From Pontiellaceae bacterium (lineage in GTDB: Bacteria; Verrucomicrobiota; Kiritimatiellia; Kiritimatiellales; Pontiellaceae): 39,747 bases of DNA. The notes under the pieces were generated by a model. It saw only the letters and a list, made by a program, of their open reading frames with translations. It did not search any database and was not told where the DNA came from. How positions within the stretch are numbered: position 1 is the stretch's first letter; every line of letters starts with the position of its first letter. The position numbers and the translations under genes were made by a program. Below, in pieces: positions 1 through 39,747 of the stretch. Location of the stretch: assembly GCA_016937035.1 (NCBI GenBank), contig JAFGWS010000120.1:1-39747 (forward strand). Direction: 5' to 3'.

Positions 1-150
1 ATCTGCGCTTCGCTTCGGGTGGGGCAGAATGATTTACGGAGGGAAGAGCTGGACTCGATTTGATTCGGTGTGCCCGTTGGTGAAAAGTCGCCTGAAGGCT
101 GAACTACGAACTGTATTTAAGCGACGGGGCCGTGCGCTTCTACAAAGAAA

Positions 151-214
151 TATTGAAATTAACCGCAAGGAACGCGGGGTTCTCAAAGAGCCAACCCTCT
201 GCATTTTTGCGTCC
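151..214. repeat. Interspersed structured repeat, copy A
   Basis: About 64 bases are nearly identical to 15025-15089. The core can fold: an outer arm around ggaacgcgggg pairs with the ccctctgca...gcgtcc side, and an inner small hairpin ggttct-caa-agagcc closes on a three-base loop. In the other copy the inner stem reads ggctct-caa-agagcc. The T-to-C change keeps pairing (G-U against G-C), so the structure is conserved and not only the sequence. Confidence 0.6.
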
Positions 215-310
215 CGTGTGATCTTTCGCGGCTAAAAATCATCTTGCAATTCGCGCTGCTTCATTGCCGGATCTATAGACTGTTTTTCTGGGGTGCCTGC
301 TCAGCGACGG

Positions 311-370
311 GGCCGCCAAGATGGCTGCGGTACGGGGCAAGGCCGCCAGGATGGCTGCGATACCGGAGGC
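311..370. repeat. Degenerate 30-bp tandem repeat, two units
   Basis: Two adjacent units, 311-340 and 341-370, both begin ggccgcca(a/g)gatggctgcg. The second unit diverges at its 3' end. A third partial unit is not evident. Function unknown. Confidence 0.5.
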
Positions 371-500
371 GGCAAATAGGAAGATTGGGGGGAGAGATCA
401 CGGGTCAAGGAGTACCTTGACTTGATTGAGCAGCATCGACAATATGCACAATAGAAAACTGAGGCGGAGAATGCCCGACAGGGAATAGAGATTCTTATTT

Positions 501-1340
501 ATGAAAAAGACAATTGTTGTTGCTTTGGCAAACCAAAAGGGCGGCGTGGGGAAAACCACGACGGCTGTTAATTTTTCCGCCTGCCTGGCGGAGAAACGTA
601 AAAAGGTGCTGTTGGTGGATCTGGATCCGCAGGCCAATGCAACCAGCGGATTGGGGTTGGAGAAGGGCGCGAGTGTATTTTCGGCGATGCTCGGAGAGTC
701 CGGCTGTCAGGAGCTGATTCAAGAGACCGGGGTCAAGCGCCTCGACATGATTCCGTCGGAGATCGATCTGGCCGGTGCCGAAGTGGCGATTGCCCGGTGT
801 GATGATTATCTTCACCGCCTTCGTGATGCGATGGAGCCGGTGATTGAGAGCGGCGTGTATGACTTTATTATTTTTGATTGTCCGCCGTCGCTCGGCATTC
901 TTTTCATGAATGCGCTCAATACGGCGGATGAGGTGATCATTCCGATTCAGTGCGAATATTTTGCGCTCGAAGGGCTGGGCGTGATGGTCGATATCGTGAA
1001 TCAGATCCGCGATGCGGGAAACCCGCAACTGCATATCAGCGGGATTCTGATGACGATGTATAATTTGAGTACCAACCTCTCGCAGCAGGTGGTGCAGGAG
1101 GTCCGGAAGCATTTCGGCAAAAACGTATTCGATACGCTGATTCCGCGCAACGTGCGCCTGAGTGAAGCGCCGAGCTACGGCCAGCCGATTATTCAATATG
1201 ATTCCAACTGTGTGGGTGCGATTGCCTACCGCACGCTCGCCAAGGAATTTCTGAAACGACAGAAACAACCGGTGCCGGACGAACCGGGCGAATCCTCGCT
1301 CTATAATCTCGTTCCGGCGGATCTGGCCGAAGAACTCTGA
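501..1340 (+). CDS. parA: ParA/Soj-family chromosome-partitioning ATPase
   Basis: A 279-residue cytoplasmic ATPase of the ParA/MinD superfamily. ParA dimers bind DNA when ATP-loaded and are released by ParB, which moves replication origins apart. The deviant Walker A motif KGGVGKTTT is at residues 13-21, the Walker A' DLD at 40-42, and the Walker B-like FDCPPS at 125-130. The rest matches full-length chromosomal Soj in size and motif order. No DNA-binding N-terminal extension is present, so it is of the chromosomal type and not the large plasmid type. No parB follows; the next gene is an unrelated lipoprotein beyond a large inverted repeat. The ATG at 501 directly precedes the family's usual N-terminus; the ribosome site is weak. 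The ParA family call is firm; its partner is not visible here. Confidence 0.95.
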   Translation: MKKTIVVALANQKGGVGKTTTAVNFSACLAEKRKKVLLVDLDPQANATSGLGLEKGASVFSAMLGESGCQELIQETGVKRLDMIPSEIDLAGAEVAIARCDDYLHRLRDAMEPVIESGVYDFIIFDCPPSLGILFMNALNTADEVIIPIQCEYFALEGLGVMVDIVNQIRDAGNPQLHISGILMTMYNLSTNLSQQVVQEVRKHFGKNVFDTLIPRNVRLSEAPSYGQPIIQYDSNCVGAIAYRTLAKEFLKRQKQPVPDEPGESSLYNLVPADLAEEL

Positions 1341-1366
1341 AGCAGCGCTTAAAAAACCAAATTTTT

Positions 1367-1439
1367 AACCACTAATCTGCACTGATCTGCACTAATAATT
1401 AAGGACGAAATTAGTGGAGATTAGTGTGAATTAGTGGTT
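1367..1439. repeat. Long inverted repeat with 30-base arms made of ~10-base units
   Basis: The left arm (1367-1396) begins aaccactaatctgcactga and the right arm (1410-1439) is its imperfect reverse complement, ending gaattagtggtt. Thirteen A/T-rich bases separate them. Each arm is itself built from ~10-base units of the form actaatctgc. The element lies 26 bases after the parA stop. It could form a long hairpin that blocks read-through or stabilises the parA message, but there is no U-tract. It resembles the interspersed palindromic repeats common in some bacterial genomes. Confidence 0.75.
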
Positions 1440-1503
1440 TCATTTCTGGGAATTGTAAGTTTACAACGTACTGATTCGATAGATATGAGTTCGCATTGAT
1501 TTT

Positions 1504-2598
1504 ATGTTTACAAAGCACACAACTGCTGTTAATTGCCGAATACTGATAAAACCGCCGCTGTATATCTGTGCCGCCGCGCTGCTGCTGGGCGGATGTAAGA
1601 CCACGACCGAAGGGTATAAGGATAAGGTGGAGGAGCGCTTCAAAAACAAGGAAGTTGCGAACATCAGCTATTTTGCCGACAGCACTATCACCATGATGGG
1701 GAATCTGGATTTGACGGTTTCCAAGGAGGGCGCTCAGCGGATCCGCCGTTTTATCGATATGGACTCACCGGCGGTTCAGGAGGTGGTGAAGTGGAACGAC
1801 AGCCTGAAGCAGGACCTGCACGATATGGTCGCCTATTCGGTGGAGCTGGTGAACATGACTTCGGAGGAAAACATTACCCAGCCGGAGCTGATTGATCGCT
1901 ATGCGGATTATCTCGCAAACTATCGGACGCGGGTGGAGAAATCGCAGAGCATGAGCCCTTCCGCGTTTGATCGTACGCTGGAAGCTGTTCGGGAGCAGGA
2001 AACCTTTCTGGAAGCCCTTCGCGCAGCCCAACCCATATTTAATGCGGCGGCGATGGAGTCGGCGTTGAAAGTGGAGCAACTCACGGAGGTGATTGATTCC
2101 TTGTCGGCGGAGATCGATGCCGCAATCGACGTGGAATTTGCAGGGATTGCGCGCGCCAAAGCTACTCTACAGCGGGAAAAGTCAGCCGTGATGGATGCGC
2201 TGGCGCTGCTCTATGCCGCGTATCGTGGGGAACCGCAAGCGTGGAAGAGTCTTCAGCAGAGCGATGCAATACTGAATCCGAATCTGGTTACAAAAGAGTC
2301 GCCGGCGCGGGCCGATCTGGAGGCGGTGCGTGAGTACCTTATCGCTCGGCTGGATGAGCTGGATGCCGTTGAAGAAAACATTCGACCCAATTGGGAAGAC
2401 TATCTGGCGACGCATGAGGAGTTGGCCACCTTCTCGGACGATGCGGTCCTGCGGGTGCAGGAGGTGCGTATTGTCGGTTTAACCTGGCTGCAGGCGCATC
2501 ATAAAATGGCCTCCGGCGTCACCGATCCCGCTGATTGGTTCGATGTGCGCGATCTCACGATCACGCTGATTAAGAGTACGCCCAAGCTGCTTTTGTAA
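1504..2598 (+). CDS. Predicted lipoprotein of unknown function, helical
   Basis: 364 residues. A basic N-terminus, a hydrophobic stretch (about 19-30) and the lipobox LLGGC with Cys31 indicate export and lipid attachment. The mature part is rich in Glu, Ala and Leu and is probably mostly helical, with long amphipathic stretches around residues 160-240. No conserved domain can be named. The N-terminus is a little long for a lipoprotein signal, but no internal ATG lies closer to the hydrophobic stretch, and the ribosome site ahead of 1504 is poor. It stands alone between the inverted repeat after parA and msrB on the same strand. It may be a periplasmic structural or adaptor protein; this is only a guess from composition. 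Confidence 0.75.
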   Translation: MFTKHTTAVNCRILIKPPLYICAAALLLGGCKTTTEGYKDKVEERFKNKEVANISYFADSTITMMGNLDLTVSKEGAQRIRRFIDMDSPAVQEVVKWNDSLKQDLHDMVAYSVELVNMTSEENITQPELIDRYADYLANYRTRVEKSQSMSPSAFDRTLEAVREQETFLEALRAAQPIFNAAAMESALKVEQLTEVIDSLSAEIDAAIDVEFAGIARAKATLQREKSAVMDALALLYAAYRGEPQAWKSLQQSDAILNPNLVTKESPARADLEAVREYLIARLDELDAVEENIRPNWEDYLATHEELATFSDDAVLRVQEVRIVGLTWLQAHHKMASGVTDPADWFDVRDLTITLIKSTPKLLL

Positions 2599-2654
2599 TG
2601 CCCTTTATTTGAACGCAATATCACTAACCTGGTCTCTTCTGCGAAGGAGATGCC

Positions 2655-3167
2655 ATGAGAAACGGGACGATCATTGTTGTTTTACTGTCTGTGTTCGTAT
2701 CGGCGTGCGCGGAGAAAGAGGTGCAGCCGGGAAAGGATGAGGCGATGGCGGATAAAGTGCTGAAGAGCGATGCGGAGTGGCGCGAAATGTTGTCGGAGAT
2801 GCAGTATTATGTCATCCGCCAGAAAGGAACCGAGCGGGCGTTTACGGGAAAATATTGGGATAACCAGGCGATCGGGATCTATTCCTGCGTCGGATGCGGA
2901 CAGGATCTGTTTTTTTCCGATACCAAGTTTGATTCCGGGTGCGGCTGGCCGAGTTACTTTAAACCGGTTGATGAGACGGTGATTGTTGAACGGGAGGATC
3001 GCTCGCAGGGGATGGTTCGAACAGAGGTTTTGTGCAGCCGATGTGATGCGCATCTGGGGCATGTTTTCCCCGACGGGCCGCCGCCGACGGGGTTGCGTTA
3101 CTGCATTAATTCTGCGGCGCTCACATTTCAGAAACTCGATCAGCTTCCTGAAGTAAGCGAGGAATAA
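2655..3167 (+). CDS. msrB: Lipoprotein-type peptide-methionine (R)-S-oxide reductase MsrB
   Basis: 170 residues. MsrB reduces the R-epimer of methionine sulfoxide in damaged proteins. The zinc-binding pairs are CVGC (78, 81) and CSRC (127, 130). The catalytic Cys150 sits in [11 protein letters not shown], the family's active-site signature, and a Cys96 in SGCGWPS could act in resolving. An N-terminal hydrophobic stretch ends in the lipobox VSAC (Cys18), so this copy is probably a membrane-anchored envelope enzyme. A good ribosome site (gaaggaga) precedes the ATG. No msrA or dedicated reductant is adjacent, so its electron donor is not visible. The family call is firm; the envelope location is inferred from the signal. 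Confidence 0.95.
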
Positions 3168-3233
3168 ACGGAATCGATATATTTCCGTGCATCCGGAAAA
3201 AAGTCTGATAAGCTGTTCGGGCAATGGAGTTTA

Positions 3234-4736
3234 ATGGCTCCGTTCCACAATCGGAGGCACATGGGAGCGTCGAAACATTTATTGGAAGAGTGGTATGAGG
3301 GCGGATATGGATTTTTCCTGCATCTGTCGCCCGATGAAACACAGTGTTTCCTGACGATTATTCCGGAGGGCGAACCCGTCGGAATTTCTCCCGAGCAACT
3401 GGCGGAAGTGCTGAAACGACATAAGATTACCGCCGCTGCGAACCTGTCTGTTTTGGAAGAAGTCTGCGGGCTGCTGAGTCAAGGCAAGCGCGCAACAGAT
3501 CTTCTCGTTGCAGAAGGATTTCTCCCCAAACCCGCAGTTCCGGAACATATCGATTTTCAAGTACGCGTTTCCACGATGGTTCCGAGCTATGACGAAACCG
3601 AACAGGGTGACATTGACTATCATCATGCCCATCTTTTTGAAAATGTTACTGCGGGGCAGGTCATCGGCCTTCATGTTCCGAGAATAGTCGGGGAGCCGGG
3701 GCTTACTGTGCTGGGCAACCCGATTCCCGTTCCGCCGGCCGCCTCTTCATCTGCGCTGAAGACGGGAGCGGGTGTAAAGCTGGACTCGGACGGTCGGTAT
3801 ATTGCACAGCTTGATGGCCGCGTAGTTTTTGAGGATAACAGGGTGTCCGTCACCAATGAGCTGATCATTGAGAACGACGTGGACTACGAAGTCGGAAACA
3901 TCGATTTTGTTGGATTTGTTCACGTGCGACGCAGCATACGTCCCGGTTTTTCGGTACGCGCCAAGCTTGGGCTGACCGTGGACCATATTGCTGAAAACAC
4001 GCATATCGAATCGGATGGTGACATCAAAATAGGCGGGATGGCCGGCGATGGGAAGTATGGAACCATTCGCTGTGGAGGCAACCTGACTGCGCGTTATCTG
4101 CATGAAGTTCAAGTCGAATGTAAGGGAAATATTGTGGTTACGGGCGAAGCCATGAACTGCAGCCTGAAAAGTACGGGAACCATTACCGCCGCACTGATCG
4201 CCGGAGGAACAACCTACGGCCAAGGCGGAATTGAGACTAATCGACTCGGGAGCGATTCGGGCGGACGCACTTTTGTATGCGCGGGAGTAGATTTCCATCA
4301 TGTCGGGAAGCTGAATGAAATCAAAGCGCAGGTAGGTGAGTTACAGCAAAAACAACACGATCTCGAAAAACAAAAAACGGATGCATCAGGCGAGCTGCTT
4401 GAGAAAATCCAGACTCAGTTGAACCAGCTCAGCGACGAAATTCTGGCTTTACAGGGAGAGCGAAAGAAAATCTTTCAGCAGAATCAGGATGCGAAGAACG
4501 CAAAAATTAATGTTCGTAAAGCATTGTTTGAAGGTGTGGTCATCCGTTTGGGAACCACAGAAGAAACCTTCCGCGATTACCGTGTCGGTTCATACTCCAT
4601 TATCGAGCACAACCGTAGTTTGTTGAAGTTCGTTCCGTATTCCCCGCTGAACATTGCTGCGGCAGAACTCGAAAAAGAGCTCCTGCTTCAGGAAGAACAA
4701 GAGCGGGAAAAGAAGTTGAAAGAGTGGAGTCGATAA
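3234..4736 (+). CDS. FapA/DUF342-family protein
   Basis: 500 residues with the layout of the FapA (DUF342) family: an N-terminal region, a central run of short glycine-rich beta turns (about 210-340, for example DIKIGGMAGDGKYGTIRCGG) consistent with a right-handed beta-helix, a coiled coil rich in Gln, Lys and Glu (about 360-425), and a charged C-terminal tail. Family members occur near flagellar and chemotaxis genes in some bacteria and without them in others; their biochemical role is poorly defined. No flagellar gene is in this window. The start could also be ATG 3261, which has GGAGG three bases upstream; 3234 has a GGAG four bases upstream. It converges with the ccsA-like gene, leaving nine bases between the stop codons. 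Confidence 0.8.
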   Translation: MAPFHNRRHMGASKHLLEEWYEGGYGFFLHLSPDETQCFLTIIPEGEPVGISPEQLAEVLKRHKITAAANLSVLEEVCGLLSQGKRATDLLVAEGFLPKPAVPEHIDFQVRVSTMVPSYDETEQGDIDYHHAHLFENVTAGQVIGLHVPRIVGEPGLTVLGNPIPVPPAASSSALKTGAGVKLDSDGRYIAQLDGRVVFEDNRVSVTNELIIENDVDYEVGNIDFVGFVHVRRSIRPGFSVRAKLGLTVDHIAENTHIESDGDIKIGGMAGDGKYGTIRCGGNLTARYLHEVQVECKGNIVVTGEAMNCSLKSTGTITAALIAGGTTYGQGGIETNRLGSDSGGRTFVCAGVDFHHVGKLNEIKAQVGELQQKQHDLEKQKTDASGELLEKIQTQLNQLSDEILALQGERKKIFQQNQDAKNAKINVRKALFEGVVIRLGTTEETFRDYRVGSYSIIEHNRSLLKFVPYSPLNIAAAELEKELLLQEEQEREKKLKEWSR

Positions 4737-4745
4737 AGGCTGCTG

Positions 4746-6407
4746 CTACCGTTTTCTAAGCCGAGACGAGAAAAGTCCCAAACAGCATACCGCCAGCTGA
4801 GAAAGAATAAAAATGGTCAGCCAGCGGCTGCCGGCATCGGTAAATCCATAGGCGTGAAGTCCGATGCCGAGCTGGTTCACTCCGAACCAGGACCAGGCGG
4901 TGACCGCATTTCCAAAAGTGGCCATAACCGAAAAACCGCGCAGGCCGACTCGCAGTACGCGGCGGGCGTACAGCATGATGGTGTTCCAGAGAATGATCAG
5001 CAGGGCACCGTTTTCCTTGGGGTCCCAGCCCCAGAAACGTCCCCATGCAATATCGGCCCACAGGCCGCCGAGCACCGTTCCGATGAAGGTCAGCAACAGC
5101 GTAAAACAGGTGGTTGCGTAGAGCATACGCGCCAGCTCTTCCATGGCCTTGCGTTCAATCCGTCGGGAAAAGCTTCCAGACAAAATGGTGATCACGCCAA
5201 GCAACCCCGTCACAAATGCGGCGATATAGCCGAGCGATATAGTCACCACATGTGCAGCGAGCCAGAAGCGGGAGTTGAGAATCGCGCTCATTTGTTCAAT
5301 CGTATCTCCATCGCCGGCCATGGAATGAGCAATCAGCAGGGTGATAAAACCAACCACACTGCCGATCAAACAGCCTGTTCCCGGCAGTTTTTCATGCGCA
5401 CGCCGTTCGATGATCAGACCGGCGGCAACGCCTCCCCAGCCGACAAAGACGACGGATGAATAGAGATTGGTTATGGGCGGATAGCCGGAAAGAATCATTC
5501 GGGCGACAATGCCCAACGTATGCGGAATAAAAGCCAGCCACAAAAAGAGCTTCGCGCATTGCAGGAGGCGGTCTTTACGGGACAACCACCCGAAACAACT
5601 CAGCAGAAAGACTAAAAGATAAAGACCCGCGGATTTAATGAAGATGTTGAGTCGATTGTAGAATTCCTCCAGCCGAACGTTGCGGAGGGGCACGGAGCGG
5701 CTCTGGAGGAGATTTTCGTATTTTTGGAGTGCTTGGTTAAAGCGCGGGGCATCCTGCGCCTGATAGGCTTCGAGCAGCTCCGTAAATTTTGAGCGGGCTG
5801 AGTCGTCGCATTCTCCCAACAAGAGCCATTCTTCAGAGCCGCCTTGCGGCGGAATAAGCCGCGGAAGAGGCTCCGCATTCAGATTATCGGCATCGTGAAA
5901 CGCGCTGATAATGCGCTGATATTCAGAAAGCCCGTCAGAAAGTTTAATCAGCTGGCGGTCATAGGCATCGCGGTCACTCGCGCTTCTTAAATGGGCGGTC
6001 TGCGCTGCGGAAATCAGCGGGTTCCACTTGGGTGAAATTTCGTTTAAGGAGTAACGCCGGCCCTTGCGATCCTCCAGCTCAAGCATGGAAAGAACGTCTG
6101 CATTCTCAATTTTAACCACGCGATAATTCAGCGCCTCCGGCCGATCGGAGACCAGACTAAGCAGCCACTCCGTTGCAGAACGCTTATCCCCGTCTTCCGT
6201 TTTGCAGGATTGCCGCCCGGAAAGTGTCTTGAGAAGGTTGCGCGCAAGGGTATCGACGGGCTTGATGCGTCCCTCGTCTTTTACCGGGAGTCGGGAAAAC
6301 GTGAGGAGATGAAATGGGTCCTGCTTTTCGTTTGGAGCTTGCGAGCCGCTCCGGAAAAAGAGAAGCACCAGTAATCCGCAGAGCAGGTTGAAGGCCATCC
6401 GGCGCAT
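4746..6407 (-). CDS. ccsA: CcsA-type cytochrome c assembly protein with long N-terminal domain
   Basis: 553 residues. CcsA is the polytopic half of System II cytochrome c maturation and, with ResB, carries haem across the membrane for attachment to CXXCH sites. After one N-terminal membrane anchor there is a soluble region to about residue 240. A multi-helix bundle follows, containing the tryptophan-rich haem-handling motif WGRFWGWDPKENGA (around residue 455), typical of CcsA/CcmC/CcmF. The family is usually 300-400 residues, so the N-terminal soluble region is an extension, as in CcsA forms of several PVC and Bacteroidetes lineages. The ATG overlaps the stop of the upstream resB gene in a TGATG junction, indicating coupled translation. 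Confidence 0.9.
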   Translation of the reverse strand: MRRMAFNLLCGLLVLLFFRSGSQAPNEKQDPFHLLTFSRLPVKDEGRIKPVDTLARNLLKTLSGRQSCKTEDGDKRSATEWLLSLVSDRPEALNYRVVKIENADVLSMLELEDRKGRRYSLNEISPKWNPLISAAQTAHLRSASDRDAYDRQLIKLSDGLSEYQRIISAFHDADNLNAEPLPRLIPPQGGSEEWLLLGECDDSARSKFTELLEAYQAQDAPRFNQALQKYENLLQSRSVPLRNVRLEEFYNRLNIFIKSAGLYLLVFLLSCFGWLSRKDRLLQCAKLFLWLAFIPHTLGIVARMILSGYPPITNLYSSVVFVGWGGVAAGLIIERRAHEKLPGTGCLIGSVVGFITLLIAHSMAGDGDTIEQMSAILNSRFWLAAHVVTISLGYIAAFVTGLLGVITILSGSFSRRIERKAMEELARMLYATTCFTLLLTFIGTVLGGLWADIAWGRFWGWDPKENGALLIILWNTIMLYARRVLRVGLRGFSVMATFGNAVTAWSWFGVNQLGIGLHAYGFTDAGSRWLTIFILSQLAVCCLGLFSSRLRKR

Positions 6408-7813
6408 CAGGCATTCCTCCGAAAATAACCGCGCATTTCGCCCGCAAACTGAATCAGCAGGCCGGCAAGCATCAGCATGCAGGAGAGATAAGGGATTCGG
6501 CGTGCGCCGTTTCGGACAACCAGCAGAACAGGGCCTTTTCCACCCGGCAGAGTATCGAATTGATAAAAGGTAAAGCGCGCGTAGCGCAGCGGATTGTTCA
6601 TGCGGATCTGTAGTTCCCGATCAAGGCCGGCACCCTCGTTAACCAGTTGAATGCGATCCGAATATTGCTTCGGCATCTGAGTGCCTTCATAGTTTTCATG
6701 AACAAAATCCAGCAGCGTGATGCTGAAGGGATTTCCTTTGGCGTCGCGGAGTCCCTCTCGTCGAGGGCGCAGACAGATCCTATATTGTTTCCCGCCCACC
6801 TCCACCAGCGAGTGGAAGTTGAGTTGGCGCTGGGTAAAGTTGGGGTAGAACCACAGGCTGAAAAGATAACGTCCCAGCGATTTTCCGCCGGCGCGGTCGA
6901 TCAGTTCCACATCCACCGCCGGAGCCGGATCCGCGCCCGGCTCCCTTGCACACTCCACCACAAAAAATTCTGAGCCTATTCCGTGATAGTCCGGATATTC
7001 GGGAATGATCGAAGGATCAATCTGCCCAAGAGGCATCGGTCGACTGGAATTCGGCATGTAACGGTGGACCTTTATATCGAACGGCATTTTTTTCAGAGCG
7101 ACTAAGGTCTCCCTTTTCAACTGTCGATCACGGATCGTTTCTTCGGCCAAAGAGGAATCAACCACGGCGAGTTCATAATGACGGGAGCTGTCCAGAAAAT
7201 CGATCGTCTCTCCTTTCTCCAGTGTCAGGGTAAATTCTTCTGAAAGGCGTGAGGAGGCAATGGCTCCGATGAGCAGAAAGAGAAACCCGCCAAGAAGCAG
7301 GACCAGTCCGGCCCGCCGGCGATAAAGGACTAGACAGGCCATGCACATCAGTCCTACAGCGGGCGTGCCCCAGCCCAGTTGATGAAGCATGCTCCCGAAA
7401 TGATTTGTTTCCGCACTGATTTTCGAGGCGCTGCCCCGGTCCAGCACAGACGCGGCCAGTGCTGCGAGAGCGATGAGCAACAGCGTAATTCCGCCGATTC
7501 GTTGTCGTCGCCCCTGAGCACTTATCCTGAAGTTCGCCGCATGAACGACCAATAGATTCAGTGCCAACAGCGTGCCGATAAAGACGCCGCCGGGAAATGG
7601 GACCCACCATGCCGTCGGAATATTCCATGAGCGCGGGAAAAAGATGAAAAGGTCAATGCGGGCAATGAAGCACCGGAAATACTGTGCGATTACAGTACCG
7701 ATATCTTTATCGATCTGTGCGAGCGTTCCGGCCAGTACGAGGAGCATCGCCATTCCCAGAAGGATAAGCGTGGTTCTCGGGGAGAAAAGTAGATTTTTCA
7801 GGCTCCTGATCAT
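6407..7813 (-). CDS. resB: ResB-like cytochrome c biogenesis protein
   Basis: 468 residues. ResB/Ccs1 works with CcsA to hold and deliver haem and keep apocytochrome cysteines reduced. Visible are an N-terminal helix (about 14-32), further helices around 73-92, 107-122 and 150-190, a large extracytoplasmic domain (about 195-440) and a final helix near 445-460. This is the ResB plan of three or four N-terminal helices, a periplasmic domain and a last helix. It is the first gene of the resB-ccsA pair and shares one base with it. A haem-binding protein that would need this pathway lies 1.2 kb upstream on the same strand. Confidence 0.85.
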   Translation of the reverse strand: MIRSLKNLLFSPRTTLILLGMAMLLVLAGTLAQIDKDIGTVIAQYFRCFIARIDLFIFFPRSWNIPTAWWVPFPGGVFIGTLLALNLLVVHAANFRISAQGRRQRIGGITLLLIALAALAASVLDRGSASKISAETNHFGSMLHQLGWGTPAVGLMCMACLVLYRRRAGLVLLLGGFLFLLIGAIASSRLSEEFTLTLEKGETIDFLDSSRHYELAVVDSSLAEETIRDRQLKRETLVALKKMPFDIKVHRYMPNSSRPMPLGQIDPSIIPEYPDYHGIGSEFFVVECAREPGADPAPAVDVELIDRAGGKSLGRYLFSLWFYPNFTQRQLNFHSLVEVGGKQYRICLRPRREGLRDAKGNPFSITLLDFVHENYEGTQMPKQYSDRIQLVNEGAGLDRELQIRMNNPLRYARFTFYQFDTLPGGKGPVLLVVRNGARRIPYLSCMLMLAGLLIQFAGEMRGYFRRNA

Positions 7814-7836
7814 ATGAAAGGGCCGCCGCAGAAGCG

Positions 7837-8931
7837 TCAGTTTACCGCATCCAGCTCAATCTCAAACAGCAGATCGTGGCGGCAGATATCGGAATGTGAA
7901 ACAACAATCGGCAACGGTGGAATATGCTCCTGATCACAATATTCCTGCAGCAGAGCTACTTCCCGAATATCTTTGAAATAGGCAATGCCCCGAACGACGT
8001 CCATCCAGTCCATGTCCCGCGATTTGAGGATTTCATGAACCACTTCCATTGTGAGCGCAATCTGCTGCTTTGTGTCGCCAATGTGTGCTGTCGCGCCGTT
8101 CGGCTCGATACTGGCGGTTCCGGAAATCAGCAGCAGCCGCGATTCGGCCTGCTCGATCTCCACCGCGCGGGCGAATGAACTTTTATAATCCAGAGCCGGA
8201 CATTGCAGAGGCGATGGCACAGCACAGATTTTCATCTTTTCATGCTTCGGTTTAACCGCCAGCAGAGCGCCCACCATCATTTCACCGGCGGCGGAGCCTG
8301 CACCGATTCCCGTGCTGGCGGGCACCATTTTTTCGAAAACGCCCCGCTCGTTAAAGAATCGGGTCCGGACCGCATTGAATTCGTCGTACCACGTTAACAG
8401 CTCATTGAGATAGATCCACGTGCGGGCGACATCCGTGAAAAGCATATCCGCCTGTCCGAGCAGCGACTCCATCTTTTCAAAGACGGCGTACGCCTGCTGC
8501 TTACGGCTTTGGGAAAGATCGTCCGCGCGAAGATCACCCAGCAGGCAGTAGCGTGCATCGGAGGTTTCAAACCAACACCCCGCCTTCCGCTCACCGTCCA
8601 AGATGAGATGCAGCGGAGCACCGGAAACGGCGATAACTTGCGTTCCGGTAATATCCTCGCCGTTGCAGGCATCGCCCTGAAGCAGGGTCAGCGGCCAATT
8701 GAGCTGAGGCATTGCGGAAACGATCTGAGGATAAAAGCGCCGCCCGCCGAAAAAAAACTGAAAAGCAATCTGCGCATTTCTCTTTTGTACCTCAGCGGCG
8801 ATCTGCTCAAACGCCTTCGGCATATCCGCTTCCGTCATTTGAACGGTGATAAAGTGTGCCGTCACTTCTCCGGCGAGGGGAATATCTGCAATGGTCAAAC
8901 CCTCTTTTCCGCTCGTGCTCTTTTTGCTCAT
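7837..8931 (-). CDS. Chorismatase-like protein (FkbO/Hyg5/XanB2 family, RidA fold)
   Basis: 364 residues. The C-terminal half has the RidA/YjgF fold, and the whole protein has the layout of chorismatases, which hydrolyse chorismate to pyruvate plus dihydroxycyclohexadiene or hydroxybenzoate acids. Supporting segments are ARTWIYLNELLTWYDEFN (about 172-189) followed by PASTGIGAGSA, and the C-terminal CRHDLLFEIE, both resembling the chorismatase family. The substrate and product type cannot be told from sequence alone. No polyketide, xanthomonadin-like or aromatic biosynthesis genes are adjacent. It lies 23 bases upstream of resB on the same strand and may share its transcript. The main alternative is an uncharacterised RidA-superfamily enzyme. 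Confidence 0.7.
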   Translation of the reverse strand: MSKKSTSGKEGLTIADIPLAGEVTAHFITVQMTEADMPKAFEQIAAEVQKRNAQIAFQFFFGGRRFYPQIVSAMPQLNWPLTLLQGDACNGEDITGTQVIAVSGAPLHLILDGERKAGCWFETSDARYCLLGDLRADDLSQSRKQQAYAVFEKMESLLGQADMLFTDVARTWIYLNELLTWYDEFNAVRTRFFNERGVFEKMVPASTGIGAGSAAGEMMVGALLAVKPKHEKMKICAVPSPLQCPALDYKSSFARAVEIEQAESRLLLISGTASIEPNGATAHIGDTKQQIALTMEVVHEILKSRDMDWMDVVRGIAYFKDIREVALLQEYCDQEHIPPLPIVVSHSDICRHDLLFEIELDAVN

Positions 8932-9036
8932 GTATTACGCCTTCCGCAGTAAATCTCTATAGTTCACATCCATATAACCAAGAAGTGCGGCGTCATGCCA
9001 ATGAAGAGTTGAAGTAAAAAACGGTGCACCGGCGAT

Positions 9037-10593
9037 CTACTGATACGAGGTGCTTTCCTGCCTCCATGGTACCGCTGAGTCGTCCACCATTTCCGGTGGA
9101 ATATAGGCATCGAGCAGCTCTTCTTGAGACAGGGTGATGGGTCCGGAAACCAATTCGGGCAAATTGAATGTTCTCAGGAAGGTGTCATAAAAGTCCGGAT
9201 CCTTCTGCGGCAGAGGAAACGGTTTAGCCTCCCGCCCTTCTTCGTCTATATAACAGATATATGGACGCGCAAATAAGCCGTTGTCCCGCTTGCTGCTGAA
9301 CACAATCCAGCGTGAATTGTTCGACCACGAATGCCACGAATCCGTTTTATCGCTGTTACATTCCAGCCGGCGATATGCTCCGCTCGAGAGCTCCATCATA
9401 TACAGGTCGCACGATTCCTGATTGATCGGGAAGCCGCCGTAGTCCGACATGCAGAAGAGCAGATATTTTCCGTCCGGCGAAGTTCGAGGTTCAATCAGCG
9501 ATTTCCCAACATCGGCAGAAGCCAGCAAAAGCTCCGGCTGACCCCATGTGTCGCTTTCAATGTCATACGAAATGCGCATTAAATCGAACATGGTGTTTTT
9601 GATGCCGTCCGAGTCCATCGGAATCTCATCACTCCACAGTGTCGGAGCACTGTTGTAATAGAGTGTTTTTCCGTCCGCTGACCAGCAGGGGAACGTTTCC
9701 AAATGATCCGCTTTTTGGATATCGGGTGAGGCACTTGCTTGTCCGGTGGCGGTGTCTGCAACGGCCAAATCGGATTTACAATCAAACACATCCCGAATTT
9801 CGGGGCCATGGGATCGGAAGATCTGCCTCGGCATACCCAAGGCAAATGCGACGGCTTTTCCGTCGGCCCGCCAGGAAATGTAGCCCGGCGCACCGGGTGC
9901 AATCTCCGACTTGGTATTCAGTTGTTCGGCGCGACCGTCGCGCACACAAATCATAGCAGCCGGAATCTCCTGATTTTTTGATCCCGGGCGTACGTGAAAG
10001 GAAAACAGATTGGGATCGTTGTTGCTGAAGCTGTGGCAGTTGATGCATCCACCCCGTTCATTAACCACCACCGGTTTTTCCTCATAGGTCTCCAGGTTGC
10101 GCTGATAGATTCCTATCCGATTATATAAATTGCAGACGGAGCCCAGCAGACGATACGCCAGATGCGAATCAATGTTTTCCTGTGCAACAGCGTTTTCCAC
10201 CGTTTTGAAATGCTGCCAGCCGCCTTTGCTGGTTTTAACGTACACCTCCAATTGGATATGACCGCCTCGATTTTTAAGGAGCAGTTCCCTCCAGGGTTTA
10301 GGCGGAATAATGATTTTCCCCCGCCGAGAAGAGATCAGAATATCCTCGCCGTGCTCTCCGTAAATGCGGACCCGATAATCTTTTCCGATTTCGTTTACCT
10401 TAAAATTAAGCGGAGCAATATTGGGAGGAATGACGGTGCTGCAGTAATCCGGCATAATGTTCGGAAGGCGCTGCACCTCCTCCCATGTTGCAGGTAGGCG
10501 GGGCTGATTCATCCACCAGGCACTGAGCGTCGATAAGACCAGTGCACCACAGACGATCAGTCCGAGGGTTTTCTTTGAAATGCTTTTACTCAC
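9037..10593 (-). CDS. Membrane-anchored PD40 (TolB-like) protein with one CXXCH haem site
   Basis: About 518 residues from a GTG at 10593. The GTG has GGGAGG five bases upstream and overlaps the TAA of the preceding gene by eight bases (GTGAGTAA); a longer frame to 10629 is possible but less likely. One N-terminal membrane anchor (about 8-27) is followed by a domain with a CINCH haem c site (Cys183, Cys186, His187) and then WD40-like PD40 beta-propeller repeats, such as WSADGKTLYYNSA and TSPDGKYLLFCMSDYG. The propeller is expected in the periplasm and may bind protein or polysaccharide. The upstream gene encodes its probable partner, and resB/ccsA nearby would supply haem attachment. Function unknown. 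Confidence 0.75.
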   Translation of the reverse strand: MSKSISKKTLGLIVCGALVLSTLSAWWMNQPRLPATWEEVQRLPNIMPDYCSTVIPPNIAPLNFKVNEIGKDYRVRIYGEHGEDILISSRRGKIIIPPKPWRELLLKNRGGHIQLEVYVKTSKGGWQHFKTVENAVAQENIDSHLAYRLLGSVCNLYNRIGIYQRNLETYEEKPVVVNERGGCINCHSFSNNDPNLFSFHVRPGSKNQEIPAAMICVRDGRAEQLNTKSEIAPGAPGYISWRADGKAVAFALGMPRQIFRSHGPEIRDVFDCKSDLAVADTATGQASASPDIQKADHLETFPCWSADGKTLYYNSAPTLWSDEIPMDSDGIKNTMFDLMRISYDIESDTWGQPELLLASADVGKSLIEPRTSPDGKYLLFCMSDYGGFPINQESCDLYMMELSSGAYRRLECNSDKTDSWHSWSNNSRWIVFSSKRDNGLFARPYICYIDEEGREAKPFPLPQKDPDFYDTFLRTFNLPELVSGPITLSQEELLDAYIPPEMVDDSAVPWRQESTSYQ

Positions 10594-12523
10594 GTGCACC
10601 TCCCGCCTGAAGCCGGATATAAAATTCAAAATAGCTTCCCGGGAATTCTCTTGCCGTCAGGGCTGCGGCCTGCGAATTAAACCCGCCGCAACGGGTCACG
10701 ATCGTTTTAAGCCGCATAAATCGCTCTATTGTCCGGGGGTTAATTTGATGGTTCCCGAAATAAACCTCTCCTGAGGGGGTCACCTTCATTGCGTCGGGCT
10801 GCGCGATGCCGAAAATCAGGATCGCTTCTTCGTAGAGCGGGGTATTCGTATAGGGAAATTGATCGAGCAACGGAAACAATGATGCAACACCTCCCAGACT
10901 TCCGGCCAACAAATACTGTGCCATGAGATATTCGAAGGCAATTCGATTACGGTTGTTATGTTCCAGTTGGCTGCGTAATCCTGCCGAGAAATTGATCGAG
11001 GGTTCGCCGAGATTCGGGAAAGTAACGGTTTTTATGAGATCATCTTCATCCATCATTAACTCACGAATCTCCTGAATCTCGAAATCGTTCGAAAGGGAAG
11101 GGTCTTGAGCGAGCCGCTGCAAATAATTCCTGGCCCATTTCCTCCAAACCAGATCATCTGTGAGGTTGTTGAGATAGACCTTGGCTGCCTCCGGCTGATT
11201 CTTAATCATTTTTATCCAAGCCATACGTTTCAGCGCCGCGCCCGAAGGCCACTTTTCAACCATTTCAAGCGCCAGATGTTCGGCCTCATTGACTCTGCCG
11301 ACATCAATGCAGAAATCGCAGGGAATACGAATCAGGTGGTATTCTCCTCGTAATGAATGATAATCCGGTAGAAGCCAGAGAGAACTCTGCCTGAAACTCA
11401 ACATTTGGGAAGGGAGCTGACCCCTGTAATAGAGCGCTCGGTTAACATTATGGTTCGCATAACAGGATTGATCGTATGCCTCTACCGAAAGTTTTGCCGC
11501 GTTATCGAGCACCTCTTTCCATAATCGATGTTCGGCACAATAGTCGACCAGCAGCAGCGTTTTGGTTTCCCGGTTCAGAGCGTGAAGGCCCGTTCCCAGC
11601 GCCGCAACCAGTGCGGCAACGCCAAGCGCTCCATGTATTATCAGCCCTTTTTTCCCTGTACTCATCGACTTGAAGAAGCGGGGGACAAATAATCGAACTG
11701 CCGCGACAATTCCGGCGCATACCGGGAAATAGGCATAGAGAAAAACGGTCGGTTGTATCCCGGTTTTTGTTTGGAGGAATTCTTCCTTCGCCGGCAGAAG
11801 AAAATGATCGGTAGCGGGATCAAATATACGGAGCGCTGCATCGATACCAAACTGAATAAGGACGGCAACTAAGAGCATCCCGCCGGCTATGCGCAGCTTC
11901 CTTTCAATGAGGATCTCGCTGATCAGACAGCATGCGGAAAAGCAGGTTAAAGCAAAGCCGCCCGCAACAGAGTAAAGAGCGAGCGCAAGCGCCGAAAACA
12001 ACAAAAAACGGATAACTCCGGGCCATTTACCCGCGTGGATCCATCCGTTCGACGCCGTCATTGTCAACGCCGTTCCGACGAGGATGGAGGAATGAGTATA
12101 ATAATCGGCATACAGTCCCATCAGGACCACTCCGGGAATAATCCACGTGGCGACACTTCTTCCGCCCGCAACTTTATTCATAAAATGGTTGGTTGAAGCG
12201 AGAAGGGACCAGAGAATGACACTAAAGAACAGGGCCCCCGGCCAACCGGCATAGCACAACTGCACCAACAGACTGTCTGTCCACTCCAACAGGAGGCCGG
12301 GCTCTCCGATAAAATCGGTAAAGTAGTAAAGGTTTAATAGAAAAAGCTTGTCGCGGGCCTGAAAAATAAGGCGGGCATCCACCACCGCGTACAGAAACCA
12401 GAAGAACAAGATCGAGAACAAAACGATCTCCGGAGAAACGAGGTAAAATATTTTGCCTTTGGAGAAGCGGGATTCCCCGCCACTTTCCAACGCCGGTTTA
12501 TTTCTCTTCTGTACCTGTGCCAT
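10586..12523 (-). CDS. Polytopic membrane protein with soluble helical C-terminal half
   Basis: 645 residues. The first half (about 28-330) holds roughly nine hydrophobic segments. The second half is soluble and helical, with repeat-like pairs reminiscent of TPR (for example a stretch around residues 370-480). It resembles the uncharacterised DUF6057-type membrane proteins found beside PD40 proteins in Bacteroidetes and relatives; this match is from memory and not confirmed. Translation appears coupled to the following haem/PD40 gene through an eight-base overlap, so the two probably form one complex. A sigma-70-like promoter lies directly upstream and would give an almost leaderless message. 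Confidence 0.7.
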   Translation of the reverse strand: MAQVQKRNKPALESGGESRFSKGKIFYLVSPEIVLFSILFFWFLYAVVDARLIFQARDKLFLLNLYYFTDFIGEPGLLLEWTDSLLVQLCYAGWPGALFFSVILWSLLASTNHFMNKVAGGRSVATWIIPGVVLMGLYADYYTHSSILVGTALTMTASNGWIHAGKWPGVIRFLLFSALALALYSVAGGFALTCFSACCLISEILIERKLRIAGGMLLVAVLIQFGIDAALRIFDPATDHFLLPAKEEFLQTKTGIQPTVFLYAYFPVCAGIVAAVRLFVPRFFKSMSTGKKGLIIHGALGVAALVAALGTGLHALNRETKTLLLVDYCAEHRLWKEVLDNAAKLSVEAYDQSCYANHNVNRALYYRGQLPSQMLSFRQSSLWLLPDYHSLRGEYHLIRIPCDFCIDVGRVNEAEHLALEMVEKWPSGAALKRMAWIKMIKNQPEAAKVYLNNLTDDLVWRKWARNYLQRLAQDPSLSNDFEIQEIRELMMDEDDLIKTVTFPNLGEPSINFSAGLRSQLEHNNRNRIAFEYLMAQYLLAGSLGGVASLFPLLDQFPYTNTPLYEEAILIFGIAQPDAMKVTPSGEVYFGNHQINPRTIERFMRLKTIVTRCGGFNSQAAALTAREFPGSYFEFYIRLQAGGARE

Positions 12524-12532
12524 GATGAAACA

Positions 12533-12560
12533 GATATATATAATGGGGGAGAAACGTCAA
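12533..12560 (-). promoter_or_regulatory. Sigma-70-like promoter of the membrane protein/PD40 pair
   Basis: On the minus strand TTGACG (12560-12555) and TATATC (12538-12533) are separated by 16 bases. Initiation about seven bases further on would fall only a few bases before the ATG at 12523, giving an almost leaderless message. No ribosome site precedes that ATG, which agrees with leaderless translation. Confidence 0.5.
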
Positions 12561-12696
12561 CCTTGAAACCGATTCGAGTAAAAAAAGAGTCGAGCCAATG
12601 ATCGGTTAAATCACCGGTAAGTGTAATTTTCGTTGGTCAGTAAATGTAGTTGTCGCGCACCAGTTTGGCTCATCTTCCCCGCCCCGCTGACCGCGC

Positions 12697-13239
12697 TTAA
12701 TTTGGTCCCCCGGACTTTTTGGCTTTATAGAGCATCCAAGCGGCGAGCGTTTTGGCATCCGCGATCTGGTTGGTGCGGATCATTTCATCCATCTCCGCCT
12801 CTGAAAGGAGCAGGGTCTCGATGCGCTCGTCGTCATCGAACGAGGTTTCGCCTTTTCGGGAAACCTCGCAATAGAAGACATCGATCCGCTCGGTGCAATA
12901 ACCGACGCTGGGATAGATCGGCCCTAACAGCTCCATGGATTCGGCGATATAGCCGGTCTCCTCCTGGAGTTCGCGAATGGCCGACTCGGATTCCTGCTCG
13001 CCATCGGAATCCACATTCCCCGCGACGACTTCGAAGCAAACCCGTTCCATCGGCTTTCGGAACTGCCGGATAAATACAAAACGTCCATCGGACAACCGGG
13101 GAATAATCGCTACGGCCACGCCATGCATCACGATTTCGCGGATGGAGCGCTTTCCGTTCTCAAGCTCGACCTCCAACACATCGACATCAATGATCCGTCC
13201 CTGATAAACCGTTTTTCTCGAAATCGTCTTTTCGTACAT
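12697..13239 (-). CDS. Nudix hydrolase, ADP-ribose pyrophosphatase-like
   Basis: 180 residues from the ATG at 13239, which has AAAGGAAG five bases upstream; the frame extends to 13341 but that part looks non-coding. Nudix enzymes cleave nucleoside diphosphates linked to another group, using metals held by the Nudix box. The box here is read in AGNVDSDGEQESESAIRELQ followed by EETGY (about 93-117). The REL..EETGY half is canonical, but there are six residues where the consensus has five between the first Gly and Glu. A proline (PIYPSVGY) about 15 residues after the box is typical of ADP-ribose pyrophosphatases. No linked genes suggest a special substrate. Confidence 0.85.
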   Translation of the reverse strand: MYEKTISRKTVYQGRIIDVDVLEVELENGKRSIREIVMHGVAVAIIPRLSDGRFVFIRQFRKPMERVCFEVVAGNVDSDGEQESESAIRELQEETGYIAESMELLGPIYPSVGYCTERIDVFYCEVSRKGETSFDDDERIETLLLSEAEMDEMIRTNQIADAKTLAAWMLYKAKKSGGPN

Positions 13240-13866
13240 GTGGGCTTCCTTTTTTTTAGCTATCCGACGTCCTCTATACGCTATATACGCTGTTGCGGAC
13301 AAACTGAGAAAAGGAAAAATGGTGTCCGTCCCGAATGGCACTTAGTAAAACCAAAACAGCTGCCTATATCCTTCTTTTTCATCTATTTAAAATGGGTAGG
13401 CAGGGATGCCGACCCCACATTTTTCCGCCAATCAAGATAATTTCTCATACCCCAACCTTCCTGTCGTGGCTGAGTGCTCTGCGCAATCGCAAATGACCTC
13501 GTCCTACATGTGCCTGAGAGCTGCGATGTCGGCAATGATCTGCCGGTGCAGGTCAGTCAAGTCCCCAGCCGTGAAGAAATGTGCCCAGTATAAGTAGGCG
13601 AAGACCATGGTTTTCGCGTCATGAAAATCCGACACGCAGGTCCGCATCATATATCGATGCTGCCACGTGAGTCACGTTCCACGTGCCAACGTGGTCACGC
13701 GAGAAAAAGCGGGTTCCCTACGATGAGGCCCACTATCTGAGCGTATTGAAAAAACGAGGCTCTTCCATTTGGAAACGCACAACACCCTGATGCTGTGAGG
13801 TTAAACGGCCCTGAAGAAAGTCAGTTTTTAGGTTGACGGAGAACCTCAGATGGCTGGTTCGTTGGT
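13240..13866. other. Stretch without a supportable gene, with possible gene remnants
   Basis: No intact gene is seen in these 627 bases. A 48-codon minus-strand frame (13648 to about 13502) and a 30-codon plus-strand piece (about 13699-13790, REKKRVPYDEAHYLSVLKK) have protein-like composition but no recognisable family. They look like decayed fragments. Around 13664-13700 there are clustered cacgtg/aacgtgg words, including the inverted repeat ccacgt-gcca-acgtgg. Confidence 0.4.
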
Positions 13867-14355
13867 TTATTTGTTAAAATTCAAGCCCAGGGTTCCATCT
13901 GGACTGCTAATCAATGACATGGAGTCTAAATCGGAGCTTTTGAGGGCAATGTTGTTTTTAAGGATATACGCTTTAAGCTCATCAAGATTGCTTGGCTCTC
14001 TATGGTTGTCCTCTATAAATTTTTTAACGGCATTCGGAAGCTCCGCCAATTGGCTGTCTCTGATGATCGGGTAGGCCATGGTATCTCCAAATGTTTTGGG
14101 CCGCGAGTTCCGTTTAGAGACCGACGCAGAGTTGGCAAACGCGATGAGCATGATGAGAGCGATGGGAATGGATATGACTGCACCAATGATTTTCCATTGC
14201 GCTATAAAATTTACAGTTTTTAGACTCTCATCCAGCTCCGCCTTGCTGATTCCAGTGGTTGCTTGTTTTGGAGGAGCGGAAACCCATTCACCACAATGTT
14301 GGCACTTTCTAGCCGCTGGATCGATTTCAGCAAAGCAATATGGACATTTTTTCAT
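13867..14355 (-). CDS. Zinc-ribbon membrane protein of unknown function
   Basis: 162 residues. An N-terminal zinc ribbon is formed by Cys4, Cys7, Cys18 and Cys21 (CPYC...CQHC). A short linker leads to one strongly hydrophobic helix (about 54-75), followed by a soluble domain of about 85 residues. This plan of cytoplasmic zinc ribbon, membrane helix and external domain is common among small membrane proteins of unknown role. Its base composition is lower in G+C than the neighbouring housekeeping genes. It is 46 bases upstream of, and on the same strand as, a small lipoprotein gene, so the two may be co-transcribed. Confidence 0.7.
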   Translation of the reverse strand: MKKCPYCFAEIDPAARKCQHCGEWVSAPPKQATTGISKAELDESLKTVNFIAQWKIIGAVISIPIALIMLIAFANSASVSKRNSRPKTFGDTMAYPIIRDSQLAELPNAVKKFIEDNHREPSNLDELKAYILKNNIALKSSDLDSMSLISSPDGTLGLNFNK

Positions 14356-14401
14356 ATTTGATCTCCTTCAGCCCGATCTCGTTCTGTAAAACGAACGTCC
14401 T

Positions 14402-14800
14402 TTATTGTTGTGTCTCTTTTATTGTTTCTAAATATGTTCCGACTAAATATCCGTCATCGGAATAATAAGCTCTAAGCTCGTGTGTTCCTCGGATTCGTCC
14501 AGGAATGTCATAAAGTGACTTCGGAAAGAAGTAGATTTCCGGAATGAATAAAGCCGCAGCTGACATTGCCGTTTGCATGGCTTTATCTTCATCTGAAACC
14601 ATTCCTTTGACGATGAATATGTCGCACTCAGATCCGTTCTTTATTTCTGTGCGCTCTGGTTCTCCAATTTTCTCACGAACCTGTTCTCTACTCTTGGATT
14701 TACTACTCATGACTACCGAGTAGTATTTGCCAGACGAATAGATGATTGATGAGCAACCAGCTTGAGAGATGATTAAAATGGCTAGTAATATTTTTTTCAT
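14402..14800 (-). CDS. Small predicted lipoprotein, BamE/SmpA-like in layout
   Basis: 132 residues from ATG 14800; an in-frame TTG at 14812 is less likely. The signal peptide ends in the lipobox QAGC (Cys16). The mature part contains SREQVREKIGEPERTE and later ELRAYYSDDGYLVG. That order of a helix leading to a G-E-P turn and then strands resembles the BamE/SmpA/OmlA fold used by many small envelope lipoproteins. The similarity is short and no function can be assigned. Composition is A/T-rich like the preceding zinc-ribbon gene, which suggests the two share a history. Confidence 0.6.
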   Translation of the reverse strand: MKKILLAILIISQAGCSSIIYSSGKYYSVVMSSKSKSREQVREKIGEPERTEIKNGSECDIFIVKGMVSDEDKAMQTAMSAAALFIPEIYFFPKSLYDIPGRIRGTHELRAYYSDDGYLVGTYLETIKETQQ

Positions 14801-15024
14801 ATCTCGACTCAACGTTTAATGAGTGGGCTGTCATAATTTCCGGTTAAATTTAACAAAAATACATTTTGCAGATGGGTTGGGCTTGTTGCAATCCTTTTAA
14901 TCCAAAGTCTTTCCGTATGGATATCCATATTTCGATGATATCTGACTGTCAGATAATCATGCTCCGCTATAGTGAAATGAGGCGGATTTGGCGCATATTC
15001 TGCCTTTTTATCCCGGTAATAGGA

Positions 15025-15089
15025 TATTGAAATTAACCGCCAGGAACGCAGGGCTCTCAAAGAGCCAATCCCCTGCATTTTTGCGTTCC
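15025..15089. repeat. Interspersed structured repeat, copy B
   Basis: Nearly identical to 151-214. The inner hairpin ggctct-caa-agagcc is perfect here. Outer arms ggaacgcaggg and the ccctgca...gcgttcc side can also pair. It lies between small decayed frames, as expected of an intergenic repeat. Confidence 0.6.
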
Positions 15090-15130
15090 ATGGGGGCTCT
15101 TCTTATATTTTTATGGTGCACAGTGTTTTT

Positions 15131-15150
15131 CGACCGGATAACAGGATCAT
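15131..15150. repeat. Short interspersed repeat (gaccggataacaggat family)
   Basis: The sequence cgaccggataacaggatcat matches the left arm of the inverted repeat at 16137-16206. A more degenerate copy in the opposite orientation is at 15292-15310 (tatcgtgttatcccgtcaa). Similar short elements occur in many bacterial genomes; no function is known. Confidence 0.5.
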
Positions 15151-15420
15151 CTCGATAATTTTGCTTAGAAGGCCACTCTATCCTGGTGATCTTCTTAATT
15201 CCCTTCAGCCCCTCTGCCGGAATGGACAACCCGGTGCGAGTAAATGCCATAGAAATCCTTTTCCTGCTAATTTACAGGATTTGATCCGGTCTATCGTGTT
15301 ATCCCGTCAAAGTATCTCTCCCCATTCTCCACCATAAAATTCTACGTAGAAGCGCTATGGGTCATTTTATCATGCTCTAAGCTTTGCAGCAAAGGCACAG
15401 AAACGGGCCGATGAATCGCT

Positions 15421-16134
15421 CTACAGTAATTCATAGGCCAGCACGCTTAACCCGAAAATCGCAGCGGTTTCTGTGCGGAGAATGCGGTTGCCGAACGAGA
15501 CCGGCAGCGCACCGGCTTCCACCGCGGTGCAGACCTCTTCCATTGAAAAATCGCCTTCGGGACCAATCAGCAGCGCAACGCGCTTTTTCTGTCTAAAATC
15601 GATATTACGAAAAGGAACGGCTCCGTCATAGAGCGACCCGATCAGCACCAGATCATACTGCGCCAACGTGGGCAAAACGGCATCCCATTTTTCGAGCGGT
15701 TTCAGCTCGGGCAGCCAGCGGACTTCGCACTGCTGCGCGGCATTGAGTACAATTTTTCCCCAGCGCTCCTGCTTTTTGGGATTCGGCTTAAACTCCGTAT
15801 GCTGCGTCAGAACCGGGCGAATCGACGTTGCGCCGAGCTCGACCGCCTTTTGGAGCACCAGCTCCCAGCGGTCGGGTTTGGGTACGGCCTGAATCAGCTC
15901 AATCTGGACATTCGGAGCAGGCACGATACTGCGGCTCATAATGCGCGCTTCCACGGCGGTTTTCCCGACGTCTTCAATTACGGCTTCGGCCACGCTGCCG
16001 CGACCGTCGAACAACGTAATTTCCTGCCCCGGCTGGACCCGCAGTACGCGCGCAAGATGATGCGACTCTTCCGGCGAAAGCGTAACCACCGCCCGTTCCA
16101 GCTCGCCCGCTTCAACTAGTGAATTGATCCGCAT
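15421..16134 (-). CDS. rsmE: 16S rRNA m3U1498 methyltransferase RsmE
   Basis: 237 residues, the normal size for RsmE. This SPOUT-class enzyme uses S-adenosylmethionine to methylate N3 of U1498 in the decoding region of 16S rRNA. An N-terminal PUA-like domain (about 1-70, with SHHLARVLR) is followed by the SPOUT domain. The trefoil-knot cofactor-binding segments are LLIGPEGDFS and the C-terminal LRTETAAIFGLSVL, both diagnostic. It follows dnaJ on the same strand, 73 bases after that gene's stop, separated by an inverted repeat. The dnaJ-rsmE order is common in bacteria. Confidence 0.95.
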   Translation of the reverse strand: MRINSLVEAGELERAVVTLSPEESHHLARVLRVQPGQEITLFDGRGSVAEAVIEDVGKTAVEARIMSRSIVPAPNVQIELIQAVPKPDRWELVLQKAVELGATSIRPVLTQHTEFKPNPKKQERWGKIVLNAAQQCEVRWLPELKPLEKWDAVLPTLAQYDLVLIGSLYDGAVPFRNIDFRQKKRVALLIGPEGDFSMEEVCTAVEAGALPVSFGNRILRTETAAIFGLSVLAYELL

Positions 16135-16136
16135 AT

Positions 16137-16206
16137 TTTTGACCGGATAACAGGATATTCAGGACACGGACGGTGAGATCCAGTCGATCCTGTTATCCTG
16201 TCAAAA
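16137..16206. repeat. Inverted repeat between dnaJ and rsmE
   Basis: The left arm 16137-16156 (ttttgaccggataacaggat) and right arm 16187-16206 (atcctgttatcctgtcaaaa) pair at 19 of 20 positions across a 30-base spacer. The element fills the whole dnaJ-rsmE gap. It may act as a processing or attenuation signal, or be a mobile palindromic repeat; relatives lie at 15131 and 15292. Confidence 0.75.
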
Positions 16207-16207
16207 C

Positions 16208-17380
16208 CTACTCCTCTTCGAGTTTGCGTTTCCGCTCGTAGAAGGCTTCCGCGACTCGCCGAATTCGGTTGGTTTCAGCGAAGTGGCTGTCGTCGAGAAC
16301 ATCGCACAGCTCTTTGAGTTTTTTCTTTTCTTTGCTCGACAGATGCGTCGGCACCTCAATCTTGACCATCACATTATGATCGCCGCGGCCGTGCCCATGC
16401 GCCGAATCGACTACCCCTTGACCCCGCAGACGGAAAATCTTTCCGCTCTCGGTGCCCGCCGGAATTTTTAGCTTCACGTTGCCGTGGATCGTCGGCACCT
16501 GAATCTCGCCGCCGAGCATCGCAATATGAAACGGCACGGGTACCTCGCAATAAATATCGAGATCATTGCGCTTAAAGAACTCGTGATCGCGAACGTGGAA
16601 AACAACGAAAAGATCGCCGGACGGGCCGCCGCGCGTCCCTGTTTCGCCTTTGCCCGGAAGCCGCTGGCGCGACCCCGATTCCACGCCGGCCGGAATACGC
16701 AGTTTAATGGTTTTGCGCTCCTTGACGCTGCCCGCGCCCTTACACACTTTACAGGGATTCGAAATGGTTTCGCCGGCGCCGCGGCAGGTTGGGCAGGTTT
16801 GGGAAAACTGAATAAAGCCGCCGCCCGTTGTTACCTGCCCGCGCCCGCGACACGTCGGGCAGGTGCTCTTCGAGGATCCCGGCTCCGCGCCGGTGCCGGA
16901 GCAGTGTTCGCAGACTGAGCTGATTGGAAGCGTCAGCTTCCGGTGCGATCCAAGCGCTGCTTCCTCAAAATCAACGTCCAGATCATAGCGCAGGTCCGAT
17001 CCGCGCGCCGGACCGCTCTCGCGACGGCGTCCACCGCCACCGCCGCCGAAGAGATCATTAATATTAAAGCCGCCGCCGAAGACCTGTTCAAAGATGTCTG
17101 ATGCATCGTGGAACCCACCGCCGAAGCCGCCGCCGAAACCGCCGCCACCCGGGGCAAACGCCTGATGCCCAAACTGGTCGTAGCGCGCCTTTTTATCGGC
17201 ATCGCTCAGCACTTCGTAGGCCTCGCTGGCCTCCTTAAAACTTTCTTCGGCCTCTTTATTGCCCGGATTACGGTCCGGATGAAATTTCATTGCCACCTTG
17301 CGGTAGGCCTTCTTGATCTCATCCGCCGACGCGTTTTTGGAAACGCCCAGAATTTCGTAATAATCGCGTTTATTCGCCAT
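16208..17380 (-). CDS. dnaJ: Chaperone protein DnaJ
   Basis: 390 residues. DnaJ delivers unfolded proteins to DnaK and stimulates its ATPase. The J domain carries the HPD motif at 34-36. A Gly/Phe-rich linker (about 77-117) with a run of glycines follows. The zinc-binding centre has four CXXCXGXG-type repeats with cysteine pairs at 157/160, 174/177, 196/199 and 210/213. The C-terminal substrate-binding domains complete a full type I DnaJ. The gene starts two bases after the grpE stop, so they form one transcript. dnaK is not in the window. Confidence 0.98.
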
Positions 17381-17382
17381 GG

Positions 17383-17958
17383 TTATTTGTTCCCCTCTTC
17401 ATCCGCCTGTGTCGGTCCGCTGGAGACCACCACCTGCGCGGCGCGCAGCAGCTTATCGCCGAACAGATAGCCGCGCCGCACCTGATTCGAACAAACCTCC
17501 GCCGGATATTCGTCCGACGGCATATGCGTGAGCGCCTCATGTTTATGCGGATCAAACGCCTCGCCGACCGCTTCAATCGGCGTCAGGTTAAACTTTTTCA
17601 ACACGTTCTGGAACTGGTCATAAACCATCTTAAAGCCGTCGACCACTGCGGCATCGGCCTTGTGCTGCTCTGCCGTCTTCAGTCCCATTTCATAGTGATC
17701 GAGCACCGGAAGAAGTTCCAGCAGCAGATCTTCGTTGGCGCGCTGATACAGCTCCAAACGTTCCCGTTGCGTACGGTTCCGGAAGTTGATGAAGTCGGCC
17801 TGCAGACGAACAAACTGATCGCGCAGCGATTCCTGTTCTTCCTCTTCCTCGGCCTGCGACGCAGGCTCCTCTTCGATCACTTCCGTATCCGGAAGCTCCT
17901 CTTCCGCTATGGTTTCCTTATCCTTCAAGTCCTTTTTATCGGTTTTCTTTTTAGCCAT
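17383..17958 (-). CDS. grpE: Nucleotide exchange factor GrpE
   Basis: 191 residues. GrpE releases ADP from DnaK. A charged, disordered N-terminal tail (about 1-45) leads into a long helix used for dimerisation (about 45-100, with [19 protein letters not shown]) and then the beta-rich head, with the family segment [12 protein letters not shown] near 147-158. AAAGGA lies about eight bases before the ATG. It is the first gene of grpE-dnaJ-rsmE and has a clear promoter upstream. No complete CIRCE operator was found. Confidence 0.97.
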
Positions 17959-18008
17959 CGAAAAAATCCTTTCCCCGCTGCAGCGGGTTCCGTTTCATAG
18001 ATGCTGAA

Positions 18009-18036
18009 AAAATACGCGAAACAGCGGTTGTGTCAA
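18009..18036 (-). promoter_or_regulatory. Sigma-70-type promoter of grpE-dnaJ
   Basis: On the minus strand TTGACA (18036-18031) and TATTTT (18014-18009) are 16 bases apart, about 50 bases ahead of the grpE start. The perfect -35 hexamer suggests housekeeping sigma. A single CIRCE-like half (AGTGCTAA on the plus strand near 18105) lies further upstream without its partner. Confidence 0.6.
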
Positions 18037-18277
18037 TAGGTCATATCAAAACGGATCACTTCTCCCCCCATCGTACTGCGGCGTCTTTTGCCTTAAGCGA
18101 AAGAAGTGCTAAACCATGTTAATACACCAATTCTGCGGGGGATTTGCTCATATTTGTTACTACATAACCGATATTATCAATTGTTTTTAATGTCATGCTT
18201 GACCTAATTGTGCGAACATAGCATTTTATATCTGATAGTAACTTTTGTCAGCTTATAATCGAGAGATCATACACCGT

Positions 18278-18889
18278 ATGAAAACAAACAATCAAAATGA
18301 TGATCAGGTGCTGCTTAGGGCCATACGAAAAGAGAAGAGCAGCGGTTGGGAACAGCTGTTCACCCAATATGATCCCCTTATTCAGTCGATCGTGCGCTGG
18401 TCAAAGTGGCACTTTTCTGATGATGAACAGAAGGATGTCAGTCAGAATATTCATATGCAGCTCTACAAATCTCTTAAAAGCTTTCAGCAAAAGAGCTCTC
18501 TGTCGAAATTTATCAAGAGCATCGCCATCCATCATTGTATCAATGAAGTCCGTCGGAAAAATCGTTGGAGCTCTATTATGACCTCTTTTCCCCCGCAAAC
18601 GGAGATGGGCGAGTACTACGAGTCGGAATCGATTGGTCTCAACGCTTCTGATCCTTACACCGACATCGTGAAGAGCGAGCGGATTCGGTTTCTGAACGAA
18701 ACGCTGAAAAAACTTCACAAAACTTGTCAGACAAGCATTCATCTGTTTTACATGAAGCACTTCAGCTACAAACAGATTTCCGATGCGCTGGGGATTTCCA
18801 CCAACACAGTTGGGAGCCGCATGTCTAAATGTCTGGATAAGCTGAGAAGTGAGCTCCGGAAAGACGCTTTGCTTGAAGGGAACCCGTAA
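18278..18889 (+). CDS. RNA polymerase sigma factor, ECF subfamily
   Basis: 203 residues from ATG 18278; an upstream in-frame non-ATG start at 18245 is unlikely. Sigma region 2 (about 20-85, with a WKHFSDDEQKDVSQNI-like stretch) and region 4 (about 140-190) are present. Region 4 ends in the helix-turn-helix YKQISDALGISTNTVGSRMSK, which recognises the -35 element. The linker is short, as in ECF factors that work with membrane anti-sigma proteins. Its TAA overlaps the ATG of the next gene by one base, so it is co-translated with a probable anti-sigma factor. The signal it answers is not visible. The preceding 280 bases are A/T-rich and should hold the promoter. Confidence 0.9.
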   Translation: MKTNNQNDDQVLLRAIRKEKSSGWEQLFTQYDPLIQSIVRWSKWHFSDDEQKDVSQNIHMQLYKSLKSFQQKSSLSKFIKSIAIHHCINEVRRKNRWSSIMTSFPPQTEMGEYYESESIGLNASDPYTDIVKSERIRFLNETLKKLHKTCQTSIHLFYMKHFSYKQISDALGISTNTVGSRMSKCLDKLRSELRKDALLEGNP

Positions 18890-19368
18890 TGGATCATTTT
18901 CATCGTCAAATCTGGGCGTATCTGCACAACGAGCTGCCTCCGGAAAAGCGGGCACAGTTTGAGCGGGCCGCAGAGCAAGATTCCTCCCTTCAGGAGGAGA
19001 TCGCTGTCTGTAGAGCGGTACATCATGATCTCGAAGATTGGGGGAATCAACTATTGGAGAAAGAACTCCTGGCGGAATGGGAGTCCGAGCATCCGGAATA
19101 TCAGGAAAATATACGCCGCCGAAACCGTGTTTTTCGACGGTTGATTCCGGTGGCTGCCGCTGCTGCATTGGTTCTGGGGTGGCCGCTTCAAATTTCTCTT
19201 CAGGAGCTGAAAGACGGGTATCTTGTCGCGGCAGTTTCCGGGCATCCGGAGCGGAATCCGGCATCCGAAGTGGTGTGGGAAGAATCCTCTGTATTATTCC
19301 CGGAATGGAACTCGGCCTTGGAACTGCATTCGACGACCTACCTGTGGCTGAAAATGCTCCTCCGATAA
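18889..19368 (+). CDS. Small membrane anti-sigma-like protein
   Basis: 159 residues. The N-terminal third (HRQIWAYLHNELPPEKRAQFERAAEQD-type pattern, about 5-35) resembles the helical anti-sigma domain that clamps ECF sigma factors: a short helix, an E/L-P-P turn and an amphipathic helix. A hydrophobic segment near 84-103 could span the membrane. Only about 55 residues follow, so the sensor part is very short compared with FecR-type anti-sigmas. The one-base overlap with the sigma gene supports the pairing. Its last 75 bases overlap the 3' end of the converging regulator gene. Confidence 0.65.
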   Translation: MDHFHRQIWAYLHNELPPEKRAQFERAAEQDSSLQEEIAVCRAVHHDLEDWGNQLLEKELLAEWESEHPEYQENIRRRNRVFRRLIPVAAAAALVLGWPLQISLQELKDGYLVAAVSGHPERNPASEVVWEESSVLFPEWNSALELHSTTYLWLKMLLR

Positions 19369-20034
19369 TCTGAACCGTTCCAAATTCCGCAGAGAAACCG
19401 TCCGCACATACGTGGTTGCGGCGTATAGATAATCGGCCGCGGAAACGATTCCCAATTTTTTCCTTATCCGTTCCCGGTAGGTTTCAACCGTTTTTATGCG
19501 CAGTCCCATTTTTTCCGCAATGCGCTGGGTCACATAGCCGCATCCGGTCAGCGAAAAAACCTGATGCTCCTGCATCGAAAGCGCTCGGAAATGATAATCG
19601 TCGAACTCATGGCTGGCCAGTTTGTGTTTTGTCAGCTCGCTCCAATACGACTTCCCTTGCGCCGCACACCGGATGGCACAGATCAGATCGTCCAACGAAT
19701 CTTCAATGGAGACGTACCCCGCCGCGCCGGCCCGTAAAGATTGTCGGATGCATACATCTTCAAACTCCTTATCACAGGAGAGCACCACGATCGAGACGCT
19801 GAACCTCTTCTTTAATTTTAGAATGGATATTGGAGCCATGTCGCATTTCAAACCTATGTTGACCAGCAGAACATGAGGATTGTGCTGCTCGATCTGTACG
19901 GCAACCCTGTTAACGTCATCCGCCAAAGCACAAACATCAACCCAGTATTCATTTTTCAATTGTTCGATCAATGCTTCACGCAGCAGACAACGCCTTTGAA
20001 CCACCAAAATCCGTGTGATACCAACCTGTTTCAT
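19294..20034 (-). CDS. LuxR/NarL-type regulator with degenerate receiver domain
   Basis: 246 residues from ATG 20034, chosen because GGAGG lies four bases upstream; the frame continues to 20088. The N-terminal part (about 7-125) has the receiver fold, but its phosphorylation residues are gone: the acidic pair after strand 1 is replaced by Gln-Arg (VVQRRC), the phospho-acceptor Asp is Asn59 (LLVNIGL), and the conserved Lys after GY is Ile110. Ser86 remains at the Thr/Ser position. The C-terminal LuxR helix-turn-helix (about 165-210, with VTQRIAEKMGLRIKTVETYRE) is intact. It may respond to a ligand or partner instead of phosphorylation. It is transcribed divergently from the HTH-EIIA gene and may control it. 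Confidence 0.8.
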   Translation of the reverse strand: MKQVGITRILVVQRRCLLREALIEQLKNEYWVDVCALADDVNRVAVQIEQHNPHVLLVNIGLKCDMAPISILKLKKRFSVSIVVLSCDKEFEDVCIRQSLRAGAAGYVSIEDSLDDLICAIRCAAQGKSYWSELTKHKLASHEFDDYHFRALSMQEHQVFSLTGCGYVTQRIAEKMGLRIKTVETYRERIRKKLGIVSAADYLYAATTYVRTVSLRNLERFRLSEEHFQPQVGRRMQFQGRVPFRE

Positions 20035-20188
20035 TTTGCCTCCGATTAGACCTCCAGCGTCTATCATCTGTATCAGTCGATGGAGCACGGGGAATCTTCC
20101 CCATGGAGATCAGATATTTTTCCACAAACATCTTGCATCCGATGCGGTTTGTTGTAGTTTCCCGCAAATCAACACGAGAGGTGAAGAT
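20035..20188. promoter_or_regulatory. Divergent control region with GGGGAA-TC-TTCCCC dyad
   Basis: This gap separates the LuxR-type regulator (minus) from the 16-kb plus-strand block. A perfect dyad, ggggaatcttcccc, lies at 20089-20102. The later part contains ttgcat and tagttt 16 bases apart, a weak candidate promoter for the HTH-EIIA gene. The dyad is well placed to be an operator for either divergent gene; this is inference. Confidence 0.45.
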
Positions 20189-20839
20189 ATGCACGAAATT
20201 ATGACAATCGAGGAAATCGCCGCATACCTGCGCGTTTCTGAGAGAACAGTGTATGACTGGGCACAAAAAGGTGACCTTCCCGGTGGCAAACTGGGAACCA
20301 CTTGGCGCTTCAAGCGTGAAGATGTTGAAAACTGGGTGAACTCCCGGCTTTCGAGTAAAACGGCCCCAACCATTCCGGGGGTAAAAAAAGGCGGCAACGC
20401 GCTGCTGACAACGGACCGAGTGGTGATTCTGGAAGAGACCGACAAAAAAAGCGTGTTAACCACGTTGGTCGATTTGCTGGCCACATCGCCGATGGTGAAG
20501 AACCGCGATGAGCTGCTGAACGGTATTTTTGCCCGCGAGGAACTGATGAGCACCGGGATCGGTTTCGGCGTTGGTGTTCCGCATGTGCGTATTGACTCCA
20601 TTACAGATCTAGTGATGGCCGTGGCCGTATGTAAACGGCCGATAAGCGGCTATTCTTCGCTGGACGGGCAGCCGGTGCACATTGTCTGTATGCTGGCGGC
20701 ACGATCCGACCAACACACAAAATATATTCGAACTCTTTCGGCGGTAAGCGGAAGGCTGAAAGATGCGGAGACCCGCAAACGGATTATTGGTTCAGATGAT
20801 CCGTCCTTCATTTACTCTCAACTCATTACTGAGGAGTAA
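20189..20839 (+). CDS. HTH-EIIA fusion: excisionase/MerR-like DNA-binding domain plus fructose/Ntr-type PTS EIIA
   Basis: 216 residues. The N-terminus (about 3-52) is an excisionase-type winged helix, IEEIAAYLRVSERTVYDWAQ, ending in WRFKREDVENWV. The C-terminal domain (about 75-215) is a PTS EIIA of the fructose/nitrogen class with the active site STGIGFGVGVPHVR; His132 is the phosphorylated histidine in this family. In EIIANtr systems phosphorylation state controls partners such as K+ channels and kinases. Here it is fused directly to a DNA-binding domain, so a phosphorylation-controlled regulator is likely. AGAGGTGA precedes the ATG. Five bases separate it from the antiporter gene. Both domain calls are firm; the regulatory role is inference. 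Confidence 0.85.
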   Translation: MHEIMTIEEIAAYLRVSERTVYDWAQKGDLPGGKLGTTWRFKREDVENWVNSRLSSKTAPTIPGVKKGGNALLTTDRVVILEETDKKSVLTTLVDLLATSPMVKNRDELLNGIFAREELMSTGIGFGVGVPHVRIDSITDLVMAVAVCKRPISGYSSLDGQPVHIVCMLAARSDQHTKYIRTLSAVSGRLKDAETRKRIIGSDDPSFIYSQLITEE

Positions 20840-20843
20840 ATTC

Positions 20844-22505
20844 ATGGATGGCATATTGGCGATACTCGGGATCTGCGTGGCCGGCGGTGTCGTCGGTGGG
20901 TGGCTGGCTCAGCGTCTGAATATCCCGCAAGTAGTCGGTTACATTGTCGTGGGTGTACTGATCGGCGACACCGGCTTCAGCTTGCTTCATCCGGCAGATG
21001 TGGCGGAATTGACCCCGTTTAATAATTTTGCGCTGGGCCTGATCGGGTTTCTGGTCGGGGGTGAGCTGAGCGGGAGCATATTCAAAAAGTACGGGAAGCA
21101 GTTCACGGCGATCCTGATGGGCGAAGGGCTGGCGGCCTTTCTGCTTGTGGGACTCGCGGCCACCGGCATTGTCTATCTGGTCGCCCACGACTGGATAATG
21201 GCCATTTCCGCCGGTGTCGTGTTCGGGGCGATCGCCTCGGCCACCGACCCCGCTTCGACGATTGACGTGCTTTGGGAATACCGCTCTGCCGGCGTGTTGA
21301 CCACCGCCATCATTGCGATCGTCGCGCTCGACGATGCACTGGCCATGACGCTCTATGGTTTGGGCACCAGTATTGCTTCTATTCTGATGGACAGCGGAGG
21401 AAACGTTGGGCTGACCATGCTGCATACGCTGATCGAGCTGGGCGGGGCGGTTGTGCTGGGGGCCGTTGCCGGGTTTGTGCTTAACGCGATGATGCACTAT
21501 ATGCCGCAGACGGAAAAACGTCTGGGGATTTCGATTGGAATCATTCTGCTTTGTATCGGCGTAGCGGTGGCATTCAATATGGATGTTATTCTCGCCACAA
21601 TGACGGTCGGCATTGTTCTGATTAATCTGGCACCGCGCCGCAGTAAACAGCTGTTTGAGGTGATCCGCTCCTTTTCGACGCCCATTTACATCATTTTCTT
21701 TGTGCTGGTTGGCGCGCGCCTTTCGCTCAAAACCATGCCGCTGTGGATCTGGGGGCTCGTCGCGGCCTACGTGTTGATGCGCAGTCTTGGCAAATGGATC
21801 GGCTCCTACTGGGGCGGGCGCATCTCGAGGGCGGAAAAACCGGTGCAGAATTATATGGGCATGGCGCTCTTTGCCCAAGGCGGCGTGGCGGTCGGCCTCT
21901 CTATCGTGGCAAGCCAGAAACTGCCCGACATCATGGTGGTTGAAGAGATGAAGCTTGCGGACATGATTGTCTTCACGGTAACGGCTACCACGCTGATTGT
22001 TCAGCTCATTGGGCCGGCCTTTGCCAAACTGGCCATCAAGAAGGCGGGCGAAATCGGCCGCAACGTTACAGAAGAAGATGTCATGGCGGAACTCAACGTA
22101 TCGGATGTGGTTGATACCAGCATCGTTCCGCTGAAGGAGGGCACTCTGCTGGCCGACGTCGTTCGGCATTTTGCCGAACAGGATGCGCTGGTTTATCCGG
22201 TCATCGCCAACGATGAAAAGATTGTCGGAGTTCTTACATTTGAAATGCTCAAAGAGGTTCTGCTGGACCGCGACACGTGGCTTTGGCTGGTGGTGGGCGA
22301 TGTAATGCAGCCGCTTACCGAACATCTGCTGGCCAAAACGAATTTAGCCGAGGCCTTGAAGGAAATGCAGAATACGCAAGTCGAAGCGCTGCCGGTGGTT
22401 GAAAGCGCTGAAACCGGGAAGCTGATCGGCGTGCTTGATCAGCGCCTCGCCCGACGCAAGGTGAACGCCGAACTGGTTCGCCGTCAGACCACTCTCGTTG
22501 CTTAA
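20844..22505 (+). CDS. CPA-type cation/proton antiporter with C-terminal CBS pair
   Basis: 553 residues from ATG 20844, preceded by GAGGAG. About a dozen hydrophobic helices cover residues 1-390, as in the Kef/NhaP/NapA-like monovalent cation:proton antiporter families. The unwound-helix motif SATDPAST and the paired acids ALDDALA at the expected ion-binding position are visible; a DD pair is typical of electrogenic Na+/H+ exchangers. Helical loops such as QGGVAVGL are also typical. The C-terminal 150 residues form two CBS motifs, which usually bind adenosyl nucleotides. The TrkA-N nucleotide domain found in KefB/KefC is absent. It is the first of two separate cation transporters in this block. 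Cation specificity cannot be read from sequence. Confidence 0.88.
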   Translation: MDGILAILGICVAGGVVGGWLAQRLNIPQVVGYIVVGVLIGDTGFSLLHPADVAELTPFNNFALGLIGFLVGGELSGSIFKKYGKQFTAILMGEGLAAFLLVGLAATGIVYLVAHDWIMAISAGVVFGAIASATDPASTIDVLWEYRSAGVLTTAIIAIVALDDALAMTLYGLGTSIASILMDSGGNVGLTMLHTLIELGGAVVLGAVAGFVLNAMMHYMPQTEKRLGISIGIILLCIGVAVAFNMDVILATMTVGIVLINLAPRRSKQLFEVIRSFSTPIYIIFFVLVGARLSLKTMPLWIWGLVAAYVLMRSLGKWIGSYWGGRISRAEKPVQNYMGMALFAQGGVAVGLSIVASQKLPDIMVVEEMKLADMIVFTVTATTLIVQLIGPAFAKLAIKKAGEIGRNVTEEDVMAELNVSDVVDTSIVPLKEGTLLADVVRHFAEQDALVYPVIANDEKIVGVLTFEMLKEVLLDRDTWLWLVVGDVMQPLTEHLLAKTNLAEALKEMQNTQVEALPVVESAETGKLIGVLDQRLARRKVNAELVRRQTTLVA

Positions 22506-22509
22506 CCCT

Positions 22510-22827
22510 ATGAAACGAAAACGTCTATTCTCCAGATTGCTCTTGGTTTCACTCTCGATCCTTTTGATCGTGATCGAATTTTCGACGTTTTTTTCCACCT
22601 GCCATGAGTTATTGGCCCGATCGTCGGAGGAGGAGTGTTTTGAAGAAAGCATCGACCATTTGCTTTTGGGTTCGATCCGCCCGCAGATGGCTTCCGGGTG
22701 CCTGGAACCGAAATTGACCCCGCTTAGGATAGACAAAATTCCCGTTTTTGTCTCCCGGAAGGACAAGACCTATAATTTGCACTGTTCCATTTGTTCGATG
22801 GGCTGGAGGCTTGCTTTGAGAATTTGA
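22510..22827 (+). CDS. Possible small membrane protein (doubtful)
   Basis: 105 codons between the antiporter and CBS genes. A basic N-terminus and one hydrophobic stretch (about 9-31) are followed by a Cys- and charge-bearing tail with two CxxC-like spacings near the end (LHCSICSMGW). No ribosome site of note precedes the ATG at 22510, and no family is recognised. Its location inside an otherwise tightly packed block gives it some support; it could equally be a chance frame in a leader region. Confidence 0.3.
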   Translation: MKRKRLFSRLLLVSLSILLIVIEFSTFFSTCHELLARSSEEECFEESIDHLLLGSIRPQMASGCLEPKLTPLRIDKIPVFVSRKDKTYNLHCSICSMGWRLALRI

Positions 22828-22833
22828 TCGGCA

Positions 22834-22880
22834 CCCTGCACCGGGTCAATCCGGCGGGGGCGTGCGTCCCTGCACCGGGT
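22834..22880. repeat. 13-bp direct repeat upstream of CBS gene
   Basis: The word ccctgcaccgggt occurs at 22834-22846 and 22868-22880, 34 bases apart start to start, about three helical turns. It is partly self-complementary (accc...gggt). It lies 40-90 bases before the CBS gene and could be a pair of operator sites. Confidence 0.5.
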
Positions 22881-22921
22881 TGACAAATTTATTTCGGTCG
22901 ATCAATTTAAAAGGAAGAACA

Positions 22922-23389
22922 ATGAAGACAAATTTAGAAAACACGACGGTCAAAAATATTTCATATCTTATCCATTCCGCGAGCCTGCGGGCCCCGGCCA
23001 ACACGCCGCTCGAAAAGCTGGCGGACATGCTCTGTGCCGCGGATCGCTACAAGGTGTACCTCGAAGATGAAACGGGCATTCTGGTCGGAACGGTCCAGGC
23101 GCGGCAGATCGCGAAAAAGATATTGGAGTTTTCGCGCCGGAAGGAAGATACCGAAGCGATGCTTCCGGCCATTGCTTTTGCGCTGAATGCGCAAACGGGC
23201 CAAGAGTTGGCGGTTCCTGCCGTTACGGTCGAAGCCGATACGTGCCTCAAAACGGTGATTGAACTGATGAACGAGCGCCACAGCCGCGAAATCGCCGTGG
23301 TGGATGCCGACGGACGCCTGATTGGTACGCTCGATGCCAAGACCATCCTTGCCTACTATCTTCAATCCAAAGCGGAATCCAACCTGTAA
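22922..23389 (+). CDS. Stand-alone CBS-pair protein
   Basis: 155 residues from ATG 22922, with AAGGAAG six bases upstream; the frame extends back to 22862. Two CBS motifs fill the protein. The first strand-helix unit ends VYLEDETGILVGTVQARQIA (about 45-64) and the second ends IAVVDADGRLIGTLDAKTIL. CBS pairs (Bateman modules) bind AMP, ATP or similar ligands and gate partner proteins. A free-standing CBS pair in a block of CBS-bearing transporters suggests a trans-acting regulator of one of them. It lies 15 bases before the EIIA-CBS gene. Confidence 0.8.
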   Translation: MKTNLENTTVKNISYLIHSASLRAPANTPLEKLADMLCAADRYKVYLEDETGILVGTVQARQIAKKILEFSRRKEDTEAMLPAIAFALNAQTGQELAVPAVTVEADTCLKTVIELMNERHSREIAVVDADGRLIGTLDAKTILAYYLQSKAESNL

Positions 23390-23404
23390 AGCGGAGATTC
23401 ATTC

Positions 23405-24322
23405 ATGAATGTAATGAACTATACCCGCCGCGTTGAATCGTGGCAGGCCCATCTATCTGCGGGAACACAGGAAGAGGTGTTTGATCGCATCCTGAAAACG
23501 CTGTGTTCGAACCCATTTTATGCAGTAAATTCAACGCTGAGCCACGAAGGTATTCTGGAGGCGCTCATCAAACGCGAAGCGCAGCGCAGCACAGCCGTCG
23601 GCGAAGGAATTGCATTCCCGCACGCACGACTCGAAGGGCTTTCACAGGCGCTGGTCGCTGTAGTCACGCTGGATGAACCGGTGATGTTTGCCGAATCCCC
23701 GGTGAAAATCATCTGCCTGTTTCTGGTGCCGGCCTCCGATGCAGCCATCTCGCTTAAACTGATGGCTCAACTTTCCCGTATGCTGATGGACTCCACCGTG
23801 CGCGATCAAATTCTTGCGGCCAAGGACACCGAAAGCCTGCGTAATATTGTTAAGCACCTGAATCCGCGCATCGATAAAGCCATCGAGGCGCGCGACATTA
23901 TGCGCCCGCCGAGTTTCGGTATCCGTGAAGACGAGCCGGTTTTAAAATGCACCCACACGATGAGTGTGAATAATCTGCAGGCCATTGCCGTGGTTAATGC
24001 GGAGAACCATCTCGTTGGAGAAATTACCGTTGAGCGGTTGTTTAAATACGGCCTCCCGGACTTCTTTTCCAAGCTCAAGAGCGTTTCGTTCATCGCTGAA
24101 TTCGATCCCTTCGAAAAATATTTTGCCGATGAGCGCAACATCCTTGCCCGAGACATGATGGAAACCACAGCCCGCACGGTCCCGACCAACTACACCATCA
24201 TGGAAATCGTCTTTGATCTGGCGATCAAAAACTATTCCCAGCTCTATGTAACCGATGAAGACGGCCGCTGGATCGGCACCATCGACAAAGGCGTTGTGCT
24301 CGACAACGTGATCAATTACTAA
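23405..24322 (+). CDS. EIIA-CBS fusion protein
   Basis: 305 residues. The N-terminal domain (about 25-155) is a fructose/Ntr-class PTS EIIA with active site STAVGEGIAFPHAR; His73 is the predicted phosphorylation site. The C-terminal half (about 160-305) is a CBS pair; its motif ends are AVVNAENHLVGEITVE and LYVTDEDGRWIGTIDKG. The architecture joins phosphoryl input and nucleotide sensing in one protein with no DNA-binding domain. It is 18 bases upstream of the NhaD/ArsB-type transporter and is probably its regulator; that partnership is inference from position. Confidence 0.85.
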   Translation: MNVMNYTRRVESWQAHLSAGTQEEVFDRILKTLCSNPFYAVNSTLSHEGILEALIKREAQRSTAVGEGIAFPHARLEGLSQALVAVVTLDEPVMFAESPVKIICLFLVPASDAAISLKLMAQLSRMLMDSTVRDQILAAKDTESLRNIVKHLNPRIDKAIEARDIMRPPSFGIREDEPVLKCTHTMSVNNLQAIAVVNAENHLVGEITVERLFKYGLPDFFSKLKSVSFIAEFDPFEKYFADERNILARDMMETTARTVPTNYTIMEIVFDLAIKNYSQLYVTDEDGRWIGTIDKGVVLDNVINY

Positions 24323-24340
24323 TTTAGAGGTTTTCTTTCC

Positions 24341-25648
24341 ATGCACGACATGATTTTACCTATCGCTGTATTTCTTATCGTCTATTTCTTTATCGCCACG
24401 GAACTGCTCGACAAAACCATTGCATCGCTCATCGGTGCAGGGCTGATGATCGGCCTCCATTTGGTCTCCTACGAAGAGGCACTCCACGCCATCGACATGA
24501 ATGTACTGTTCCTGTTGATCGGTATGATGGTGGTTGTCAACACCATGACCGAAACCGGCGTTTTTGAGTGGCTGGCCATCAAGCTGGCGCGATTGGCCCG
24601 GGGCAACGGCCTGTTGATTGCGGTTTTCTTCATGGTTCTCACCGCCGTCCTCTCCGCCTTCCTCGACAATGTTACAACGGTGATCCTCATGGCCCCCATC
24701 ACGATCCTGCTCTGCCAGTTGCTCGAAATGCCGGCTCCTCCAATTCTCATTATGGAAGCCGTCTTTTCAAACATCGGCGGAACCTCGACCCTGGTCGGCG
24801 ACCCGCCGAACATCCTGATCGGCTCCCAGACCCACCTCTCCTTCAACGCCTTTCTACTCAATCTGGGGCCGCCGGTCCTGGTCATGATGCTCGTGTTGCT
24901 GGGGGTCATGGCGCTGATGTTTAGAAAATCGATTCGGACCACGGAAGCCACCCGGAAACGGATCGAAATGTCGCGTCCGGAAAAGGCGATCCTCGAACCG
25001 ATCGTCCTGAAAAAATCGCTCGTCGTATTCGCGCTGATCCTCGCCGGGTTTTTTGGGGGCCGTATCCTCCATATTGAACCGGGGATCATTGCGCTGGCGG
25101 GCGCTATGCTGATGGTGCTGGTCTGCAGGAAGGACATCCACCATTCGCTAGTCCATGTGGAATGGAACACCATCCTCTTCTTTTCAGGGCTCTTTATGAT
25201 GATTTCCGCGCTGGAGGCACATGGGGTGTTTGAAACGATGGGCGACCAAATCCTCCACCTCTGCGGCGGCAATCTGATGGCCACTACGCTCACGATCCTT
25301 TGGTTCAGCGCCATTGTATCGGCCATCGTGGACAACATTCCGCTCGTGATGGCCATGATCCCGCTGGTTAAGGGCATCATTCCCGTGTTCGCTCAATCCA
25401 TGGGAATCGAAGGCGAGGCCGCCATTCAGGCGCAAATTGCGGAACCGATGCTTTGGGCGCTGGCGCTCGGCGCCTGCCTGGGCGGCAACGGAACGCTGGT
25501 CGGTGCGTCGGCCAACGTGGTGATTTCGCAGATCGCCAACCGCAATAACTGCCCGATCAGCTTCATGTCGTTCACCAAATACGGTTTCCCGTTCATGCTG
25601 GCCTCGCTGGCCATTGCGCACGTGTACATCTATCTGCGGTATTTCTAG
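24341..25648 (+). CDS. NhaD/ArsB-type ion transporter (IT superfamily)
   Basis: 435 residues and about 11-13 membrane helices. The two inverted halves each contain the family's re-entrant ion-binding signatures: SAFLDNVTT with GGTSTLVGDPPNILIG in the first, and SAIVDNIPL with GGNGTLVGASANVV in the second. These define the ArsB/NhaD/SLC13 (ion transporter) superfamily. A close relationship to NhaD Na+/H+ antiporters is likely given the neighbours; arsenite or dicarboxylate transport cannot be excluded. No arsenic-resistance genes are adjacent. It is the last gene before a 102-base gap containing a stem-loop. Confidence 0.88.
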   Translation: MHDMILPIAVFLIVYFFIATELLDKTIASLIGAGLMIGLHLVSYEEALHAIDMNVLFLLIGMMVVVNTMTETGVFEWLAIKLARLARGNGLLIAVFFMVLTAVLSAFLDNVTTVILMAPITILLCQLLEMPAPPILIMEAVFSNIGGTSTLVGDPPNILIGSQTHLSFNAFLLNLGPPVLVMMLVLLGVMALMFRKSIRTTEATRKRIEMSRPEKAILEPIVLKKSLVVFALILAGFFGGRILHIEPGIIALAGAMLMVLVCRKDIHHSLVHVEWNTILFFSGLFMMISALEAHGVFETMGDQILHLCGGNLMATTLTILWFSAIVSAIVDNIPLVMAMIPLVKGIIPVFAQSMGIEGEAAIQAQIAEPMLWALALGACLGGNGTLVGASANVVISQIANRNNCPISFMSFTKYGFPFMLASLAIAHVYIYLRYF

Positions 25649-25698
25649 GGGAAACGGGAAAACCATTGCGAAAAGGAAACAGCAGACGTATAAGACGC

Positions 25699-25736
25699 AG
25701 TTTCGACGACGGGCATCGACTCCCCGTGCCGAAACT
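25699..25736 (+). promoter_or_regulatory. Stem-loop upstream of second HTH-EIIA gene
   Basis: Arms agtttcg (25699-25705) and cgaaact (25730-25736) pair perfectly, extended by acgggg-like inner pairs around a central catcga loop. It stands just before the AGGAGG ribosome site (25742-25747) of the HTH-EIIA gene and lacks a U-tract. It is more likely a leader or processing structure than a terminator. Confidence 0.5.
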
Positions 25737-25750
25737 CCATTAGGAGGGTC

Positions 25751-26434
25751 ATGAAACTATCGGTTAAGGATGTTGCGAAATTGTTGAATGTGGACGATAA
25801 GACCGTCTATGGATGGATCAAGCAGGGCGGAATTCCGGTCTACCGCATCCACGAGCACTACCACTTCAACAAGTCGGAAATCCTGGAGTGGGCCACCTCG
25901 CGGCAGATGGCCCACGCGGTGGACGCCGAAGCGAACGCGGCGGAATTCCCCAGCCTGGCCCATGCACTGAAGAATGGCGGGATCGTCTATGGCATGAAGG
26001 GCAAGGACAAGCCGACCGTGCTCCGCAACGTGGTCGATGCCATGCCGCTGTCCAATGCCGTCGACCGCAGCTTCCTCTACGAGGTGCTCCTCGCCCGCGA
26101 AAACCTGGGATCGACCGGTTTCGGCGAGGGCGTCGCCATCCCGCACGTCCGCAACCCGATTGTCCTGCACGTCGACGAACCGATCATTACCCTCTGCTTC
26201 CTGGATGCGCCGATTGATTTCGGTGCCATTGACGGCCTGCCGGTGGATATCCTGTTCACAATGGTCAGTCCGACCGTACGGATGCATCTCCACCTTTTGT
26301 CGCGGCTCGGGTTCGTATTACGGGATCCCGGATTCAAGGCGGCCCTCCAGGCCCGCCTTCCGCAAGGGGAACTGATGAACGCTCTGGTCCGCATTGAGGC
26401 GCAGATCGAATCCAAATCAAAAGCCGCGCAATAA
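25751..26434 (+). CDS. Second HTH-EIIA fusion protein
   Basis: 227 residues. The N-terminal excisionase-like winged helix (about 3-50: KDVAKLLNVDDKTVYGWIKQ) parallels the first HTH-EIIA, and the EIIA domain (about 70-220) has STGFGEGVAIPHVR with His132. The two proteins share domain order, length and active-site position but differ widely in residues, so they are old paralogues and not a recent copy. A strong AGGAGG precedes the start. It stands directly upstream of the Ehr-like complex genes, five bases before the first, and probably belongs to the same transcript. It would be the complex's dedicated regulator if the HTH works there; this is inference. Confidence 0.85.
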   Translation: MKLSVKDVAKLLNVDDKTVYGWIKQGGIPVYRIHEHYHFNKSEILEWATSRQMAHAVDAEANAAEFPSLAHALKNGGIVYGMKGKDKPTVLRNVVDAMPLSNAVDRSFLYEVLLARENLGSTGFGEGVAIPHVRNPIVLHVDEPIITLCFLDAPIDFGAIDGLPVDILFTMVSPTVRMHLHLLSRLGFVLRDPGFKAALQARLPQGELMNALVRIEAQIESKSKAAQ

Positions 26435-26439
26435 CACCC

Positions 26440-28461
26440 ATGTCCAACCACCTGCCCAGTCTCCTGATTCTTGTTGCAGCCGTGCTCAGTGCACTGAGCG
26501 GAGTGCCGGCGCTGGTGCTTCCGCGGAAGTCGGCAGCGGGGCAATGCATCGCCGCAGGACTGATGGTTGTTGCGGGACTGGTCGGACTGGTCGGGGTGGT
26601 GCTGGTGTTCCTCCGGGGAACGGATGCCGCCGGCCTGTCCTGGCGGATGCTTGGATCTCCCCTGCGGATTGAGATCGATGCCATGAGCGCGTTCTTCCTA
26701 GTACCCGTTCTGGCGATGGGGGCGCTGGGATCCGTCTATGGCCTTCGGTATTGGCCGCAGCGCGACCATCCGGAAAACGGGTGGGGGCTGGGCATTTTCT
26801 GGGGGCTGACGGTTGCCGGAATGATATTGCTGCTGGCGGCGCGCCACGCCGCCCTGTTTTTGGTCGGCTGGGAACTCATGGCCATCTCCGCCTTTTTCAT
26901 GATCGCGACCGAAAGCCACCTGCCCGAGGTGCGGTCGGCGGGCTGGGTCTATTTTGTGGCGACGCACCTGGGTACGCTCGCCCTGTTTGCTCTGTTTGCG
27001 CTCTTCCACCGGATCACCGGTTCTTTCGAGCTGCGGGCCCTTGGAGTTTCCGAGGCGGGACTCGGCGAGCTGACCGCCATCTTTCTTTTGGCGCTGGTTG
27101 GATTCGGGATCAAGGCCGGCCTGATGCCGCTGCACTTTTGGCTGCCTGCCGCGCATGCGGGCGCCCCCAGCCATGTTTCCGCCCTCTTGTCCGGTGTTCT
27201 GCTCAAGATCGGAATCTACGGGATTGTCCGCTTCGTCGGCTTTCTGCCCGAACCGCCGGTCGGCTGGGGCGGCTTGGTGCTGGTGCTCGGCTGTATCAGC
27301 GGCGTGCTGGGCGTGGTTTTCGCGCTCGGTCAACACGACCTGAAACGGCTGCTGGCCTACCACAGCGTCGAAAACATCGGGATCATTCTGATGGGCTTCG
27401 GCTTGGCGCTGCTGGGGCGTACATGGAACCAGCCGCTGTTGTACCTGCTGGGCATGGCCGGCTGCCTGCTGCATGTCTGGAACCATGCGCTCTTCAAGTC
27501 GCTGCTGTTTCTCGGGGCCGGTTCCGTGGTCCACGCCTGCGGCACGCGCGAGATCGACCGGCTGGGCGGACTCGCGAAGAGCATGCCGTGGACGGCGGCC
27601 CTGTTCCTGGTGGGCGCGGTGGCGATCTGCGGGCTACCCCCGCTGAATGGCTTTGTGAGCGAATGGTTCATCTATCTCGGGCTCTTCAACGGCGTTGCGG
27701 CCGAAGCGCCCTATTCGTGGCTGGTCGCCGGCTTGGCGGCCCCGGTGCTGGCCCTGATCGGAGCCCTGGCCCTGGCCTGCTTCGTCAAGGCCTACGGCGC
27801 GGTTTTCCTGGGTGCTCCCCGGCGACCCCTGCCGGACCAACCGCACGAAGCCCCGCCGGCCATGACGCTGCCGATGGGGATACTGGCCGCTGGCTGCCTT
27901 GCGATCGGCCTCTTTCCGTCATGCGTGGCTCCCTTGCTGCAGCAGGCCATGTCCGGCGGCGCGATGCCGGATGCCCTTCCGGTCCTGGCGGAACAGACGC
28001 CGCTGGCGTCGTTGACGCTGGCGGGCGGTCTCCTCTTGGGCTTGTGCCTGCTGCTTCTGGTCGCCGTGGTACGCAGGATCCAGTGGCGGGATGCACCGAC
28101 GGCGTCCACCTGGTCGTGCGGCTATGCCCGGCCCACGGAGCGGATGCAATACACGGCCTCCTCCTTCGCGCAAATGCTGACCGGGCTCTTCGGCTTCGTT
28201 CTTCGTCCGCAGGTCCATCTCCCCGGTATCCGCGCCCTGTTTTCCAGACCCGCAAAATTTGGAACGCACATCGATGAGCCGGTCCTCGACCGGACCCTGC
28301 TGCCCGCTCTGCGCCGGATCAAGCGGGCACTCAACCGGGTGCGTTCGCTTCAGCAAGGGCTGACCCACCATTATCTCATGTACGTGGCCTTCATGGTCGT
28401 GGCCCTGCTCCTCTGGGTCCTGCCGGTCTCCTCCATTTTAACCCGCTTGTTTTCAAGGTAA
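26440..28461 (+). CDS. hyfB: HyfB-like antiporter subunit of complex I/hydrogenase-4 type, copy 1
   Basis: 673 residues of the NuoL/M/N (proton-conducting transporter) family. The three residue groups used in ion movement are retained: the glutamate in GWELMAISAFF, the lysine in GFGIKAGLMPLHFWLP, and the central lysine in LKRLLAYHSVENIG. The histidine-bearing HAGAPSHVSALLSG segment is also present. Total helices are about 14-16, with a C-terminal cytoplasmic and membrane tail as in HyfB. It is the first of seven consecutive complex genes. A second HyfB-like gene follows immediately and is clearly related. It should form one ion channel of a membrane arm. Coupling ion (H+ or Na+) is not determinable. 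Confidence 0.88.
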   Translation: MSNHLPSLLILVAAVLSALSGVPALVLPRKSAAGQCIAAGLMVVAGLVGLVGVVLVFLRGTDAAGLSWRMLGSPLRIEIDAMSAFFLVPVLAMGALGSVYGLRYWPQRDHPENGWGLGIFWGLTVAGMILLLAARHAALFLVGWELMAISAFFMIATESHLPEVRSAGWVYFVATHLGTLALFALFALFHRITGSFELRALGVSEAGLGELTAIFLLALVGFGIKAGLMPLHFWLPAAHAGAPSHVSALLSGVLLKIGIYGIVRFVGFLPEPPVGWGGLVLVLGCISGVLGVVFALGQHDLKRLLAYHSVENIGIILMGFGLALLGRTWNQPLLYLLGMAGCLLHVWNHALFKSLLFLGAGSVVHACGTREIDRLGGLAKSMPWTAALFLVGAVAICGLPPLNGFVSEWFIYLGLFNGVAAEAPYSWLVAGLAAPVLALIGALALACFVKAYGAVFLGAPRRPLPDQPHEAPPAMTLPMGILAAGCLAIGLFPSCVAPLLQQAMSGGAMPDALPVLAEQTPLASLTLAGGLLLGLCLLLLVAVVRRIQWRDAPTASTWSCGYARPTERMQYTASSFAQMLTGLFGFVLRPQVHLPGIRALFSRPAKFGTHIDEPVLDRTLLPALRRIKRALNRVRSLQQGLTHHYLMYVAFMVVALLLWVLPVSSILTRLFSR

Positions 28462-30471
28462 ATGTTCATGCACTCCGATCAATCGACAGGACTATGGATC
28501 GTGTTTTCTGCCGCGCTGGTGCTGATCGCCGGCGGCTTGCCGGCCTGCTGCCTTTCGCGGCATTCGGTACGGGCGCAGCGGGCCACTTCGGTCTTGATGG
28601 TGCTCGGCAGCCTGCTGGGCTGGTGCGGACTGGCGATGGCTTCGTTCGGCACGACCGCCGTGGAGGCCGGCCTGCCCTGGCACCTGCCGTGGGAACGGCT
28701 GTCGATCGGGCTCGATGCGATCGGCGCGGTTTTCCTGATCCCCGTCTTCACCGTTCCTATGCTCGGCTCGATCTATGGCCTGGCCTACTGGCGGCAGGGC
28801 GACCATCCCGAAAACGGGCGCGGGGTCGGCCTGTTCTATGGCCTGCTCGCCGGGTCCATGGCGCTGGTGGTGCTCGCCCGCAACGCGATCCTTTTCATCA
28901 TCGTTTGGGAACTGATGGCGCTGGCCGCCTTTTTTCTCGCCGGCGCGGAACACGAGAAGGCCGAAGTGCGCCGGGCGGGCTGGATCTATCTGGTCGCCAC
29001 GCACGCCGGAACCCTCTGCCTGCTGGCGTTGTTTGCGCTGATGCGGCAGGCGAGCGGCGGATTTGCCTTCGGCGTGTTGGACGCTGGGGCGCTCACGCCC
29101 GGCATGGTCACCCTGCTTTTCATCCTCTCCGTCGTCGGCTTCGGCTTCAAGGCCGGCCTGATGCCGCTGCATGTCTGGCTTCCCGGGGCGCACGCCAACG
29201 CGCCGAGCCACGTTTCGGCGGTCATGTCGGGCGTGATGCTGAAGATGGGCGTCTACGGAATTGTGCGCATGGTTTCGCTGCTGCCGATTTCGGAAGCGTG
29301 GAACGGCGGGGCGCTGCTGGCCGTCGGAGCCGTTACCGGAATCCTGGGTATTGCGTTTGCGATCGGGCAAAACGACATCAAGCGCCTACTGGCCTACAGC
29401 AGCATCGAGAACATCGGCATCATTTGCATGGGCATCGGGATGGCGTTGCTTGGCCGCACGCTGCACCGTGCCGACCTCGTGCTGCTGGGACTCGGCGGGG
29501 CGTTGCTGCACGTTTGGAACCACAGCCTCTTCAAATCGCTGCTCTTTCTCAATTCCGGCGCAATCATCCATGCCGGCCATTCCCGCGATATGAACCGCAT
29601 GGGCGGCCTCGCCAAGACGATGCCGCAGACCGCGTGGCTTTTCCTGGTAGGCGCCGTGGCGATCTGCGGACTGCCGCCGCTCAACGGCTTTGCCAGCGAA
29701 TGGCTGATCTATCTGGGGCTTTTCCAGGGCCCGGCAACGGGGATTGGCGCCGTGGCGCTGGCGCTCATCGGTGCGCTGGCCTTGGCCTGCTTCGTGAAGA
29801 TATACGGCATGGTGTTCCTGGGAACGGCGCGGCATGCGCTGCACGGCGAGCCGCACGATCCTTTCGCGGCGATGCGCCATCCCATGGCGCTCCTCGCGGT
29901 CGGCTGCGTGGTGCTGGGTTTCCTGCCGCATCTCGGTTTCCTGCCGCATCTCGGTTTCCCGCTGCTGCACGCGGCGGCGTCCCAGTGGCTCGGTTCCGCC
30001 GACGGCGCGCTGCCGCCGTTCGAGGAGTTCGCGCCGTCGCAGTGGATCAGCGCCTTGGCCGCAGGGCTGGTGGCGGCGGCGGTACTGGGCTTCGCGCTGC
30101 TGCGCCGACGAATCCGGCGGACGGATGCCGCCGAGGGCGCAACGTGGGGCTGCGGCTACGCGCAACCGACGCCGCGCATGCAGTATACCGGAACCTCGTT
30201 CGGCGAAGTCCTGGTCGGGCTTTTCGGCTGGGTGCTGCGACCGCGGACCAGCCGCCCCGGATTGAAGAAACTGTTTCCCGACCGCGTGGAGTTTGCCTGC
30301 GAGGTCCAGGACACGGTGCTCCACGGCCTGGTCCTTCCGGTCTTCCGGCGGGCCGCTTCCGCCATGATGAAACTGCGGCGGCTGCAGCAGGGACGTCTCG
30401 ATCTCTATTTGCTCTACCTGCTGGTGGTATTGATTGTTTTACTAAGTTGGGGCCGCCATCTGGGCCTCTGA
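28462..30471 (+). CDS. hyfB: HyfB-like antiporter subunit, copy 2
   Basis: 669 residues, paralogous to the preceding gene. Conserved groups are present: VWELMALAAFF, GFGFKAGLMPLHVWLP, IKRLLAYSSIENIG and the NHSLFKSLLFL segment. The two subunits would give the complex two large antiporter modules besides HyfF. An exact 18-bp tandem duplication (29917-29952) adds six residues (GFLPHL) in a hydrophobic stretch where copy 1 has no equivalent. The ATG at 28462 abuts the previous stop; ATG 28468 is an alternative with AAGG nine bases upstream. The duplication points to membrane-arm expansion in this lineage. Confidence 0.86.
   Translation: MFMHSDQSTGLWIVFSAALVLIAGGLPACCLSRHSVRAQRATSVLMVLGSLLGWCGLAMASFGTTAVEAGLPWHLPWERLSIGLDAIGAVFLIPVFTVPMLGSIYGLAYWRQGDHPENGRGVGLFYGLLAGSMALVVLARNAILFIIVWELMALAAFFLAGAEHEKAEVRRAGWIYLVATHAGTLCLLALFALMRQASGGFAFGVLDAGALTPGMVTLLFILSVVGFGFKAGLMPLHVWLPGAHANAPSHVSAVMSGVMLKMGVYGIVRMVSLLPISEAWNGGALLAVGAVTGILGIAFAIGQNDIKRLLAYSSIENIGIICMGIGMALLGRTLHRADLVLLGLGGALLHVWNHSLFKSLLFLNSGAIIHAGHSRDMNRMGGLAKTMPQTAWLFLVGAVAICGLPPLNGFASEWLIYLGLFQGPATGIGAVALALIGALALACFVKIYGMVFLGTARHALHGEPHDPFAAMRHPMALLAVGCVVLGFLPHLGFLPHLGFPLLHAAASQWLGSADGALPPFEEFAPSQWISALAAGLVAAAVLGFALLRRRIRRTDAAEGATWGCGYAQPTPRMQYTGTSFGEVLVGLFGWVLRPRTSRPGLKKLFPDRVEFACEVQDTVLHGLVLPVFRRAASAMMKLRRLQQGRLDLYLLYLLVVLIVLLSWGRHLGL
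29917..29952 (+). repeat. Exact 18-bp tandem duplication inside hyfB copy 2
   Basis: Two identical copies of ggtttcctgccgcatctc (29917-29934 and 29935-29952) are followed by the first six bases of a third. It keeps the frame and adds GFLPHL. Such in-frame slippage products can vary between strains. Confidence 0.9.
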
Positions 30472-30484
30472 AGGAACCGCGATC

Positions 30485-31390
30485 ATGAATATGCTTATCC
30501 ATCTCGTGCTCATGCTGGCGATGCCGCCGCTGCTGCTGGGCGTCATCAATAAAACCAAGGCGTTGTTCGCGGGCAGGAAAGGCCCGCCGCTGCTGCAAAG
30601 CTACTACGACCTGATCAAGCTGGCCCGCAAGTCGGTCGTAATCAGCCGGACCACCACCTGGATCTTTATCGCCGCGCCGGTCGTCACGCTCACCAGTATT
30701 GCGATGGCGGGGCTCCTGGTTCCGTTCGGGCCGTTCGGGGCGCCCGTCTCCTTTACCGGCGACCTGATCCTGTTTGCCTACCTGCTGGCGGTCGGCCGCT
30801 TCTTCACCACCGCCGCCGCGCTGGATACCGGTTCGTCGTTCGAAGGCATGGGCGCCGCCCGCGAAGTCACCTTCGCCTGCCTATCGGAGCCGATCCTCTT
30901 TTTTGCCCTGCTGGTGCTCGCCCGCATGTCCGGCTCGCTGGTGCTCGGGGATTTGCTGCATGCGCCGCTGGACGCCGGAGGCCAGGGCGATATCGCGTCG
31001 CTGGTGCTGGTGGCGATCGGCCTGTTTATCCTGCTGCTGGCGGAAAACAGCCGCATCCCGGTCGACGATCCCAATACGCATCTGGAGCTGACCATGATCC
31101 ACGAAGTGATGGTGCTCGACCACAGCGGCCCCCTGCTGGGGCTCATCCTCTACGGCGCGTCGATCAAGTTGTTTGTGATCGGTGCGGTATTGCTGCACGT
31201 TCTGTTTCCGTTCCAGAGCGGGTCCGCCCTGCTCGATTGGGGCGTGTTCGTGGCGGAAATGCTGGGCGTCGCGGTCGCCGTCGGCGTGGTTGAATCGACG
31301 ATGGCCCGTCTACAGATGCGGCATGTGCCGTACCTGCTGATCGCCGCGATCCTGTTCTGTGCCTTTGGTTTTGTTCTGCTTGTGAGGTAA
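30485..31390 (+). CDS. hyfC: HyfC/NuoH-like membrane subunit
   Basis: 301 residues, with about eight helices. NuoH-type subunits join the peripheral redox arm to the antiporter subunits. Diagnostic segments are RKGPPLLQSYYDLIKL near residues 30-45, DTGSSFEGMGAAREV around 112-126, and ENSRIPVDDPNTHLELTMIHE around 187-207. All are typical of HyfC/HycD and NuoH. The acidic loop residues thought to form the quinone or ion-coupling path are kept. AAGGA precedes the ATG. It is the third gene of the complex, seven bases before hyfE. Confidence 0.92.
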   Translation: MNMLIHLVLMLAMPPLLLGVINKTKALFAGRKGPPLLQSYYDLIKLARKSVVISRTTTWIFIAAPVVTLTSIAMAGLLVPFGPFGAPVSFTGDLILFAYLLAVGRFFTTAAALDTGSSFEGMGAAREVTFACLSEPILFFALLVLARMSGSLVLGDLLHAPLDAGGQGDIASLVLVAIGLFILLLAENSRIPVDDPNTHLELTMIHEVMVLDHSGPLLGLILYGASIKLFVIGAVLLHVLFPFQSGSALLDWGVFVAEMLGVAVAVGVVESTMARLQMRHVPYLLIAAILFCAFGFVLLVR

Positions 31391-31396
31391 ATAACT

Positions 31397-32038
31397 ATGA
31401 ATTCACCGTTAAACGCATTGCTGGTGGTGGTATTGGCGCTCAACCTGTTCGCGCTGGGCACCAGCCGATTGGTCACCGTCATCAAGATTGTCAGTCTGCA
31501 AGGGGTGCTGCTGGGGCTCATGCCGCTGATGATCGAGGAACACGCGGAGTGGGAATCGCTGCTCGCCATGGGCGGGACGATCCTGCTCAAGGGCGCCGTG
31601 ATTCCCCTGATGATGATGCGGGCGATCCGGGAGGTGGAGATCCGTCGCGAGATGGAGCCGCTGATCGGCTTTTTACCGTCGATGCTGTTGGGCGCACTGG
31701 CCACCGGTTTGGCGCTTTTGTTTTCCAAGTCGCTGCCCCTGGCGAGCGAACACACAGCCCCGCTGCTGGTGCCCGCTTCGCTGGCCACCATCTTTGTCGG
31801 CTTCATCCTGCTGACGACGCGCGCCAAGGCGATCACGCAGGTCATGGGCTATCTCGTGCTGGAAAACGGCATCTACATCTTCGGCCTGCTGCTGTTGGGT
31901 GTGATTCCCCTGATGGTTGAGCTCGGCGTCCTGCTCGACCTGTTTGTGGCGATCTTTATCATCTGCATCATGGTCAACCATATCAACCAGGCCTTTTCAT
32001 CGCTCGATACGCGACGACTCTCGGAATTGAAGGAATAA
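31397..32038 (+). CDS. hyfE: HyfE-like membrane subunit (NuoK-related)
   Basis: 213 residues with about six helices. HyfE is the longer, hydrogenase-4-type counterpart of NuoK. The C-terminal region, GYLVLENGIYIFGLLLLG followed by a helix ending HINQAF, matches HyfE, with Glu in LVLENG at the usual NuoK/HyfE glutamate position. The gene lies between hyfC and hyfF, its standard place in hyf-type operons, and ends four bases before hyfF. Its presence separates this complex from simple group 4 hydrogenases, which lack HyfE. Confidence 0.9.
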   Translation: MNSPLNALLVVVLALNLFALGTSRLVTVIKIVSLQGVLLGLMPLMIEEHAEWESLLAMGGTILLKGAVIPLMMMRAIREVEIRREMEPLIGFLPSMLLGALATGLALLFSKSLPLASEHTAPLLVPASLATIFVGFILLTTRAKAITQVMGYLVLENGIYIFGLLLLGVIPLMVELGVLLDLFVAIFIICIMVNHINQAFSSLDTRRLSELKE

Positions 32039-32042
32039 CCCT

Positions 32043-33476
32043 ATGGACATGGCTCTCATAATCACTCCCTTTGCGGCGGCGCTGATCGCGGCGCTGCTGC
32101 CCTCCAACCGCTGGCGTCCATGGCTCACACCGGCGGCGGGACTCGTTCATTTCATCCTGGCGCTGCGCGCGGTGTTTGGAACGGCCCCGCGTACCGGCGG
32201 GGAATGGGTAGGGTTCGATCCCGCCGGCAAGCTGGTGCTGCTGCTGGTCAGTACGCTTTTCATGGTGACCTCGATCTCGCTGATCGGCTACCTGAAGTCC
32301 CACCCGCGCCGCGCCAACCGCGTATTCGTCGCGTGCATGCTCTGCACGCTGGGCAGCATGACGATGGTGGCCTGGTCGCGGCATCTCGGCCTGATGTGGG
32401 TCGCGATTGAAGCCACCGCCCTGTGCACCGCGCCGCTGATCTACTTCAACAAGACCACGCGCTCCATCGAGGCGACGTGGAAATACCTGCTGATCGGATT
32501 CGTCGGCATTGCGCTGGCGCTGCTGGGAACCTTTTTCCTGGCCTACTCGATGCTGCACGCCGAGCTGAAAGCCTCGCTGGTCATGGACGACCTGCTCAAG
32601 GCCGCCCCGCAGCTTTCGAAGCCCTGGCTGCACGTGGCCTTTGTGCTGATGCTCGTCGGCTATGGAACCAAGATGGGCCTCGCCCCGATGCACACCTGGA
32701 AGCCGGATGCGTATGGCGCGGCGCCCGGCGCGGTCGGCACGATGCTTTCCGGAGGGGTAACCGGCTGCGCGTTCCTCTGCCTGCTGCGGATCTACCAGAT
32801 ATGCTGCGCTGCGGACGAGTTTGCCTTCGTTTCGCCGATGCTTGTCTTCATGGGGCTCTTTTCCATGGCCGTGGCCGGCGTGTTCATGGTGGGGCAGCAG
32901 GACTACAAGCGGATGCTCGCCTATTCGAGCGTCGAGCACATGGGCATTCTGGTGCTCGGACTCGGCTTCGGCCCGGCCGCCCTGTTCGGTACCCTGCTGC
33001 ATCTGTTCAGCAACGGGTTGACCAAGGGGGTCCTATTCCTTTCCGCCGCCAGTATCAACCGCGCCTACGACAGTACGCGGATCGATGTTGCGCACGGGGT
33101 GCTGCGCCGCCTGCCGGTTTCCGGCGGCATCTTCCTCGCCGGGTTTCTGGCCATCACCGGCTCCCCGCCGTTCGGCCCGTTCATCAGCGAGTTTTCGATC
33201 CTGAACGCCGGGTTTGGAACCGGACGCTTTGTGGCGGGCGGCCTGTTTCTGCTCTTTCTGCTGGTGGTGTTCATCGGCATGGGATCGACCGTCCTTCCGA
33301 TGCTCCAGGGCCGGGAGGCGGACCCCGCGGCCCCGAGCACGCACCGGGATAATTTCTGGACCGTTGCGCCGCCGTTGGTCCTGCTTGGCGCCGTGCTGAT
33401 GATCGGCCTTTGGATTCCCGTTCCGCTGAACGACCTGCTGCACAGTGCGGTTGAATTCCTGGAGGTACAGCCATGA
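32043..33476 (+). CDS. hyfF: HyfF-like antiporter subunit
   Basis: 477 residues of the NuoL/M/N family, about 14 helices. Key residues are the Glu in WVAIEATALCTAP, the Lys in GYGTKMGLAPMHTWKP, and Lys in YKRMLAYSSVEHMG, with a TKGVLFL segment near the end. HyfF is the antiporter subunit normally nearest the HyfG large subunit. Its TGA overlaps the next gene's ATG by four bases (ATGA), indicating coupled translation. This is the complex's third antiporter-type subunit. Confidence 0.9.
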   Translation: MDMALIITPFAAALIAALLPSNRWRPWLTPAAGLVHFILALRAVFGTAPRTGGEWVGFDPAGKLVLLLVSTLFMVTSISLIGYLKSHPRRANRVFVACMLCTLGSMTMVAWSRHLGLMWVAIEATALCTAPLIYFNKTTRSIEATWKYLLIGFVGIALALLGTFFLAYSMLHAELKASLVMDDLLKAAPQLSKPWLHVAFVLMLVGYGTKMGLAPMHTWKPDAYGAAPGAVGTMLSGGVTGCAFLCLLRIYQICCAADEFAFVSPMLVFMGLFSMAVAGVFMVGQQDYKRMLAYSSVEHMGILVLGLGFGPAALFGTLLHLFSNGLTKGVLFLSAASINRAYDSTRIDVAHGVLRRLPVSGGIFLAGFLAITGSPPFGPFISEFSILNAGFGTGRFVAGGLFLLFLLVVFIGMGSTVLPMLQGREADPAAPSTHRDNFWTVAPPLVLLGAVLMIGLWIPVPLNDLLHSAVEFLEVQP

Positions 33477-34963
33477 GCCCTTCTGTTGATGTGTTGAACG
33501 TGCAAGCCGGAGTGCCGGTGGCCCTGGACCGGGTCCCGCGGCACGACATGGAGGCCTTCCGCCGTATTGTCCTGCGCGAAGTCGGGGCGGGAAGCCGGGT
33601 TGCCTCCTTCTTCGGCGCGGCCACGGCCAAGCCCGGCGAGCTCGATCTGTTCATGCTGCTGGCCAACGATGCCGGCAACCGGATGGTATTTTTCTCGACG
33701 CGGATCGAGGGCGACCATTACCCCTCGCTGACGCCCGACTGCCCGCAACTGCATCTGTTCGAACGCGAGATCGCCGAGCAGTTCGGCGTGCATCCGGACG
33801 GCCACCCGTGGCTTAAGCCGGTCCGTTATCCGGCGGCGTCCGACGTGCCCGGGAGCGGGGAGTTTTACCGCGTTGAGGGCGACGAGATCCACGAGGTCGC
33901 CGTCGGCCCCGTCCATGCGGGCATCATCGAGCCGGGGCATTTCCGTTTCCAGTGCCACGGGGAGCAGGTGTTCCATCTCGAAATCGCCCTGGGCTACCAG
34001 CATCGCGGGGTTGAAAAGGCCTTTGTTGAACAGCCCGCCAAGCGGCATCTGCACTATGCCGAAACGTTGTGCGGCGACACGACCATCGGCCATGCCACCG
34101 CCTATTGCCAGCTGGTCGAGGCCCTCTCGGGATGCCACAAGACCGTGCGCTCGCAGGCCCTGCGCGGCATCGCGCTGGAGTTCGAGCGTCTCGCCAACCA
34201 TATCGGCGACATCGGGGCGATTTCCAGCGATGTGGGATTCCTGCCGACGGCGGCATACTGCGGCCGGATCCGCGGCGATTTCCTGAATATGACCGCCGTG
34301 CTGTGCGGCAGCCGTTTCGGCCATGGCATGCTCCGACCCGGCGGTGCCGGATACGATCTCGACGAAGCCGACGTGGACGACTTGCTGAAGCGGCTGGCCC
34401 TCGGCGAAAAGGATGCCGCCAGCGCCATCGAGCTGTTTTTCGACACCCCTTCCGTGCTGGCTCGACTCGACGGGATCGGCGTGCTGTCGGCCGAGGTGTG
34501 CCGCGAGCTGGGCATTGTGGGGCCGGCAGCCCGCGCCGCCGGGCTGGAGCGCGATGCCCGCCATAACCACCCCTCCGGCATCTACCGCTTCGCCCAACTC
34601 CCGCTGTCCACATGGAGTTCTGGCGATGTCTTTGGCCGCGCCTTTGTCCGGTGGCTGGAGATCCGCCATTCGATCACCTTCATCCGCGAGCAGCTGCGGT
34701 CCTTGCCGTCCGGAGAGGAGCACGCCGCGACCGGCCCCCTCAAGCCGGACCATCTCGCGGTATCGCTGATCGAAGGCTGGCGCGGCGAGCTCTGCCATGT
34801 GGCCATCACCGATGGACAGGGCGGGTTTCGTCGCTATAAGGTGACCGATCCCTCCTTCCACAACTGGGCCGGGCTGGCCCATGCCCTGCGAAATCAGGAG
34901 ATTTCCGACTTTCCGCTCTGCAACAAAAGCTTTAATCTCTCCTACTGCGGCCACGATCTATAA
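33473..34963 (+). CDS. NuoC-NuoD/HyfG-like large subunit without a complete NiFe site
   Basis: 496 residues. The first 130 form a NuoC-like domain (LHLFEREIAEQFGVHPDGHPWL); the rest is a NuoD/HyfG-like large subunit (from about 150). NiFe hydrogenases bind their metals with four cysteines in two CxxC pairs. The first motif reads ETLCGDTTIGHATAY where hydrogenases have RVCGICGFAH, so only one Cys remains. The last motif is DFPLCNKSFNLSYCGHDL in place of DPCxxC. At least two ligands are lost, so H2 chemistry is unlikely. This matches the energy-converting hydrogenase-related (Ehr) complexes described as intermediate between complex I and hydrogenases. The electron acceptor is unknown. Start ATG at 33473 by overlap. 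Confidence 0.9.
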   Translation: MSPSVDVLNVQAGVPVALDRVPRHDMEAFRRIVLREVGAGSRVASFFGAATAKPGELDLFMLLANDAGNRMVFFSTRIEGDHYPSLTPDCPQLHLFEREIAEQFGVHPDGHPWLKPVRYPAASDVPGSGEFYRVEGDEIHEVAVGPVHAGIIEPGHFRFQCHGEQVFHLEIALGYQHRGVEKAFVEQPAKRHLHYAETLCGDTTIGHATAYCQLVEALSGCHKTVRSQALRGIALEFERLANHIGDIGAISSDVGFLPTAAYCGRIRGDFLNMTAVLCGSRFGHGMLRPGGAGYDLDEADVDDLLKRLALGEKDAASAIELFFDTPSVLARLDGIGVLSAEVCRELGIVGPAARAAGLERDARHNHPSGIYRFAQLPLSTWSSGDVFGRAFVRWLEIRHSITFIREQLRSLPSGEEHAATGPLKPDHLAVSLIEGWRGELCHVAITDGQGGFRRYKVTDPSFHNWAGLAHALRNQEISDFPLCNKSFNLSYCGHDL

Positions 34964-34976
34964 AAGGAACGGAACC

Positions 34977-35780
34977 ATGATTGACATCATTAAAGCTCGA
35001 ATTTACCAGAAACATCGCACGATCCGTTTTCCCGACGGCCCCCCGCCGCCGGTGCCGAACCGCCTGCGCGGACGCCTCCAGATCAATACCGCCCTTTGCC
35101 CGGACGGATGCCGCATCTGCGCCGAGGCCTGCCCCGTGGACGCCATTTCGTTTGCGGCGGACAACCGCCCGGTGGTCGACCTGGGCCGCTGCCTCTTCTG
35201 CAACGACTGTAAGAGCGCCTGTCCGCAGCACGCCATCACCCACGCCGGCGACTACCGCCTCGCGGTCCGCAAGCGCGAAGACCTTGTCCTGGGGGACACG
35301 GATGCGCTGGCGCTGGCGGAAGAACTCGGCGCGGAAATGAAGAAGCTGCTCGGCCGCTCGCTGAAACTGCGCGAGGTCAGCGCCGGGGGGTGCAACGCCT
35401 GCGAGGCCGACGTCAACGTACTCGGCACGGTCGGCTGGGACCTGGGCCGTTTCGGCATCCAGTTTGTCGCTTCGCCCCGCCATGCCGATGGCGTGCTCAT
35501 CACGGGCCCCGTGACGCAGAACATGAAATCGGCGCTGCTCGACACCTACGCAGCGGTGCCGGCCCCGAAAATCGTTATCGCCGTGGGGACCTGCGCTATT
35601 GCCGGCGGACCGTTTATCGGCCATGCGGAAGTCGGCAACGGGGCCGATTCCATCCTGCCCGTCGATCTTTATATTCCCGGCTGCCCGCCCCATCCGCTGA
35701 CCATCCTCGATGGACTGCTGCGCCTGCTGGGCCGCGTGGACGACCATAAAACCGCAATGAGAAAGGAAACGAAGAAATGA
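34977..35780 (+). CDS. Fused ferredoxin (HyfH/NuoI-like) and small subunit (HyfI/NuoB-like)
   Basis: 267 residues from ATG 34977, with AAAAGGAACGG upstream; the open frame reaches back to 34881. Two [4Fe-4S] motifs come first: CPDGCRICAEACP (CxxxCxxCxxxCP, one residue longer than usual) around 41-53, then CLFCNDCKSACP near 71-82. A NuoB-like small subunit follows, with the N2-type cluster ligands in GGCNACEAD (a CxxC pair as in hydrogenases, not the CC of complex I), GTCAIAGG and PGCPPHP. In most relatives HyfH and HyfI are separate genes; here one reading frame holds both. The arrangement gives a three-cluster electron wire in one chain. It ends overlapping the last gene by four bases. Confidence 0.9.
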   Translation: MIDIIKARIYQKHRTIRFPDGPPPPVPNRLRGRLQINTALCPDGCRICAEACPVDAISFAADNRPVVDLGRCLFCNDCKSACPQHAITHAGDYRLAVRKREDLVLGDTDALALAEELGAEMKKLLGRSLKLREVSAGGCNACEADVNVLGTVGWDLGRFGIQFVASPRHADGVLITGPVTQNMKSALLDTYAAVPAPKIVIAVGTCAIAGGPFIGHAEVGNGADSILPVDLYIPGCPPHPLTILDGLLRLLGRVDDHKTAMRKETKK

Positions 35781-36622
35781 GTAATCGTAAAACGATCAAT
35801 CAGCTGATTCAGCTGCAGGAACTAATCGTTGCGCGCATGCAGACCAAGGCGGCGCAATCAAAGACCCCGCTGGATTCGCTGGACAAAAGCATCGCCCTGC
35901 TTGGCGCAGACTTGGAGCCGCCGGTTAAATCACACATCAACCGCCTACTGCAGAAACATCCGGAAGCCGTTGTTCCGATTGTGGACGAACACTGCACCGG
36001 CTGCGGAATCAAGTTGCCGAAGAGTCAGGTCAACGAGGTGCTCCGCGCTGACGAGCTGTATCGCTGTAGAAACTGCACCCGCTACCTCTACTATCCCTCC
36101 GAAATCGTCTCCCGCGAACGCGCCAGCCGCGTTTATGGCGAAGCACAGAAAGTCGGTATCTCCCGTTTTTCAGCTCCATCGCTGATGATTGCCCCGCTGA
36201 CCGGCAACACCCCCGAAGAAGTGCTCGGCGAGATGTGCAAACGGTTGGAAGCCGAGGAATTTGTATCCAACTCGGAACAACTGCTCAATCTGGCCCTGCA
36301 GCGTGAAGCCATTGTGAGCACGGCGGTCGATGGCGGGCTCGCATTCCCGCACGTCCGCGGCGTCGAAGGCGGCGGTCTGACGATGGCATTGGGCATCCAT
36401 AAAAAAGGGATCCGTTTCGGCGGATCGGGTCGTACGCTCACGCGCGTCTTTTTCTTTATGGTTATCCCGACCGCCACGAGCGCATTCTACCTCAAGCTGC
36501 TCTCGGGTCTCTCGCAGACCTTCCGCGATACCGATTCGCGCGATGCCCTGCTCGCTGCCGCCGACGATCCGGAGGCGCTTTGGAAGGCGCTCATCAAGTC
36601 CACTCGCAAAACCATTAAATAA
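35777..36622 (+). CDS. Zinc-ribbon-EIIA fusion protein
   Basis: 281 residues. A helical, Gln-rich N-terminus (about 1-60) leads to a C4 zinc ribbon (Cys73, Cys76, Cys97, Cys100; CTGC...CRNC). A linker is followed by a PTS EIIA domain (about 135-275) with STAVDGGLAFPHVR, His192 being the predicted phosphorylation site. The glycine usual just after STA is replaced by VDGG, but the histidine is kept. The zinc-ribbon part resembles C4 zinc-ribbon proteins of the DUF164 kind; I am unsure of the exact family. It overlaps the complex's last subunit by four bases (ATGA), so it is made in step with the complex and is probably a regulator or accessory of it. Confidence 0.85.
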   Translation: MSNRKTINQLIQLQELIVARMQTKAAQSKTPLDSLDKSIALLGADLEPPVKSHINRLLQKHPEAVVPIVDEHCTGCGIKLPKSQVNEVLRADELYRCRNCTRYLYYPSEIVSRERASRVYGEAQKVGISRFSAPSLMIAPLTGNTPEEVLGEMCKRLEAEEFVSNSEQLLNLALQREAIVSTAVDGGLAFPHVRGVEGGGLTMALGIHKKGIRFGGSGRTLTRVFFFMVIPTATSAFYLKLLSGLSQTFRDTDSRDALLAAADDPEALWKALIKSTRKTIK

Positions 36623-36651
36623 AAAACGCCATTTTAAATGAAGGCTTATTT

Positions 36652-36690
36652 CCGCCGCCGAGGTCTCAGATCTTGGCGGCGTGGTTTTTT
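36652..36690 (+). terminator. Rho-independent terminator of the transport/Ehr block
   Basis: Stem cgccgccgag / cttggcggcg (nine Watson-Crick pairs and one G-U) with a nine-base loop, followed by tggtttttt. It lies 30 bases after the zinc-ribbon-EIIA stop and ends the plus-strand block. It is the clearest intrinsic terminator in the window. Confidence 0.85.
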
Positions 36691-36806
36691 AGCCCGTCTT
36701 TCGCTGTCTGCGGGAAAAAGTAGCAACAAAGCGACACTTCATCATTGCCTTATTCCCTTTAATCCTTCAAATCTATTGGTTTTATCTCAGGAAAGGTAAT
36801 TTCAAA

Positions 36807-39747
36807 ATGTACTTGAGAGCGAGAAGAACAGCCCTATTCCTTTTGTCGAGCCTCTGTTTTATTGCGCCATTGCCCGCTTCGGTGGCCGCTGTCTACATCA
36901 GCGAAATCATGCCGAATAACGGCGGATCTCTGATCGATATCGACGGGGAAGAATCGGACTGGATTGAACTCTATAACGACTCGGAGAGCGCGGTCGACTT
37001 GACGGGCTGGTATTTGACCGACAGCGAAACCGACCTTACCCAATGGGCCTTCCCGGCAACTACAATTCCGGCCAAGGAATATCTGATCGTTTTTGCCTCC
37101 GGAAAAGACTCTGTTCAGGGCGAGCTGCACGCCGGCTTTAAGCTGAGTAACAGCGGCGAGCAAGTTCTTCTGGTTCAGCCCGATGGAACGACGGTGGTTG
37201 ATCAGCAGGTTTTCCCGGCCATGGCCAAGGATGTTTCTTTTGGATATGCGTTCAAAAACGGGATTATCCTGGATTCCGGGGCGGCCTGCAAGGCCCACGT
37301 ACCGACGAACTCGACGGATTCCAGCGGATGGAACGAAATCAGCTTTGACGATTCGTCGTGGCTTTCGGGAACAACCGGCGTGGGCTTCGATTCGGGGCCG
37401 GACTACAGGGACCTCATCGGTTTGAAGCTGCCTATGACAGCAGGACGCTTCCCGGTATCGGCTTATATCCGCGTCCCCTTTTCCGTTACGAGTGCCGTGC
37501 ATTCGCTTGTCCTGAAAATGAAATATGACGACGGTTTTGTTGCCTACCTCAACGGCACCCCGGTTCAAACAGCCAATGCTCCGGAACCCCTTGCCTGGGA
37601 CAGTAAGGCAACTTTATCGCACAACAATAGTCTCGCCATCGTCTTTGAGGAATATGATCTCACCCAATATCTCGGACTGCTCAACGAAGGAAACAACATA
37701 CTGGCCATCCATGGCTTGAACCTAAGAAATGTGGATGGGGACATGCTTATTCTCCCGCAGATTGAAGTCGAATATGACGACGATATCGACCCCTCCTTCT
37801 TCGGGCTTTTCGCCTCCCCGACACCGGGCGCGGAAAATGAAACCGTGGTTTACGATGGTTTTCTTGAAACGCCGGTTGCCTATCCCGAGCGGGGTTTCTA
37901 CGACGAGCCCATCCAGGTAACCCTTTCCAACGTAACCGCCGGCGCCACGATCCGCTACACAACCGATGGCTCCGAGCCCACCGCTTCGAGCACGGTCTAC
38001 ACGGGCCCCATCACCATTTTCGGCACGACACCGCTGCGGACGAAGGCCTTCATGGACGGCTGGAAAACCTCTTTTTCCAGGACCGACACCTATATTTTCC
38101 TCGACGATGTTATAGCGAAAGAGCGCAGCACGACCTATATCAACAGCAATCCCGTTATTACCGGAATGGATCCCTATGTACTTTATTATAAGACCTATTA
38201 CGATGCAAACGGACAGCTTTGCACCGTTCGGGACGCGCTGCTGGACATCCCGACCATTTCGGTGGTCACGGAAAACGAAAACCTTTTCGACGCAAGAAGC
38301 GGCATTTATGTCAATCCCGACGAGGACTGGGAAAAGGCGGCCTCGGTCGAGCTCATCAATCCGGACGGCAGCGAAGGCTTTCAAATCAATTCCGGTCTTC
38401 GTATCCGAGGCGGATGGAGCCGCCACGAAGGCTATCCCAAACATGCATTCCGCCTGTTTTTCCGGAAATCCTACGGTACCGGAAAACTGAAATACCCGCT
38501 CTTCGAGGACGAGGGGGTCGATGAATTCGACAAGATTGATCTCGCGACGGCGCAGAACTATTGCTGGTCTCCCGGAAACAGTGATGATCCGACCAAGAAC
38601 ACCTTCCTTCGCGATATTTTTGCGCGCGATTCGTCCAGGGACATGGGGGCGGCCTATACCCGCAGCCGCTACTACCACCTCTATTTGAACGGGGTATACT
38701 GGGGCATCTACCTGACCGAGGAACGTCCCGAAGACAGCTATGCCGCCGCCTATTACGGCGGTGACGAGAGCGATTACGACGTCGTGAAGAGTACTTCCTG
38801 GAGGGACACCGAACCCAATTCCATATCCGCCACCGAAGGGAACCTCGACGCCTACCAACGGCTTTATCAAGCTGCCATGAAGGGCTTCGCAAATAATGCG
38901 GACTATTTTGCGGTTCTGGGCCTCGACAGCAACGGACGGCCGGATCCCACCAAGGAAAAGCTCGTGGATATCAACGAGCTGATGGATTACCTCCTGGTGA
39001 TCTACTACACCGGGGCTTCCGACAACAACATAACCGTTTTTATCAACAACCAGCTCAACAATCTGTACGGCATCTATAACCGGGTAAATCCGGACGGTTT
39101 CAAATGGATTCAGCATGACTGCGAACATTCACTTGATACATCAACGCAATTGAACCGGACAGGTCCGTTCAGGGATTCACACCTGTCGCAATTCCAATAT
39201 TTCAATCCGCAGACCCTCCACGAAAAACTGCTGGCCAACGCCGAATACCGAATCGCTTTTGCCGACCGCGTCTACAAGCACTTGACCAACAACGGGGCAT
39301 TGACGCAGGCACGATGCGAGGCGCGTTTGGAAGCGCGACAGGCTCAAATTGACCGGGCCATCATTGCGAATGCCGCACGCTGGGGAGGACTATACGACTA
39401 CTACTACGATGAATGGGAAGGTGAATACTACTTATTCTTTCTTGATCGCGATACGTGGCTCTATGCCATCTACGAGATCCGCGATTTTTTTGTTGGCCGG
39501 GAAAATGACGTTATTAGATACCTGAAGGCGGATAATCTCCTGCCGACGATCCTCCCGCCCACGCTTTCCCATGCCGGTGGTCTAATCGATCCCGACACGC
39601 AGGTCACCATTTCCGCCGCGCAGGGAACGATCTACTACACGGTTGACGGAACGGATCCGAGGGCCATCGGCGGTGCCATCCAAGGAACGGCATACACCGG
39701 CCCGCTCTCCTTCGAAAAGCCCACCATCCTCAAGGCCCGCGCCTGGA
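36807..39747 (+). CDS. Large exported protein with lamin-tail, chitobiase-like and CotH-type domains (3' end cut by window)
   Basis: 980 residues are visible; the frame is open at the window end. A basic N-terminus and hydrophobic core ending ASVAA (about 1-28) form a signal peptide. Domains in order: lamin-tail domain (about 30-140: SEIMPNNGG, DWIELYNDS, LTGWYLTD); a beta-rich region to about 300; a chitobiase/hexosaminidase C-terminal-type domain (about 355-425, IRYTTDGSEPTASSTVYTG); a CotH-type kinase-like domain (about 480-830, GLRIRGGWS and a late IQHDCEHSLDT with the Asp-containing active-site-like loop); and a second chitobiase-type domain near 915 (YYTVDGTDP). GGAAAGG lies about ten bases before the ATG. 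Such proteins are numerous in PVC and related bacteria, probably surface or outer-layer proteins; function unknown. Confidence 0.85.
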   Translation, partial: MYLRARRTALFLLSSLCFIAPLPASVAAVYISEIMPNNGGSLIDIDGEESDWIELYNDSESAVDLTGWYLTDSETDLTQWAFPATTIPAKEYLIVFASGKDSVQGELHAGFKLSNSGEQVLLVQPDGTTVVDQQVFPAMAKDVSFGYAFKNGIILDSGAACKAHVPTNSTDSSGWNEISFDDSSWLSGTTGVGFDSGPDYRDLIGLKLPMTAGRFPVSAYIRVPFSVTSAVHSLVLKMKYDDGFVAYLNGTPVQTANAPEPLAWDSKATLSHNNSLAIVFEEYDLTQYLGLLNEGNNILAIHGLNLRNVDGDMLILPQIEVEYDDDIDPSFFGLFASPTPGAENETVVYDGFLETPVAYPERGFYDEPIQVTLSNVTAGATIRYTTDGSEPTASSTVYTGPITIFGTTPLRTKAFMDGWKTSFSRTDTYIFLDDVIAKERSTTYINSNPVITGMDPYVLYYKTYYDANGQLCTVRDALLDIPTISVVTENENLFDARSGIYVNPDEDWEKAASVELINPDGSEGFQINSGLRIRGGWSRHEGYPKHAFRLFFRKSYGTGKLKYPLFEDEGVDEFDKIDLATAQNYCWSPGNSDDPTKNTFLRDIFARDSSRDMGAAYTRSRYYHLYLNGVYWGIYLTEERPEDSYAAAYYGGDESDYDVVKSTSWRDTEPNSISATEGNLDAYQRLYQAAMKGFANNADYFAVLGLDSNGRPDPTKEKLVDINELMDYLLVIYYTGASDNNITVFINNQLNNLYGIYNRVNPDGFKWIQHDCEHSLDTSTQLNRTGPFRDSHLSQFQYFNPQTLHEKLLANAEYRIAFADRVYKHLTNNGALTQARCEARLEARQAQIDRAIIANAARWGGLYDYYYDEWEGEYYLFFLDRDTWLYAIYEIRDFFVGRENDVIRYLKADNLLPTILPPTLSHAGGLIDPDTQVTISAAQGTIYYTVDGTDPRAIGGAIQGTAYTGPLSFEKPTILKARAW

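Follow-up and report, generated by a model that had tools for sequence, protein, structure and literature searches.

The window, the whole 39,747-nucleotide stretch of DNA that was analysed, comes from a Pontiellaceae genome and carries a gene block at positions 20189–36622, all on the plus strand. The first-pass annotation had described 14 co-directional genes here, and Pfam and NCBIfam domain searches identified all 14 in the same order and on the same strand; a small gene at 22510–22827 had been overlooked. The features are as follows.

20143–20166, plus strand: promoter/operator-like motif TGCGGTTTGNNGTAGTTTNNCGCA, upstream of HTH-EIIA 1 and overlapping a TTGCAT-16-TAGTTT promoter-like pair
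20189–20839, plus strand: HTH_17-EIIA regulator 1, 216 aa (PF12728 62.5 bits, PF00359 94.5 bits; GVGVPH active-site stretch)
20844–22505, plus strand: CPA-type cation/proton antiporter, 553 aa, carrying CBS domains at its C-terminus (PF00999 117.5 bits, CBS 46.8 bits)
22510–22827, plus strand: small conserved protein, 105 aa (hydrophobic N-terminus, acidic middle, GWxMPLRI-like C-terminus)
22922–23389, plus strand: CBS-domain protein, 155 aa (PF00571 34.6 bits)
23405–24322, plus strand: EIIA-CBS protein, 305 aa (PF00359 94.2 bits, CBS 45.9 bits)
24341–25648, plus strand: ion transporter of the ArsB/CitMHS/NhaD superfamily, 435 aa (PF03600 296.8 bits)
25751–26434, plus strand: HTH_17-EIIA regulator 2, Ehr-paired type, 227 aa (PF12728 52.4 bits, PF00359 84.6 bits)
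26440–28461, plus strand: HyfB-like antiporter-type subunit 1 (PF00361; PRK06521 581.5 bits, cut-off 667)
28462–30471, plus strand: HyfB-like antiporter-type subunit 2, tandem paralogue (PF00361; PRK06521 581.1 bits, cut-off 667)
30485–31390, plus strand: HyfC/NuoH-like subunit (PF00146 116.3 bits)
31397–32038, plus strand: HyfE-like membrane subunit (PRK11492 76.7 bits, cut-off 136; no Pfam match)
32043–33476, plus strand: HyfF-like antiporter-type subunit (PF00361; PRK06458 280.1 bits, under cut-off)
33473–34963, plus strand: HyfG-like large subunit, resembling NuoCD and lacking the NiFe cysteine ligand set (PF00346, PF00329)
34977–35780, plus strand: HyfH-HyfI fusion of a two-cluster ferredoxin domain and a NuoB-like small subunit (PF01058, Fer4)
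35777–36622, plus strand: Zn-ribbon-EIIA protein, 281 aa (PF02591, Zn_ribbon_9, 39.3 bits; PF00359 73.2 bits)
36653–36681, plus strand: intrinsic terminator-like site (13-bp stem, 9 G-C pairs, T tract)

HTH-EIIA 1 starts with the ATG at 20189, the longest ORF for the same gene beginning at 20015, and all 15 block genes (the 14 named genes and the small 105-aa gene) have ATG starts. The tight junctions originally reported were borne out, as genes were 0–18 bases apart or overlapped by 4 bases, except for spacings of 94 bases 5′ of the CBS gene and 102 bases 5′ of HTH-EIIA 2. Both wide gaps coincide with borders between the modules described below; since the Ehr/Zn-ribbon-EIIA border is a 4-base overlap, the gaps mark only two of the three module borders. 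As had also been noted, a terminator-like site closes the block, and its 13-pair stem was the longest among the 27 sites that its scan detected, where shuffled sequences averaged 19.2.

The motif at 20143–20166 had 0 mismatches and was the sole match in the window at ≤3 mismatches (0/100 shuffles). It lay directly 5′ of a pair of HTH-EIIA and CPA antiporter genes in 24 of 30 fetched loci (24 genomes), and this pair was directly downstream at all 17 loci with 0–1 mismatch. The antiporter scored above the cut-off for the Pfam family Na_H_Exchanger and below that for the CPA2 model TIGR00932 (44.8 bits against 238.3). In the three relatives examined, a CPA antiporter and EIIA formed a one-chain fusion (3/3). 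At 8 of the 13 distinct loci inspected, the same position held a counterpart of the 105-aa protein (102–107 aa), with identities of 0.45/0.51/0.37 by codon position. EIIA-CBS, for which 511 homologues were found at E ≤ 0.001, adjoined the transporter in 25 of 43 related genomes with varied similarity, and a gene of the block type was found in 18 of the 43. In these 18 genomes, the place of HTH-EIIA 2 and Ehr was occupied by SulP in 11 and Ehr in 3, was cut by a contig end in 2, and held neither in 2. The earlier label of NhaD/ArsB-type for the transporter was correct at the superfamily level; strict NhaD identity was rejected because every NCBIfam score fell under its cut-off (NhaD models, 50.6 against 577.1 bits and 46.5 against 80; MamN, the top match, 176.6 against 500).

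The genes recurred separately in other genomes as four modules: HTH-EIIA with the CPA-CBS antiporter; CBS with EIIA-CBS and the ArsB/NhaD-type transporter; HTH-EIIA with Ehr; and Zn-ribbon-EIIA. The block is thus a merger of separately recurring modules rather than one ancient unit. Outside the window, Pontiella sulfatireligans alone had the complete block on a single contig; two further genomes (G003 and G013) may carry it in full, contig ends cutting both. A phylum-wide sample of 80 Ehr loci showed, in the stretches fetched, neither a CPA antiporter nor an NhaD-type transporter, and likewise no Zn-ribbon-EIIA (0/80). The latter was also rejected as a marker of the block, with block genes at 8 of 80 of its loci and no match above 135 bits at the other 72; its H192 was invariant (23/23 aligned), and its structure model was poor (pLDDT 64.4). 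The idea of the entire 16-kb block as a widely conserved operon was rejected on the rarity of the full set, SulP in the Ehr slot (11/18) and the 0/80 Ehr loci. The last of these also speaks against a single system, and the dedicated system that had been suggested, with its putative phosphorylation and nucleotide control, is only partly supported. The gene-neighborhood check proposed with that suggestion split accordingly: the pairs were firm, and the full EIIA, transporter and complex set was rarely found together. What did find support was the systematic pairing of EIIA with ion transporters and Ehr, along with the retained His, the near-universal EI and HPr (see below) and the CPA-EIIA fusions.

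We consider it somewhat probable that the block represents merged ion-transport modules, mostly with an EIIA of their own, that are fed by a PTS largely without PF02378, so that the PEP/energy state would tune pumping. The strongest competing explanation, which we regard as rather unlikely, is stacking without joint control, each module being real and their union in the window a local accident. Modules standing alone in other genomes, the absence of the other modules from the 80 phylum-wide Ehr loci, the position of both wide gaps and the SulP replacements all fit such stacking, as does a relative with a 97%-identical HyfG fragment that lacks the middle module (window segment 22567–25507 missing, on one MAG contig). 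Against it, P. sulfatireligans keeps the same block despite a HyfG only 76–79% identical to that of the window, indicating that the union has been kept, and a second composite in a different gene order was found at one locus (L137, labelled L112 in the repeat scan), comprising HTH-EIIA, EIIA-CBS, the transporter, HyfB, C, E, F and the start of G. The mostly tight junctions, and the lack before the window's HTH-EIIA 2 of a repeat found at some lone copies, also argue against stacking.

A firm new result is that the pair of HTH-EIIA and Ehr is conserved within the HyfG clade of the window. An EIIA gene was near HyfG in 35 of 80 fetched HyfG neighborhoods. Of the 45 decidable rows in the window's clade (55 rows in all), 37 had HTH-EIIA with Ehr, against 0 of the 21 decidable rows in a sister clade (27 rows); the contrast has a Fisher p of 5e-11, computed on rows that are not phylogenetically independent and with the label of L127 assigned manually from L145. 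The chance expectation, based on 274 EIIA matches in 126.6 Mb, was 0.35% per 3.2-kb same-strand slot. Eight rows of the EIIA clade had no EIIA despite an Ehr with upstream sequence. The active-site His was kept in all 38 HTH-EIIA proteins of the Ehr-linked alignment, and an AlphaFold2 model of HTH-EIIA 2 (pLDDT 89.2) had PtsN (3urr) as its top PDB match. A plasmid search with this protein returned 217 records, none spanning 80% of the query. Of 40 upstream regions (180 bases each), 13 had TGTCC-N5-TGTCC direct repeats with a 10-bp period (shuffle mean 0.03), one of them belonging to the HTH-EIIA of the second composite. The repeats also turned up in 2 of the 24 control regions (360 bases each) from the EIIA-less clade, and none preceded the window's HTH-EIIA 2. 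Some of these matches contain a −35-like TTGACA.

These data bear on a second alternative, that the EIIA domains act by protein contact only, as PtsN does, and that HTH-EIIA does not in fact control Ehr transcription. EIIANtr affects the YcgO antiporter by contact (PMC11808508), and TrkA and KdpD are named as further EIIANtr partners (PMC13104625). The HTH part is, however, conserved in the alignment of 38, scoring above the Pfam HTH_17 cut-off in the window, L191 and L291 and below it in L216 (23.2 against 27 bits; its EIIA score, 24.7, is also under the cut-off of 27) and L254 (24.5). The conserved motif ahead of HTH-EIIA 1 and the helical-turn-spaced repeats ahead of some HTH-EIIA 2 homologues point the same way, and we consider action by contact alone improbable.

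The seven complex I/hydrogenase-4-like subunits annotated earlier were all recovered, with the refinement that the last is a HyfH-HyfI fusion starting near 34977. The nearest solved structures were FHL subunit 3 for HyfB-like subunit 1 (7z0s_C, E 1.3e-73), and MbhJ (6cfw) and FHL subunit 7 (7z0s) for the fusion. In HyfG, the L1 site has CGDT opposite CGIC of FHL subunit 5, and the L2 site has NLSYCG against DPCYSC, its last residues being a gap-free extension by eye; no CxxC occurred at L1 or L2 among the commonest 14 variants per group (for L2, nearly all rows). A group 4 NiFe hydrogenase was rejected because both Ni-Fe-binding CxxC motifs are missing in the HyfG variants inspected. The complex has the antiporter-like membrane subunits of an Ehr (two HyfB, one HyfF), and the NADH module NuoEFG of respiratory complex I was not found within the block. 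The TM5 Glu, TM7 Lys and TM12 Lys were retained in 96–97 of 97 HyfB rows and 119–121 of 121 HyfF rows, and the TM8 Lys in 75 of 97 HyfB rows, being absent among the commonest HyfF residues; we take these Glu and Lys to be ion-channel residues. On this view the complex would be related to FHL and complex I and would translocate ions, without being a hydrogenase.

The PF00359 EIIA domain is present in four block proteins, and related genomes have 2–13 EIIA matches each. Searches of 43 genomes of the order detected EI in 42 and HPr in 42; the search for EI came up empty in G009, the nearest relative encountered, a MAG that may be incomplete. PF02378, the only permease family scanned, occurred in only 5 of the 43 genomes, on which a sugar PTS was rejected; the six genomes that showed signs of this Ehr (G003, G004, G009, G013, G023 and G043) all lacked the family. 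Given the missing NiFe cysteine set and the distribution of PF02378, we regard a standard hydrogenase-4 or formate hydrogenlyase operon beside sugar-PTS genes as very improbable, even though subunits of FHL and of membrane-bound hydrogenase were the closest solved structures.

In the favored reading of merged modules tuned by the PTS, phosphate from PEP would pass through EI and HPr to the active-site His of each EIIA. HTH-EIIA 1 may bind its own promoter at 20143–20166, as the motif suggests, and set expression of the antiporter operon. The conserved pairing suggests that HTH-EIIA 2 would be a dedicated transcriptional regulator of Ehr; its relatives that head an operon may act at the TGTCC repeats, and the window's copy, lacking this repeat, sits inside a block that would be led by HTH-EIIA 1. 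EIIA-CBS and Zn-ribbon-EIIA, which have no recognised DNA-binding domain, most likely contact the transporters, by analogy with unphosphorylated PtsN on YcgO, and the CBS domains may add adenylate sensing. The net outcome would be pumping of the predicted substrate ions tuned by the cell's PEP/energy state. Whether this extends to a phylum-wide bioenergetic phosphorelay, in which a PF02378-less PTS and pump-paired EIIAs read PEP and set antiporters, SulP and Ehr, is a more tentative matter, and we lean slightly against it.

E. coli PtsN (EIIANtr) inhibits the K+/H+ antiporter YcgO (PMC11808508), and the block resembles that system in the EIIA fold of PtsN and in an EIIANtr-type protein that would govern a CPA-family antiporter and K+ handling. 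Unlike PtsN, the EIIA domains here are fused to HTH, CBS, Zn-ribbon or, in related genomes, the antiporter itself, and are encoded beside their presumed targets, one type tracking a redox-linked pump. Alpha-proteobacterial kdp operons hold a second ptsN copy and so likewise have an EIIA gene within an ion-transport operon; there ptsN goes with a K+ uptake system, and the passages of that article on these operons mention no Ehr (PMC13104625). BldC is a MerR-related regulator with a small winged HTH that sits head to tail on direct repeats, each subunit covering 9 bp (PMC5859096); the candidate repeats ahead of HTH-EIIA have a 10-bp period. Unlike HTH-EIIA, BldC, with 68 residues, has no EIIA domain. 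Energy-converting hydrogenase-related (Ehr) complexes such as that of Riflemargulisbacteria share FHL/complex I-like subunits without NiFe ligands and with antiporter-like subunits, but their proposed partner is formate dehydrogenase (PMC6349859), whereas the conserved neighbor here is an HTH-EIIA regulator. We found no literature joining EIIA with Ehr among CC-licensed PMC articles, a search that leaves subscription papers outside and does not prove absence; as far as it goes, Ehr complexes would gain their first described regulator in HTH-EIIA. The role of Ehr is described as an open question (PMC6349859), and a conserved regulator offers a handle on it, as the signal of HTH-EIIA would tell when the pump is needed. 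If true, a redox-linked ion pump would join K+ transport under PTS regulation, in bacteria that mostly lack PF02378. Lentisphaerae sequences cluster with some Ehr (PMC6349859), and by name, the best 120 of 8000 scored HyfG relatives included Latescibacteria, Sumerlaeota, Planctomycetota and a deltaproteobacterium.

All 15 genes at 20189–36622, a block encoding EIIA, CBS and transporter proteins and an energy-converting hydrogenase-related (Ehr) complex, run in the same direction and start with ATG; the 14 named in the first-pass annotation were borne out, and the fifteenth had been overlooked. The genes are joined by 4-base overlaps or gaps of 0–18 bases, with wider gaps only ahead of the CBS gene (94 bases) and of the second HTH-EIIA gene (HTH-EIIA 2; 102 bases), and a terminator-like site is present downstream of the block at 36653. 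The window has a G+C content of 55%, and the closest named relatives of its encoded proteins are from Pontiellaceae or Kiritimatiellales. The overlooked gene follows that of the CPA antiporter and precedes the CBS gene:

22510–22827, + strand, small conserved protein of 105 aa, unannotated

Its product has a hydrophobic start, an acidic middle and a GWxMPLRI-like end, and relatives of 102–107 aa occupied the same position in 8 of the 13 distinct loci examined. Identity among the gene and its relatives (nine sequences) was 0.45, 0.51 and 0.37 by codon position, a pattern resembling that of coding sequence.

The closest solved structures for HyfG, HyfB1 and HyfHI (a HyfH–HyfI fusion) were those of formate hydrogenlyase and the Pyrococcus membrane-bound hydrogenase. 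HyfG lacks the NiFe ligand set, with L1 changed from CGIC to CGDT in the window and L2 reading NLSYCG; L1 of its relatives was mostly AGDT or SGDT (judged from the 14 most frequent variants in each group). Channel residues of antiporter-like subunits, a glutamate in TM5 and lysines in TM7 and TM12, were kept in 96–97 of 97 HyfB rows and 119–121 of 121 HyfF rows; a TM8 lysine was found in 75 of the 97 HyfB rows and was not among the commonest HyfF residues. The small subunit retained its four cluster cysteines in all seven rows passing the length filter. The complex is thus an Ehr, as had been proposed. Ehr complexes are described as being without the residues coordinating Ni and Fe and as having partners that call for experimental testing (PMC6349859). 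One genome (L254) has two Ehr gene sets: HyfF-G-HI borders the stretch, and the set bearing HTH-EIIA lies some 4 kb beyond it.

Of 387 genomes sampled from the phylum, 114 had HyfG relatives at E ≤ 1e-60. An EIIA gene was found in 35 of 80 HyfG neighbourhoods taken in rank order from the top, a range in which three places were passed over and below which none was taken. When L126, L127, L128 and L144 were added (n = 84), EIIA preceded the first HyfB in 32 and came after it in 6, was not seen in 37, some of which stop near HyfB (the HTH-EIIA of L127 is in the adjoining L145), and 9 had no HyfB. The order holds 274 EIIA matches in 126.6 Mb, and therefore an EIIA would fall by chance in a 3.2-kb same-strand slot in about 0.35% of cases. 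In a HyfG tree of 86 rows (quick method, midpoint root, long branches present; SH-aLRT 87 and 98), the 55-row group of the window comprised 37 rows with EIIA, 8 without and 10 undecidable, and a 27-row group comprised 0, 21 and 6, respectively; outside both stood three rows (L253, L254), two of them with EIIA, and one further row without it. With undecidable rows excluded, the EIIA label required seven changes on this tree, where kinship of the rows eases clustering. By alignment, the EIIA part of these Ehr-linked proteins comes after an HTH, and all 38 keep the active-site histidine; in a Pfam scan of four relatives, L191 and L291 passed both cut-offs, L254 fell below that for HTH_17 and L216 below both. 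In six loci from the EIIA-free clade, the upstream genes visible there were unlike EIIA. L181 and L184 have no EIIA and carry, upstream of HyfB, small membrane proteins that by eye presumably resemble ATP synthase accessory proteins. The pairing of HTH-EIIA with Ehr, seen in a single large Ehr clade within the phylum, is a robust new element.

To this belongs a wider pattern: here, ion pumps come together with EIIA proteins. The 43 genomes of the order have 2–13 EIIA matches each, among which a 570–600-aa frame is frequent; all three examined (L286, L287 and L288) had an antiporter (PF00999) fused to EIIA (PF00359) in one chain. HPr and EI (PF05524) were each found in 42 of the 43 genomes, missing from G027 and G009, respectively, and the permease family PF02378 was found in 5. 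The predicted structure of HTH-EIIA 2 matched PtsN best and, more weakly, the cytosolic domains of animal anion exchangers. EI and HPr would probably phosphorylate the EIIA domains according to PEP, and the EIIA domains would probably act by two routes, on the operons' own promoters by way of the HTH domains and on transporters by contact. A tested precedent for contact is unphosphorylated PtsN, which binds and inhibits the CPA1 antiporter YcgO (PMC11808508), a second ptsN inside kdp operons offers a genomic precedent (PMC13104625), and the MerR-like HTH of BldC, bound to direct repeats, provides one for HTH binding (PMC5859096).

Upstream of the first HTH-EIIA gene (HTH-EIIA 1) lies TGCGGTTTGNNGTAGTTTNNCGCA, which overlaps TTGCAT-16-TAGTTT. 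It occurred with ≤3 mismatches in 31 of the 43 genomes, as a single copy in 25 of those; its reversed control occurred in 10 of 43, so not all 3-mismatch matches are meaningful. HTH-EIIA and CPA genes were directly downstream in 24 of 30 fetched loci (24 genomes), including all 17 with 0–1 mismatch, and were absent from that position in 6. This element resembles a promoter dedicated to the pair, perhaps with an operator. A second motif, close to TGCGATTTGGCGTATTTTTCCGCA and related to but distinct from TGCGGTTTGNNGTAGTTTNNCGCA, occurred in four genomes (L283, L285, G036 and G044); the loci L282, L283 and L285 showed no HTH-EIIA or CPA next to it. In the 180-base regions upstream of the 40 HTH-EIIA genes most like HTH-EIIA 2, not all beside Ehr, the direct repeat TGTC[CA]-N5-TGTC[CA] was present in 13 (shuffle mean 0.03, largest 2; other spacings, 0–2), with some matches including a TTGACA-like box. 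As controls, regions ahead of HyfB had the repeat in 2 of 24 from the EIIA-free clade (360 bases versus 180; Fisher p 0.025) and in 0 of 8 from EIIA-clade rows without EIIA. No such repeat precedes HTH-EIIA 2 in the window, L126 or L128, which would fit a module that has passed to control by the HTH-EIIA 1 promoter.

The Zn-ribbon-EIIA alignment was scanned against 84,980 species genomes, and the best 80 of 297 relatives were retained. Eight of these 80 loci had other block genes; none above 135 bits was found in the remaining 72, which include a second paralogue from genomes also having the block copy. In six of the eight, the transporter and Zn-ribbon-EIIA genes were separated by that of a SulP/STAS anion transporter (identified by family models in L001 and L026 and by similarity elsewhere), accompanied in L028 by a further ORF. 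Block-type EIIA-CBS (>190 bits) was present in 18 of the 43 genomes: the slot occupied in the window by HTH-EIIA and Ehr was filled by SulP in 11 (L001, L002, L003, L006, L026, L028, L130, L132, L133, L134 and L136), Ehr was at the locus in three (G003, G004 and G023), the locus was cut off in two (G013 and G039), and neither SulP nor Ehr was there in two (G027 and G034). HyfG exceeded 400 bits in 5 of 43 genomes, with an additional contig-end fragment in G023. P. sulfatireligans (G004; L126 and L129) has the block in the same gene order as the window, and in G003 the contig with the transporter breaks off in an HTH-EIIA fragment after that gene, and HyfC to Zn-ribbon-EIIA are on another contig. 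G009 (L128) has a 97% identical HyfG fragment yet lacks the equivalent of 22567–25507 (2.9 kb), where transporter gene fragments remain, on one MAG contig in which misassembly is possible. G023 (L137) is a composite, all in one direction, of HTH-EIIA, EIIA-CBS, transporter, one HyfB, C, E, F and the start of G. Thus the modules can occur apart, yet there are two gene orders that join the transporter module to Ehr. The proposal that the block forms one dedicated control system for membrane energetics thus holds in part: the HTH-EIIA–Ehr pair and EIIA accompanying ion pumps favour it, but the modules separate, and CPA, the NhaD-type transporter and Zn-ribbon-EIIA occurred in 0 of the 80 Ehr loci across the phylum.

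Two further loci, L211 and L215, have a SulP-like ORF immediately ahead of the first HyfB, which may point to a SulP–Ehr link.
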